Shown: positions 1-39,521 of the stretch, piece after piece | How the letters are laid out: each line of letters starts with the position of its first letter | Numbering within the stretch: the first letter of the stretch is position 1 | Virus record (IMG/VR): IMGVR_UViG_3300047468_000026 | Span: 1-39,521 of that record | From: a virus | DNA length: 39,521 nucleotides | Reading direction: 5' to 3' (one strand) | Made by a program: the position numbers and the translations under genes | Notes under the pieces: model-generated | The model's database searches: none | What the model was told of the DNA's origin: nothing | Seen by the model: the letters and a program-made list of their open reading frames with translations, nothing else

Positions 1-580
1 CCAGCAGAACTACCAGAACCAGCAGGCCTACATCGACGCGCAGAACCAGCAGCGTGCGCAGGGTTTGCAGGAGCAGATGGCGGTCGGGCAGCAGAACTAC
101 GCGAACCAAACTAGTCAGGCGAATGCGTTCAACACGCAGCGCCAGCAGCAGATCGCCGAGGCGATGCAGCAGCGCGGCTTCAACCTGAATGAGATCAACG
201 CGCTCCTCACCGGTCAGCAGGTGAGCATGCCGACGATGCCCGGCTTCCAGAACGCGCAGCGCTCCGAGGGGCTGCAGTCGCTGCAGGCCGCCGACATGCA
301 GGGCCAAGCCGCGCTCGATGCGTACAACGCCAAGGCGGGCGCGACCGCAGGCATGATGTCCGGCATCGGCTCGATTGCGGGCGGCTTCATGCCGTCGAGC
401 CGCGCCGTGAAGCGTCGCGTCCGTCGCCTCGGCAAGACGCCCGGCGGTACGCCTATCTACTCGTTCCAGTACGTCTGGGGCGGGCCGCAGCAGATCGGCG
501 TGATGGCCGACGAAGCACCGCCCGAGGCGGTCGTCAACATCGACGGGGCTATCTACGTCGACTACTCGAAGGTGACCTGA
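1..580 (+). CDS. C-terminal part of a virion protein with S74-chaperone-like end (5' cut by window edge)
   Basis: Frame 2 is open from base 2 to the TGA at 578-580, so the gene starts outside the window. The visible part is a Gln/Asn-rich, probably helical segment. It is followed by a tail with SSRAVKRRVRRLG, then IYSFQY, then IGVMADE and VDYSKV. That order matches the intramolecular chaperone (peptidase S74-like) module at the end of phage fibre proteins: Ser-Arg-x-Lys, a Y-x-F-x-Y strand, then a G-(L/V)-M-A-x-E strand. The gene beginning at 38619 has the same Gln-rich style and runs off the right edge, so the two are probably halves of one protein. The next gene starts 1 base after this stop. 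Role as a virion or ejection-apparatus protein is inferred from position and composition. Confidence 0.75.
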   Translation, partial: QQNYQNQQAYIDAQNQQRAQGLQEQMAVGQQNYANQTSQANAFNTQRQQQIAEAMQQRGFNLNEINALLTGQQVSMPTMPGFQNAQRSEGLQSLQAADMQGQAALDAYNAKAGATAGMMSGIGSIAGGFMPSSRAVKRRVRRLGKTPGGTPIYSFQYVWGGPQQIGVMADEAPPEAVVNIDGAIYVDYSKVT

Positions 581-581
581 C

Positions 582-1190
582 ATGCCTGCTACTTCACGAT
601 ATCCGGGCGAGAGCGACGAAGCCTTTAAAGCACGCATGATGGGGTCGAATCCGGGGGCGTTCGGCATCAACGTGCCGCAGCTTCCCGGCGGCGTGCAGCC
701 GGGCATGCTCGGCGGCATGGGTGGACCGCCCGCACCCCAAGCGCCGCCGATGCAGGACGTGATGGCGCAGGGGCCGCCGCAGACTCCTGCGCCCAACGAT
801 CCGTTCTCGATGGGTCCACCCTCACCGCCCATCGATCCGAAGATCGCTGCCGGGGCGCTGCTCGATGATCTAACTAGTGTCAACATGGACACACAGGCCG
901 AGAAGGGCTACGAGGATCAGCTTGCCGAGGCCCGCGCGCTGCGCGATACGCAGATGCCCGAGGGCCACATGGCCGGGCGCGTCTTCGTTGCTCCCAACGC
1001 GCTGCAGTACATCGGCGCTGGCATCAAGCAGTACAAGGGCGCGAAGAAGGAGAAGGCCGCCGAAGAGGAACTTGCCAAGACTCGCAAAGAGATCGGGCGC
1101 AAGGAGGGTGGGATCACCAAGGAAGCCGCCAAGGAGAAGGGCTGGGGCGGCATCTACGACTGGATGAAGAAGAAGGATAGTGGGAGCTAA
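582..1190 (+). CDS. Hypothetical Pro/Gly/Met-rich virion-region protein
   Basis: 202 aa beginning MPATSRYPGESDEAFKARM. Residues about 35-90 are rich in Pro, Gly and Met (for example QAPPMQDVMAQGPPQTPAP) and are probably disordered. The C-terminal 60 residues are Lys/Glu-rich and probably helical. No known domain is recognised. It sits between the S74-type protein and a second Gln-rich protein, all on the same strand with short gaps, in the segment that normally carries internal or ejection proteins in short-tailed phages. The Leu-Thr-Ser at 871 is written CTAACTAGT, one copy of the dispersed 7-mer. A role in the virion is only an inference. Confidence 0.7.
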   Translation: MPATSRYPGESDEAFKARMMGSNPGAFGINVPQLPGGVQPGMLGGMGGPPAPQAPPMQDVMAQGPPQTPAPNDPFSMGPPSPPIDPKIAAGALLDDLTSVNMDTQAEKGYEDQLAEARALRDTQMPEGHMAGRVFVAPNALQYIGAGIKQYKGAKKEKAAEEELAKTRKEIGRKEGGITKEAAKEKGWGGIYDWMKKKDSGS

Positions 1191-1195
1191 CTACC

Positions 1196-2191
1196 ATGCC
1201 TAGCATCTTCGATTCACTGATCAACGATCCTGACGATCAGGAGCAGAGCAAGGCGATGATCGACGCTCTGCGCCGACAGGATGCGATTAGCACGGTGGCG
1301 CTCGGCATGGGTCGTCAACCCACCATGGCGCTCGGCCAGTCAATGCAGCGCGGCGTGCAGCAGTCCTTCGGCGAGGCGATGCAGGCGCGCGAGCGCGCCA
1401 AGCAGATGAAAATGCAGCAGGCGCAGATGCAGGCCGAGGCCGCGCAGCGCGGGCAGTCGCAGAAGAACTGGGAGGCTAACTACAAGGAGAACCAGCGCCA
1501 GTTCGAGGAGCAGTCCAAGCGCGAGAAGTACGGCGTCGCGGTCGATCCGATCACCGGCACCATGCGTATGTACAACGGCACGACCGGGGAGTGGAAGGAC
1601 TCGGAGGGCGGCACCGCTCCGCAGCAGAGCGTGTTCAACGTCAACGTGACTGGCAAGCCCACGACCCAGATGTCGAGCGACCTGCTCAAGCTGCGCCAGC
1701 AGCGCGGCGCTATCGAGGGCGCGATGCGCGCGGCCACTGCCAACCCGCAGGCGTTCGGCTTCGTGCAGGGCGCGGGCGATCAGTTCGGCGGGCAGTTAGG
1801 CTCGGCGATGGCGAACTGGGTGCGCAATCCGCAGGACTCGGCGGCGCGTGCGGGCGTGCTCAACAATGTCTCGACGATCATCAACGACCGTGCAGGCTCG
1901 GCCCAGAGCGAGCAGGAGTTAGGCCGCCTGCGCGGCTTCCTGCCGAGCGAGACCGATGACGTGCCGAAGATCATCGGCAAGTTCAATGCGTTCCTCGACT
2001 ATCTAGACGAGAAGGAAGCTGCGACGCGCGGCTTCACCACGGGGGAGCTAGGCATGAAGCCGCGTGTCGGTGCGCCAGCGCCGCAGCAGCAGAAGCCCGG
2101 CGTCGGAGCGGGGACGGTCACGGCCCCGCCTGCCGGTGCGCCCGGCGTCAGCGCGCCGCGACCCGGCGATGCGTTTTTGCCGCCGCGCTAG
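1196..2191 (+). CDS. Hypothetical Gln/Met-rich internal virion-like protein
   Basis: 331 aa. The N-terminus is acidic; residues about 55-105 are an Ala/Gln/Met-rich helical stretch with likely coiled coil. The centre (about 150-275) looks folded, and the last 45 residues are Pro/Ala-rich linker. The start ATG at 1196 follows TAACTACC, the same junction sequence that precedes the gene at 3956. The family is not recognised. Its neighbours, an ejection-like protein downstream and the S74-type protein upstream, suggest a structural or DNA-ejection role. Confidence 0.7.
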   Translation: MPSIFDSLINDPDDQEQSKAMIDALRRQDAISTVALGMGRQPTMALGQSMQRGVQQSFGEAMQARERAKQMKMQQAQMQAEAAQRGQSQKNWEANYKENQRQFEEQSKREKYGVAVDPITGTMRMYNGTTGEWKDSEGGTAPQQSVFNVNVTGKPTTQMSSDLLKLRQQRGAIEGAMRAATANPQAFGFVQGAGDQFGGQLGSAMANWVRNPQDSAARAGVLNNVSTIINDRAGSAQSEQELGRLRGFLPSETDDVPKIIGKFNAFLDYLDEKEAATRGFTTGELGMKPRVGAPAPQQQKPGVGAGTVTAPPAGAPGVSAPRPGDAFLPPR

Positions 2192-2201
2192 GAGTAGTTA
2201 G

Positions 2202-3950
2202 ATGGCAGATTACACACCCGAGGAAATTCAGCAGGCGATGCGCGCCGCCAAGCAGGCGGGCAACGTCGAGGCGTTTCACGACTTGGGCCAGCGGCTGCGC
2301 GAAACGTACGAGGCCGAGGCGAAGAACTCGGCGACCGAGGGCACCGGCACCGGCCAGCGCGTGCTTGAGGGCATCGGGCAGGGCATGAGCAACGTCGCGC
2401 GGCACGTCGGCAATGTGGTCGGCGCAAAGGGTGACCTGCCGTTCGGCATGGGCAACATGTCCGACGAAGGCCTCGCTGAAGCCAAGCAGCGCGACGCTGC
2501 GCTGCTCGACACGCGGGCAGGCAAGGTGGGGTCCTTCCTCGGTGAGATCGCCGCCACGGCTCCCGTGGGCGGTCTGGGGCTGGGTGCCGCGCGGGCCGGG
2601 GCGGCCAAGCTCGGGGCCGGGGCCGCCACGAGATTCTTGGCCGGGGCCGCCGGGGCCGGTGCCACGCAGGGCGCAGCAGAAGGCGCTCTGATGGCCGACA
2701 AGGGCGAGCGGCTGATGGGGGCAGGGGTAGGTGCGGCGGGCGGCGCTCTGATCCCTGCCGTTGGCGGGGCGGCATGGCGCGCACTGGTCCGAGGGGTCAA
2801 CCCGACCAAGGCGGCGCGCTACCTGCTGAACCGGGGTGTCGATCTGACACCGGGGCAGATGAATCCGGGCAGCAGCTTGGGCACCCTCGAAGAGGGCTTG
2901 AGCAACGTCTGGGGCATCGGGCCGATGATCAAGTCGGCGCGCGATGCCAGCCGCGAGCAGTGGCAGGCGGCGAGCCGCGAGGTGGGACTGTCCCCGACGA
3001 TGTTGAACGGCGCGGCTCCCACGGCGGCAGGCAAGGGTGCTGCGAAGGGTGGCGTCGATCAGATGTACGGCGGCTTTCGCACCGCGTACGACGAGGCGAA
3101 GGGCTTCCCTACCTACCCGAGGCAAGTGCGAACCGCAGGCGGTGATGTGCATCTCGCCGACACGCCCGCCGCGCCCGGATCGTTCACGCGCGCCGCGCAG
3201 TCGCCATCGGTGCGCGCAACGCCTGACACCCGCGCGTCGGCGCATAGCTGGCTGCAGGATCAGTTAGGCGCGCTCAAGCCTAACAAGAAGACAGGCCTTG
3301 TCGACTCGGAGGATTTGCTCGCGCTGCGCTCCAACATTCGCACCGAGATTCGCGACGCATCGCTGGGCGCGAGTCCCGACAAGGCGTCGGCGGACCTGCT
3401 GCGCAAGGCCGAGCAGGAGGTGACCGATGTGCTGGAGAGCCAGCTTCCGCCCGATGCGCTCGCCAAACTACGCGCGACCGATGCGCAGTACAGCCAGTAC
3501 AAGATTCTCGAAGATGCCACGAGGCGCGCGGGCGATCAGGTCGGCGGCATGAGTCCGGCGCATCTGTCGGCGGCGGTGCGCGCGGCGACACCGGCTGGCC
3601 CCTATGCGCGTGGCCTCGGTGGACCGCTGCGCCAGATGGCGCGCTCGGGTAGACAGGTGCTCGATGAGCGCACGGCACCGACCGGTGCGCGGCTGATCAG
3701 CTTGTTAGGCCCGGCGGCGCTGATCAAGAGCGCGCCGATCTTGGGGCTACCGGCGGCGGGGCTGATCGGCACGCAGTTCGGGCGCAAGATTCTCAAGGGC
3801 GGAACCGCCGGGCAACGATACGGGCGGGAACTTGCTGCCGCGCTGCGCAGGCCACGGGGCAAGCTGGGCGGGGTCAGAGGAAAGGGGCTTGGCAGCGCGT
3901 ATGGCGCGGCTCTCGGTGAACGTACAGCAGACGAACGGTTCGGAGACTAA
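2202..3950 (+). CDS. Putative internal virion / DNA-ejection protein
   Basis: 582 aa. A charged N-terminal helix (TPEEIQQAMRAAKQAGN) is followed by a long Gly/Ala-rich hydrophobic region at about residues 105-190, which could insert in a membrane. The central and C-terminal parts are mixed helical. Short-tailed phages such as P22 encode ejection proteins with this kind of Ala/Gly amphipathic composition just after the tail genes; that analogy, not a motif, supports the call. The start is preceded by GGAGTAGTTAG directly before ATG, a ribosome-site cassette reused elsewhere in the window. Several long open frames on the opposite strand here are high-GC shadows. Confidence 0.65.
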   Translation: MADYTPEEIQQAMRAAKQAGNVEAFHDLGQRLRETYEAEAKNSATEGTGTGQRVLEGIGQGMSNVARHVGNVVGAKGDLPFGMGNMSDEGLAEAKQRDAALLDTRAGKVGSFLGEIAATAPVGGLGLGAARAGAAKLGAGAATRFLAGAAGAGATQGAAEGALMADKGERLMGAGVGAAGGALIPAVGGAAWRALVRGVNPTKAARYLLNRGVDLTPGQMNPGSSLGTLEEGLSNVWGIGPMIKSARDASREQWQAASREVGLSPTMLNGAAPTAAGKGAAKGGVDQMYGGFRTAYDEAKGFPTYPRQVRTAGGDVHLADTPAAPGSFTRAAQSPSVRATPDTRASAHSWLQDQLGALKPNKKTGLVDSEDLLALRSNIRTEIRDASLGASPDKASADLLRKAEQEVTDVLESQLPPDALAKLRATDAQYSQYKILEDATRRAGDQVGGMSPAHLSAAVRAATPAGPYARGLGGPLRQMARSGRQVLDERTAPTGARLISLLGPAALIKSAPILGLPAAGLIGTQFGRKILKGGTAGQRYGRELAAALRRPRGKLGGVRGKGLGSAYGAALGERTADERFGD

Positions 3951-3955
3951 CTACC

Positions 3956-6181
3956 ATGCCACGCGATTCCAGCGGCAATTACACCCTCCCGCCCGGCAAC
4001 CCGGTCGTCGGAGGGACAACTATTACGCCGACGTGGGCCAACCCCACGATGAGCGACATCGGCACGGAGCTAACAAACTCCCTCGACAGGAACGGTCGAG
4101 GCGGCATGCTCGCGCCCTTTAAATTCGCCGACGGCACGCAGGTCGCGCCCGGCATCACATGGAATGCCGAGCCGACCTCGGGCATCTATCGCGCGGCAGG
4201 CAACGACATGCGCGTCGTGATTGCCGGTGTGCCGCGCATGCGCTGGACCGCGTCGAGCGTCGATGTGTGGGACACGGGCGCGTCGGCGTGGCTGCCGATC
4301 ATCGGGCCGTCGGGGTCCAACTTCGCTCTAACTAACAGCAACAACACCTTCTCGGCGGCGTCGCAGAACATCTTCGTGAAGCCGGGTGGTGGTACGGCGG
4401 CGGCGATTCGGCTGGTGTCGACGCAGCCCGCGCTCAACTGGTACGACGAGTCGATTGCGGTGGTCGACGGGCATTCGTGGGACATCTCGGTGAACAGCGG
4501 TAGCCTGTCCCATCGCATCGTCAACGATGCGAACAGCGCGGTGAAGAACTATCTATCGGTGAATCGTACGGGCTACGCCGTCACCGCCATGTCGTTCGGC
4601 ACCGACGACAACCCTAGCTACCGCTTCCGGGGAAGCGGCACGGTGACCTTCGAGAGCAACGCCATTCAGTTTCGCAGGCCCGGCGCTGATTCGTACATCG
4701 AGGTGAACCCCGGTGGCGCGGCGGTGCCGGGTTACTTCCAGTGGTTCAACCCGGCGAGTGTGCGGCTCGGCTACATCGGCTATGTCAGCGGCACTGACAA
4801 GCTAACTATTACCAGTGATCTGTGGGGCTGGAACTTCGTCGGCACCATCCCGCCGATGATCAGCGGCTACCCCATCGTCAGCACCGGCAACAACCCGCAG
4901 TGGGGCAGCGCGACGCGGCACTTCTTCATCAGCAGTGCGGACGGCGCGCTGCGCAGTCGCTACGACGACAACAGCCTGCCCACCATACTAACTACCATCA
5001 ACGCCGGGATCACAGCAGCGGGGCAGGGCTGGTCGTGGGCTAACAGGTTCGGCATCGACGGTGTGAACGTGTTCGACGGTGGCCGTATCCAGTGGGTCAC
5101 GGTGCACAACTACGGCTCGGTGGGCCTGCGCAACTCGGCGCTGCATATCTACTTCGCGGTCAACGGCGTGGACACGCTGGGCATGAACCTGAGCTATCAG
5201 GGTCTCAACGTCTATACCACGACGCAGTTGGACTCAGGCGTCACGCCTAACACGCTGAATGTTTACTGCTCGGGCGCGAGTGGTGGATACATGCGCTTCA
5301 TTCGCGGCGGGACTGTCTACGGCTACTTCGGTAACGGGGCGGCGCTGATCGGAGCAGCGCCGCTCGACTCGGTCGGGATTCGCGCCGAGAACGCGCCTAT
5401 TCTTTTCAGCGTAGATAGTGGCGGCACGGACTGTGCACGCTTCACCAGCAGCGGCAGCTTTCAGATTACTGGCGGTCTGACCGGCACCTTCCGCGCGGCA
5501 GCGGGTATTGAGCTTGGCGTTGGGGGCGGCATCGGCTATCTACAGGCGTACAACCGCGCCACCAGCGCGTACTTCAATCTGTACGCAGGCTGCACGGCGT
5601 TCAACGTTTTTGGCTACGACGCCACGGCGAACACGGGCGACTTGTGGTTAGGCGGCAAGCGCTCCATCACTAACTTCAACGACGGCTCGTTGTACATCAA
5701 CTACGGCCAGCCCTATGCCAGTGGCATCCAAATCGCGGGCTTCGTCAACATGGCGCGTACCGTCGACGGCATCTCGTGCGACATGGTGTGCTCCAATGGC
5801 AAGCTGCGCTTCTATGGGCACAGCGGCGGCAGCGCGTACATCCAGTCGCACAACCCCTCCTCGACGATCAATCTACCGCTGATCATCGACGCGGCGGGAA
5901 CCACCATCAACGTGAGCACCACGTCGCCCTCGTTTGTTAGCACCTCCTCACGCGCCATCAAGCGCGAGACCGGCACGGTGCGCAAAGCCTCTGACATCCT
6001 CGCTCGCCTGCGCCCGCTGCTGTACCGGCTGCTCTCAGGCGATGACAAGGAGCAGTTAGGCCTCGTCGCCGAGGAAGTGCACGAAGTCTGCCCGCAGTTA
6101 TCTGACGGCAAGACGGTGGCGTACGACCGCCTAGCTATTCTCCTGCTCGCCGCGTGGCAGGACGAGCGGGCGGCGGTATGA
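3956..6181 (+). CDS. Tail fibre with C-terminal S74 intramolecular chaperone
   Basis: 741 aa. The N-terminus (PRDSSGNYTLPPGNPVVGG, then TPTWANPTMSDIGTEL) resembles the virion-attachment start of many podovirus fibres. The middle is low-complexity beta-rich sequence with many Gly, Asn and Ser. The last about 90 residues carry the chaperone signature: TSSRAIKRETG, a long helix (ILARLRPLLYRLL), then LGLVAEEVHEVCP. In this family the domain helps trimerise the shaft and is usually cut off by itself at a Ser just before its first strand. The stop overlaps the next start as ATGA at 6178. It probably recognises the host surface. The 7-mer CTANCTA occurs nine times in this gene. Confidence 0.85.
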   Translation: MPRDSSGNYTLPPGNPVVGGTTITPTWANPTMSDIGTELTNSLDRNGRGGMLAPFKFADGTQVAPGITWNAEPTSGIYRAAGNDMRVVIAGVPRMRWTASSVDVWDTGASAWLPIIGPSGSNFALTNSNNTFSAASQNIFVKPGGGTAAAIRLVSTQPALNWYDESIAVVDGHSWDISVNSGSLSHRIVNDANSAVKNYLSVNRTGYAVTAMSFGTDDNPSYRFRGSGTVTFESNAIQFRRPGADSYIEVNPGGAAVPGYFQWFNPASVRLGYIGYVSGTDKLTITSDLWGWNFVGTIPPMISGYPIVSTGNNPQWGSATRHFFISSADGALRSRYDDNSLPTILTTINAGITAAGQGWSWANRFGIDGVNVFDGGRIQWVTVHNYGSVGLRNSALHIYFAVNGVDTLGMNLSYQGLNVYTTTQLDSGVTPNTLNVYCSGASGGYMRFIRGGTVYGYFGNGAALIGAAPLDSVGIRAENAPILFSVDSGGTDCARFTSSGSFQITGGLTGTFRAAAGIELGVGGGIGYLQAYNRATSAYFNLYAGCTAFNVFGYDATANTGDLWLGGKRSITNFNDGSLYINYGQPYASGIQIAGFVNMARTVDGISCDMVCSNGKLRFYGHSGGSAYIQSHNPSSTINLPLIIDAAGTTINVSTTSPSFVSTSSRAIKRETGTVRKASDILARLRPLLYRLLSGDDKEQLGLVAEEVHEVCPQLSDGKTVAYDRLAILLLAAWQDERAAV

Positions 6182-6918
6182 CCACGGGCCTCGTCGTCAG
6201 CGGTCGGGGCGACTTCGACGTGCTCTTTAAAGCGCGCACCAGCGCCAAGATCGCCGACGTGGGCTTCAAGAGCAACGGCGGCGTCGACATCAGCAACCGC
6301 TTCGAGCCACGCGCGGGCTTCCCGGCGATTGCCAACGTCAACTTCAAGCAGGGCGCGAACGACCTAGCTACTCTTTTCATGGGCATCAACACCTTCGTGC
6401 CGCTCACGCGCACCTACACCTCGGGCAGCGGCGCGACCGAGACCGCGCCCGTTGGCGCGACGCAGGTCGTTATCGAGGGCTGGGGTGCGGGCGGCGCTGG
6501 CGCGCAAGGCTCGCCGCCTCCCGGTCCCGGTGGCGGCGGTGGCGCGTACGTCAAGAAGACGCTGGCGCTGAACGGCCTCGGCACGCAGACCTTCACCTAC
6601 ACGGTCGGCATTGCGACTAACACCACGATCAGTTCGGCGTCGCCAGCAACTACCTTGGTCGCCAACCGTGGGCAGACCGGTGCGGGCGGCAGCACGGGCG
6701 GCACGGCCTCGGGCGGTGATGTCAACACCAGCGGCGGCACGGGGTCCTCGCCGGTCGGCGGGCAGGCGGGCGGCTACCCCACGGTGACGGGTTCCGGCGC
6801 TCCGCAGAGCACGCAGGGCGGCGCGGGCAATTTTGCAGGCGGTGGAGGCGCGGGCATCGTGACTCCCGGCACGCCCGGTGGCGGTGCCGCTGGGCAGATC
6901 AAGTTCGCGTACACCTAG
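6178..6918 (+). CDS. Glycine-rich tail fibre / adhesin-like protein
   Basis: 246 aa from the ATG at 6178, which overlaps the upstream TGA; upstream in-frame ATGs lie inside the previous gene. The first 85 residues form a small N-terminal domain (TTGLVVSGRGDFDVLFKAR). From about residue 90 it becomes the glycine-rich domain common at the ends of phage fibres: APVGATQVVIEGWGAGGAGA, then long Gly/Ser/Pro stretches such as PGPGGGGGAYV. It ends GGAAGQIKFAYT, typical of such domains. Translational coupling to the S74 fibre suggests the two act together in host recognition. The exact ligand is unknown. Confidence 0.8.
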   Translation: MTTGLVVSGRGDFDVLFKARTSAKIADVGFKSNGGVDISNRFEPRAGFPAIANVNFKQGANDLATLFMGINTFVPLTRTYTSGSGATETAPVGATQVVIEGWGAGGAGAQGSPPPGPGGGGGAYVKKTLALNGLGTQTFTYTVGIATNTTISSASPATTLVANRGQTGAGGSTGGTASGGDVNTSGGTGSSPVGGQAGGYPTVTGSGAPQSTQGGAGNFAGGGGAGIVTPGTPGGGAAGQIKFAYT

Positions 6919-6931
6919 TTAGGAGAATGTC

Positions 6932-7120
6932 ATGGTATCGACTCTAATAACTCTGTTCATCATCCTCGCGATTGCGGCGCTGCTCTGGTGGGGCATGGGC
7001 CAGTTACCCCTGCCGCCCGTGGTCAAGACGGTGCTGACCGTCGTCTTCGGCGTGGTGATCCTCGTGATCATCTACAACATGTTCGTCGGCGGCGGGCACA
7101 CCATCAGGATCAACCCGTGA
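6932..7120 (+). CDS. Small membrane protein, holin candidate
   Basis: 62 aa with two clear hydrophobic helices: about residues 3-22 (TLITLFIILAIAALLWWGM) and 31-52 (VKTVLTVVFGVVILVIIYNM), joined by a Pro-rich turn (LPLPPVV). The C-terminus is short and polar. It resembles the small two-helix membrane proteins found in many phages and in the Thivi_2564 type family, whose function is not established. Position among late genes makes a holin role possible but there is no direct proof. A ribosome site (GGAG) precedes the ATG by several bases, and the stop overlaps the next start as GTGA. Confidence 0.75.
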   Translation: MVSTLITLFIILAIAALLWWGMGQLPLPPVVKTVLTVVFGVVILVIIYNMFVGGGHTIRINP

Positions 7121-8604
7121 GGTGGCCGCACCAGAACACCCCCTATCTATCGGCGCTGCCGGGCGTCGGGGGTCCGGGCCTCGATGTCAGCAACGGCGAC
7201 TTGCCATCGAAGCTGTACTTCATCGACTCGCTCGAAGACGTGAAGGAAGGCGGCCCCGCGCCCGAGTTCGGCCCTAACTGCTACAAGGGCACGCGCTGGT
7301 GGTGCATACAGGCCGATCAGGGCGAGGGATTTTCCAAGTGGATATTCCCACTAGTTAGTGGCTACGCCTATCACGGCGAGACGCTTGCCGCGCCCGACGG
7401 TCGTGGCAACTTGGACTACATCGGCCACGCCGCGCCGGGTCCGGGCCTGTTCCATCAGTGCACCGCGCTGCTCTTTCGCGGGTCTAACATTCGCATCTGG
7501 CACTGTCCGTCGTGGGTCGGCGACCAGCCGACGAGACCGGGCGGCAGCTTCAAAGCCGACCAGCGCGACGCGCTACAGATGAGCACCAACACCAGCGATG
7601 TCAATCGGGTCACGCACATCAACTGCGAGGGCCGCTTCTCGATGGACGAGTCGGTGCAGGTCTGGTACGAGGCGCAGGGCTGCTCGTGGATACGCGGGGC
7701 TATCTACGACCCGCTGCACATCCCGCCTGACTTCGTGATGGATGACCCTAACCACGCGGCGGGCGTCGATCACGGCTATGGGCATCTGATCAGCGGGCGC
7801 TCTGACTATAGCTTGTGCATGCAGTCCCTCTACGCGCACACCACGGATCGCAATCCACTCGTGGCATCGCCTAACCACGCGCACATCAACAACCTGCACT
7901 ACAACCACGGCAGGCCCGATGTCGCGGCGGGTGTCGCGCTCAACATCTCCGACAACGGCGAGCACAACGAGATGGCGAGTCGCAGCATGCAATGCAACTG
8001 CGTCGGCAACGTCACGGTGCGAGGTCCCGAGCAGAACGATTCCATCGTGCTCGCCAAGGTGCTGACCGTCACACCCGGATCGAGCGGGCATATGGCTAAC
8101 AACTCTTGTTACGGGTGGCCGTCGCCTGACTCGCAGGAGGGCTTCATCACCTCGCACCCGGAGGACTACCTGAAGCCGGTGATCATTCGCAGCGCGTGGC
8201 CGCAGGGTCTCGGGGTCAACTACGAGGGGACGTTCAAGCCGTGCCGCAATCCGCTCACGCCCACGCTGCAGGAGGGTCTGGCCTACGTGCAGTTGATGCG
8301 CGAGACGGTGGGCTGCATGCCCGCGCGGCGGCATCTGTATCGCAGTGGCGTCGAGCATGTGCTCGGCCAGATCGAGTCGGCGATGCGCGGTGTGCCGTTC
8401 GACGGCGGCCAGTACATCAACACGGTCGCGGAGGCTGGAGGCTGGCCGGATATCCCCGAGCTAACTATCGACCCGCTCAACCCGACGGCAGACTGGCACG
8501 CGCCGCTACCGCTCGGGCCAGATCGCGACGACCGTCTGCCGTCGGGTTTCTCGAAGCTGCGCTGGTGGACGATCCTCCAGTACAACCATGTGATGGGACT
8601 CTAG
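7117..8604 (+). CDS. Pectate-lyase-like beta-helix protein (putative polysaccharide depolymerase)
   Basis: 495 aa from the GTG at 7117, which overlaps the upstream TGA. Longer readings run into the membrane-protein gene and are rejected. The sequence has the look of right-handed beta-helix polysaccharide lyases of the PL1 kind: FRGSNIRIWHC, then NRVTHINCEGRFSMDESVQ, then DHGYGHLISG, then HTTDRNPL and INNLHYNHGRP. The Asp/His and RNP segments correspond to the stacked turns around the active-site cleft in that fold. There is no obvious separate virion-binding domain at the N-terminus. It is probably a tailspike or soluble enzyme that cuts host exopolysaccharide or capsule; the substrate is unknown. 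It ends tail-to-tail with the gene on the opposite strand. Confidence 0.75.
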   Translation: MRWPHQNTPYLSALPGVGGPGLDVSNGDLPSKLYFIDSLEDVKEGGPAPEFGPNCYKGTRWWCIQADQGEGFSKWIFPLVSGYAYHGETLAAPDGRGNLDYIGHAAPGPGLFHQCTALLFRGSNIRIWHCPSWVGDQPTRPGGSFKADQRDALQMSTNTSDVNRVTHINCEGRFSMDESVQVWYEAQGCSWIRGAIYDPLHIPPDFVMDDPNHAAGVDHGYGHLISGRSDYSLCMQSLYAHTTDRNPLVASPNHAHINNLHYNHGRPDVAAGVALNISDNGEHNEMASRSMQCNCVGNVTVRGPEQNDSIVLAKVLTVTPGSSGHMANNSCYGWPSPDSQEGFITSHPEDYLKPVIIRSAWPQGLGVNYEGTFKPCRNPLTPTLQEGLAYVQLMRETVGCMPARRHLYRSGVEHVLGQIESAMRGVPFDGGQYINTVAEAGGWPDIPELTIDPLNPTADWHAPLPLGPDRDDRLPSGFSKLRWWTILQYNHVMGL

Positions 8605-8792
8605 TTAGGCGTCGCGACCTGCGTCTGTTCCTGCGCGCCGTCGAGCAGGTGCTTGCCGTTGGCCTGCTCGCGCAGCTTGCTGAGTAGATGGGTCATGTTG
8701 GCGTTGGCGACCGAGCCGAAGCTGACGTTGGACAGCACGGTGCCGATGAAGTCGAGTTCGAGGGCGGTCAGGCGCAGGTGGATTTCGTTCAC
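8601..8792 (-). CDS. Hypothetical small protein at the end of the leftward block
   Basis: 63 aa from a GTG at 8792. An upstream in-frame ATG at 8849 would translate through a terminator hairpin and is rejected. The GTG is preceded by TTTTGGAGTG and a CTTTAAA spacer. The protein starts MNEIHLRLTALELDFIGTVL and is helical; similar short proteins are common in phages without known function. It lies downstream of an intrinsic terminator, so it would be expressed only by read-through or from an unseen promoter. Its stop shares the palindromic CTAG at 8601-8604 with the stop of the facing depolymerase gene. Confidence 0.6.
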   Translation of the reverse strand: MNEIHLRLTALELDFIGTVLSNVSFGSVANANMTHLLSKLREQANGKHLLDGAQEQTQVATPN

Positions 8793-8805
8793 TTTAAAGC
8801 ACTCC

Positions 8806-8834
8806 AAAAGAAAAAAGGGGGCCAGATGGCCCCC
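8806..8834 (-). terminator. Rho-independent terminator (leftward)
   Basis: In the leftward transcript an 18-base hairpin made of GGGGGCC and GGCCCCC arms with a 4-base loop (8817-8834) is followed by TTTTTTCTTTT (8806-8816 on the plus strand as A-run). This is a strong intrinsic terminator just after the DUF6011-type gene. In the rightward direction there is no T-run. Confidence 0.85.
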
Positions 8835-8855
8835 TGCGTATATCACCAACTGGTC

Positions 8856-9674
8856 CTACCAGCCAGCCTTCTCCAGACAGATCGGGCCGATGCCGATCTC
8901 GATGCTGGTCGGATCGGTCAGCGGGCGCGAGCAGCACGAGCAGCGACCGGTCAGGATGCCGTCGGCGCTGGCGGCGGCCTTCGGGTCGGCCTCGATCTGA
9001 TCGAGGGCGAACTCGGCGCGCTTGTGCGTCTCGACCGAGTGGTTCTTGCGCACCGCGCGGTACGCGCCGGTCGAGTGCTCGATCACGCCGAAGATTTTAT
9101 CTTCCCACTTCAGCCAGATCAGCGAGCCGTCGTTCTTGAGCGTCGCGCGGAAGTTGCCGACGAGGAAACGCGCGAAGCCGTCGAGGCTAACTAGTTTGGT
9201 GAGGTTCGGGTAGAGCTTGGCGACCACGACCGGGGCCACGACCTTCGGCGCATCGCCGTCAGTGTGGAACTGCGCGACCAAGCGCTCGACGTGCGGGCGC
9301 TGGCGGTCGGTGAACGAGCCGTAGCGCTTGAAGCCCGCGAGCAGCGACTGCGCGAAGTTCACATCGCGCGGCGCGATCTGCAGCATGTAGTCGGACAGGC
9401 GAGCGGCAAGCTGCTTGTCGTCGACGCCGTTGGCGACCGGGGCGGAAGCCGCGAGACCCGCGAGGCGCTCGACGTGCGGGCGCTGCTTGTCGGTGAAGCT
9501 GCCGTACTTGGCGAAGCCGTCGAGCAACGAGCGGGCGAACTGGGTGTCGCGCTCGGCGATGTTCGGGTAGTTCTGCAGGAGCGCGCGGGCGAGGTCCTGA
9601 TCGTTCGACGGGGCGGCGGCGGGCGGCTCGTGCTTGACGATCTGCTGCGCGGCCTGCTGTTTCCAATTTTTCAT
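8856..9674 (-). CDS. Protein with duplicated helical repeat and DUF6011-like zinc motif
   Basis: 272 aa from the ATG at 9674, chosen because GGAGACCTCG precedes it and upstream codons lie in the leader hairpin. Two copies of one module are visible: residues about 40-72 (RDTQFARSLLDGFAKYGSFT, ending RPHVERL) and about 102-132 (RDVNFAQSLLAGFKRYGSFT, ending RPHVERL). The middle is a separate alpha/beta region. The C-terminus has GRCSCCSRPLTDPTS then GIGPICLEK, matching the small cysteine motif annotated as DUF6011, probably metal binding. It has its own promoter with two operator-like palindromes and is followed by a terminator, so it is a separate, probably strongly expressed, unit. Function is unknown; a nucleic-acid role is possible. 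Confidence 0.8.
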   Translation of the reverse strand: MKNWKQQAAQQIVKHEPPAAAPSNDQDLARALLQNYPNIAERDTQFARSLLDGFAKYGSFTDKQRPHVERLAGLAASAPVANGVDDKQLAARLSDYMLQIAPRDVNFAQSLLAGFKRYGSFTDRQRPHVERLVAQFHTDGDAPKVVAPVVVAKLYPNLTKLVSLDGFARFLVGNFRATLKNDGSLIWLKWEDKIFGVIEHSTGAYRAVRKNHSVETHKRAEFALDQIEADPKAAASADGILTGRCSCCSRPLTDPTSIEIGIGPICLEKAGW

Positions 9675-9691
9675 CGAGGTCTCCGGTGGCG

Positions 9692-9708
9692 GGGCGCACC
9701 ACGCGCCC
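9692..9708 (-). promoter_or_regulatory. Leader stem-loop with GUGGU loop
   Basis: In the leftward transcript GGGCGC and GCGCCC arms enclose the loop GUGGU. It lies between the promoter at 9718-9746 and the GGAGAC ribosome site of the gene at 8856-9674. The core GCGTGGTGC recurs in four other leaders (12254, 19037, 20379, 21217). Confidence 0.7.
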
Positions 9709-9717
9709 ACACCCCGG

Positions 9718-9765
9718 ACATTACAGACCCCCGTTTACGTTGTCAACTCTTTTGACGATGTCAAC
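9718..9765 (-). promoter_or_regulatory. Sigma70-like promoter with two tandem operator palindromes
   Basis: Leftward: -35 TTGACA (9741-9746), 17-base spacer, -10 TAATGT (9718-9723). Two 15-bp near-palindromes, each one base from GTTGAC-N3-GTCAAC, lie at 9733-9747 and 9751-9765, 18 bp apart. The first covers the -35. Drives the gene at 8856-9674. Confidence 0.7.
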
Positions 9766-9767
9766 AG

Positions 9768-10313
9768 CTAGATGGCGACGCCTCCCGGCGCGTCGGGCTT
9801 CGGGTGGAACTGCGGGTTGGCCGGTTCCTTCGGCCAGTCGGGGTCGCCCATCCCGTCCGGCTGCTCGACCGGCTTGTCAAGCGCCCCTAGGGGATTGACG
9901 TACTCGGCGACCCCGCCATAGGACGCATTACCAGCCCCTGTGGGCGGCGCAGCCGTGGGGGTGCCCGCTGGCATCGCCTGCTGGGCTTGCGCCTCGTCCC
10001 GCCAGCCGGGCGTGGCCGGTGGGTACAGGTGGGGCGCGGCCCGTCCGAGCGCGAAGTCCTCATGGCAATAGCCCGGCGGCCCGATGCGCCCCGAGTTGAA
10101 GGCGTACTGGTCGCGCATCGGCACGAGCAGCAGCCCGGTGACCGGCTGGTGGTGGTGCTGGCTGTACTCGTCGAGCCGCTCGGTCAGGTTCCTGATCTGG
10201 CGGTGCGCGGTGGCGAGGAAGTCGGCGAGCGTCTCGATCTTTTCGTTGGCGCTCTTTTCGTTCCAGTACTTCTCGCGCATCGGCGGGTGGAACTGAATGC
10301 TTGGGGTGTCCAT
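9768..10313 (-). CDS. Hypothetical protein with Pro-rich tail
   Basis: 181 aa. Residues about 12-55 are helical (EKYWNEKSANEKIETLADFL). The middle contains GLLLVPMRDQYAFNSGRIGP. From about 95 onward it is Pro/Ala/Gly-rich and probably disordered. Start at 10313 is supported by GAGGACTAGTTAG immediately before ATG, the shared ribosome-site cassette. The stop (TAG at 9768-9770) abuts the operators of the next unit. No family is recognised. It is the last gene before the promoter of the DUF6011-type gene. Confidence 0.7.
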   Translation of the reverse strand: MDTPSIQFHPPMREKYWNEKSANEKIETLADFLATAHRQIRNLTERLDEYSQHHHQPVTGLLLVPMRDQYAFNSGRIGPPGYCHEDFALGRAAPHLYPPATPGWRDEAQAQQAMPAGTPTAAPPTGAGNASYGGVAEYVNPLGALDKPVEQPDGMGDPDWPKEPANPQFHPKPDAPGGVAI

Positions 10314-10317
10314 CTAA

Positions 10318-10581
10318 CTAGTCCTCTTTTTTGGGTCGTACGATATTGGTGCCGGTCGAGCGCTGCACCTCGTTGCGGAACGAGCGCGCCATCATCAGCT
10401 TCCAGCCCTGCCACAGTGTGTCGTCCTGCTCGGCGAGACCGTGGCGCAGGCTACCTAACAACACCGCGCCGCTCAAGGTATCCATCTGCGCGTAGTAGCA
10501 GTTGATGAAGTCGCCCTCGATCTGAAACGCCAACCGGTAGGGCGGCTTCTTCTCGGGGGCGACGAGGTCGATCACTTTCAC
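10318..10581 (-). CDS. Conserved-looking phage protein of unknown function
   Basis: 87 aa from the GTG at 10581, which overlaps the stop of the Cro-like gene as GTGA. The ATG at 10668 lies inside that gene and is rejected. The sequence has a compact hydrophobic core: YRLAFQIEGDFINCYYAQMD then LSGAVLLGSLRHGL. Proteins with an IEGDFxNCYYA segment are familiar from phage genomes but I know of no assigned role. It is co-transcribed with the helicase and Cro-like genes. Confidence 0.7.
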   Translation of the reverse strand: MKVIDLVAPEKKPPYRLAFQIEGDFINCYYAQMDTLSGAVLLGSLRHGLAEQDDTLWQGWKLMMARSFRNEVQRSTGTNIVRPKKED

Positions 10582-10850
10582 GCAGGCATCTCCCAGTTGT
10601 GCAGGTACAGGTCGGGGCGGATCACGGCGGGCCTGACGTTCAGGAGCTTCGCCAACGGCAGCGCCCACTCGGCGGGCACCAGCGTCGAGGGCTTCTTGCG
10701 CGCCCGGATGATGTAGATAGCCACGGTGCTGTGATTCTTGTGGCCGAGTAGTTTGCCCAGTTCGACCCGCGAGTACTTGGCCGCAGCGTACACCAGAGGG
10801 TGCACGCTGCGACCGTTGAGGGTCATGGTCTGGTTGATAGATTTGCTCAT
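10578..10850 (-). CDS. Cro/XRE-like helix-turn-helix regulator
   Basis: 90 aa. Residues about 20-75 fit a Cro-like HTH: AAAKYSRVELGKLLGHKNHS is the first helix, turn and start of recognition helix, followed by TVAIYIIRARKKPSTLVP and the end LAKLLNVRPAVIRPDLYL. The VPAEW...RPDLY ending resembles Cro/YdaS-type repressors. The start overlaps the helicase stop (ATGA at 10847-10850). As the only recognisable DNA-binding regulator in the window, it is the best candidate to bind the GTTGAC-N3-GTCAAC palindromes at the early promoters. That link is inference. No integrase or partner repressor is visible. Confidence 0.7.
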   Translation of the reverse strand: MSKSINQTMTLNGRSVHPLVYAAAKYSRVELGKLLGHKNHSTVAIYIIRARKKPSTLVPAEWALPLAKLLNVRPAVIRPDLYLHNWEMPA

Positions 10851-12238
10851 GTGCGTTTGTCCTTTAAAGCATTCATTAGGGCGCTCTGGCCGCGAGCCTT
10901 GTGGCGCAGGGCGTCGAGAACATCTCCGTCGATGGTATCAACCGCGACGATGTAATGGAAGGTGACAGGCTTGGTCTGACCCTGACGCCACACGCGGGCG
11001 TTGAACTGATCGAACTCTTCGAGGTTCCAAGTCAGCGAGAACCAGCACACCGCGTTGCCACCGGCCTGCAGGTTCAGGCCATGCGCGACCGAGGTCGGAT
11101 GGGCGAGCAGCACCGGGATCGCGCCCGCGTTCCACTGGCTAACAATCTCGGCGCTCTTCGACGCTGACACGCCGCCGCCGAGGTAGGGGATCGAGGCATC
11201 ATCGAGCGCGGCGCGGATCGCGTCCACCTCGTGCTGGAAGGCGACCGCGACCAGCAGCGGCTGACCGGCCTGCTCTTCGATCAGGTCGACCAGCGCGTCT
11301 AACTTCTCGGAGTGCACCGAGTGCGCCACCTTGTCGGCGCTGATCTCGTGGCTCTTCGCGCCGTACACGCCGCCGCTGGCGATCTGGCGCAGCTTCATGC
11401 CCTTGGCTGCAGCGTTCGCCGCCGTCACGAGTCCCGACCCCACCTCGCTGAAGAATTCCTCTTCGAGTGCGTTGTACACACGGCGAGCGGCGGTGGGCAG
11501 TTCGACCTTGATGAAGTTCTCGATCTTGCGGGGCATCTGTAGATAGTCTTCTGCCCGCAGGGCCAGAGTAACGTCCGCCACCTTCGCCTGCACGCGCTCC
11601 GAGGTGTCGCGACGCGGGTGCCAGAGCGAGTAGCCATTGAATCGTTCCTCGTTGAAGTATTCGCGGCGGAAGTGGGTGACGTATTTGCCGAGACGTTCGC
11701 CGCCGTCGAGCATGAAAATCTGACCAAACAAGTTCTCGATACCGTTCGGGGCCGGGGTGCCCGTGAGAATCCACACGCGGCTGAAGCGATCCCGCAGGCG
11801 CTTCATAATTTTGTAGCGCTGGGTCTGGGTGTTCTTGATCTTGGTCGACTCGTCGAGGCAGAGCACGTCGAACGGCATCTGCTTGCGACTAGCTAGTTCC
11901 TGCTCCAGCCACGCGAGTCCCTCGTAGTTGATCACGTACACGTCGGCCTTCTCGTTCAGGCGCTCGGCCTTCTTGGGTCCATGCAGGATGACGTGCTTGA
12001 GACCGGCGAAGTCGGTCCACTTGGCGATCTCGCCGGGCCACACGATGGACATCGGGCGCAGCGGAGCCACGACCAGCATGGCCTTGGCCGCGCCGTTCTC
12101 TTTGAGCACGCTGAACGAGGCCAGCGTGGTCGAGGTCTTGCCAAGTCCCGGCTCGGCGAACAGGCCATAGCCCGGCTTTGACAGCATGTCGCCGATGGCG
12201 CGCATCTGGTAGGGGTGGGGGGTCCAGTCGATGGTCAT
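10847..12238 (-). CDS. SNF2/DEAD-like superfamily 2 helicase
   Basis: 463 aa, the usual length for phage SNF2-type helicases. The N-terminus has the Q-tip-like HPYQMRAIGDML. Walker A is AEPGLGKT (about 29-35). The DExx box is LDEST (about 128-132). Motif III is LTGTPAPNG (158-166). Motif VI is ARVWRQGQTKPV near residue 425. These are ATP-driven translocases that move along duplex DNA and probably assist replication or recombination. The start overlaps the VRR-NUC stop (ATGA at 12235-12238), a pairing often seen in phage replication clusters. A GGAGACTGAA ribosome site and leader stem-loop precede the ATG. Confidence 0.93.
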   Translation of the reverse strand: MTIDWTPHPYQMRAIGDMLSKPGYGLFAEPGLGKTSTTLASFSVLKENGAAKAMLVVAPLRPMSIVWPGEIAKWTDFAGLKHVILHGPKKAERLNEKADVYVINYEGLAWLEQELASRKQMPFDVLCLDESTKIKNTQTQRYKIMKRLRDRFSRVWILTGTPAPNGIENLFGQIFMLDGGERLGKYVTHFRREYFNEERFNGYSLWHPRRDTSERVQAKVADVTLALRAEDYLQMPRKIENFIKVELPTAARRVYNALEEEFFSEVGSGLVTAANAAAKGMKLRQIASGGVYGAKSHEISADKVAHSVHSEKLDALVDLIEEQAGQPLLVAVAFQHEVDAIRAALDDASIPYLGGGVSASKSAEIVSQWNAGAIPVLLAHPTSVAHGLNLQAGGNAVCWFSLTWNLEEFDQFNARVWRQGQTKPVTFHYIVAVDTIDGDVLDALRHKARGQSALMNALKDKRT

Positions 12239-12711
12239 TTCAGTCTCCGTAGAGGCGCACCACGCGCCACGAATTGGAGCTTGCCAGAACCAGTTGACGA
12301 TGTCAACAAGGCGCGGAAACCCTCCAGCGTGTCGATCTTTCCGGCGGGGAAACCCATGCGCGCGAAGGTCGCGAGCCAGTGGGTCTGGATTTTCGTCGGC
12401 TCCTTGCCGGGGCGCTTCAGTTCGATCAGCACCGCGAGTCCGCCGGGGCAGATCAGGATGCGATCAGGAAGGCCCACGACGCTGTAGTGCAGCTTCAGCA
12501 GCAGGCACCCTTTGGTGGTAGCTAGGAGTCGGCAGCGCCGCTCCAGCCCGCTCTCAAGTGGCTGCGGCGGGGCACGTCTTCCTGAACGCGCACCACTTGC
12601 AGTGGTTGCCGGGCTTGGTCGGAAAAACGGTCGCCGACGTGAGTCGCGCGGCGCGCTGGTCCCACTTCTTGGCGAGCTTGCCTGCGCGGTCGCGGGTGAA
12701 CGTCTTGTCAT
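12235..12711 (-). CDS. VRR-NUC family nuclease (start uncertain)
   Basis: The recognisable domain begins near 12555. It has ESGLERRCRLLATTKGCLLL, then VVGLPDRILICPGG, then LIELKRPGKEPTKIQTHWL, giving the D, E-x-K and Q positions of VRR-NUC nucleases of the PD-(D/E)XK fold. These cut branched or structured DNA and commonly sit beside SNF2 helicases in phages. The only standard start in frame is the ATG at 12711, 157 bases inside the upstream nuclease gene, and the extra N-terminus is an Arg/Ser/Pro-rich shadow. No ATG, GTG or TTG lies near 12555. Either a rare start is used or it is made as a +1 frameshift fusion to the upstream gene. A perfect operator palindrome and leader stem-loop lie inside its 3' end. 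Confidence 0.8.
   Translation of the reverse strand: MTRRSPATAQASSPRSGTSAPRDSRRRPFFRPSPATTASGARSGRRAPPQPLESGLERRCRLLATTKGCLLLKLHYSVVGLPDRILICPGGLAVLIELKRPGKEPTKIQTHWLATFARMGFPAGKIDTLEGFRALLTSSTGSGKLQFVARGAPLRRLK
12254..12268 (-). promoter_or_regulatory. Leader stem-loop with GUGGU loop
   Basis: GGCGC and GCGCC arms around the loop GUGGU in the leftward transcript, directly upstream of the CGGAGACTGAA ribosome site of the SNF2 helicase. It sits inside the end of the VRR-NUC reading frame. Confidence 0.65.
12293..12307 (-). promoter_or_regulatory. Perfect operator palindrome, weak promoter
   Basis: GTTGACGATGTCAAC, a perfect GTTGAC-N3-GTCAAC site. A leftward TTGACA is at 12301-12306, but the hexamers 16-18 bases further on (GCAAGC, CAAGCT) are poor -10 boxes. 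It lies within the VRR-NUC coding frame and upstream of the SNF2 gene. Confidence 0.6.
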
Positions 12712-13195
12712 GCGGCTCCTCGTGATCGAGATACCAGAGTTCGGCGAGCACGGTGTGCACGTCGTCGAACATGGCGAAGGTCATCAGCGCGTACACCTCC
12801 ATCTGCTCGATGTTGGCGCGGTACGGTTTGCCGGTCTTGAAGTCGATGACTCTAACCACTGACAACTGCGGCCAGTAGAACGCATCGATCTTGCCGCGCA
12901 TCCACAGGTCCTCGCCCTCGCGGCGCGGGTTCCAGCCCTCCGAGAATTCCCACATCTGTTCGGCGCTGGCGTGCTTCAACTTCAGCGCCTCGATCTGGTT
13001 AGCCCAGACGGGCGTGATAACCGGCGGCAGCGAGTCGAGGCTTCCTAACAGAAACTTTTCAATGTGTTCGTGTATCTGTGTGCCTCGACTCGCTGCGGGT
13101 GCTTCGATGCCGGGCACCTTCTTGTTGTAAGCGTAATCATATTTTGCGGGGCAATCCTCGAAGTCCTTCAATCGTGAGACGGTCCAGTGCGTCAC
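12554..13195 (-). CDS. Cas4-like PD-(D/E)XK exonuclease with Fe-S cysteine pattern
   Basis: 213 aa from a GTG at 13195 overlapping the upstream stop as GTGA. Features of the PDDEXK_1/Cas4-like group: VSRLKDFEDCPAKYDY (Cys15), GTQIHEHIE (His42), MRGKIDAFYW (Asp104), RVIDFKTGKPY (Asp118, Lys120), QMEVYALM (Gln131), and the C-terminal CKWCAFRKTC (Cys199, 202, 208). The four cysteines fit a 4Fe-4S cluster as in Cas4 and AddB. It probably resects DNA ends in phage recombination or replication. It lies between DNA polymerase and VRR-NUC. Its TGA stop abuts the VRR-NUC domain in the +1 frame. Confidence 0.88.
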   Translation of the reverse strand: MTHWTVSRLKDFEDCPAKYDYAYNKKVPGIEAPAASRGTQIHEHIEKFLLGSLDSLPPVITPVWANQIEALKLKHASAEQMWEFSEGWNPRREGEDLWMRGKIDAFYWPQLSVVRVIDFKTGKPYRANIEQMEVYALMTFAMFDDVHTVLAELWYLDHEEPHDKTFTRDRAGKLAKKWDQRAARLTSATVFPTKPGNHCKWCAFRKTCPAAAT

Positions 13196-13386
13196 TTGCT
13201 CAGTACCTTGCGCAAGTTCTTCGCGGCGATCTGGCAGTGATCAGAGCACTCCAAGGCGCGCACCGTGTGTAGTTGGAGCGCCTCGGCGAGCGCGGCCTCG
13301 AAGCCCTCGGGCGACATCCAATCCTTGTAACCATGTCTGTCCGGGTGCGCGTGCTTCTCCCAGAGGCGGTCGGATAGTTTGCTCAC
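13192..13386 (-). CDS. Hypothetical small protein
   Basis: 64 aa from a GTG at 13386, overlapping neighbours at both ends (GTGA). The sequence MSKLSDRLWEKHAHPDRHGY is charged, with one Cys/His pair (ECSDHC near residues 47-51). It is not recognised. Tight coupling between the short gene at 13383 and the Cas4-like nuclease suggests membership of the replication operon. Confidence 0.65.
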   Translation of the reverse strand: MSKLSDRLWEKHAHPDRHGYKDWMSPEGFEAALAEALQLHTVRALECSDHCQIAAKNLRKVLSK

Positions 13387-13556
13387 GGCGGTCCCTCGGT
13401 GGCGAGCCAGCGTTGCACCAGCGCCCAGAGCCTAGTTAGTTCGGCCTCACTCACGGCGCGGTTGAAGGTGAGCATCACCTCGTCGCAGGCGTCCGGCACG
13501 TTCCAGCGGATCGCGTGGACTAACTTCAGCTTTTCCTTGTACGACTTCTCCATCAT
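13383..13556 (-). CDS. Hypothetical 57-aa protein downstream of DNA polymerase
   Basis: Starts MMEKSYKEKLKLVHAIRWNV at 13556, overlapping the polymerase stop as ATGA. Longer readings reach into the polymerase and are rejected. Helical, with no recognised family. The overlap on both sides supports real translation. It is shorter than most gene-finding cutoffs. Confidence 0.6.
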   Translation of the reverse strand: MMEKSYKEKLKLVHAIRWNVPDACDEVMLTFNRAVSEAELTRLWALVQRWLATEGPP

Positions 13557-15382
13557 TTCGGTTTCACCATGTTGCCGAAGTTCTGCCCAAAGGTCGGGTC
13601 GGTCTTCACCGGCACGTCGAGCTTGAAGGCGTTGCGCATGGCGAGATCGAGCAGCGCGCTGGCCGACTTCTCCGTGCCCTTGGGCGCGCAGCCTACCAAC
13701 TGATCGTGCACCGTCAACAGGAAGCGCGTGTCGGTGCCCCTGATCTGCGGCCACCACAGGCGCATGGCTTCCTTGGTCTGATCGGCGCTCGATCCTTGGA
13801 TCAGGTAGTTCAAGAGCACGTACTCGTAGGTCTGGGTGCTGCCTGTGTCCTTGTCGATGCGCGCGGCGGGCGAGTAGTAAGTCCGCCCACCTATCGTGGT
13901 GACACAGTTGCCCGAGCGCCCGATGCCATTCACCTCGCGCTGCAGTTCCTTCACCGATGGCAGCGCATTGTCGTAGGCGTTGATCAGCGCGTACGCCGCG
14001 TCGATGGTGATGCCTAACTTCAGCGCGAGGCCGCGCGCACCCATGCCGTATATCTTCGCGAAGTTCACCGTCTTGGTGGGCTTGCGGCCTAACTCGATCC
14101 CTGACTGGTCGAGGATCAATTCGCTGACGAAGTCGTGCACGTCGAGCGCGGGGTTGTCGCGGTACGCCTGCGCCAGCACGCCGTCCTCGTAGTGCGCGAG
14201 GAACTTCAGTTCCTGCTGGCTGTAGTCGCGCGAGAACAGGACGTGCCCCTTGGGCGCGACTAGATAGGAGCGCAGGTTCGGCAGCGTGAACGCCTTGTTG
14301 CGCACGCCCATCGCCGTCATGTACGCCAGTAGTTCGTCGTACTTGTCGGGGTTGGTGGTGTTCTGCATGTTAGGCGACGACGACAGCCGCCCGGTCTTGG
14401 CTCCGTAGTCGGAGTAGTCACGCACCTGATTCCAGTTGCAGTGCAGAGCCTCGCCGTGCAGGACCCACGGGCGCATGTACATCTGCAGGCACTGCACCAG
14501 CGCCGAGCGATAGAGCAGCAAACCCTTGACCTTGCTGTCGGGCAGCGCCGACATCAGCGCTTCCTTGGCGGTAGATAGGCGACCGGTCGGCGTGGTCGGC
14601 AGCTTGATCTTCTTGTTCTTCTGCAGCGCGTCTGCGAGTTCATCCCCGGAGTCGAAGTTGGCGGGCGCGGTGAAGCCGATCTCGCGCTTCCACATGGTGC
14701 GCAGGTGGGCCTCGACGGTGGCGAGCACGGCCTCGTAGTTGGCGGTGTCTGCGCGCAGCCGCTTGTGATCGAGCGGTATGCCACGCGCCGAGTTGTCTAA
14801 CAACATCGGCATGATCTCGCACTCGCGCCGATAGGCTGACCACAGGCCGCGCTCCCTGAGCATGGGTGCGAAGTGCTTGAACAGCGCCATCGAGCGGGTG
14901 TTGTCGCCGCTGGCGTACGGGGCCACGACATCGCCGGGTGCCTTGCTGATCAGCGCGCCGCACTGCTTGTCGGTCGGCGCTCGTCCTTTGTCGGTGAGGT
15001 AGTTAGCCTTCAGCCAGTCGCGCACCGCGTCCTGCTCGGCGGGTGCCATACCGAGATACTGCACGGCGAGTGGCTTTAAAGACAGTTCGCCGTACGGCTC
15101 CAGCAGGAAGGCCATGATCATCGTGTCGTTGATCTGCTCGCCGTCGGGCAGTGGCAGGTTCAGCTTCTCGTGCGCCACGGCCAAGTCGAAGGCCGCGTTG
15201 TGGCAGACGATCTCGCCGGACCAGACGCCTTGCACGGCGGCCTTGCCGTCGGCGACGCTGGCATTGTTGTTCTTGGGGTGACCCCACGAAACGTAGGTGT
15301 CGCCGACGGCGACACCTACGGGGATCGGTGGGTAGTTAGGGCGAGACTCAATGGCCTCGGTCTCGAAATCTACTGGCTGCAT
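13553..15382 (-). CDS. Family A DNA polymerase with 3'-5' exonuclease
   Basis: 609 aa from the ATG at 15382, preceded by GGGAGGAAGAA; the earlier in-frame ATG at 15580 lies in the upstream gene. The exonuclease starts at once: VDFETEA carries the Exo I Asp-x-Glu. The polymerase motifs are motif A RDYSQQELKFLAH (about 385-397), motif B KTVNFAKIYGMG (437-448) and motif C LTVHDQLV (about 556-563). Motif C reads His-Asp-Gln where this family normally has His-Asp-Glu; codon 561 is CAG. It is shorter than T7 polymerase (704 aa) and is the phage replicase. No thioredoxin-binding insert is obvious. It is followed by four overlapping leftward genes. Confidence 0.95.
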   Translation of the reverse strand: MQPVDFETEAIESRPNYPPIPVGVAVGDTYVSWGHPKNNNASVADGKAAVQGVWSGEIVCHNAAFDLAVAHEKLNLPLPDGEQINDTMIMAFLLEPYGELSLKPLAVQYLGMAPAEQDAVRDWLKANYLTDKGRAPTDKQCGALISKAPGDVVAPYASGDNTRSMALFKHFAPMLRERGLWSAYRRECEIMPMLLDNSARGIPLDHKRLRADTANYEAVLATVEAHLRTMWKREIGFTAPANFDSGDELADALQKNKKIKLPTTPTGRLSTAKEALMSALPDSKVKGLLLYRSALVQCLQMYMRPWVLHGEALHCNWNQVRDYSDYGAKTGRLSSSPNMQNTTNPDKYDELLAYMTAMGVRNKAFTLPNLRSYLVAPKGHVLFSRDYSQQELKFLAHYEDGVLAQAYRDNPALDVHDFVSELILDQSGIELGRKPTKTVNFAKIYGMGARGLALKLGITIDAAYALINAYDNALPSVKELQREVNGIGRSGNCVTTIGGRTYYSPAARIDKDTGSTQTYEYVLLNYLIQGSSADQTKEAMRLWWPQIRGTDTRFLLTVHDQLVGCAPKGTEKSASALLDLAMRNAFKLDVPVKTDPTFGQNFGNMVKPK

Positions 15383-15395
15383 TTCTTCCTCCCAG

Positions 15396-15415
15396 AAAAA
15401 AGCCCGAAGCGGAGC
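15396..15415 (-). terminator. Possible weak terminator or attenuator
   Basis: In the leftward transcript a short hairpin (GCTC and GGGC arms, loop CGCTTC) is followed by six T. It lies in the 100-base gap between the Cys-motif gene and DNA polymerase. The stem is only 4 bp with one wobble, so it would act partially at most. Confidence 0.35.
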
Positions 15416-15482
15416 CACGTTCGGAGCCGACGTGTTGGTGTCAGGCGCGTGGAGTCGAAGACATCGCCGCGCCGTCTCACTC

Positions 15483-16292
15483 CTAGAACTTCCGACCGCG
15501 ACGCGGGGGTGGGGCAGCCTTCGCCGCCGGAGCTTCCTCGAACTCTGGATAGGGCATGACCATGAGGCGCTCGGCCTCATCGACGCGCGCCGCGATGGCG
15601 TCGAACAGTTCGTCGTTCTCGCTGTCGATGACGCTCGCCACGAAGCTGACCGCGTACTGGGACTTGGGGTCTGGGCGGTTCTCCAGAGTAGTTAGCTTCG
15701 TCCACGTCGGCTGCTCGTCGCCGAAGATCGCCTCGACGTAGGAGCGGAAGGTCTTGGCGTTGAGCACTGAGAGCCGCGCCTGCCAGATGGTGGCGGACTG
15801 CACGGCGGCGGGACCTTTGGCGAGCACGTCGGCGTGGATGAAGGCGAGCCGCGAGCCTTCGCGGCAGGCCTTGCCCTTGCCGTTGGCAGCGGAGCCAAAC
15901 TCGGCGAGGCGACAGGTGGCGCAGGTGTCGGACTGCGGCACAGCGGACTTCTCGTGCGGCCTCTCGCCGTCGAAGCTGTAGCAGTCGGGCGACTCGGTGG
16001 CGTTCGGATCGTAGGCCTTCGAGTAGTAAGTGCGCTCGAAGCCGTGAGCGAGCAGCACGAGCGGCAGCGGGTTCGCGATCTGGTTGCCGCCGACACTGAT
16101 CACGCCGCCCTTGAACGAGAGGAAGTTGCCGCCCATCTGCGGCAGCTTGTTCAAGGTTTGGCGGCTGGTGTTGATCGACTGCTTGGCGCGCTCGCGCCAT
16201 GCGCCGGGAGTAGTTAGGGCGGTGGTCTTGCGCACGGCGACTTCGGTGCCGGGCTTCTTCGGTGGGGTCTTCTTGGCTGGCATGCGTCTCAT
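15483..16292 (-). CDS. Cys-motif phage protein, possible ssDNA-binding protein
   Basis: 269 aa from the ATG at 16292 (AAGGACCCACAC precedes it). The N-terminus is Lys/Pro-rich. The core contains GNFLSFKGGVISVGGNQI. A cysteine-containing stretch follows: CYSFDGERP, then SDTCATCRLAEFGSAANGKG, then KACREGSRLAFI. The C-terminus is Ala/Pro-rich and ends RRGRKF. Phage proteins with a CxxC...GS...GKGKxCK/R...R pattern are often encoded next to DNA polymerase. A single-strand-binding role is suggested by place and length, not by a diagnostic motif. A 100-base gap separates it from the polymerase. Confidence 0.75.
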   Translation of the reverse strand: MRRMPAKKTPPKKPGTEVAVRKTTALTTPGAWRERAKQSINTSRQTLNKLPQMGGNFLSFKGGVISVGGNQIANPLPLVLLAHGFERTYYSKAYDPNATESPDCYSFDGERPHEKSAVPQSDTCATCRLAEFGSAANGKGKACREGSRLAFIHADVLAKGPAAVQSATIWQARLSVLNAKTFRSYVEAIFGDEQPTWTKLTTLENRPDPKSQYAVSFVASVIDSENDELFDAIAARVDEAERLMVMPYPEFEEAPAAKAAPPPRRGRKF

Positions 16293-16306
16293 GTGTGGGT
16301 CCTTCG

Positions 16307-16327
16307 GTTACGTGTTACGAGTTACGA
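16307..16327. repeat. Three tandem 7-bp repeats
   Basis: Three consecutive 7-mers GTTACGW (GTTACGT, GTTACGA, GTTACGA) in the 81-base gap upstream of the Cys-motif gene. They could bind a protein or shape the leader; nothing else nearby explains them. The rest of the gap contains one CTTTAAA word at 16372. Confidence 0.6.
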
Positions 16328-16373
16328 GCGGCGCGATCCTACGCCTTGTTGTCTGCGTCATCAATCGATGCCT

Positions 16374-16811
16374 TTAAAGCCTGCGCGGCTGCTTCTCCAA
16401 CACGCGGAACTTGCGCCCGCAGTGGCAGGATGGCACGCCGGTCTTCAGCCACTTGCCGGAAGTCCGCACCACGTAGCCGCAGCCACGACAGGCGAGCTTC
16501 AACATGCGAGTAGTTTGGTGCGGCATACCCGGCACGCGGTAGATGTTCTTGATAGGCCGCAGCTTCTGGATCATCTTCAGTTCGAGCGCGGCGGCCTGCG
16601 CGCGGGTCAGCTTCCTGCGAGTCTTGCGCACCTCGATCTTCGCGCCGTGCTTCTTGGCGGTAGCTAGTTGTCGGTGCCACGCACGGATGTGTGTGCCCTG
16701 CCCGTTGGTGCGTGCACCGACGGACATGTGCTTCTTCGCGCGGTCGCCAGAGCCTGCGCCGACGTACCAGAGTTGGCCGTCGACGAGGTACTGGTAGACG
16801 TAGTAGTTCAT
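16374..16811 (-). CDS. GIY-YIG-type nuclease with C-terminal zinc ribbon
   Basis: 145 aa. The start YYVYQYLVDGQLWYVGAGSG with Arg24 matches the GIY-YIG core (the first motif reads VYQY, the second YVG). A helix LTRAQAAALELKMIQKLRPI supplies the conserved Glu (about 77), then KNIY the Asn. From residue 104 there is a separate zinc ribbon: LACRGCGYVVRTSGKWLKTG then PSCHCG (Cys108, 111, 129, 131). Nearly the same ribbon ends the SprT-like protein at 21252. The product probably nicks or cuts DNA, for instance in host DNA breakdown or recombination. The start overlaps the upstream gene as ATGA. Confidence 0.8.
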   Translation of the reverse strand: MNYYVYQYLVDGQLWYVGAGSGDRAKKHMSVGARTNGQGTHIRAWHRQLATAKKHGAKIEVRKTRRKLTRAQAAALELKMIQKLRPIKNIYRVPGMPHQTTRMLKLACRGCGYVVRTSGKWLKTGVPSCHCGRKFRVLEKQPRRL

Positions 16812-17017
16812 GCCTTCGGCTCCGTGTTGACGACACCGTCGACCATGTCGGTGATCAGGTAGGGCTTCAGATCGTGGCGGGCGCGCACCGTGGAGTGCGT
16901 GAGCTTGTTAGCCACCACCTCCCGGCACACCACGTACATCTGGTCGGTGCTCTGGTTCATCTCGTCGATCCAGAAGACGCGGTCCTTCTCGTCCTTGTGC
17001 AGTACGACGGTGCTCAC
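16808..17017 (-). CDS. Hypothetical small protein
   Basis: 69 aa from a GTG at 17017, overlapping the upstream stop as GTGA. The ATG at 17107 is inside the upstream gene and is rejected. The sequence STVVLHKDEKDRVFWIDEMN then YVVCREVVANKL looks like a small folded protein; no family is recognised. It is part of an unbroken overlapping gene string. Confidence 0.65.
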   Translation of the reverse strand: MSTVVLHKDEKDRVFWIDEMNQSTDQMYVVCREVVANKLTHSTVRARHDLKPYLITDMVDGVVNTEPKA

Positions 17018-17430
17018 TTCTTGCTCCTCGTGGTGATAGATAGCTCGGTCTTGACGCCGGGCCGCACGCCGGGGATCGTGACCTCGTCGTCCCAGCGCTC
17101 CTTGCACGCACTAACTACCGGCTGCTTGCGCACAAGGTCCCATGCCTTGTTCTTGCCGACGAACTCGAAGAAGGCGCGGTCGTCGAAGAGTTCGGCGAAG
17201 GTGTTGCGGCGGATCGCAATCGTGGCGAGCTTGGTCGACACGGCTTCCTGCCGCGCGTCGAGCATGGCGGCGAGCAGCGTCTCTTCGAGATCGTTGCGCG
17301 CCTGCTTGAGTGGTTCGAGCGCGGCCTCCATGGCGCGGCGCTTCTTGTGGTAGGCGGCCTCGGCGCGGTACAGGTTGTCAGCCAGTCCCGAGATCACGTT
17401 GGCAGGGGCGTAGGTTTTCTTAGCAGTCAT
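17014..17430 (-). CDS. Conserved-looking phage protein, N-terminal coiled coil
   Basis: 138 aa. Residues about 15-60 are helical (NLYRAEAAYHKKRRAMEAAL) and probably coiled coil. The C-terminal half has LATIAIRRNTFAELFDDRAF, a WDLVRKQPV segment, then VTIPGVRPGVKTELSI. An ending with IPGV before a short beta strand is seen in many phage proteins of unknown function. It overlaps the upstream gene by 11 bases. Confidence 0.7.
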   Translation of the reverse strand: MTAKKTYAPANVISGLADNLYRAEAAYHKKRRAMEAALEPLKQARNDLEETLLAAMLDARQEAVSTKLATIAIRRNTFAELFDDRAFFEFVGKNKAWDLVRKQPVVSACKERWDDEVTIPGVRPGVKTELSITTRSKK

Positions 17431-17641
17431 CGCATTTCTCCGCAGGTGTGTTGATGTCGTCAGCAGTATGCATGCCGCTGTTGATCAGAGTCAACAGCGC
17501 GTTGGCAATATCATCATAGGGCTTGTTGCGTTCCTTCGAGACCTTGGGGCGCGTCTGCCAGTACTGGATCAGGTAGCGCTTGCACGCTTCGATGTTCCCG
17601 CGCTGGAATGCGCGCACCGAGTTTCTCAGGTGCTCGATCAT
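17420..17641 (-). CDS. Hypothetical small protein
   Basis: 73 aa from the ATG at 17641, overlapping the upstream stop as ATGA; longer readings run into other genes. It is helical, MIEHLRNSVRAFQRGNIEAC, ending with Cys/Asp residues (EKCDDC). No family is recognised. An imperfect GTTGAT/GTCAAC repeat inside it (17474-17489) has a 4-base spacing and is not counted as an operator. Confidence 0.65.
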   Translation of the reverse strand: MIEHLRNSVRAFQRGNIEACKRYLIQYWQTRPKVSKERNKPYDDIANALLTLINSGMHTADDINTPAEKCDDC

Positions 17642-17886
17642 GCTTCCCCCTCCAAGGTAGCTAGGGCCAGTTGTACGTAGAGCTTCGCGATGCCGCGCGT
17701 CCTGCCTTTCTCGGCAGGCCACTTGGCGATGGCGTTGCGTAGATAGACGGCGGCGTCCTTGCCGTTGATGGCGTGGGCGTGCGGGGCCAGTACGTGCCCC
17801 GCCTCCTTCGCCTTGCGCTTGGCCTTCAGCGTTGCCTTGAACTTGGCAATCGCCTCGGGGGTGCGTTTGTATCCTTTGGGTGGCAT
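17638..17886 (-). CDS. Hypothetical basic protein
   Basis: 82 aa, very Lys/Ala-rich at the N-terminus (PPKGYKRTPEAIAKFKATLK), with a short helical C-terminus. The N-terminal part resembles the NUMOD-type or AT-hook-like basic segments seen in phage DNA-binding proteins, but this is weak. Start and stop overlap the neighbours (TGATG at 17886; ATGA at 17638). Confidence 0.65.
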   Translation of the reverse strand: MPPKGYKRTPEAIAKFKATLKAKRKAKEAGHVLAPHAHAINGKDAAVYLRNAIAKWPAEKGRTRGIAKLYVQLALATLEGEA

Positions 17887-18089
17887 CAGCGCTTCCTCCC
17901 GTCACCGTCGAACCACTCGACGAGTCGCGACGAGAACACCTTGAGGCGTCCACGGCGGAAGAGAATCTGCGCTGGGCGCTTCTTCTTCCAGTAGTAGCGA
18001 GCGCTGCGACAGGCCTGACACAGCGCGATGTGCTCGCGCTGGGTCTCGAACTCCACGCCACACTCGGCGGTCTCGCAGGTCTTCTTCAT
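17886..18089 (-). CDS. Small zinc-finger-like protein
   Basis: 67 aa. CETAECGVEF followed by ALCQACRSARYYWKKKRP gives a Cys-x4-Cys ... Cys-x2-Cys pattern, likely a zinc ribbon. The rest is basic, ending FDGDGRKR. It overlaps the DUF3846 gene upstream as ATGA. It may bind nucleic acid; the exact role is unknown. Confidence 0.7.
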   Translation of the reverse strand: MKKTCETAECGVEFETQREHIALCQACRSARYYWKKKRPAQILFRRGRLKVFSSRLVEWFDGDGRKR

Positions 18090-18469
18090 TCCATGTCCCC
18101 CGTCCAGAGCAGCGCGTCGCCGACGATCAGCAGGCCGGTCGACTGCATGGTAGTTAGCGGGTGCGGCGGCTCCTTGGTCAGGTCGTTGTAGCGCAGCTTG
18201 TTCAGGCGCACGCCGCGCAGTTGGCGGTTGCCTGCGATGGCCGAGGCGCGGGCGTTGGGCTTCTTGTCCGACGCCAGCCCGTTCTCGTCGAAGAACAGGT
18301 GGTGCACCTTGTCCTCGAAGAGCACCGAGAGGTGCTCGATGGTGTCGCAGCCGATGGCCTTGTACATGTAGTCGAGCGTCGGTGCGCCGTACTCCAGCTT
18401 GCCGTACTGCTCCGGGGGCACCTCTTGATAGGTGCCCCCTTCGCTGATCAGATAAAGTTTGTTCGTCAT
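18086..18469 (-). CDS. DUF3846-type protein
   Basis: 127 aa. The pattern YKAIGCDTIEHLSVLFEDKV, then LFFDENGLASDKKPNARASA, then TGLLIVGDALLW matches the DUF3846 layout: an IEHL-type strand, a DEnGL segment, an N-x-x-A helix and a final I-x-G-D strand. The function of the family is unknown; it is common in phages and plasmids. The start is preceded by GGAGTAGTTAGACC, the shared ribosome-site cassette. Confidence 0.75.
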   Translation of the reverse strand: MTNKLYLISEGGTYQEVPPEQYGKLEYGAPTLDYMYKAIGCDTIEHLSVLFEDKVHHLFFDENGLASDKKPNARASAIAGNRQLRGVRLNKLRYNDLTKEPPHPLTTMQSTGLLIVGDALLWTGDME

Positions 18470-18476
18470 GGTCTAA

Positions 18477-18719
18477 CTACTCCTCGTTGATCTTCTGAAT
18501 GGCGTCTAACTTCTTCTCGATGCGGTGCAGGGCGGCGCGGCTCTTCTGCCAGCGGTTCAGGGCGCGGGACAGTTCCGCCTCCATCTGCTGGTGGCGGGCC
18601 TGCGCCTCGACGTAGGCGTTGCCCGGATCGCGGCGGCTGCCCTTGCGCGGCTTCTTGGCGTAGGCCGCAGCGGCGCAAGCCTTCGACCATTCGCTCAGGC
18701 CGATGGTGGGGTCGTTCAT
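18477..18719 (-). CDS. Hypothetical coiled-coil protein
   Basis: 80 aa from the ATG at 18719, overlapping the stop of the acidic coiled-coil gene as ATGA. The C-terminal half (EAELSRALNRWQKSRAALHR) is a clear coiled coil. The N-terminus is MNDPTIGLSEWSKACAAAAY. No family is recognised. It may partner the adjacent coiled-coil protein. Confidence 0.65.
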   Translation of the reverse strand: MNDPTIGLSEWSKACAAAAYAKKPRKGSRRDPGNAYVEAQARHQQMEAELSRALNRWQKSRAALHRIEKKLDAIQKINEE

Positions 18720-19024
18720 TCCACTGCCTCCAGTAGTTCGATGGCTTCCTGCAGGTCGTCCTTGATCTCGACGATCTTGGTCGCGATGTCTTCGAGCTTG
18801 CCGTAGGCCTCGTCTAACTTCTCGACGGCGTTGGCTTGAGCTTCGCCCTTCTCGCCGTCGACGACCTTCTCGGACATGCTGTCGAGCACGTCGCGCTCGG
18901 CGTCGCGGATATCGCTGACCTCGTCCTTGATCGAGTCGGCGTCGCGGAGGTTCTCGACCTCGGCTAACAACAACGTCGCCTGATGCGCGAGGTCCTTGAT
19001 CTTTTGCAGTGTTCGTCTTTTCAC
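18716..19024 (-). CDS. Hypothetical acidic coiled-coil protein
   Basis: 102 aa from the GTG at 19024, supported by GGAGACCCCAA just upstream; the earlier in-frame start lies in the leader stem-loop. It is almost wholly helical and acidic with heptad-like spacing (LDEAYGKLEDIATKIVEIKD). It is first gene after the promoter at 19067-19095, so it is likely well expressed. Function is unknown. Confidence 0.7.
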   Translation of the reverse strand: MKRRTLQKIKDLAHQATLLLAEVENLRDADSIKDEVSDIRDAERDVLDSMSEKVVDGEKGEAQANAVEKLDEAYGKLEDIATKIVEIKDDLQEAIELLEAVE

Positions 19025-19036
19025 TTGGGGTCTCCT

Positions 19037-19055
19037 GCCCGGCACCACGCCGGGC
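19037..19055 (-). promoter_or_regulatory. Leader stem-loop with GUGGU loop
   Basis: GCCCGGC and GCCGGGC arms (7 bp) around GUGGU in the leftward transcript, followed by AGGAGA and the start at 19024. Identical in sequence to the stem-loop at 20379-20397. Confidence 0.75.
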
Positions 19056-19066
19056 TTCAGTTGACA

Positions 19067-19095
19067 ATTATACAGAGATGGTTGACGGTGTCAAC
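19067..19095 (-). promoter_or_regulatory. Consensus sigma70 promoter with operator palindrome
   Basis: Leftward: TTGACA (19089-19094), 16-base spacer, TATAAT (19067-19072), the strongest promoter match in the window. The perfect operator GTTGACGGTGTCAAC (19081-19095) overlaps the -35. A further half-site GTTGAC lies at 19060-19065. The word CTTTAAA follows at 19099. Confidence 0.85.
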
Positions 19096-19100
19096 GTGCT

Positions 19101-19307
19101 TTAAAGCGACTGCAGCCCCTCCCCGTCTACCCACTTGTAGTTCACCGGATCGTCGGACTCGACCGCGCGGCAGTCGACGACTAACAACCAGCGATCCATC
19201 AGATTGCGGGCGCTCTTCTTGGCCTCCTCCTCGGTCGCGAAACGCAGCGCGTTGTCGTACCAGTTCGGGTCGGTTCCAGTCTGCACTTCGGGCTTCCAGC
19301 TTTTCAT
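19101..19307 (-). CDS. Small conserved phage protein of unknown function
   Basis: 68 aa: KPEVQTGTDPNWYDNALRF, then ATEEEAKKSARNLMDRW, then ESDDPVNYKWVDG. A W-x-x-NALRFATxxEA ... RW ... DPVNYxW layout recurs in many small phage and bacterial proteins of unknown role. The start at 19307 has GGAGTAGTTAG directly before ATG. It ends just upstream of the promoter at 19067-19095. Confidence 0.72.
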   Translation of the reverse strand: MKSWKPEVQTGTDPNWYDNALRFATEEEAKKSARNLMDRWLLVVDCRAVESDDPVNYKWVDGEGLQSL

Positions 19308-19311
19308 CTAA

Positions 19312-19494
19312 CTACTCCTGAATGAATTCGTATTTCATCCCAGCGCGGCGCTGGGCGTCGGATCGGTTCGAGTTCTCGCGGTTGCAGAAGTCTCGCGCCT
19401 CGGTCAGCGTGAGACCCCTGCGCACCGTGGTCTTCTTGGCGCTGGCGAACTCCTCGAAGTTGCGCGCCGCGCGCTTGAATACCTTGTACGTCAT
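19312..19494 (-). CDS. Small conserved phage protein of unknown function
   Basis: 60 aa, basic: SAKKTTVRRGLTLTEARDFC followed by an Asn/Arg-rich segment and KYEFIQE. A GLT(L)xEA...C pattern in a short basic protein is frequent in phages. GGAGTAGTTAG directly precedes the ATG at 19494. Confidence 0.7.
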   Translation of the reverse strand: MTYKVFKRAARNFEEFASAKKTTVRRGLTLTEARDFCNRENSNRSDAQRRAGMKYEFIQE

Positions 19495-19498
19495 CTAA

Positions 19499-19714
19499 CT
19501 ACTCCTTCACATGCTTGTTGAAAAAATCGATCTTGAGCTTCTCGGGTGTGATGGCCCAGTAGCCGTACCGCTTGCCGCTCGTGTCTTCGATGCGGCGGCA
19601 CACGCCGCCCCTAGCTACCTGATACGCAGCGACCGACAGCAGGCTCTCCAGCTTGGCGCGGTCGAGTTCGCCGTCGCCGTCGATCTCGATGTGGACGATC
19701 AGGGTGTTAGCCAC
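19499..19714 (-). CDS. Hypothetical small protein
   Basis: 71 aa from a GTG at 19714 that overlaps the end of the upstream 57-aa gene by 8 bases. ANTLIVHIEIDGDGELDRAK followed by a helix and RYGYWAITPEKLKIDFF suggests a small alpha/beta fold. No family is recognised. Confidence 0.62.
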   Translation of the reverse strand: MANTLIVHIEIDGDGELDRAKLESLLSVAAYQVARGGVCRRIEDTSGKRYGYWAITPEKLKIDFFNKHVKE

Positions 19715-19880
19715 GGATCACCCCCGCCGCGATCAGGCTCTGCGCCTGCCGACCAAACCAGCCCTGCAGGCGGTAGGCCAAGCCGGTGTCGTGCAGGTAC
19801 TGCCACGCCTCGATGATCTGCTCCTCGCTGTCGGCCTCGATGAAGCCCTCGGCCAAACCCGTTGCGGTGTATGCGTCCAT
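19707..19880 (-). CDS. 57-aa phage protein, short-ORF class
   Basis: ATG at 19880, preceded by GGAGCACATTACA; TAA at 19707-19709 inside the next gene's start. The translation contains EGFIEADSEEQIIEAWQYL, then DTGLAYRLQGWFGRQAQSLI and ends AAGVIRG. The AWQYL...DTGL...LQGWFGRxAxxLI...G pattern is common in small phage proteins of unknown function. It is too short for many gene finders, but the ribosome site, overlap and family-like pattern support it. Confidence 0.72.
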   Translation of the reverse strand: MDAYTATGLAEGFIEADSEEQIIEAWQYLHDTGLAYRLQGWFGRQAQSLIAAGVIRG

Positions 19881-19905
19881 TGTAATGTGCTCCAGTAGTT
19901 AGTTG

Positions 19906-20367
19906 TTAGGCGACTAGGATCGTCAGGCCAGCGGCCTTGATCTTGTCGGCGATCACGGTGATGTACTGCGCCGAGACCGCGCGCTCCGGGCCGTTGTAGT
20001 TGTACTCGTACATGTTGGCGTTCAGCCAAACGCGACCGGCGGTGGTGTAGGCGCGCAGGCTGTCGCCGCGATGGTAGAAGTCGGGGCGCTCGGGGCCGAC
20101 GAACTTGCTAGGCACCACGACGCTGCGGTCGTTCTCGATCACGCGGTCGAGCGTGTCGCAGTACACCTCGATGTCGACCAGCGCGGTGCCTTCGATGATG
20201 CGGACCACGTAGGTGCGCGCGTCGTCGTAGCTGCCCTTCGGCTTGTGCTCGTGGCTGATCGAAATGATCTGGCTGCCGTAGCGCTTCACGATGCGCGCGA
20301 TCTTGTGCGCGTCGCCGTTGAGGATGCTGAAGGTCTTGGTCAGGCGGAACTTGCTAGAGGCTTTCAT
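19906..20367 (-). CDS. Hypothetical 153-aa early protein
   Basis: ATG at 20367 preceded by GGAGAATCAG. Mixed alpha/beta: MKASSKFRLTKTFSILNGDA, a central TYVVRIIEGTALVDIEVYCD strand region, then YYN and IADKIKAAGLTILVA. The ADKIKAAGLTI ending could be a helix-strand unit. No family is recognised. First gene behind the promoter at 20408-20436. Confidence 0.7.
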   Translation of the reverse strand: MKASSKFRLTKTFSILNGDAHKIARIVKRYGSQIISISHEHKPKGSYDDARTYVVRIIEGTALVDIEVYCDTLDRVIENDRSVVVPSKFVGPERPDFYHRGDSLRAYTTAGRVWLNANMYEYNYNGPERAVSAQYITVIADKIKAAGLTILVA

Positions 20368-20378
20368 CTGATTCTCCT

Positions 20379-20397
20379 GCCCGGCACCACGCCGGGC
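20379..20397 (-). promoter_or_regulatory. Leader stem-loop with GUGGU loop
   Basis: Seven-base-pair stem (GCCCGGC with GCCGGGC) and GUGGU loop in the leftward transcript, then AGGAGA. Same sequence as at 19037-19055. Confidence 0.75.
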
Positions 20398-20407
20398 TGA
20401 TGTGTGG

Positions 20408-20436
20408 ACTATACAGGGTCTGTTGACGCTGTCAAC
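20408..20436 (-). promoter_or_regulatory. Sigma70-like promoter with operator palindrome
   Basis: Leftward: TTGACA (20430-20435), 16-base spacer, TATAGT (20408-20413). Perfect operator GTTGACGCTGTCAAC at 20422-20436. The following 12 bases (AACTGCGTCACA on the plus strand, to 20448) also occur at the divergent region, so the shared block is 27 bp. Confidence 0.85.
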
Positions 20437-20452
20437 AACTGCGTCACAGTTT

Positions 20453-20662
20453 CTACTCTTCGTACCGATCCTGCCGGGCCTGAAATTCGTAGGCGTCGGT
20501 GTTGATCTCGACGCGGCGCGCAGGCGTCAGGCCGTCGCGGCGCATGTCTTCCATGGCGAGCATCTCGGTGAAGTCGTTGCCTTCGGGGATGCGGTAGGCG
20601 TAGCGCGTGCGGAAGCGGAAGACCTGCGCGGCTGAGTGGATTAAAAATTCGTCGTGATCCAT
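20453..20662 (-). CDS. Hypothetical small early protein
   Basis: 69 aa, charged: MDHDEFLIHSAAQVFRFRTR then EGNDFTEMLAMEDMRRDGL. ATG at 20662 with GGAGACTCAA upstream, the same ribosome-site style as the other leader modules. No family is recognised. It ends just before the promoter at 20408-20436. Confidence 0.68.
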   Translation of the reverse strand: MDHDEFLIHSAAQVFRFRTRYAYRIPEGNDFTEMLAMEDMRRDGLTPARRVEINTDAYEFQARQDRYEE

Positions 20663-20674
20663 TTGAGTCTCCTG

Positions 20675-20695
20675 CCCCGCCCGAGGGCGGCGGGG
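20675..20695 (-). promoter_or_regulatory. Leader stem-loop before the gene at 20453
   Basis: CCCCGCC and GGCGGGG arms with a 7-base loop, directly upstream of AGGAGACTCAA. Same position as the other leader hairpins but lacking the GUGGU loop. Two TAGTTAG words lie just beyond it (20696 and 20707). Confidence 0.5.
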
Positions 20696-20709
20696 TAGTT
20701 AGGTGGTAG

Positions 20710-21045
20710 TTAGGCCTGCTGCTTGAGGAACTCGACGCTGGCTTCCAGCGCGGCGATGTTCTCGGCGAGGGCTTCGATGCGGCTCTGCACGCGGCCACGA
20801 TCACCGCCGCCGTTCTGCACCCACTTGGCGACCCGGTAGGCCTCACCCATGGTGCGGATCACGCTGGCGTTGGCCGAGCCGGTCGCACCGGGCTGGCTGT
20901 AGTTGGCACCGGCGAACTTGATCCAGAGCGGGCCGACCTTGACGACCCAGCCGTTGGGGTTCTCGGCCTTGAGGGCTTTGAGTTCGACGATCTGCTGCTC
21001 GAAGTCGGCGATGAAGTCGGCTAGGTCTTTCTGGATGGCGATCAT
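20710..21045 (-). CDS. Hypothetical first leftward early protein
   Basis: 111 aa from the ATG at 21045, downstream of GGAGACCGCCAAC. Upstream in-frame codons lie in the promoter and are rejected. Helical at both ends (DLADFIADFEQQIVELKALK and IEALAENIAALEASVEFLK), with a central beta-like NGWVVKVGPLWIKFAGANYS. Probably self-associating. It is the first gene transcribed leftward from the divergent region, a position often held by host-takeover proteins; that is inference only. Confidence 0.72.
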   Translation of the reverse strand: MIAIQKDLADFIADFEQQIVELKALKAENPNGWVVKVGPLWIKFAGANYSQPGATGSANASVIRTMGEAYRVAKWVQNGGGDRGRVQSRIEALAENIAALEASVEFLKQQA

Positions 21046-21065
21046 GTTGGCGGTCTCCGTTGGTG

Positions 21066-21080
21066 GCAGCAACTCGCTGC
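21066..21080 (-). promoter_or_regulatory. Leader stem-loop before the gene at 20710
   Basis: GCAGC and GCTGC arms with a 5-base loop in the leftward leader, followed by CGGAGACC. Position conserved with the other leaders; loop sequence differs (GAGUU). Confidence 0.45.
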
Positions 21081-21092
21081 TCGATGGGGGCC

Positions 21093-21121
21093 ATTCTACA
21101 GGTCCTGTTGACGCTGTCAAC
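21093..21121 (-). promoter_or_regulatory. Leftward early promoter with operator
   Basis: TTGACA (21115-21120), 16-base spacer, TAGAAT (21093-21098). Perfect operator GTTGACGCTGTCAAC at 21107-21121 covers the -35. Drives the leftward early block beginning with the gene at 20710-21045. Confidence 0.85.
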
Positions 21122-21190
21122 AACTGCGTCACACTTTTGAACGCTTTAAAGCATCTGCCGAAAGTGTGACGCAGTTGTTGACAGCGTCAA
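21108..21190. repeat. Perfect 30-bp inverted repeat of the divergent control region
   Basis: Arms 21108-21137 and 21161-21190 are exact reverse complements. The 23-base spacer holds the palindrome GCTTTAAAGC at 21143-21152, almost at the centre. Each arm carries one -35/operator plus the extended TGTGACGCAGTT element, so leftward and rightward promoters are mirror images. Confidence 0.9.
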
Positions 21191-21206
21191 AGGAACCTGC
21201 TTTAAA
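21178..21206 (+). promoter_or_regulatory. Rightward early promoter with operator
   Basis: TTGACA (21178-21183), 17-base spacer, TTTAAA (21201-21206) as -10, or TTAAAT one base on. The operator GTTGACAGCGTCAAA (21177-21191) differs from the consensus at the last base only. Drives the SprT-like gene and probably the primase-helicase. Confidence 0.7.
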
Positions 21207-21216
21207 TGCACACATC

Positions 21217-21235
21217 GGAGGGCGTGGTGCCTTCC
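21217..21235 (+). promoter_or_regulatory. Leader stem-loop with GUGGU loop (rightward)
   Basis: GGAGGGC and GCCTTCC arms (one G-T pair) around GUGGU, then CGGAGTCTGAA and the ATG at 21252. This is the only copy on the rightward transcript and shows the loop is kept in the RNA sense. Confidence 0.7.
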
Positions 21236-21251
21236 ATCAACGGAGTCTGAA

Positions 21252-21830
21252 ATGAAAGCAATCAAGAGTCGCGAAGAGTGGTTGAACGTGGTGCTGCACA
21301 AGCATGTCGCGAAGCTGCTGAAGACCAAGGCCAATGTCGTGCTGCCCGCCGATGCCAAGGTGTCGGTCGGTTTCCCCGGCGGTGGCTCGGCGCGCAAGCG
21401 TATCGGCGAGTGCTGGCCGCGCGTTCGTTCCTCGATCAAGGTCAACGAGATTTTCATCAATCCCTCGCTCACCTCGCCGAAGCTGATGATCGACGTGCTG
21501 GTGCACGAGGCCATTCACGCGGTCGATGACTGCAAGAACGGCCACAAGGCACCGTTCCGCAAGATGGCGCTGGCCGTGGGCCTCGAAGGCAAGATGAAGT
21601 CGACGCACGCGGGCGCGGAGTTGCTCAAGTGGATAGACGGCGTGCTCGCCGCCATGCCCGCGATGGACTACGGCTCGCTCGATCTGTCGGGCCGCAAGAA
21701 GCAGGCGACGTATCTCATCAAGCTGCAGTGCGGCGCGTGTGGCTACGTTGTTAGGACCACGCAGAAGTGGCTCGACGTCGGCGTGCCGGAGTGCTGCTGC
21801 GGTGAAGGCCCGCTCAGTGTGGCGGGCTGA
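21252..21830 (+). CDS. SprT-like zinc metalloprotein with C-terminal zinc ribbon
   Basis: 192 aa. The active-site motif VHEAIHAV gives HExxH at 85-89, followed by a GHKAPFRKMALAVGLEG segment typical of SprT-like proteins, whose third ligand is a downstream His or Glu. A zinc ribbon follows at about 156-184: LQCGACGYVVRTTQKWLDVG then PECCCG. SprT/Spartan-type proteases remove proteins stuck to DNA; a DNA-related role fits the early position. First rightward gene; start confirmed by CGGAGTCTGAA. The ribbon is closely similar to that of the GIY-YIG protein at 16374. Confidence 0.85.
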   Translation: MKAIKSREEWLNVVLHKHVAKLLKTKANVVLPADAKVSVGFPGGGSARKRIGECWPRVRSSIKVNEIFINPSLTSPKLMIDVLVHEAIHAVDDCKNGHKAPFRKMALAVGLEGKMKSTHAGAELLKWIDGVLAAMPAMDYGSLDLSGRKKQATYLIKLQCGACGYVVRTTQKWLDVGVPECCCGEGPLSVAG

Positions 21831-21949
21831 TGCTCACGCTCATCACGCTGCTGCTCTGGTGGCTGGGGGACATGGATGTCCCCGGCTGGGTGTGGGTCGC
21901 CGTCGTGTTCTACGACGTCGTCAACGACAACGCGAAGGGGCGCAAGTAG
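21830..21949 (+). CDS. 39-aa hydrophobic membrane peptide
   Basis: ATG at 21830 overlaps the SprT-like stop (TGATG). The first segment LTLITLLLWWLGDMDVPGW is strongly hydrophobic with aromatic residues, followed by VWVAVVFYDVV and a charged end NDNAKGRK. One or two short membrane segments are likely. Too short for most gene finders; the overlap with the previous stop and direct abutment to the next ATG support translation. Function is unknown. Confidence 0.6.
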   Translation: MLTLITLLLWWLGDMDVPGWVWVAVVFYDVVNDNAKGRK

Positions 21950-22198
21950 ATGGACAGCCATGAGATGCCGAACGAGGACGGGCGCGTGGCGGTCTCGCGC
22001 CTGCGCTTCCGCTGGGTGCGGTTGAACGAGATGACGCTCGACGTCGGCGACATGGTCGTGGTGTGCGCGCGGCAGATCAACGGCACCGCGCCGCGCTTCC
22101 CGGCGCAGCTTGAGTGGAGCACGGACGGACGAGTGTGGCAGGCGGTGCCGTTCGTGCACGGCTCGCTGGTCGATGACGAGGACGTCACGCCCAAATAA
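21950..22198 (+). CDS. Hypothetical early protein
   Basis: 82 aa with ATG immediately after the previous TAG. Beta-rich: VAVSRLRFRWVRLNEMTLDV, then MVVVCARQING and RVWQAVPFVHG. No family is recognised. Followed by a hairpin in the non-coding gap before the primase gene. Confidence 0.62.
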   Translation: MDSHEMPNEDGRVAVSRLRFRWVRLNEMTLDVGDMVVVCARQINGTAPRFPAQLEWSTDGRVWQAVPFVHGSLVDDEDVTPK

Positions 22199-22228
22199 AA
22201 ACGGCGGGGAGGGAAACCCTCACCGCCG
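22191..22228 (-). terminator. Intrinsic terminator reading leftward
   Basis: A 12-bp stem with one mismatch (arms 22202-22213 and 22217-22228) and a 3-base loop. Read leftward it is followed by TTTTTATTT. Read rightward it has no T-run. It therefore points against the surrounding genes, toward the divergent control region. Confidence 0.65.
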
Positions 22229-22246
22229 TCAACCTTGGAGATACGC

Positions 22247-22288
22247 ATGTCCGCGCAACGCCTTGCCAAGGGCGCGGTCGGAGCGTAG
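22247..22288 (+). CDS. Possible 13-aa leader peptide
   Basis: ATG preceded by TTGGAGATACGC, a good ribosome site, reads MSAQRLAKGAVGA then TAG. It lies 63 bases upstream of the primase-helicase start. It could couple or attenuate expression, or be chance. Confidence 0.3.
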   Translation: MSAQRLAKGAVGA

Positions 22289-22351
22289 CGTGGATCGCCC
22301 CTCCGTTGCAAGCGCCAACGCACGGAGCCTTTAAAGCAACCGGAGTCCACC

Positions 22352-24280
22352 ATGTCTGCAGACCCTGCGCAGTTCACCCTGCCGTTCTCTCACTACGCCA
22401 AGCTGGGCTATCTACCTGTGCCACTGCAGGGCAAGGTGCCATTCCAACCGGGCTGGCAATCGAGACGGTTCGACGACACCGAACTAGTCGCGCTCGACGC
22501 GACGCCCGGATACAACGTCGGCCTCAACTGCACGAACATCGTCGGCCTCGACATCGACCTCGTCGATCCGAAGCACGCCAAGAAGATCGAGGCGCTGATA
22601 CGCCGCACCCTCAAACTACCCAAGAGCACGCCGCGCCGCGTGGGCAACGCGCCGAAGTGTCTGCTGATCATGCGCTGCGATGCGCCGCTGCCCGGATTCG
22701 ATCTGCGCCACGCACGCAAGACCGTGCTGTTCCAGTTGTTAGGCCACGGCAAGCAGTTCGTGGTGTCGGGCATCCACCCGGATACTCAGAAACCGTACAC
22801 GTTGAACCGTCCGCTGCCCAAGGTGGAGAAGCTGCCCCTGCTCACGCCTGCGAGCTACGTGGCGCTGCGCGAGGCGCTCACCGATGGGCTGACCAAGCTG
22901 GGGTACGACGTCGGCACCAGCGCCGCCGTGGGCGGTCCCAGACGCGATGACTGGAGCGGTGCGCCGTGGACCGACACCGGCCTAGCGCAGGCTGCCGAGG
23001 CGCTGATGGCGCTCGATCCGAGCATGGATCGGATGTCGTGGATCAACGTCGGCATGGCGCTCGCCGATGGCACGCACGGCGGCGAGGATGGCTTCGCGAT
23101 GTGGCAGCACTGGTCGAGCCAGTCAGAGAAGTACAACGCGCGCGAGATGCGCAAGCAGTGGGCGAGCTTTAAGCCCGGACCCATCACGCGCGCCAGTCTG
23201 TTCAAGAACCAGTGGCTGAAGCGTGAGCAGGTAGTTAGTACGCCACCTGCGCGCACGACCAGCAAGGCCGAGCCGGGCATCAGTCTGCGTGCGCTGATGG
23301 CGCTCGATCCGGGGCCGGTGCCGTGGCTGGTCGATGGCCTGCTCACGCACGGCGCGCACTTGCTGGTCGGTCGGCCCAAGGGCGGCAAGTCGTGGGTGAC
23401 GATGGACATGGCATACGCGGTCGCCAATGCGGGCACGTTCGCGGGCAAGAAGGCGCGCAGCGGTCGGGTGCTGTGGGTCGCAGCCGAAGACACGCGCGAC
23501 GGACTAGCTAGACGCCTGAAGGTACGAGGCGAGGCGGTCGGTGCCAACGTCACGGTGTACACGGCAGAGGACCTGCGCGCCGAGCGTGCCGAGTGGGATG
23601 CGTGCGCGTTCCACGAGATGCTCGACGCGCGGCTCGAAGCCGATCCATTCGACCTCGTGATCCTCGACACGCAGAAGACCTGCGAGGCGGTGTGGTCGGC
23701 TGAGAAGATAGACGAGCGCAGGCACGCGAGCGTGGTCGACATCGCCTACCAGAGCGTGCGGCTGTACGATGACATCGGGCAGCGCAGGCAGGCGTGCGTC
23801 GTGCTCGTGCATCACACGGGCAAGCTGAAGAACAACAAGGGCACGGACTACCATGAGCGCATCAACATGCCCGCCACGGTGGTCGCAGGCGTCACAGGCT
23901 CGCTGGTGCTGGCCGATCCACCCGAGCGTGAGCTACACGAGAAGGATGACTTCCAGCGCATCCTAGCTATTCGTGGGCGGCACATGGCGCAGGGTGACGA
24001 GCAGTTCATGGTGGCTTTAAAGATGGGTCACATGGAGTTGTTAGGCGAGTACATCGAGGTGGTGCAGACCAAGGCGCAGGCCGAGGTGTTCACAGCCATC
24101 GAAGCGATGCTGCGCGAGCAGGAGTCGGTGACGATTGCCGAGGTGGCGGGGTTCATGGGCAAGCACAAGAACACCGTGCAGACGGCGCTGTCGCGGGCGG
24201 CCAAGGTGCCGGGCGGCATGGTGTGGAAGGGTCGACGCCTGACGATCAAGCAAGGCGCGGGCATTCGTTGGGTCGTGTAG
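22352..24280 (+). CDS. Primase-polymerase / RepA-type helicase fusion
   Basis: 642 aa. N-terminal bifunctional primase-polymerase domain: VGLDIDLVDP (Asp67, Asp69), RRVGNAPKCLLI, and GHGKQFVVSGIHPDT (about 131-145), the usual metal and nucleotide motifs. A PriCT-like helical domain follows (about 205-290). Then a RecA-fold RepA-type ATPase: VGRPKGGKS (Walker A, about 339-347), FDLVILDT (Walker B, 433-440), VLVHHTGK (about 484-491). The C-terminus has a winged-helix-like segment (TIAEVAGFMGKHKNTVQTAL). It primes and unwinds DNA at replication forks, partnering the polymerase at 13553. GGAGTCCACC precedes the ATG. Confidence 0.92.
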   Translation: MSADPAQFTLPFSHYAKLGYLPVPLQGKVPFQPGWQSRRFDDTELVALDATPGYNVGLNCTNIVGLDIDLVDPKHAKKIEALIRRTLKLPKSTPRRVGNAPKCLLIMRCDAPLPGFDLRHARKTVLFQLLGHGKQFVVSGIHPDTQKPYTLNRPLPKVEKLPLLTPASYVALREALTDGLTKLGYDVGTSAAVGGPRRDDWSGAPWTDTGLAQAAEALMALDPSMDRMSWINVGMALADGTHGGEDGFAMWQHWSSQSEKYNAREMRKQWASFKPGPITRASLFKNQWLKREQVVSTPPARTTSKAEPGISLRALMALDPGPVPWLVDGLLTHGAHLLVGRPKGGKSWVTMDMAYAVANAGTFAGKKARSGRVLWVAAEDTRDGLARRLKVRGEAVGANVTVYTAEDLRAERAEWDACAFHEMLDARLEADPFDLVILDTQKTCEAVWSAEKIDERRHASVVDIAYQSVRLYDDIGQRRQACVVLVHHTGKLKNNKGTDYHERINMPATVVAGVTGSLVLADPPERELHEKDDFQRILAIRGRHMAQGDEQFMVALKMGHMELLGEYIEVVQTKAQAEVFTAIEAMLREQESVTIAEVAGFMGKHKNTVQTALSRAAKVPGGMVWKGRRLTIKQGAGIRWVV

Positions 24281-24477
24281 ACGGGGGGGTATGTGTATAG
24301 GTGTAATGTGTGTTAGCTGGGTAGGTAGGGGTGTCTATATACACTATTAACACATATAAACACACACACACATGTACCCCCCACGCGCGTACGCGCGCGA
24401 GGGCTAGGGGTCCTACCGCTGGCGCGGCGGCGCGGGAGCGTGTAAGACGGCGCGCGAGCCGGGAGGATAAATCGCAA
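24281..24477. other. Non-coding region upstream of terminase: candidate packaging site or origin
   Basis: The longest strange gap in the window. A G/T-rich strand (24283-24315) is followed, after a short centre, by an A/C-rich strand (24348-24382), together an imperfect inverted repeat of about 33 bases per arm ending in six or seven G and six C. The centre holds near-palindromic GTGTCTATATACAC. Next comes the perfect 14-bp palindrome CGCGCGTACGCGCG (24384-24397). Its AT-rich part contrasts sharply with flanking coding DNA. A reading frame from ATG 24331 crosses it but codes for low-complexity Arg/Thr/His sequence and is rejected. Confidence 0.6.
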
Positions 24478-24771
24478 GTGACTGACGAGCCAGAAGAGCG
24501 ACGTGGACGAGGGCGGCCAATCGGCACGCCGTTCAGTCAGAATGCGCGTGCTCGTGAGCGTATCAGGGTAGCTAGGCTCCTAACTATCGCTGACGAGATA
24601 GCCGAGGGCAAGATCAAGGGCGACCCCAAGCGTCTCGCCGTCAGGCTGCAGGCCGCGTCGATGCTGCTCAGAAAGTGCCTGCCCGACATGACCTCTGTCG
24701 ATCTAACTAGTGGGGGCGAGCCGTTCGTAGTTGAACGCGCCGTGTTCAAGCGTGGCAGTAAAAAGACCTAG
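24478..24771 (+). CDS. Terminase small subunit (probable)
   Basis: 97 aa from a GTG at 24478, preceded by GGGAGGATAAATCGCAA. The start TDEPEERRGRGRPIGTPFSQ and the helix RIRVARLLTIADEIAEGKIK, then RLQAASMLLRKCLPD, fit small DNA-binding terminase subunits. It directly precedes the large subunit and overlaps it. It would recognise the packaging site, possibly in the non-coding stretch just upstream. The call rests on position and helical pattern. Confidence 0.7.
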   Translation: MTDEPEERRGRGRPIGTPFSQNARARERIRVARLLTIADEIAEGKIKGDPKRLAVRLQAASMLLRKCLPDMTSVDLTSGGEPFVVERAVFKRGSKKT

Positions 24772-26248
24772 CAAGTACGCCAAGCAGCGCGTGGCCGAGG
24801 CCAAGGCCGCCAACGTGGTGTCGATGCCTGCGACCGTCAAGCGTGTGCGCGTGCCTAACATCCTGCCGCGCGACTACCAAGAGCCGGTGTTCGACTACTG
24901 GATCGACAACCAAGAGCCGGGCCAGCGCGCGGTGGAGTGCTGGGCGCGGCGCATGGGCAAGGACCTGACCTACATGAGCGTGGCCTGCTCGAAGTCCTTC
25001 GAGCGCAAGGGCCTCTACGTGCACTTCCTGCCCGAGGCAGAGCACGCACGGCGCACGATCTGGGACGGCTTCACCAATGACGGCGACCCGCTGATCGACG
25101 TCGCCTTCCCCAAGGAGCTACGCGCCAAGACGCTCGACCATGACATGCGGATCGAGTTCAAGAACGGCAGCGCGTGGCAGTTAGGCGGCTCTGATCAGTA
25201 CGACCGATGGGTCGGTGGCAACCCCATCGGCATCACGTACAGCGAGTTCGCGCTGGCGCATCCTCGTGGCTGGGACCTGATGCGCCCGATCTTGAAGATC
25301 AACGGCGGCTGGGCTGCGTTTGTTAGTACGCCGCGCGGGTACAACCACTTCTTCACCATCCTGCAACTAGCTAAAGAGAACCCGACGTGGCGCTGGTCGC
25401 ACATCAACGCGCTCGAAGCTGGCGTGATGACGCAGTTCGACATCGACGAGGAAGTGCGGCAGGGCATGCCCGAGGAACTAGCTAGACAGGAATACCTGTG
25501 CGACTTCAGCGCGGCCAACGTCGGCGCGATCATCGGGCGACAGGTCGAGCGCGCGGAGAAGGAAGGCAGGTTGTTAGACGAGGTGTACGACGCGACGGGC
25601 GAACGCATCGACGTGTCGTGCGACATTGGCTTCCACGATGCTGCGGCGTTGTGGTTCTGGCAGAGGTGGCACGATGGGCACGGGCTGGTGGATTATGATG
25701 AGGATAGCGGACTCGACGCGCAGCAGTGGATACAAAGGCTCGCGGACAAGCCGTGGGCCTACGGCACGATCTATCTACCGCACGACGCGCGTGCGAAGAC
25801 CTTTCAGACACGGCATACGGTAGTCGAGCAGTTCGCTGATGCCATCAAGAACGGCACTTTAAATGCACTGCGCGCCGAGATCATCCCAGCCACCTCGATC
25901 AGTGATCGCATCAACGCGGCGCGCACCATCATGCCGTACTGCCGCTTCGACCGGATCGCGTGCGCGCAGGGGTTGCTGACGCTGCGCGAGTGGCAGTACA
26001 AGTACGACGAGCAGCGCAAGACCTTCAGTCGCGAGCCGGACCACAACTGGGCGAGCCACGGTGGCGACGCCTTCAGCTATGGCGCGCAGAAGATGCGCTT
26101 CAGTACCAAGCACCTAACTATCAAGCGCGAGCTAGGACCCAAGACATGGGCCGAGTCACGCGATCCTCGACACATTCAACGCCCAACGCTCGCCGACCTG
26201 TGGGCCGAGCGTGAGCACGACGCAGAACAACGGAGCCGTATCCCATGA
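24752..26248 (+). CDS. Terminase large subunit
   Basis: 498 aa from the GTG at 24752; a TTG at 24731 is possible but lies further inside the small subunit. ATPase: the Walker A-like ECWARRMGKD (about 62-71) in the WxRRxGK form of phage terminases, and Walker B ITYSEFA (161-167) with the catalytic Glu. The nuclease half begins near SCDIGFHDAAALWFW. It cuts concatemeric DNA and pumps it into the prohead through the portal encoded next; the stop overlaps the portal start as ATGA. Confidence 0.93.
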   Translation: MAVKRPSKYAKQRVAEAKAANVVSMPATVKRVRVPNILPRDYQEPVFDYWIDNQEPGQRAVECWARRMGKDLTYMSVACSKSFERKGLYVHFLPEAEHARRTIWDGFTNDGDPLIDVAFPKELRAKTLDHDMRIEFKNGSAWQLGGSDQYDRWVGGNPIGITYSEFALAHPRGWDLMRPILKINGGWAAFVSTPRGYNHFFTILQLAKENPTWRWSHINALEAGVMTQFDIDEEVRQGMPEELARQEYLCDFSAANVGAIIGRQVERAEKEGRLLDEVYDATGERIDVSCDIGFHDAAALWFWQRWHDGHGLVDYDEDSGLDAQQWIQRLADKPWAYGTIYLPHDARAKTFQTRHTVVEQFADAIKNGTLNALRAEIIPATSISDRINAARTIMPYCRFDRIACAQGLLTLREWQYKYDEQRKTFSREPDHNWASHGGDAFSYGAQKMRFSTKHLTIKRELGPKTWAESRDPRHIQRPTLADLWAEREHDAEQRSRIP

Positions 26249-28263
26249 GCAGCAGCCTGACGCCTACACTAACTAGTCGGAAGGACTTCGAGAAGACGCC
26301 GCAGGGTATCCAGCAGCTATGGATCACCGAGATCGCAGCGGCCAAGAAGGATCAGGAGAAGTGGCGCAAGGCAGGCGAGCGCATCACCAAGGTGTTCCTC
26401 GATGAGCGCGGCGAGGAGTCGACGGTCATGGACGTGCTGCGCTCAGGCACACGGCTCAACGTCTTCAGCGCCAACATCATCACGCTGCGGGCGCTCCTCT
26501 TCGGCAACGTGCCGCGCGTCGAGGTAGGTAGGCGCTACCAAGACTCGGACGACGACGCCGCGCGTGTCGCGTCTGAGATCATGGAGCGCTCGCTCAACGC
26601 CGACATCGGCGAGCAGTTCAGCTTCGGCATCGGTCAGGCGCTCGACGACAAGTTGTTAGTCGGGTTCGGCTGCGCCCGCGTGGCGTACGAGGCGGACTTC
26701 GAGACGATCATGCACGAGCCGATCATGTTAGGTGATCGCGAGGTCGCGCCCGCATTCGAGGAGGAGCAGAAGAGCAACGAGGCAGCGCCTGTCTACTACT
26801 ACAACTGGCGCGACATCCTCTGGAGTCCGGCGCGTACGTGGGACGAGGTGCGCTGGGTCGCGTTCAGGAACTACCTGACGCGCGACGAGGACAAGGCGCG
26901 CTTCGGCGACAAGATAGGCGAGGCCATGCCGCTCGGCACATCGAAGCGCAAGGCCGCCGACGCGGGCATCCAGTTCGACCCGTGGCAGAAGTCCGAGGTG
27001 TGGGAGGTCTGGGATCGCACCACCAAGAAAGTCATCTGGATGTGCGAGGGCATGGACGTGATCTGCGACATGAAGGACGACACGCTGAAGCTCAAGGGCT
27101 TCTTCCCGTGCCCGAAGTTCATGCTGACCAACCCGACATCCAAGGCCTATCTACCCCGCGCCGACTACATCCTCGCGCAGGACCAGTACAACGAGTTGAA
27201 CGACGTCAGCCGCCGCATCACCATGCTGCAGAAGGCTTTAAAGGTCGTGGGCGTGTACGACAAGTCGAGCGAGGGCATCGCCCGCATGCTCAACGAGGCG
27301 ACCGAGAACACGCTCATCCCGGTAGATAGCTGGGCGATGTTCGCCGAGAAGGGCGGCATCAAGGGGCAGGTCGACTGGCTGCCGCTCGAACAGGTCGTCG
27401 GCGCGCTGACTGCGCTGCGCGACTACCGCACGGAGTTGGTGAACCTGCTCTACCAAGTCACGGGCATGAGCGACATCCTGCGCGGCGCATCGGTGGCGGC
27501 TGAGACCGCCACGGCGCAGTCGATCAAGGCCAAGTTCGCCAGCACCCGCGTGCAGGCACAGCAGGACGATTTCGCACGCTTCGCCACCGACCTGCAGAAG
27601 CTGCGCGCCGAGGTGATGATCAACCACTTCTCGGACGAGGCGCTGATCAAGCAGGCGAACATGGAGTTCACGCCCGACCAGCAGCATGTCCCGGCGGCGC
27701 TCAAACTACTGCGCGAGAAGGACGTGTTCCGCATCGCCATCAAGTCCGAGCAGTTAGCCATGCAGGACATGGCGGCGTTGCGGCAGGAGAAGACCGAGTT
27801 CGTGCAAGGCCTGTCGGGATTCATCACCGCGAGCGCGCCGCTCGTGCAGCAGCATCCGGCGGCAGCGCCAGTGTTGTTAGAGCTACTGAAGTGGGCGATG
27901 TCCGGCTTCAGGGGCGCGAGCACCGCCGAGTCGATCCTCGATCAGGCGATAGCTAGTCTGCAGCAGAACCCGCCGCCCGCACCGCAGGACCCCAACGCGC
28001 AGAAGGCCAAGGAGCAGGAGATGAAGTCCAAGGCCAGCGTCGAGGTGGAGAAGATGAAGCAGGGCGGCAAGCAGCAGGAGATTCAGGCCAACCTGCAGGC
28101 CGACCTAACAAGAGTGAACGCCGAGACCGGCGCGGAGTTGAAGAAGCAGGCCGCGCAGTTCACGTTCGACACGCACGCCGCGACCCGTCAGGCGCAGCAC
28201 GATCAGCAGCAGGAGGGTGTGCGCGCCGCCAACAAGGTGACCGAGCGAGGCCCGCCAGCATGA
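26245..28263 (+). CDS. Portal protein
   Basis: 672 aa, in the size range of P22-like portals (725 aa). ATG overlaps the terminase stop. The N-terminal wing region includes LNVFSANIITLRALLFGNVP; a central section has VYYYNWRDILWSPARTWDE and a long helix region (DYRTELVNLLYQVTGMSDIL, then AETATAQSIKAKFASTRV), both recurring in podoviral portals. The C-terminal about 110 residues are a Gln/Lys-rich coiled coil, matching the barrel of P22-type portals. It forms the ring for DNA entry and joins the tail. Confidence 0.92.
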   Translation: MSSSLTPTLTSRKDFEKTPQGIQQLWITEIAAAKKDQEKWRKAGERITKVFLDERGEESTVMDVLRSGTRLNVFSANIITLRALLFGNVPRVEVGRRYQDSDDDAARVASEIMERSLNADIGEQFSFGIGQALDDKLLVGFGCARVAYEADFETIMHEPIMLGDREVAPAFEEEQKSNEAAPVYYYNWRDILWSPARTWDEVRWVAFRNYLTRDEDKARFGDKIGEAMPLGTSKRKAADAGIQFDPWQKSEVWEVWDRTTKKVIWMCEGMDVICDMKDDTLKLKGFFPCPKFMLTNPTSKAYLPRADYILAQDQYNELNDVSRRITMLQKALKVVGVYDKSSEGIARMLNEATENTLIPVDSWAMFAEKGGIKGQVDWLPLEQVVGALTALRDYRTELVNLLYQVTGMSDILRGASVAAETATAQSIKAKFASTRVQAQQDDFARFATDLQKLRAEVMINHFSDEALIKQANMEFTPDQQHVPAALKLLREKDVFRIAIKSEQLAMQDMAALRQEKTEFVQGLSGFITASAPLVQQHPAAAPVLLELLKWAMSGFRGASTAESILDQAIASLQQNPPPAPQDPNAQKAKEQEMKSKASVEVEKMKQGGKQQEIQANLQADLTRVNAETGAELKKQAAQFTFDTHAATRQAQHDQQQEGVRAANKVTERGPPA

Positions 28264-28586
28264 GGCGCACCTATCACTTCGATGAGAAGTTAGGCAAGCT
28301 GGTCGAAGGTCCTGCGCCGAGGAAGAGCCAGTCAGGAGATGGCTGGCTGTTCTCGGATCGGTTGTACTCGGCGGCTCCGTTCAAGGGCAAGGACGGTGAG
28401 GTGGTGAACTCGCGCAAGAAGCACCGCTCGTACATGGCGCGGCACAACCTAACTACCATGGACGATTTCAAGCAGACGTGGGCCGACGCCGCCAAGAGGC
28501 GCGAGGCGCACTACACCAATGGCTCGGGCGACCGGCGCGCACGTCGCGAGGCCGTCGAGCGCTCGATCCTCAAGCTGGAGAAGTGA
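28260..28586 (+). CDS. Hypothetical protein after portal
   Basis: 108 aa, basic: TYHFDEKLGKLVEGPAPRKS, then SYMARHNLTTMDDFKQTWAD, ending with an Arg-rich helix. The start overlaps the portal stop as ATGA. Similar short basic proteins with a FxFD..L..G start and a Y-x-x-R-H-x-L segment follow the portal in other podoviruses; their role is unknown. Confidence 0.72.
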   Translation: MRRTYHFDEKLGKLVEGPAPRKSQSGDGWLFSDRLYSAAPFKGKDGEVVNSRKKHRSYMARHNLTTMDDFKQTWADAAKRREAHYTNGSGDRRARREAVERSILKLEK

Positions 28587-28587
28587 C

Positions 28588-30501
28588 ATGCCTGCATTGA
28601 CCGAGGAAGATCGGGTAGCTAGACGCAACGCACTGCGCCGCTCAGACCTGTGGGACCGCGTCAAGAACGAGGCCGCATCGTTCGGCGAACTGGGCACGGA
28701 CCTCGTGCGCAACGCCGCAGGCCTGCCCGAGGCCGCGCTGTCGATGGGCACGGGACTCGCCGCGCAGGCTGGCTCGGGGCTTGGCACGGCGGCAGGCGTG
28801 GTCGGCAGTCTAGTTAGAGGCGAGAAGCCCGACTGGGACGCAGCGGCGGACACCACCAACGAGAACACCGAGCGCTTCACCTTCGAGCCGAGGAGCGAGG
28901 GCGCGAAGGCAGCGACCGGCGGACTCGGCACCGTCATGGCTCCGCTCGACAAGGGCATCAACTGGGCGGGCGAGCAGACCGCCGAGAAGACCGGCTCGCC
29001 TGCGCTCGGTGCGCTCGTCAAGGGCGGCCTGAACATCCTCGACCCTGAGCACATCGCACCCATTGCCGCCGCGCTCAAAGGATCGCGCGGCCTAACAAGG
29101 CTGATCGACGAGACGCCCGAGAGCGCCGTGTCCTCCGCTGGCACCATGGGTGCGCAGCGTGGCGCTGCCGCTCTGACGGCGGGCAAGAAGGCGAAGAAGC
29201 CGAAGGCCGCGCCCGAGGAGATACTCGGCACGCACCCAACTACCACGCCCGAGCACATCGCCGAGCGCACCAACACGGGCGGCGGCTACTCGGTCAACTT
29301 GGAGACGGGCGAGAGTCCCACCAGTGGCCTGATGATGGGCAAGTACGCGAACGACGATCCGCGTAACTTGGTAGTTAGTGGCAGGTCAATGAGTCCCGAG
29401 GATGCCCGCGCGCATGCGGCTGCCAACATCGCAGCGCTCAAGCGCAAGGAGAACTTCTTCGGCACATGGAAGGATGCCGAGAGTGGCAACACCTATCTAG
29501 ATGTCTCGAAGCGCTTCGAGCCTGACGAGCGCAGGCCCGCCACCAAGTTCGGCGAGCGCACCGCGCAGAAGGCGGGCTACGATGTCGGCGCGGGCGAGTC
29601 CTTCCCGGTCGGCAACTGGGAAGAGTTCGTGCGCAGTCCCGAGTTCCACACGCGCATGGACGAGATGAACCAGTTAGGCCGCGAGGTGATGGGCGACAAG
29701 AAGTGGTGGGACATGCACGGCGGCTCATCCTTCGAGCGCGTGTACGGCAAGGAGAACCTGCCGCAGGTCGCGGGCTTCTCCGCGTCGACATCGCCCGCCA
29801 GCGCGCCGCGCGAGAACCTGCAGACCATGACCGAGTACATGCGCCGCCACCTGAAGGGCGAGGAGATTATCCAGCCTGACTGGCGCGTCGGGCCTAACGA
29901 GATGACGCGCAACGAGGGCACGCAGATCGGCATGGAGCGCACGCGCGCCAAGAACCTGCTGGCCGCCAAGCGCGGCGAGATCGAGGCGCTGCGCGAGAAC
30001 AAGGTGCGCGAGATGGGTCAGGCGCTGATGGGTGATCGCAACGCCGTGGTACTAGATAGGCAGTGGGCGAAGCTGGCGGAAGACCCGGCGAAGGGCGTCT
30101 ACACCGACACGACGCCTAACACAGTGCCGTCGGGCGCACCGTACGAGGTGCTCAAGACCGAGGTGACCAAGGCGGCGCAGCGCGCCAAGATGGACCCCGA
30201 GGCGTACAGCGCCAACGTGTGGGAGGGAATCCGCGACACCATCCGGCGCACCAACGAGTTGTACGGCCAGAAGCATCGCGGCTCGCAGATTCCGAAGGAG
30301 TCGAAGAGCTACTCGGACACCTTCGAGGATTTGCTGCAGGAGAAGGCCGACCACATGGGGATCAGCAAGGCCGAGATGGAGAAGCGACTGCGCGCGGGAG
30401 ACGCCACGCTGCTGTCGCTGATGCTAGCTACTCCGATGGGGATGGCGCTGTACAAGCAGTCGCAGGGTCAGCAGGACGAGCCTGCCGGGCCTGCTGCATG
30501 A
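28588..30501 (+). CDS. Large protein between portal and scaffold, possible ejected or head-inserted protein
   Basis: 637 aa from the ATG at 28588; an earlier in-frame start lies in the previous gene. Residues about 30-110 are Ala/Gly-rich and possibly membrane-active. The middle region is Lys/Pro-rich linker (KKAKKPKAAPEEI). A folded C-terminal part has WWDMHGGSSFERVYGKENLP then VAGFSASTSPASAPRENLQT, a pattern like DUF7178-type modules of phage polyvalent proteins: a conserved SxTSP followed by N. Position with head genes suggests packaging inside the capsid. The function is unproven. Its last 74 bases overlap an opposite-strand gene. Confidence 0.6.
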   Translation: MPALTEEDRVARRNALRRSDLWDRVKNEAASFGELGTDLVRNAAGLPEAALSMGTGLAAQAGSGLGTAAGVVGSLVRGEKPDWDAAADTTNENTERFTFEPRSEGAKAATGGLGTVMAPLDKGINWAGEQTAEKTGSPALGALVKGGLNILDPEHIAPIAAALKGSRGLTRLIDETPESAVSSAGTMGAQRGAAALTAGKKAKKPKAAPEEILGTHPTTTPEHIAERTNTGGGYSVNLETGESPTSGLMMGKYANDDPRNLVVSGRSMSPEDARAHAAANIAALKRKENFFGTWKDAESGNTYLDVSKRFEPDERRPATKFGERTAQKAGYDVGAGESFPVGNWEEFVRSPEFHTRMDEMNQLGREVMGDKKWWDMHGGSSFERVYGKENLPQVAGFSASTSPASAPRENLQTMTEYMRRHLKGEEIIQPDWRVGPNEMTRNEGTQIGMERTRAKNLLAAKRGEIEALRENKVREMGQALMGDRNAVVLDRQWAKLAEDPAKGVYTDTTPNTVPSGAPYEVLKTEVTKAAQRAKMDPEAYSANVWEGIRDTIRRTNELYGQKHRGSQIPKESKSYSDTFEDLLQEKADHMGISKAEMEKRLRAGDATLLSLMLATPMGMALYKQSQGQQDEPAGPAA

Positions 30502-30622
30502 GCGAGAAGTTCAAGCGCTTCCACGCCAGATACCCGCGCAGGAAGCGCAGTTCAGCAAGAGAGATGCCCTGCTTCGCAGCTTGAGCACGCTCGATGGTTT
30601 CGTATGGAATGAGCTTGGACAT
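30428..30622 (-). CDS. Antisense small gene inside the late block
   Basis: 64 aa from the ATG at 30622. Reads SKLIPYETIERAQAAKQG, then ISLAELRFLRGYLAWKRLNF, a convincing short helical protein resembling the IPYETIERA-type HTH peptides of some mobile elements, though the match is loose. It is one of few minus-strand genes within the rightward block. A promoter with operator lies just upstream, leaving a leader of only about 4 bases, and the ribosome site is weak. Codon use is less GC-rich than that of neighbours, and its unique part has no CTANCTA motif. It may be a late acquisition. Confidence 0.5.
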   Translation of the reverse strand: MSKLIPYETIERAQAAKQGISLAELRFLRGYLAWKRLNFSLMQQARQARPADPATACTAPSPSE

Positions 30623-30632
30623 GGGTCCGTTG

Positions 30633-30659
30633 ATATTACTACAAGTTGACACCGACAAC
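30633..30659 (-). promoter_or_regulatory. Promoter and operator for the antisense gene
   Basis: Leftward: TTGTTG (30656-30661), 17-base spacer, TAATAT (30633-30638). The near-perfect operator GTTGACACCGACAAC (30645-30659, one mismatch) lies in the spacer and -35. The scaffold start at 30677 lies just beyond on the other strand. Confidence 0.55.
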
Positions 30660-30676
30660 AATCAGGAGCTTTAAAG

Positions 30677-31762
30677 ATGCCCGACTCACTACGCGAATCA
30701 CTGGAGGCCTCGTTCGATGAACACGCTCCTCCCGATACTGGCGATACTCCTGCGCCTGCTGCGCCGCCTGCACCTGCTCCGGCCCCAGCCCCCGCCCCCG
30801 GTGACGAGCCACCCGCAGGAGATGAACCCACCGCCGCAAGCAAGCAGCGCGACGAGCGCGGACGCTTCGCCCGCGAAAAATCCGATAATACGCCCGCCCC
30901 GGTAGCTAGTGGACAGCAGCAGCCGCTGCCGCTCGGCGAGCCGCCGCCGGTCGATCAGTTCGCCAAGGCACCGCAGTCGTGGAAGCCCGGCGCACGGGAA
31001 GCGTGGGCTAACATCCCTGCCGATGTGCGCGCCGAGGTGTACCGCCGCGAGCGCGAGAGCGAGCGGCTGGCATCCGAGCACGCGCAGTCGCGTCAGGTGT
31101 CTAGCTACGTGCAGCGCCTGCAGCAGCAGTTCGCACCTGCCTTGCATGCCGAGGGCGTGGATGCGTTGACGGCATCGGCCAACCTCATGCAACTAGCTAG
31201 TCGCCTGCGCTATGGTACGCCGGTCGAGAAGGCGCAACTGGCAGCGCAGATCGTGACCAACTACGGCGTCGACGTGGTGGCGCTCGCCGCCGCGCTCGAC
31301 GGGCAGCAGGTCGCGGGTCAGAGAAACCCCCAACAGGCGATGACCTACCAAGACCCGCGCGTCGATCAACTGCTCGGCCAGCTTCAGCAGGCGCAGACCG
31401 AGCGGGCCACGCAGGTCCAGCAGCGCGCGGTCTCGGACGTCGAATCGTTCGGGGAAAACAAGGAATTCTTCGACGACGTGCGCGAGGACATGGGCGACCT
31501 AATGGAATTGATGGCGAAGCGCGGCGTTGACATGACTCTGGAGCAAGCGTATGAACGCGCTTGTGCGATGAACCCAGAGATCGCGAAGGTCGTCGCAGCG
31601 CGGGGAGCGGCGCGCAATGCTGGCAACGGTAACTCGTCCATCCAGCGTGCGCGTGCAGCAGCCTCCAGCGTTCGGGGAACACCTAACCAAGTGTCCACCC
31701 CGGCACCGACCGACCTTCGCGGAGCTATTGAGGCAGCCATCGAACAAGTCGGCGGTAGGTAA
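30677..31762 (+). CDS. Scaffolding protein (probable)
   Basis: 361 aa. The N-terminus MPDSLRESLEASFDEHAP leads into a long Pro/Ala/Glu-rich disordered part, then helical regions (SERLASEHAQSRQVSSYVQR) and a Gln-rich middle. The C-terminus (IQRARAAASSVRGTPNQV, then LRGAIEAAIEQVGGR) is typical of phage scaffolds just before the capsid gene. It would guide prohead assembly and leave before packaging. The ATG is preceded by GGAGCTTTAAAG, with a CTTTAAA word as the spacer. Confidence 0.78.
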   Translation: MPDSLRESLEASFDEHAPPDTGDTPAPAAPPAPAPAPAPAPGDEPPAGDEPTAASKQRDERGRFAREKSDNTPAPVASGQQQPLPLGEPPPVDQFAKAPQSWKPGAREAWANIPADVRAEVYRRERESERLASEHAQSRQVSSYVQRLQQQFAPALHAEGVDALTASANLMQLASRLRYGTPVEKAQLAAQIVTNYGVDVVALAAALDGQQVAGQRNPQQAMTYQDPRVDQLLGQLQQAQTERATQVQQRAVSDVESFGENKEFFDDVREDMGDLMELMAKRGVDMTLEQAYERACAMNPEIAKVVAARGAARNAGNGNSSIQRARAAASSVRGTPNQVSTPAPTDLRGAIEAAIEQVGGR

Positions 31763-31885
31763 GAGCACCCATGTGCCCACTTCTATCGAGACAGCCCCGG
31801 CACCGGGACAAGGCCGAAGCGCGCAAGCGCTCCACGGGAAACGGTGTACACGCTCAGGCTCAATCTCGAATAGTTAGGGGCTAAC
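31763..31885 (+). other. Gap between scaffold and capsid with a doubtful short frame
   Basis: Contains a GGCACCGG-type short hairpin and a TAGTTAGGGGCTAAC stretch just before the capsid ATG. A frame of 37 codons (31771-31884) is open but uses rare codons, has no clear ribosome site and looks accidental. No promoter is obvious. Confidence 0.4.
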
Positions 31886-32857
31886 ATGGCATTCCCAAAT
31901 GTGTCCGATATCATCGCGACGACCATCGAGTCGCGAACTCGGTCCATCGCCGACAACGTCACCAAGAACAACGCGCTGCTGATGCGGCTCGAAGAACGCG
32001 GCAAGATCAAGACGGTCAGCGGCGGATCGAAAATCTTCCAAGAACTCTCGTTCGCCGAGAACGCGAACGCGGGCTGGTACTCTGGCTACGATCTCCTGCC
32101 GGTCGCCGCGCAGGATGTCATCAGCGCCGCCGAGTACGAGTTCAAGCAGGCTGCCTGCCCGATTGCGGTCAGCGGTCTCGATCAACTGAAGAACTCAGGC
32201 CGCGAGCAGATGATCGATCTGCTCGAAGGTCGCGTCGGTGTGGGCGAAGCCACGATGGCGAACCTCGTCGCGGGTGGCTTGTACTCCGACGGCTCGGCGT
32301 CGGGCGGCAAGCAGTTAGACGGTCTCAACAAGGCCGTGGTCGTCGACCCGACGACCGGCACGTACGGTGCCATCGATCCTGTGACGTGGACCTTCTGGCG
32401 CAACAAGACGCTCGACCTGCTCCCGGCAGCAATGACGGCGGCCTTGATTCAGGGCCACTTCAACACGCTCTGGGGATCGCTCGTGCGTGGCGCGGATCGG
32501 CCCGACCTGATCATGGTCGACGCGCTGGTGTGGGCTACCTATCTTGCGAGCCTGCAGGCGCAACAGCGCTTCACGGGCACGGAGAAGGGCAAGCTCGGCT
32601 TCCCGTCGCTGCAGTACATGGATGCGGACGTGGTGCTCGACGGCGGCATCGGTGGCTTCTGCCCCGCTGGCACGGCGTTCTTCCTCAACACCAAGTACAT
32701 CCACTATCGCCCGCACAAGGATCGCAACTTCGTGCCGCTCTCACCGGGCAAGCGCACGCCCGTCAATCAGGACGCCGAGGTGCAGATTCTGGCATGGGCC
32801 GGAAACCTCACCTGCTCGGGGCGTCAGTTCCAAGGCCGTCTGGACTACAACACGTAG
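31886..32857 (+). CDS. Major capsid protein
   Basis: 323 aa. AFPNVSDIIATTIESRTRSI at the N-terminus, then a central folded body with AEYEFKQAACPIAVSGLDQL, WTFWRNKTLDLL and RPDLIMVDALVWATYLASLQ, and a C-terminal region ending GRQFQGRLDYNT. Length and order (scaffold, capsid) and the SG-plus-N-terminal-arm layout fit the HK97-fold capsids of BPP-1-like podoviruses. It is followed by a strong terminator, as expected for the most abundant protein. TAGTTAGGGGCTAAC precedes the start. Confidence 0.88.
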   Translation: MAFPNVSDIIATTIESRTRSIADNVTKNNALLMRLEERGKIKTVSGGSKIFQELSFAENANAGWYSGYDLLPVAAQDVISAAEYEFKQAACPIAVSGLDQLKNSGREQMIDLLEGRVGVGEATMANLVAGGLYSDGSASGGKQLDGLNKAVVVDPTTGTYGAIDPVTWTFWRNKTLDLLPAAMTAALIQGHFNTLWGSLVRGADRPDLIMVDALVWATYLASLQAQQRFTGTEKGKLGFPSLQYMDADVVLDGGIGGFCPAGTAFFLNTKYIHYRPHKDRNFVPLSPGKRTPVNQDAEVQILAWAGNLTCSGRQFQGRLDYNT

Positions 32858-32897
32858 GCCAGTAGTTAGTCGGGTGTGGCGTGATATCGCCATCTTC

Positions 32898-32929
32898 GGA
32901 GCAGGGCTAACTACCCTGCTCCGTTTTTT
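32898..32929 (+). terminator. Rho-independent terminator after the capsid gene
   Basis: A 9-bp perfect stem GGAGCAGGG/CCCTGCTCC (32898-32906 with 32914-32922) with the loop CTAACTA, followed by G and six T. The loop is exactly one copy of the dispersed 7-mer. Confidence 0.9.
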
Positions 32930-32943
32930 CAAAGGAGTTCGCA

Positions 32944-33636
32944 ATGCCTGCTTCCCTCCCCGGCTCGACCCTCGCGCAGAACCAAGCCAACCCGACGCTG
33001 GGGCGGTTGGTGATCTTCGACGCGCTGTCGGGTCCGAAAGCCTCTCCGTTCGATGCCTCGAAGATCGACTACGCGACCACACCTCCTGCGGGCATCCCCG
33101 CCGGGTGGACTGCGTTGCGCGTCCCCCTCAAGGTCAACGATCCGCTCAACTTGTCTACCGGCGGCCTATCTACCGGTGTCGGCTTCGGTTCACCTCTGGT
33201 CATCGCCCCTGCTTCTCGCGATGGGGTCGACAATGCCGTCTATGGTGAGCACCTCGCCGGATTCACCGACGACTACAAGCCGGGCATCTCGACGCCCGTG
33301 CCTGCTGACGCCAGCAACAGCCGGTTCATGTACATCGGCGGCGGCAAGAGTGTCATCGCCAACGGCACCGGCCCCAACGGCAACGGCTACCCGGCAGGCT
33401 GGTACACGAGCCAGCCGCTGCCCTACGTCGCGGGCTTCGGCATCGCGGCTGCTGGTCAGGGTGGTGCGCGCGAGAGCGGCGCTGTCGGCTTCCCGATGAA
33501 GACCGTGACGGCACCGGGCGTTGTCGCCATCGGCGGCGTCGTCGAGACCGGCTACGTCAATCGCTCGGGCGTCGCGCTCGTCAACAACCAGTCGGTGGTC
33601 GGTGTCGGTACGACGGCGCTGGCGGCACCGTCGTAA
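32944..33636 (+). CDS. Hypothetical structural protein after capsid
   Basis: 230 aa, Gly/Ala/Ser/Val-rich: MPASLPGSTLAQNQANPTLG, LRVPLKVNDPLNLSTGGLST, TAPGVVAIGGVVETGYVNRS. Its composition suits a head decoration or shell-associated protein. It is preceded by the terminator and an AAAGGAGTTCGCA ribosome site. No family is recognised. Confidence 0.65.
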   Translation: MPASLPGSTLAQNQANPTLGRLVIFDALSGPKASPFDASKIDYATTPPAGIPAGWTALRVPLKVNDPLNLSTGGLSTGVGFGSPLVIAPASRDGVDNAVYGEHLAGFTDDYKPGISTPVPADASNSRFMYIGGGKSVIANGTGPNGNGYPAGWYTSQPLPYVAGFGIAAAGQGGARESGAVGFPMKTVTAPGVVAIGGVVETGYVNRSGVALVNNQSVVGVGTTALAAPS

Positions 33637-33647
33637 GGAGTAGATAG

Positions 33648-33833
33648 ATGGAAACACCGAAAGTGTATCAGCCCGGAGAAGGTGGTGACCCCGAGGTGCC
33701 GACCGACTTCATCGAGGACGTTCCGCCTGCCGAGGAGATCGTCGTCGAGGAAGGCTTTAAAGAAGACGATGCCGCTGATGCGGAGGCGGACGACTCGTAC
33801 GCCAAGCATCGCAGCGAGAATCGGGGCGAGTAA
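33648..33833 (+). CDS. Small acidic hypothetical protein
   Basis: 61 aa, very rich in Asp/Glu (PPAEEIVVEEGFKEDDAADA). Preceded by GGAGTAGATAG directly before ATG. Its stop overlaps the next start (TAATG). May act as an adaptor or be an intrinsically disordered structural factor; unknown. Confidence 0.65.
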   Translation: METPKVYQPGEGGDPEVPTDFIEDVPPAEEIVVEEGFKEDDAADAEADDSYAKHRSENRGE

Positions 33834-34231
33834 TGCTCACCGCTGGCTGCATGAAGTTAGACGCGGCTGGCCGTGTGATCATCACCGTTGATGGGGTGCC
33901 TGTCGCGTTCAACGGCGGCACCCCGATCACGGCAAGCGGCGCGATGGCAGCAGCGTCGGCCAACCCCGAGGTCTTCCTTGCCTCATTGCCCTACGTCAAC
34001 AACGGCGCGATCTGCGCTCGTGCCGTGGTACCGGCTGGCTCTGGCTGGTCGGGCGGCTTCGCACGAGACTCGGCGGGTGGCCTAGCTTTCGCGACGGCTG
34101 AACCCATCGCGGGCTACATCGCCGGTATCCCGGTGACTGCCGATGGGCGCATCGCGGTGTCGCTCGAAGGGCCGCCGCCGGTCAACACCAGCGGCTTCGA
34201 TAACGGATTCGATCAGACTGCATTTCACTAG
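33833..34231 (+). CDS. Hypothetical beta-rich structural protein
   Basis: 132 aa. MLTAGCMKLDAAGRVIITVD then ASANPEVFLASLPYVNNGAI and GYIAGIPVTADGRIAVSLEG suggest repeated beta strands like head-decoration or fibre proteins. Starts by overlap with the previous stop. It ends with TAG in a CACTAGTTAGGG run. Not recognised. Confidence 0.6.
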   Translation: MLTAGCMKLDAAGRVIITVDGVPVAFNGGTPITASGAMAAASANPEVFLASLPYVNNGAICARAVVPAGSGWSGGFARDSAGGLAFATAEPIAGYIAGIPVTADGRIAVSLEGPPPVNTSGFDNGFDQTAFH

Positions 34232-34248
34232 TTAGGGAGCGTTCACAC

Positions 34249-34818
34249 ATGACGACTCGGTACACCGTCACCCAGTTGAAGGCGCAGGCGGACGCCGCGC
34301 TGCCTAACAACACGACGCAGCTTATCTCCCCGGCTGCCGTGCGCGATCTGGTGAAGAACATCCTGTCGAGCGTGCGCTTGTCGGTCGCGACGATGCGCCG
34401 CGACACCAACCTCGTGCTGCCGCTCTCGCCGACGCTGCAGACGATCAAGCCGTGGTCGGTCAATCCGTACGCCGATCCGCCCGAGAATGTTGCCAACCTG
34501 ACTACCGGGCAGATCACCAAGCAGGTCACCTCGCTCGGCAACACGAAGGCGATGGACCGCATCACGTTCTACATCGGCGTCGCGGGCACGGCGGGCGTCG
34601 AACTGACTTTCGTCCTGTTCCGCAACGGCGTGGCGACCGACATCATCGGGCGCGTGAGCACCGACGGTGCAGGCAACGTGCGCAACGCCGCGCTCTCGGG
34701 AGTGCTGGAGCACACCGATGACTCGGTGTACGAGATCAAGGTGAGTTCCACCAACACAGCGAATTACACGTTCACGAACGGAACCTTCCGTGTCGAGGAC
34801 TGTTCAGTACCGACCTAA
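34249..34818 (+). CDS. Putative head-fibre or decoration protein
   Basis: 189 aa. The start MTTRYTVTQLKAQADAALPN and NTTQLISPAAVRDLVKNILS is a recurring short helical leader on head-fibre and decoration-like proteins. The C-terminal half is beta-rich (GVELTFVLFRNGVATDII, then SSTNTANYTFTNGTFRV). The call rests on that general look and on position after the capsid group. Confidence 0.6.
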   Translation: MTTRYTVTQLKAQADAALPNNTTQLISPAAVRDLVKNILSSVRLSVATMRRDTNLVLPLSPTLQTIKPWSVNPYADPPENVANLTTGQITKQVTSLGNTKAMDRITFYIGVAGTAGVELTFVLFRNGVATDIIGRVSTDGAGNVRNAALSGVLEHTDDSVYEIKVSSTNTANYTFTNGTFRVEDCSVPT

Positions 34819-34834
34819 CTATAAGGATGATGAC

Positions 34835-35443
34835 ATGCGCGATATCACACTCGAAGAGATGGCCGACAACGTCAACAACCCGTCGTTCGGCGACGACTTG
34901 TTAGGCGTGGTGTTCTATTCCCGTACCGTTGAGGATGTCACCCGCTCTGCTGCGGAGGGGCATCGCGTCTTCAAGACGCGCGACTACGTCAAGATAATGA
35001 CCCCCGGAGATCGGCACAACACGATAGATAGACCGGTGCAGCGCACCGGCATCCTGCCGACCGACGACATCGAGCGCTTCCCCAAGCAGTGGGCGCGCTA
35101 CCAGAACAAGCAGCAGCAGCAGGAGCACGAAGGCACGCCGCTGATGCTGTGGAGCGTGATGCCCTCGCCGCTCGCCGAGGAATTGAAGTACCTGAACATC
35201 TTCACCGTCGAGCAGTTAGCCAACCTCGCCGACTCGCACGCCAGCAAAATCCGTGGCGGCCCGACGTGGAAGCAGAAGGCCGCCGAGTTCGTGAAGGCTT
35301 TAAAGGACACGGCGCTGGTCGGCAAGCTGCAGGTCGCTCTCGCCGAGCGCGACAACAAGATCGAGACGCAGGACAAGGCGATCAAGGATCAGGCCGACAA
35401 GTTAGAGCGGCTCGCCGCGCGTCTCGCCAAGCTGGAGAAGTAA
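34835..35443 (+). CDS. Hypothetical protein with C-terminal coiled coil
   Basis: 202 aa from the ATG at 34835 (AAGGATGATGAC upstream); an earlier in-frame ATG lies in the previous gene. N-terminal region GDDLLGVVFYSRTVEDVTRS is folded; the C-terminal 60 residues, including TQDKAIKDQADKLERLAARL, are coiled coil. Position before the head-tail connector genes suggests a head or joining role. Not recognised. Confidence 0.65.
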   Translation: MRDITLEEMADNVNNPSFGDDLLGVVFYSRTVEDVTRSAAEGHRVFKTRDYVKIMTPGDRHNTIDRPVQRTGILPTDDIERFPKQWARYQNKQQQQEHEGTPLMLWSVMPSPLAEELKYLNIFTVEQLANLADSHASKIRGGPTWKQKAAEFVKALKDTALVGKLQVALAERDNKIETQDKAIKDQADKLERLAARLAKLEK

Positions 35444-36205
35444 ATGCCACGCTTCGCAACCATCGGTGACATCGTCAACAGGACAGCGGTCAGCGTGGGG
35501 CTTGACCCTGTCGGCGATCCGTTCGCGTCCGACGATCCGGCGCTGATCCAGTTGCGCACGCTTGCGAATGAAGTGGGCGACACGCTGGTGATGACCGAGG
35601 GTGTGCAGTGGCAGCAGTTAGAGAAGTCAGCCAACTTCACCACCGCGCCGGGAGACACGGGCGTTTACGATCTGCCCGTGGACTTCGGCTACATGATCGA
35701 TCAGACCGAGTGGCAGCAGGGAGCGCCGGGGGCGGCCTACCCACTGCTCGGCCCGGCATCGGCGCAGTGGTGGAGCTATCTACAAGCCTCGGCTGTCTAC
35801 ACGGTGACTATCTACGCATGGTTCCGCGTGCTGACCGGGCAGTTGCAACTGTGGCCGCAGCCGCCGCCCGTGGGCATTCCGATTGCCTACAAGTACACCA
35901 GCCGCTACTGGGTGCAGGACGGCGCGAGCCTTCCGCCGCTGCTGGTCTACAAGGATCAGGTGCAGGCACAGGCCGACATCGTGCTCTTCGAGCCGATCCT
36001 GTTCATCAAGGCTTTAAAGCAAGCCTTCCTCACCGCTAAAGGGTTCGACACCACCAAGGTCGACGCCGAGTTCCTCGCCGCGATGTCGGGAGTCGGTGGG
36101 CGCGACAAGCCCTCTCCGGTGCTGTCGCTCAACGGGCCGCGCGCGTTCTCGCCGCGCCTGCTCGACAGTGTCATCAACGTGCCCGAGACCGGGATAGGTA
36201 GTTAG
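35444..36205 (+). CDS. Head-tail connector / adaptor protein (tail tubular A-type)
   Basis: 253 aa. FATIGDIVNRTAVSVGLDPV, then TLANEVGDTLVMTEGVQWQQLE, DLPVDFGYMIDQTEWQQG and YIAYKYTSRYWV resemble podoviral adaptor proteins (T7 gp11 or P22 gp4 class): a helical start, an LPxDFxxMIDQTxW segment and a beta-rich end. It would bind below the portal and link to the tail tube encoded next. Start is directly after a TAA. The stop TAG overlaps the following GTG. Confidence 0.75.
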   Translation: MPRFATIGDIVNRTAVSVGLDPVGDPFASDDPALIQLRTLANEVGDTLVMTEGVQWQQLEKSANFTTAPGDTGVYDLPVDFGYMIDQTEWQQGAPGAAYPLLGPASAQWWSYLQASAVYTVTIYAWFRVLTGQLQLWPQPPPVGIPIAYKYTSRYWVQDGASLPPLLVYKDQVQAQADIVLFEPILFIKALKQAFLTAKGFDTTKVDAEFLAAMSGVGGRDKPSPVLSLNGPRAFSPRLLDSVINVPETGIGS

Positions 36206-37845
36206 TGCTGCAAGCAGGCAAAAAGTTCGCGCAGCTTGCGATGGGCAAGCGCAAACCGCAGCAGCAGAACACGCAGCCGGTGCTTTATCCTGCGACGCAG
36301 GGCGGCATCAATGCGGTCGATGCGGCGGGCGCGGTGCCGCCGACCGATGCGCTGCTGCTGGTGAACATGATCCCCGCCGAGAAGGGCGTGCGGGTCAGGA
36401 AGGGCTGGATCGAGCACTGCATCAAGATCCCGCTCGGCGATGGGGTCAAGACCCTCGTGCCGTTCACGCACCAGTTGGTCGATGCGCCGGTAGATAGACT
36501 CTTCGGCGTGACGAGTGATGGCATCTATGACGTGACCACGCCGAGCGTCGCTCCTGTCAAGGTGCTCGACTTCCCGGTGAAGTCGGGCGAGGCGGGCTGG
36601 GCGCAGTGGACTAACTTCACCACCATCGCCGGGCAGTTCATCCTGCTGACCGACAAGGCGAATGGCTACTACGTGTACACGGCCTCGACCAACACATGGG
36701 CGGCGGGCACGGTGACCGGCGTCTCGGCGTTGTTGTTAGTCTTCGTGCTGATCTGGAAGAACCGCGTGTGGTTCATCGAGAAGGACACCGGCACCGCGTG
36801 GTATCTGCCCGTCGGGCAGATCACTGGCGTGGTCACGCCGTTCCTGTTCGGCACCAAGTTCAAGTACGGCGGCTACCTCAAGTCGCTGTGGAACTGGACA
36901 CTCGACGGCGGCGAGGGGGTCGACGACTATCTAGCCGCGATCTCCAGCGGTGGCGACATGGTGGTCTACAAGGGCACCGACCCCGACACGGCGACGGCGG
37001 GCAACTCGTTCGCTCTCAGCGGGCTGTGGAACATCGGCAAGCCGATGCAGGGTCGGCGGCAGGGCGCGAACATGGGTGGCGAACTACTCATCGCGACAGC
37101 TTTCGGAATCATACAGGCCTCGAAGCTCATCGCCGGACAGCCGGTGACGGACGAGGCCGTGTCGATGAGCTACAAGATCAACCCTGCGGTCAATCAGGTC
37201 ACCGACCGCATGGCGGACTTCTACGGCTGGGAGCCGGTGTTCATCCCGAAAGAGCAGTTGTTGATGTTCATCACGCCGAAGGAAGTCGGCCAGCCCTATC
37301 TACAGTTCGTGTTCAACACCTCGACCCATGCGTGGTGCGTGTTCGCCGATCTGCCGGTGAAGACCGGCGTGATGTGGAAGAACAAGTTCTACTTCGGCAC
37401 CGACGACAACCGGGTAGCTAGTTACGATGGCTTCCTCGACAAGGTGTTCCTCGATCCTGTGACCGACGGCACCTTCGAGCCTATCCAGTGGGAGTCGCTC
37501 ACCGGCTTCCAGTCGTTGGGCCAGCCCGCGATCCACAAGCGCGTGCAGTTCATCCGTCCGATGTTCATCGGCGCGTCCTCGCCTGTGTACAAGATCGTCG
37601 CCAAGTACGACTTCGATCTGACGCCGCCCGCAGGCTCGCCGGTCTTCCCGCCGACGACAGGCGGCATCTGGGGCATCGGCATTTGGGACTTCTCGACGTG
37701 GGGCGGCGGCTACTTCACCACCAAGTCGATCAAGGGCGGCAGCGGCATGGGCCGCTACGTGGCCCTCTACATGCGCGGGCGCTCCTCGACGGAACTCGTG
37801 CACGTCGGCACCGACGTGATGTTCGACTCGGGCGGCATGTTATGA
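36205..37845 (+). CDS. Tail-tube / nozzle protein (P22 gp10- or T7 gp12-like)
   Basis: 546 aa from a GTG at 36205. After a basic N-terminus it has VLYPATQGGINAVDAAGAVP and LLLVNMIPAEKGVRVRKGW, then many beta repeats with Tyr/Trp, including LFGVTSDGIYDV and ITGVVTPFLFGTKFKYGGYL. This layout fits beta-propeller-like nozzle proteins of short-tailed phages. It would close the tail tip. It overlaps neighbours at both ends (TAGTG and ATGA). Confidence 0.78.
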   Translation: MLQAGKKFAQLAMGKRKPQQQNTQPVLYPATQGGINAVDAAGAVPPTDALLLVNMIPAEKGVRVRKGWIEHCIKIPLGDGVKTLVPFTHQLVDAPVDRLFGVTSDGIYDVTTPSVAPVKVLDFPVKSGEAGWAQWTNFTTIAGQFILLTDKANGYYVYTASTNTWAAGTVTGVSALLLVFVLIWKNRVWFIEKDTGTAWYLPVGQITGVVTPFLFGTKFKYGGYLKSLWNWTLDGGEGVDDYLAAISSGGDMVVYKGTDPDTATAGNSFALSGLWNIGKPMQGRRQGANMGGELLIATAFGIIQASKLIAGQPVTDEAVSMSYKINPAVNQVTDRMADFYGWEPVFIPKEQLLMFITPKEVGQPYLQFVFNTSTHAWCVFADLPVKTGVMWKNKFYFGTDDNRVASYDGFLDKVFLDPVTDGTFEPIQWESLTGFQSLGQPAIHKRVQFIRPMFIGASSPVYKIVAKYDFDLTPPAGSPVFPPTTGGIWGIGIWDFSTWGGGYFTTKSIKGGSGMGRYVALYMRGRSSTELVHVGTDVMFDSGGML

Positions 37846-38297
37846 AGCCGACTATCTACTTTCGCCCGATCAACTGCGAAGCTGACATTCGCACGTTCAT
37901 CACGAAGACTAGCTACTTTCCCGGCACGCAATTCGGCGGCATCGTGGCGTACATGCTGCGCGACGGTCGTGAGGAAGGCATGGGCATGGTGGGTTTCGAT
38001 GCTTGGGCACCGCGCAGCGTGATGGCGCACTGGTATATCCGCTTCCCTCGCTGCATCGAGCCGCTCTGGGCCGAGGCGGTGAAGTACATCGCGCTCACCG
38101 GGCGCAAGTCGATTCTGGGCAGCACGCCTAGCAACAATGACAAAGCCCTTCGTTCCATCCGGCATCTGGGGTGGGAGCATCTCTACACCATCAAGGATGG
38201 CTGGGACGAAGGTGTTGATCTCGTAATCTCGGAGTACAAAATTCATGGGCAATCAGAAGTTGGCACCCTCGCCTTACGGCGGGAGCGGGCCGCCTAA
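37842..38297 (+). CDS. Acetyltransferase-like protein among tail genes
   Basis: 151 aa from the ATG at 37842, overlapping the nozzle stop as ATGA; longer frames are shadows. It has YMLRDGREEGMGMVGFDAWA, then RCIEPLWAEAVKYIALTGRK and NNDKALRSIRHLGWEHLYTI, which resembles GNAT-fold proteins: a central strand, an amphipathic helix, and a LG(W/F) helix-strand near the end. Related small proteins sit between tail genes in T7-like phages; substrate and role are unknown. Confidence 0.65.
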   Translation: MKPTIYFRPINCEADIRTFITKTSYFPGTQFGGIVAYMLRDGREEGMGMVGFDAWAPRSVMAHWYIRFPRCIEPLWAEAVKYIALTGRKSILGSTPSNNDKALRSIRHLGWEHLYTIKDGWDEGVDLVISEYKIHGQSEVGTLALRRERAA

Positions 38298-38607
38298 CCA
38301 GTCGATGCAGCCGCTGCAGCCGCGTCCGCCGATGGGTGGACCGCAGGCTGGGATACAACCGCCCGCAGGCATGCAGCCCGGTGGACCTCCTCCGGGCATG
38401 GGTGCGCCGCCGATGGGTGCGCCGCAAGGCATGGGGCCGCGTCCGGGCATGGGTCCGCCTCCCGGCATGCCGCAGGGTCCGCCTCCGGGCATGGGTCCGC
38501 CGCAGGGCATGCCGCCGCAGGCGATGTCTGCGCCCAAGATGGCCCCGCAGCAGATGCAGCAGATGGCCCAAGCGCAGGCGCTGCGCGCTGGCCCCGGTCG
38601 TCGCTAG
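38245..38607 (+). CDS. Pro/Gly/Met-rich low-complexity protein
   Basis: 120 aa, dominated by PGMG, PPPG and APQGM repeats (for example PPGMGAPPMGAPQGMGPRPG). The end is Gln/Met/Ala-rich. Start overlaps the previous gene by 53 bases; GGAG lies 10 bases upstream. Likely disordered, perhaps an assembly or linker protein. Opposite-strand shadow frames here are simply Pro/Gly codon mirrors. Moderate confidence that it is translated. Confidence 0.55.
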   Translation: MGNQKLAPSPYGGSGPPNQSMQPLQPRPPMGGPQAGIQPPAGMQPGGPPPGMGAPPMGAPQGMGPRPGMGPPPGMPQGPPPGMGPPQGMPPQAMSAPKMAPQQMQQMAQAQALRAGPGRR

Positions 38608-38618
38608 TTAGGTGAGCC

Positions 38619-39521
38619 ATGAGCAAGTCAACCCCCAAGGCACCTGACTACGCAGCCGCTGCGAAAGAGCAGGCACAGTCGTCCAAGGAAGTGACGGAGC
38701 AGCAGACGTGGGCGAACCGTCCTGATCAGGTCACGCCGTGGGGCACGGAGTCGTGGTCTAACGAGATGGTCTGGGACCCGGCGACGCAGCAGAACATCAA
38801 CAAGTGGACGCAGAACACCACGCTCAACGCGCAGTCACAGCAGGCGCTCGATGCGCAGTTGGCGGTGCAGAACCAGCGCAGTCAGTTGGCGCTCGGCGCG
38901 GGCGACCGGCTCGGGGCCGAGTACGGCCAGCAGTTCGACTGGGGGCAGTTCGGGCAGATGGCGCAGAATCCCAACGCGCCTATCTACCAGCAGCCCGGCG
39001 CGATGGTCGGTCCCGCGCAGGGTCCGCAGTACGGCACGCAGGGTTTGAATGCGTACGGACAGGCTCCGACCCAAGGCCAGTACAGCGCGGAGAACATCCA
39101 GCGTGGACTCGACACCTCGGGGCTGCAGCAGTTAGACCCGTCGCAGCGCTACAACCAGCAGGCGGGAGATGCCGTCTACAACCAGTGGGCGAGTCGCGCG
39201 CAGCCCGCGCAGGCACAGGCGACCAACCAGCTTCGCACGCAGTTGTACAACCAAGGTCTGAAGGAAGGCGACGCGGCGTACGACAACGAGATGGCGAAGC
39301 TGCGCATGACGCAGGGCGACGCGCAGCAGCAGGCCGCATTCCAAGCGACGCAGATGGCAGGCTCTGAAGCCAGCCGCATGTACGGCATGGATCAATCTAC
39401 CCGCCAACAGCAGTTCGGCGAGATTCAGGCGGGCGGCAACTTCGCGAACCAAGCCGCACAGCAGTCGCTGCAGCAGCAGTTAGGTCTCGGCGGGCAGCGC
39501 TACGAGGAGTCGCTCGGCGCT
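38619..39521 (+). CDS. N-terminal part of Gln-rich virion protein (3' cut by window edge)
   Basis: ATG at 38619, then 301 codons open to the last base. Starts MSKSTPKAPDYAAAAKEQAQ; the body is Gln/Asn/Ala-rich and mostly helical (SQQALDAQLAVQNQRSQLAL, QQSLQQQLGLGGQRYEESLG). The fragment at 1-580 continues the same style, so this is probably its front half; the frames differ by one base at the join. It is the last gene before the ejection-protein group, which suggests an internal virion or tail-fibre-linked role. Confidence 0.7.
   Translation, partial: MSKSTPKAPDYAAAAKEQAQSSKEVTEQQTWANRPDQVTPWGTESWSNEMVWDPATQQNINKWTQNTTLNAQSQQALDAQLAVQNQRSQLALGAGDRLGAEYGQQFDWGQFGQMAQNPNAPIYQQPGAMVGPAQGPQYGTQGLNAYGQAPTQGQYSAENIQRGLDTSGLQQLDPSQRYNQQAGDAVYNQWASRAQPAQAQATNQLRTQLYNQGLKEGDAAYDNEMAKLRMTQGDAQQQAAFQATQMAGSEASRMYGMDQSTRQQQFGEIQAGGNFANQAAQQSLQQQLGLGGQRYEESLGA

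What the first reader, a model, noticed from the sequence alone, without database searches (positions are those of the whole stretch)
1..39521. A 7-mer, CTANCTA (TAGNTAG), is about ten-fold over-represented across the whole genome
Hand scanning found about 95 copies, against roughly 9 expected if bases were independent at this GC. Copies occur in genes on both strands, in different reading frames (Leu-Thr-Ser as CTAACTAGT, Leu-Ala-Arg as CTAGCTAGA, Ala-Asn-Tyr, Tyr-Leu), in stop-start junctions, as ribosome-site spacers and as a terminator loop. The extension from 6-mer to 7-mer is almost absolute, so the unit is a CTA-N-CTA repeat. Such frame-independent enrichment of a rare, TA-rich word suggests selection on the DNA itself: a protein-binding or polar packaging signal, a modification site, or a site of programmed nicks as known for T5 and some phiKMV-like phages. 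Each of these is inference.
Basis: partly seen in the sequence, partly recalled or inferred. Interest (0 to 1): 0.85.

Follow-up and report, generated by a model that had tools for sequence, protein, structure and literature searches.

The report
Phage genome peppered with CTANCTA sites
A bacterial virus and its two closest known relatives write the same 7-letter DNA word into about a third of all the places in their genes where the encoded proteins permit it, on either strand, which points to an unknown protein reading that word all along the viral DNA.

Summary
CTANCTA occurs 103 times in 39.5 kb; a dinucleotide shuffle gives 3.4, Markov-2 gives 5.0, and a codon shuffle gives 26.7 (max 33) including 24 copies left fixed. 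The word is better written CTA[A/T/G]CTA[not A]: C at the middle base is strongly avoided.

Two related metagenomic phages (79-82% nt identity) share it, with 92 and 46 copies; 70-78% of alignable sites are kept (36-45% for words of the same composition). Slightly more distant relatives have essentially none, and none of 370 sampled proteobacterial genomes comes near.

In the three phages 30-40% of all codon-permitted places carry the word, in all frames and orientations. BUCT555 uses 0 of 140. A permitted place is used about 15% of the time when another site lies 7-75 bp away and about 40% otherwise, whichever strand the neighbour is on.

Codon bias, host bias, programmed nicks and transcription-oriented stoperators fit poorly. 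Best reading: an array of binding sites for a clade-specific DNA-binding complex occupying roughly 75 bp. The reader protein and its benefit are not identified. A second genome-wide motif, GTTTAAAC, has switched to CTTTAAAG in this phage.

The parts
453..38986 (.). The whole array: 103 copies of CTANCTA (99 places). First bases, + strand copies: 453 549 870 1187 1476 1999 3109 3947 4328 4549 4614 4802 4988 5536 6131 6364 7143 7700 8461 9187 10314 10451 11889 17111 18473 19308 19495 19611 22408 23504 23963 24580 24703 25367 25478 25771 26114 26269 27147 28449 29493 30424 31101 31193 32535 32907 33166 34815 35776 35808 36927 37296 37852 37909 38980; - strand copies: 2195 5412 6916 7352 8602 10714 11540 11890 12519 13433 14261 14572 15000 15333 15689 16211 16661 17037 17658 17740 18151 19896 20696 20707 23232 23505 24322 24569 26525 27323 27950 28616 28811 29372 30053 30903 31194 31871 32863 33641 34229 35025 36195 36199 36491 37415 38605
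   Evidence: nulls
32898..32927 (+). Intrinsic-terminator hairpin whose loop is exactly CTAACTA (32907-32913); the loop word is kept in g1 and g5
   Evidence: sequence; conservation
1187..1198 (+). CTAACTACCATG at a stop-start junction (also 3947); the word supplies the TAA stop and sits just before ATG; both kept in g1
19308..19319 (+). Site used as spacer between Shine-Dalgarno and start codon of a - strand gene (AGGAGTAGTTAGATG on the - strand; same arrangement at 19495, and on the + strand at 33641)
   Evidence: sequence
11889..11896 (.). One of four palindromic CTAGCTAG sites (also 23504, 25478, 31193), read in both orientations
22352..24280 (+). Primase-polymerase/helicase gene (Prim-Pol, PriCT_2, AAA_25), candidate reader in the priming rival
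   Evidence: Pfam
17886..18089 (-). 67-aa basic protein with four cysteines (zinc-ribbon-like), 82% identical in g1, no homologue in the relatives without the motif that could be searched; candidate reader, untested
   Evidence: low-confidence model
17638..17886 (-). 82-aa basic protein, about 65% identical in g1, no homologue in motif-less relatives; candidate reader, untested
10318..10668 (-). 116-aa ORF (conserved part about 95 aa, 82% in g1), no homologue in motif-less sister G283, which does carry neighbouring genes of this region; candidate reader, untested
10578..10850 (-). 90-aa Cro/YdaS-like helix-turn-helix protein, 83% in g1, about 50-57% in G283 and G285; DNA-binding by resemblance only
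   Evidence: weak family matches

Best explanation
The word CTA[A/T/G]CTA[C/G/T] is the binding site of a sequence-specific DNA-binding complex that settles on the phage's double-stranded DNA about every 400 bp, in either orientation, and occupies or makes redundant roughly 75 bp around itself. Shown: the sites are held by selection at synonymous positions, in all frames, on both strands, in this phage clade only, with exclusion between neighbours below about 75 bp. Inferred, and the weakest step: it coats or organises the genome, so that phage DNA is marked, condensed or shielded (for example as roadblocks against translocating nucleases, in a phage that has already purged about 20 restriction palindromes).
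For: Codon-aware excess. Sites kept 53/76 in g1 and 31/40 in g5, against 36% and 45% of same-composition words; codon choice inside sites kept 82/108 against 51 expected in g1, 41/56 against 29 in g5. 30-40% of all codon-permitted places used, in all frames and orientations; control words 1-14%; BUCT555 0/140. Use alike in all genome modules (p=0.25). Use drops to 8/73 when another site lies 7-50 bp away, against 167/445 (p=3.5e-6), the same for same-strand and opposite-strand neighbours. Graded near-matches. Shared by phages whose avoided restriction sites differ, suggesting different hosts and hence a phage-encoded reader. Present in window, g1 and g5, essentially absent in relatives such as G283 and L002.
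Against: No reader protein identified; models of two candidates are of low confidence and gave no fold match. The three genomes share sites by descent, so pooled p-values are optimistic. One control word (CGA-N-CGA) also fell near neighbours, 0.13 to 0.05. Even spacing is only p=0.036 against codon-permitted placement. The host is unknown, so a host-encoded reader is not excluded.
Confidence: 0.42

Rival explanations
1. Priming sites: the phage primase-polymerase starts primers on single-stranded templates that contain CTANCTA, and the phage keeps such sites on both strands for lagging-strand synthesis.
For: The phage encodes Prim-Pol plus PriCT_2 plus helicase. NrS-1 PrimPol prefers an 8-nt template word, read by its helix-bundle domain (PMC8718748, PMC7102993). 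Several Firmicute DnaG primases start at CTA (PMC5204125). Density is one site per about 750 nt of each strand.
Against: NrS-1 carries only two copies of its 8-nt site (PMC7102993). Exclusion is strand-blind and stops at about 75 bp. Sites are not more regular within a strand than after shuffling strand labels in window and g1, though they are in g5 (p=0.011). No run structure as expected from fork direction.
Confidence: 0.15
2. Recognition by a host factor: a host DNA-binding protein, Chi-like signal or host methyltransferase rewards phage DNA that carries the word.
For: No reader gene is identified in the phage; relatives without the word might infect other hosts. Restriction-site avoidance shows strong adaptation to hosts.
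Against: 274 gammaproteobacterial and 96 alphaproteobacterial genomes have at most about 0.13 CTANCTAC per kb, against 1.5 in the phages. The avoided restriction sites of window and g1 differ, which suggests different hosts that would need to share the factor. Orientation-blindness does not fit Chi.
Confidence: 0.15
3. Modification site: phage or host enzyme modifies the word and the modified sites protect or label the DNA.
For: Iterated words in cyanobacteria (HIP1 and alternate HIPs) go with matching methyltransferases (PMC4390886).
Against: No match to N6/N4, N6, Dam or C5 DNA methyltransferase families in the three phages. Near-matches are enriched in a graded way, whereas methyltransferases usually need an exact word. 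Neighbour exclusion is not expected.
Confidence: 0.12
4. Regulatory sites of the stoperator type: a phage repressor binds the many sites and blocks transcription.
For: Dispersed repressor sites with changing specificity are known in Cluster A mycobacteriophages (PMC6550527). The second motif here (GTTTAAAC/CTTTAAAG) has switched specificity and lies partly between genes.
Against: About 100 sites instead of 20-30, inside genes, with no orientation relative to transcription. No integrase was seen among the proteins matched to families.
Confidence: 0.07
5. Programmed nicks or packaging sites in virion DNA.
For: Nicks at short words are known in T5, phiKMV-like and tf-like phages; the phiKMV nick word contains CCTA/CTCC (PMC3517423).
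Against: Known nick words are on one strand, 13-14 copies in tf and Rembedalsseter (PMC3517423, PMC11780129); here both strands, about 100 copies, four palindromic sites that would break the duplex.
Confidence: 0.05
6. By-product of codon or oligonucleotide bias, or of biased mutation or repair.
For: CTA and TAG are rare, easily skewed words in a GC-rich genome; a repair-driven origin has been proposed for HIP1 (PMC4390886).
Against: Codon shuffles remove almost all in-gene copies; only a gap of 1 is enriched; near-matches are not depleted but enriched; neighbour exclusion over 7-75 bp is not expected if each place changes on its own.
Confidence: 0.04

Closest known systems
HIP1 (GCGATCGC) and alternate HIPs of cyanobacteria (PMC4390886)
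   Same: A short word iterated over a whole genome, inside genes; different lineages can carry different words.
   Different: HIPs are palindromic, in bacterial chromosomes, and go with matching methyltransferases. CTANCTA is a direct repeat, in a phage, with no phage methyltransferase found; neighbour exclusion was measured here.
Stoperators of Cluster A mycobacteriophages (PMC6550527)
   Same: Dispersed asymmetric phage sites, conserved in a clade, with specificity that changes between subclusters (like the second motif here).
   Different: 20-30 sites, mostly one orientation relative to transcription, read by the immunity repressor; here about 100 sites without orientation.
Nick motifs of tf-like and phiKMV-like phages (PMC3517423, PMC11780129)
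   Same: Short asymmetric words enriched in a phage clade and kept at similar places.
   Different: Found on one strand only, 13-14 copies in tf and Rembedalsseter; here both strands, about 100 copies.
Template words of PrimPol-type phage primases (NrS-1 TTTGGTTA; PMC8718748, PMC7102993)
   Same: The phage has a primase-polymerase with a PriCT_2 domain.
   Different: NrS-1 carries two copies of its 8-nt word; here about 100, with strand-blind exclusion.

Membership tests
Phage nick motifs (tf / phiKMV / T5 type) | Sites on one strand only | tested here: not met
   55 copies on one strand and 48 on the other
Phage nick motifs (tf / phiKMV / T5 type) | Ligatable single-strand breaks at the word in virion DNA | not testable with these tools
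   Needs virion DNA
Stoperators | Oriented with transcription | tested here: not met
   Use of permitted places 0.30 sense frame 0, 0.29 main antisense frame
Stoperators | Read by an immunity repressor | not testable with these tools
   One Cro/YdaS-like protein present (10578-10850); binding unknown
HIP-type iterated words | Palindromic word | tested here: not met
   CTA-N-CTA is a direct repeat
HIP-type iterated words | Matching DNA methyltransferase in the same genome | tested here: not met
   No match to PF01555, PF02384, PF05869, PF00145 in the three phage records
PrimPol priming site | Primase-polymerase with template-reading domain encoded | tested here: met
   Prim-Pol, PriCT_2 and AAA_25 in 22352-24280
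PrimPol priming site | Site matters per strand | tested here: inconclusive
   Exclusion is strand-blind; per-strand regularity absent in window and g1, present in g5
Chi or uptake-signal type host word | Word also enriched in the host chromosome | tested here: inconclusive
   None of 274 gammaproteobacterial and 96 alphaproteobacterial genomes comes near, but the host is unknown
Ordinary codon or oligonucleotide bias | Codon shuffle gives similar counts | tested here: not met
   26.7 +/- 2.1 with 24 copies fixed, against 103

The most novel reading that the evidence does not exclude
A small phage clade has spelled about a third of the synonymous positions that could carry it into a 7-bp address word, so that a phage protein complex with a footprint of about 75 bp can carpet its genome; a second, palindromic word shows that such addresses can be rewritten genome-wide within one lineage.
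Probability: 0.4. Interest if true: 0.9.

Novelty: categorically new. Interest (0 to 1): 0.8.

Why it matters
If a phage genome is written so that a binding site sits in a large share of the places its proteins allow, then synonymous positions carry a second, genome-wide message, and an unknown factor must read it. That would be a new way for a virus to mark, pack or protect its DNA. One nearly complete and one long sister genome, several relatives without the word, and a second motif with switched specificity make the question testable in a simple way: find what binds CTAACTAC.

Tried and rejected
Protein searches for PolA, PrimPol, SNF2 and portal found only two further carriers. Host genome bias: not seen in 4 prophage-bearing or related genomes or in 370 sampled ones. 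Compensation of lost sites by nearby gains: not seen between window and g1 (p about 0.5), weak for window to g5 (p=0.047). Interplay of the two main motifs in spacing: none. CTAACAA sites, perhaps weaker versions, tend to lie in gaps (p 0.07-0.11 in each of three genomes); not pursued. AlphaFold of two clade-specific small proteins with two-row alignments: low confidence (pLDDT 52 and 66), and no fold match for the one searched. PrimPol has no sequence match in the PDB. Rfam and tRNA scans: nothing. A paper search for TAGNTAG-like or evenly spread phage motifs found no precedent in the library held.
Full report
What the window is. It is a virus record of 39,521 bases, GC 64%, of a tailed phage with PolA, PrimPol-helicase, SNF2 helicase, PD-(D/E)XK nuclease, terminase, portal, major head protein and amidase. 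Its head protein is kin to Stenotrophomonas phage BUCT555 and Myxococcus phage Mx8, its polymerase and helicase to Stenotrophomonas phage AXL_3 and Pseudoxanthomonas phage PW916. The host is not known.

The observation. CTANCTA occurs 103 times, against 3.4 in dinucleotide shuffles and 5.0 from a second-order Markov model. No other gap between the two CTA units is enriched. Synonymous shuffling of codons within genes leaves 26.7 +/- 2.1 copies, of which 24 are copies not inside a single gene that the shuffle cannot move. Two details need correcting: the middle base is not free (C in 6/103 copies, although C is the commonest base after other CTAs), and A is avoided after the word. Near-matches are also enriched about two-fold, mainly at the last two positions, while deviants at the two C positions are not enriched. 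This looks like a graded binding site.

Relatives. L001 is the same phage (99.97%). Two sisters carry the word: g1 (G001, 39,039 bases, 92 copies; the word read backwards, as control, 9) and g5 (G005, a 15,469-base fragment, 46 copies; control 7). More distant relatives have essentially none: L002 (head protein 80% aa, 10.9 kb) 0; G283 (head protein 78%, PolA 63%, SNF2 70%, 27.9 kb) 0; G284 0; G286 0; G285 3; BUCT555 0; Mx8 0. The simplest history is one recent origin in this clade (inference). A gapped-word scan found nothing comparable in the other loci tested (best z about 11, against 46, 46 and 29).

Selection at the sites. Of window sites that can be aligned, 53/76 are kept in g1 and 31/40 in g5, against 36% and 45% of same-composition words; 0/21, 0/18 and 0/18 are present in L002, L003 and L004. 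At identical amino acids, codons with at least two bases in a site keep their codon 82/108 times in g1 (51 expected from the same codons elsewhere) and 41/56 in g5 (29 expected). The middle base changes within some kept sites.

Saturation and orientation. I listed every place in the genes where some synonymous spelling would give the word. In the window 79 of 228 such places carry it (35%), in g1 68/230, in g5 34/86. In the window, sense frame 0 is used at 0.30, frame 1 at 0.48, frame 2 at 0.58, and the main antisense frame at 0.29. Five control words reach 1-14%, and BUCT555 uses 0 of 140. The proteins of the window offer about as many places per kb as those of BUCT555 (6.3 and 6.1), so the effect is in synonymous choice. 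Use is alike in all genome modules (p=0.25).

Exclusion. A permitted place is used in 8/73 cases when another site lies 7-50 bp away, and in 167/445 otherwise (p=3.5e-6, pooled over three genomes that share sites by descent). The curve is 0.14, 0.06 and 0.19 up to 75 bp, then flat near 0.40. Same-strand and opposite-strand neighbours exclude alike (0.14 and 0.18 against 0.40). Control words in the same test went both ways, one (CGA-N-CGA) falling from 0.13 to 0.05, so the size of the zone is approximate. Pooled spacing is more even than uniform placement (p=1e-4 window, 0.0016 g1, 0.06 g5), but only p=0.036 against codon-permitted placement: the evenness is mostly the short-range exclusion.

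Interpretation. Codon bias and mutational or repair drive act on each place separately and are not expected to give exclusion over 7-75 bp. Known nick words are on one strand (PMC3517423, PMC11780129). Stoperators are oriented with transcription (PMC6550527). Host bias is not seen in the genomes sampled. No phage DNA methyltransferase was found. A duplex-reading complex with a footprint near 75 bp is what remains simplest. PrimPol priming sites are the main phage-encoded rival; strand-blind exclusion and its short range speak against them, and only biochemistry can settle it. Which protein reads the word is open. Genes in window and g1 without homologues in the relatives lacking the word include 10318-10668, 17638-17886 and 17886-18089; for the last two the nearest motif-less relative, G283, may simply be incomplete. 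What the phage gains is inferred: coating, marking or shielding of its DNA. It fits, but does not prove, that this group is under heavy restriction pressure: 22 palindromic or CCWGG words are absent from the window or nearly so, with a partly different set in g1.

Second motif. TTTAAA occurs 18 times in the window, always C-TTTAAA-G or C-TTTAAA-T, and 19 times in g1 and 5 in g5, always G-TTTAAA-C apart from one G-TTTAAA-T. Relatives without CTANCTA also carry GTTTAAAC (G286 6, G283 4, L002 2), so the window lineage appears to have switched the outer base pair at its sites. Several sites stand at aligned places with the flank swapped (8793, 21145, 22330 and 25858 in g1; 30670 in g5). This suggests that such words are read by something whose specificity can change.

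Novelty. Every known family compared fails at least one defining feature that was tested, or could not be tested fully (see the membership table). The nearest idea is the HIP1 class of iterated words (PMC4390886), which differs in genome, symmetry and methyltransferase link.

Noticed in passing
   Followed up: partly
window, whole; also g1, g5, L002, L004, L022, L025, L048: Extreme avoidance of restriction-type words: about 20 six-base palindromes and CCWGG are absent or nearly so, with sets that differ between close relatives.
   Followed up: partly
window 24 CTAACAA sites, e.g. 24038, 26653, 28105; 12 in L206; only 7 in g1: Third enriched word CTAACAA, perhaps a weaker form of the main word; GTTAG as a whole is enriched while other NTTAN contexts are rare.
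   Followed up: partly
window 19081-19096, 20421-20436, 21107-21122, 21177-21190: Repeated operator-like palindromes GTTGACGCTGTCAAC in early intergenic regions, kept in g1.
   Followed up: no
window 1-580 and 38622-39521: One long gene seems to run across both ends of the record; alignment to g1 suggests about 58 bases are missing between them, so the record is a nearly complete genome opened inside a gene.
   Followed up: no
window 21252-21830: SprT-like metalloprotease gene with a C-terminal zinc ribbon, 86% identical in g1, kin to annotated SprT-like proteases of actinobacterial phages.
   Followed up: no

Follow-up and report, generated by a model that had tools for sequence, protein, structure and literature searches.

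Early leaders in a bacteriophage genome carry a stem-loop whose loop is held constant while its stem changes. The window (the whole stretch of DNA analysed, 39,521 nt; IMG/VR record IMGVR_UViG_3300047468_000026, positions 1 to 39,521; a virus of bacteria) contains five such leaders. Three further phages (G003, G001 and G014) keep the hairpin, giving a total of 14 clear leaders in which C-R-UGG-U-G (R = G or A) is invariant and the stems vary in compensating pairs. Taken together, the sequences support an element acting at the RNA level. We put at about even the chance that it is a promoter-linked 5'-terminal stem-loop that protects or boosts early mRNA, its loop being additionally read by a putative factor in this lineage.

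Results

Five leader hairpins share one loop

An earlier note on this DNA had reported five leader hairpins with the loop GUGGU closed by GC/GC. All five were recovered at the same coordinates, each in the sense of the downstream gene:

9692..9708, minus strand: leader hairpin GGGCGC-GUGGU-GCGCCC, 5' of the DUF6011-domain gene
12254..12268, minus strand: leader hairpin GGCGC-GUGGU-GCGCC, 5' of the SNF2-type helicase gene (PF00176)
19037..19055, minus strand: leader hairpin GCCCGGC-GUGGU-GCCGGGC
20379..20397, minus strand: leader hairpin GCCCGGC-GUGGU-GCCGGGC, an identical copy of 19037-19055
21217..21235, plus strand: leader hairpin GGAGGGC-GUGGU-GCCUUCC, 5' of the SprT-like gene at 21252

Because they are identical copies, the hairpins at 19037 and 20379 are not independent. 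The note's statement that GGAG follows the stem at once is slightly overstated: (C/A)GGAG(A/T) is indeed present, but 1-7 nt 3' of the stem (7, 5, 1, 1 and 6 nt in the five leaders). The window has six copies of the core GCGTGGTGC, where 1.08 would be expected; the one outside the leaders, at 37330, is intragenic. When a stem of at least 5 was required, with GGAG and a start codon behind the hairpin, the window contained six GTGGT-loop sites, namely the five leaders and one, at 17916, in coding sequence. In dinucleotide-shuffled versions of the window the mean was 0.013 such sites and the maximum 1, and every other pentaloop stayed below 2 in the window under the same rule.

Two additional leaders had been proposed to carry a hairpin at this position. 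Both do contain one, with a different loop in each case, but the results do not support their being the same element, and neither is found at the orthologous place in the closest relative, G003:

21066..21080, minus strand: hairpin GCAGC-GAGUU-GCUGC in the leader of a sixth promoter; positioned as in the five, but with a different loop; not retained in G003
20675..20695, minus strand: hairpin CCCCGCC..GGCGGGG before an internal cistron, without a promoter or the shared loop; absent in G003

The hairpins lie close behind predicted promoters

A point missed in the earlier note is that it is promoters, and not start sites as such, that the hairpins accompany. A sigma-70 promoter is predicted 5' of each of the five, and the stem begins 9-11 nt past the -10 box, which places it near the predicted 5' end of the mRNA. 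The -35 box of these promoters lies within a repeated palindrome, GTTGACannGTCAAC:

9718..9765, minus strand: promoter/operator of the DUF6011 unit; -35 TTGACA at 9741-9746, -10 TAATGT at 9718-9723
9734-9747 and 9752-9765, minus strand: two palindrome copies in the DUF6011 promoter
12278..12307, minus strand: promoter/operator of the helicase unit; palindrome GTTGACATCGTCAAC at 12293-12307, weak -10 CAAGCT at 12278-12283
19067..19095, minus strand: promoter TTGACA-16-TATAAT (12/12) within palindrome GTTGACACCGTCAAC
20408..20436, minus strand: promoter TTGACA-16-TATAGT (11/12) within palindrome GTTGACAGCGTCAAC
21177..21206, plus strand: promoter/operator of the SprT-like gene, GTTGACAGCGTCAAA, with -10 TTTAAA at 21201-21206
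21093..21121, minus strand: sixth early promoter, TTGACA-16-TAGAAT, palindrome GTTGACAGCGTCAAC

The weakness of the -10 box in the helicase leader counts against a promoter-linked model.

Stems covary around a fixed loop in four phages

Two of the three further phages have other promoters and still keep the hairpin: those of G001 lack the palindrome, and those of G014 carry TGCTATTAT/TGCTATACT. Loop position 1 is G in 9/9 leaders of the window phage and G003, and A in 5/5 of G001 and G014. The 9692 hairpin has the same stem in G003 and reads GGGGCGGC-AUGGU-GCCGCCUC in G001. The helicase-leader hairpin has orthologues in G003 and, with a different stem, in G001; the 19037 hairpin gains one C-G pair in G003; and the SprT-like leader of G003, GAAAGGC-GUGGU-GCCUUUC, shows a compensating pair change. 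The gene unit at 20367, behind the 20379 hairpin, is missing from G003. The predicted -10 box and the start of the hairpin are 9-12 nt apart in G003; for G001 the distance is 8-10 nt, and for two leaders of G014 it is 10-11 nt, giving 8-12 nt across the clade, where the transcript 5' ends are predicted only.

Under a 7-bp stem model, 96.8% of cells were paired, with 15 double-change cells against 5.2 in shuffled controls, and the covariation score was 0.746 against 0.244 shuffled and at most 0.333 for slid versions of the model. With G014 added, 98.1% of cells were paired and the score was 0.630 against 0.232. Covariation in related phages was one of the checks that the earlier note had proposed, and in the 14 leaders the stems do covary while the loop is unchanged. 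Its author had also held that a lack of loop conservation in relatives would speak against the idea; within this close clade the loop is kept.

Distant relatives keep the position with other loops

Among some 95 other relatives, many of them fragments, we saw no R-UGG-U hairpin in leader position. Many of the more distant relatives nevertheless carry a hairpin at this position whose loop is unrelated, and within one such genome the loops are not common to different leaders. In 151 promoter leaders of relatives, 24 hairpins begin 4-12 nt past the -10 box where 2.9 would be expected; other distances show little excess. Of the 33 hairpin-bearing promoter leaders, 26 are from outside the clade. 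It follows that the position of the hairpin is conserved while loops differ, and that the stem position has a role independent of the loop. The helicase leaders of relatives beyond the clade have no such hairpin directly 5' of the start. We did not find the element in any cultured phage. By DNA polymerase (~35% identity) the closest cultured relatives are Stenotrophomonas phage AXL3 and Pseudoxanthomonas phage PW916; their 5' hairpins have different loops, and neither promoters nor hairpins are mentioned in the AXL3 paper.

DNA-pattern scans of viral and bacterial contigs for the palindrome together with the hairpin gave chance matches only, apart from G003. When the hairpin was sought with one common stem, most matches were in coding sequence, and the few leader-like cases had a weak promoter or none. 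An xTGGT loop was present in 3 of 108 CCGGC-N5-GCCGG leader-like hairpins with an open frame in viral contigs. That the loop is simply popular in leaders was rejected, RTGGT not being among the loops seen more than once in 119 leader-like hairpins of this type. A search of the whole window against Rfam 15 returned no match at or above the gathering threshold; a permissive search returned microRNA and sRNA matches alone, which scored far under the gathering thresholds and all fell in the palindromic divergent promoter region (21094-21207).

Discussion

These results suggest a model whereby each early unit would be a cassette running from a sigma-70 promoter through a strong stem-loop near the predicted mRNA 5' end to the Shine-Dalgarno (SD) sequence, with an operator palindrome overlying the -35 box in the window phage. 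Most likely the stem-loop would protect and enhance the message in cis from its 5' terminus, hindering 5'-end-dependent decay and keeping the 5' segment folded away from the SD. Stabilisation by such a structure would be expected because RNase E and RppH require single-stranded 5' ends (PMC3997798), and in Cupriavidus necator expression rose 1.5- to 3-fold, and mRNA became more abundant, when a T7 gene 10 stem-loop was set before the SD (PMC6146998). Covariation, together with positional enrichment with unrelated loops in other phages, indicates that the stem is under selection, and we count the persistence of the hairpin behind different promoters in favour of the cassette. Within the clade the top of the hairpin is probably fixed through loop contact by a host or phage factor.

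The predicted arrangement resembles that of ompA and papA in E. coli and of the T7 gene 10 leader, where a stem-loop between promoter and SD, at the 5' end of the mRNA or close to it, raises mRNA stability or expression (PMC3997798, PMC6146998). It differs in that every early promoter here has its own hairpin, with a loop that stays the same from unit to unit and from phage to phage. To our knowledge, known 5'-terminal stabilising stem-loops need no fixed loop. Indeed, a pure stabiliser would not need one, yet the loop is invariant and energetically average, which counts against this role, as does the failure of the stem consistently to improve predicted SD accessibility. Moreover, if +1 is assumed to lie ~7 nt past the -10 box, the clade leaders retain ~2-5 unpaired 5' nt, which might perhaps allow pyrophosphohydrolase access. 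SD insulation as the sole role was rejected, being inconsistent across leaders. An extra-stable loop was likewise rejected: GUGGU ranks 512 and AUGGU 320 of 1024 pentaloops on each stem tested.

The absence of an energetic reason for conservation (512/1024) favours a reader molecule, and a rather doubtful alternative is that the hairpin is an RNA operator, in which a phage or host protein reads C-R-UGG-U-G next to the SD and coordinately tunes early-gene translation down (or up). The loop and its closing pairs are invariant across different stems and promoters, the end of the hairpin is close to the SD, and loop position 1 switches in concert by phage, as co-evolution with a reader would predict. 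There is precedent in T4 gene 43 and MS2-type operators, which place a hairpin of conserved loop close to the ribosome-binding site (PMC3014915), and the conserved loop on a variable, covarying stem seen here matches MS2 and T4 gp43 operators. Those operators, however, serve one gene and a known protein, whereas here there are five promoters and a reader that is only putative. No clade-specific candidate RNA-binding protein was recognised among the proteins checked, repression of all early units, the replication helicase included, would need a rationale, and same-place hairpins in other relatives share no loop within a genome, so that the stem has a loop-independent role. The RNA recognition element proposed in the earlier note is partly supported: the covarying stems and invariant loop fit it, while the link to promoters and this role of the stem position lay outside it. 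It is possible, and we advance it tentatively, that the R-UGG-U hairpin tags a phage-wide post-transcriptional regulon, one putative protein (or RNA) reading every early transcript and switching or protecting all together, with loop and reader co-evolving (GUGGU in one pair of phages, AUGGU in the other).

RNA hairpins near early promoters are also found in lambda (boxB/nut) and HK022 (put). A similar signal here, by which RNA polymerase or an antiterminator would carry early transcription through terminators, among them the attenuator-like hairpin before polA, would explain why the hairpins occur only just behind early promoters and on both strands of the divergent promoter region, and an attenuator-like hairpin with a T-rich tract does lie 5' of polA in three phages. 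We consider it unlikely, since on reading the leaders we saw no boxA-like element, the hairpins adjoin the SD rather than lying within a long leader, loops vary widely in other relatives and there is no Rfam match; the loop also differs from those of nut and put, and there is one hairpin per unit. Duplication of promoter and leader, the loop being merely inherited and without function, would suit the identical 19037 and 20379 hairpins and the absence of the 20367 gene unit from G003. It is already disfavoured, and very unlikely in our estimation: the other stems differ and covary around a fixed loop, also across phages with other promoters, and drift would strike the loop too. Finally, GCRTGGTGC could be a protein-binding site in double-stranded DNA around +15 of the promoter, being a conserved 9-mer in constant orientation at a fixed distance from the -10 box. 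Compensating changes in the flanking stem are unexpected for duplex DNA, and hairpins without the 9-mer fill the same place in other phages, making this highly improbable.

Cluster K mycobacteriophages offer a further parallel in their start-associated sequences (SAS/ESAS), a repeated element of unknown function that directly precedes many gene starts and has lineage-specific inverted repeats (PMC3203893). The 13-mer of SAS, GGGATAGGAGCCC, is fixed, and the arms of ESAS, an inverted repeat of 17 bp, are conserved in sequence (PMC3203893), whereas here the stems vary around a constant loop and the hairpins go with predicted promoters; the SAS 13-mer is absent from the window leaders.

As far as the sequence allows us to judge, the hairpin has the look of a genuine element of control or protection built into the message. 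If correct, a compact, portable cassette of operator, promoter, 5' hairpin and SD would make the early messages of a phage of GC-rich bacteria behave alike, and the fixed loop on changing stems would offer a sharp, testable handle on a candidate RNA reader. Given the hairpins with unrelated loops close behind predicted promoters in diverse phages, early mRNAs headed by a hairpin may be a common phage strategy that has been overlooked.

Leader hairpins with a common loop follow predicted promoters

The virus record (39,521 bp) carries terminase, portal, major head, tail and amidase genes on its plus strand. Its early genes (DUF6011, SNF2-type helicase, PD-(D/E)XK nuclease, family-A DNA polymerase and small genes) lie on the minus strand from ~8.8 to 21.1 kb, and a SprT-like gene and primase/helicase occupy the plus strand from 21.25 kb. 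All five leader hairpins with the loop GUGGU described in the earlier note were present. That note had also listed two further leaders whose hairpins have other loops; 21066 has a sixth predicted promoter of the same type and 20675 is an internal cistron, and the closest relative lacks both hairpins at the equivalent positions.

9692-9708, minus strand: leader hairpin, loop GUGGU
12254-12268, minus strand: leader hairpin, loop GUGGU
19037-19055, minus strand: leader hairpin, loop GUGGU
20379-20397, minus strand: leader hairpin, loop GUGGU
21217-21235, plus strand: leader hairpin, loop GUGGU
21066, minus strand: leader hairpin, loop GAGUU
20675, minus strand: hairpin of an internal cistron, without a promoter
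17907-17925, minus strand: GTGGT-loop hairpin TCGTCGA-GTGGT-TCGACGG inside a gene, in its C-terminal codons (for VEWFD), without a promoter
15401-15416, minus strand: attenuator-like hairpin and T tract immediately 5' of the polA start

The window has six GTGGT-loop hairpins with GGAG and then a start codon behind them (the five leaders and one intragenic copy, at 17916), where shuffles of the window give 0.013; under the same rule every other pentaloop gives at most one. The intragenic hairpin is kept in the related phage record G003, probably through coding constraint. The Shine-Dalgarno (SD) sequence begins 1-7 nt 3' of each hairpin.

Directly 5' of each leader hairpin there is a predicted sigma-70-type promoter, an association that the earlier note had overlooked; the top scores (12, 11 and 11 of 12) belong to leaders 19037, 20379 and 21066. 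Since only 9-11 nt separate the -10 box from the hairpin, the latter would lie near the predicted mRNA 5' end. The -35 box TTGACA is inside the palindrome GTTGACannGTCAAC, which has 36 matches with at most two mismatches, against 7.8 by chance (both strands counted). No reader of the RNA loop was found; a small basic protein with an HTH-like sequence (10581-10850, minus strand), weakly phage-repressor-like (E = 0.02) and conserved in G003 and a second related record, G001, would instead fit as a candidate reader of this DNA palindrome, not of the hairpin.

At 21094-21207, the two divergent early promoters are arranged as an extended inverted repeat (TTGACGCTGTCAACAACTGCGTCACACTTT ... AAAGTGTGACGCAGTTGTTGACAGCGTCAA), and this accounts for microRNA matches in Rfam that stayed below threshold; TGTGACGCAGTTGTTGACAGCGTCAAC is also present 5' of the promoter at 20436. 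Other words recur in the window. CTAACTA/TAGTTAG has 42 copies across 1-39521 against 0.74 expected (for example at 870, 1187, 10314, 19308 and 20696), and CTATCTA, CTAGCTA and CTAACAA are strongly enriched too; CTAACTA/TAGTTAG is enriched in G003 (L010) too, whereas the most enriched words of G001 and of the record G002 do not include it. The palindrome CTTTAAAG has 15 copies against 0.08 expected, spread genome-wide from 623 to 36012. Its flank letters differ by lineage, the enriched form being GTTTAAAC in G003 and G001 and CTTTAAAG in the related record L123.

The loop is conserved while stems change

Three related records share the loop. G003 (IMGVR 3300043493_000025; polymerase 79%, helicase 87% identical) has four orthologous leaders, with GUGGU in 4/4; its SprT stem is GAAAGGC/GCCUUUC where the window has GGAGGGC/GCCUUCC, and one other stem has an extra C-G pair. 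G001 (IMGVR 3300037307_000118; polymerase 63%) has three leaders with the core GGCAUGGUGCC, lacking the palindrome, two of which (helicase, DUF6011) are orthologous to those of the window; all three copies of GCRTGGTGC in its 27.9 kb are in such leaders. G014 (IMGVR 3300045968_000062; major head protein 76%, terminase 31%) has two leaders with AUGGU, downstream of TGCTATTAT and TGCTATACT boxes; its third AUGGU hairpin, at 15431 (minus strand), is imperfect. At the place corresponding to 15401-15416, G003 and G001 have a hairpin and T-rich tract. The same searches of ~95 other related records gave scattered matches, for one pattern about as many as its reversed-pattern control, and none of the matches inspected was such a leader; this absence is weak evidence because many records are fragments.

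The covariation analysis across related phages proposed in the earlier note upheld the structure. Under a triloop model (UGG closed by R-U, R being G or A), 96.8% of cells pair in 12 leaders, nine of them distinct. Fifteen cells are changed on both sides against 5.2 in shuffles, and the covariation score is 0.746 against 0.244 shuffled and at most 0.333 in slid versions, although the shuffle counts overstate independence, given the kinship of the sequences and the presence in the window of two leaders that duplicate each other exactly. Adding the two clear G014 hairpins gave 98.1% paired and a score of 0.630 against 0.232 shuffled. Throughout these 14 leaders C-R-UGG-U-G and the next G-C pair are invariant bar R, bearing out the loop conservation that the earlier note had anticipated in relatives. 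R is G in 9/9 leaders of the window and G003 and A in 5/5 of G001 and G014; as either base pairs with U, the switch fits pure structure too.

Promoter-proximal hairpins extend beyond the clade

Strong hairpins were counted in 151 promoter-plus-leader regions retrieved with relatives of the polymerase, helicase and SprT genes: 33 regions have one, where shuffles give 7.7, and the excess is concentrated 4-12 nt downstream of the -10 box (24 hairpins, shuffles 2.9). Most of the 33 (26/33) are outside the clade formed by the window and the three records, and there the loops are unrelated even inside a single genome, so that what is general is a hairpin shortly 3' of a promoter; the fixed loop is a trait of one clade. 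In the nearest cultured relatives by DNA polymerase, leader loops are agcta and aatctc (Stenotrophomonas phage AXL3) and cactgga and agcta (Pseudoxanthomonas phage PW916). Promoter-hairpin-SD leaders with other loops were also seen in distant phages (L020-L022, L036, L038, L077, L084, L102, L114, L120).

Rfam gave no family matches, and a literature search returned general or unrelated papers plus one on cluster K SAS, with no report of the element. A 5' leader hairpin is of a known kind, and the promoter-tied set with a shared loop is a novel form of it.

Possible roles of the hairpin

Structure at the 5' end protects mRNA because RppH and RNase E require single-stranded 5' ends (PMC3997798), and in C. 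necator a T7 gene 10 stem-loop placed ahead of the SD increased output 1.5- to 3-fold, and mRNA abundance as well (PMC6146998). The hairpin might then be purely a 5' protector in which loop identity has no role. However, ~2-5 unpaired 5' nt would remain if +1 lies ~7 nt after the -10 box, and protection as such calls for no fixed loop. On each stem GUGGU is of average energy, ranking 512 among 1024 pentaloops, it was not a common loop among 119 sampled phage leader hairpins, and it stays while promoter and stem sequences turn over; together these comparisons favour the idea that some molecule reads the loop. Reading of this kind has a precedent in the T4 gp43 operator hairpin, whose loop is the same in T4 and RB69 (PMC3014915), yet we consider a dedicated RNA operator rather unlikely here.

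Given precedents for both protection and recognition, and the points against protection alone, we prefer a combined role, which we rank above the operator and hold to have about an even chance of being correct. The sequence comparisons show the structure, its covariation, the invariant loop and the link to predicted promoters, whereas we infer where transcription starts, that the hairpin influences decay or translation in cis, and that a reader acts in trans; on this reading the hairpin would be a 5'-terminal protector/enhancer of early mRNA, with a clade-specific and probably recognised loop.
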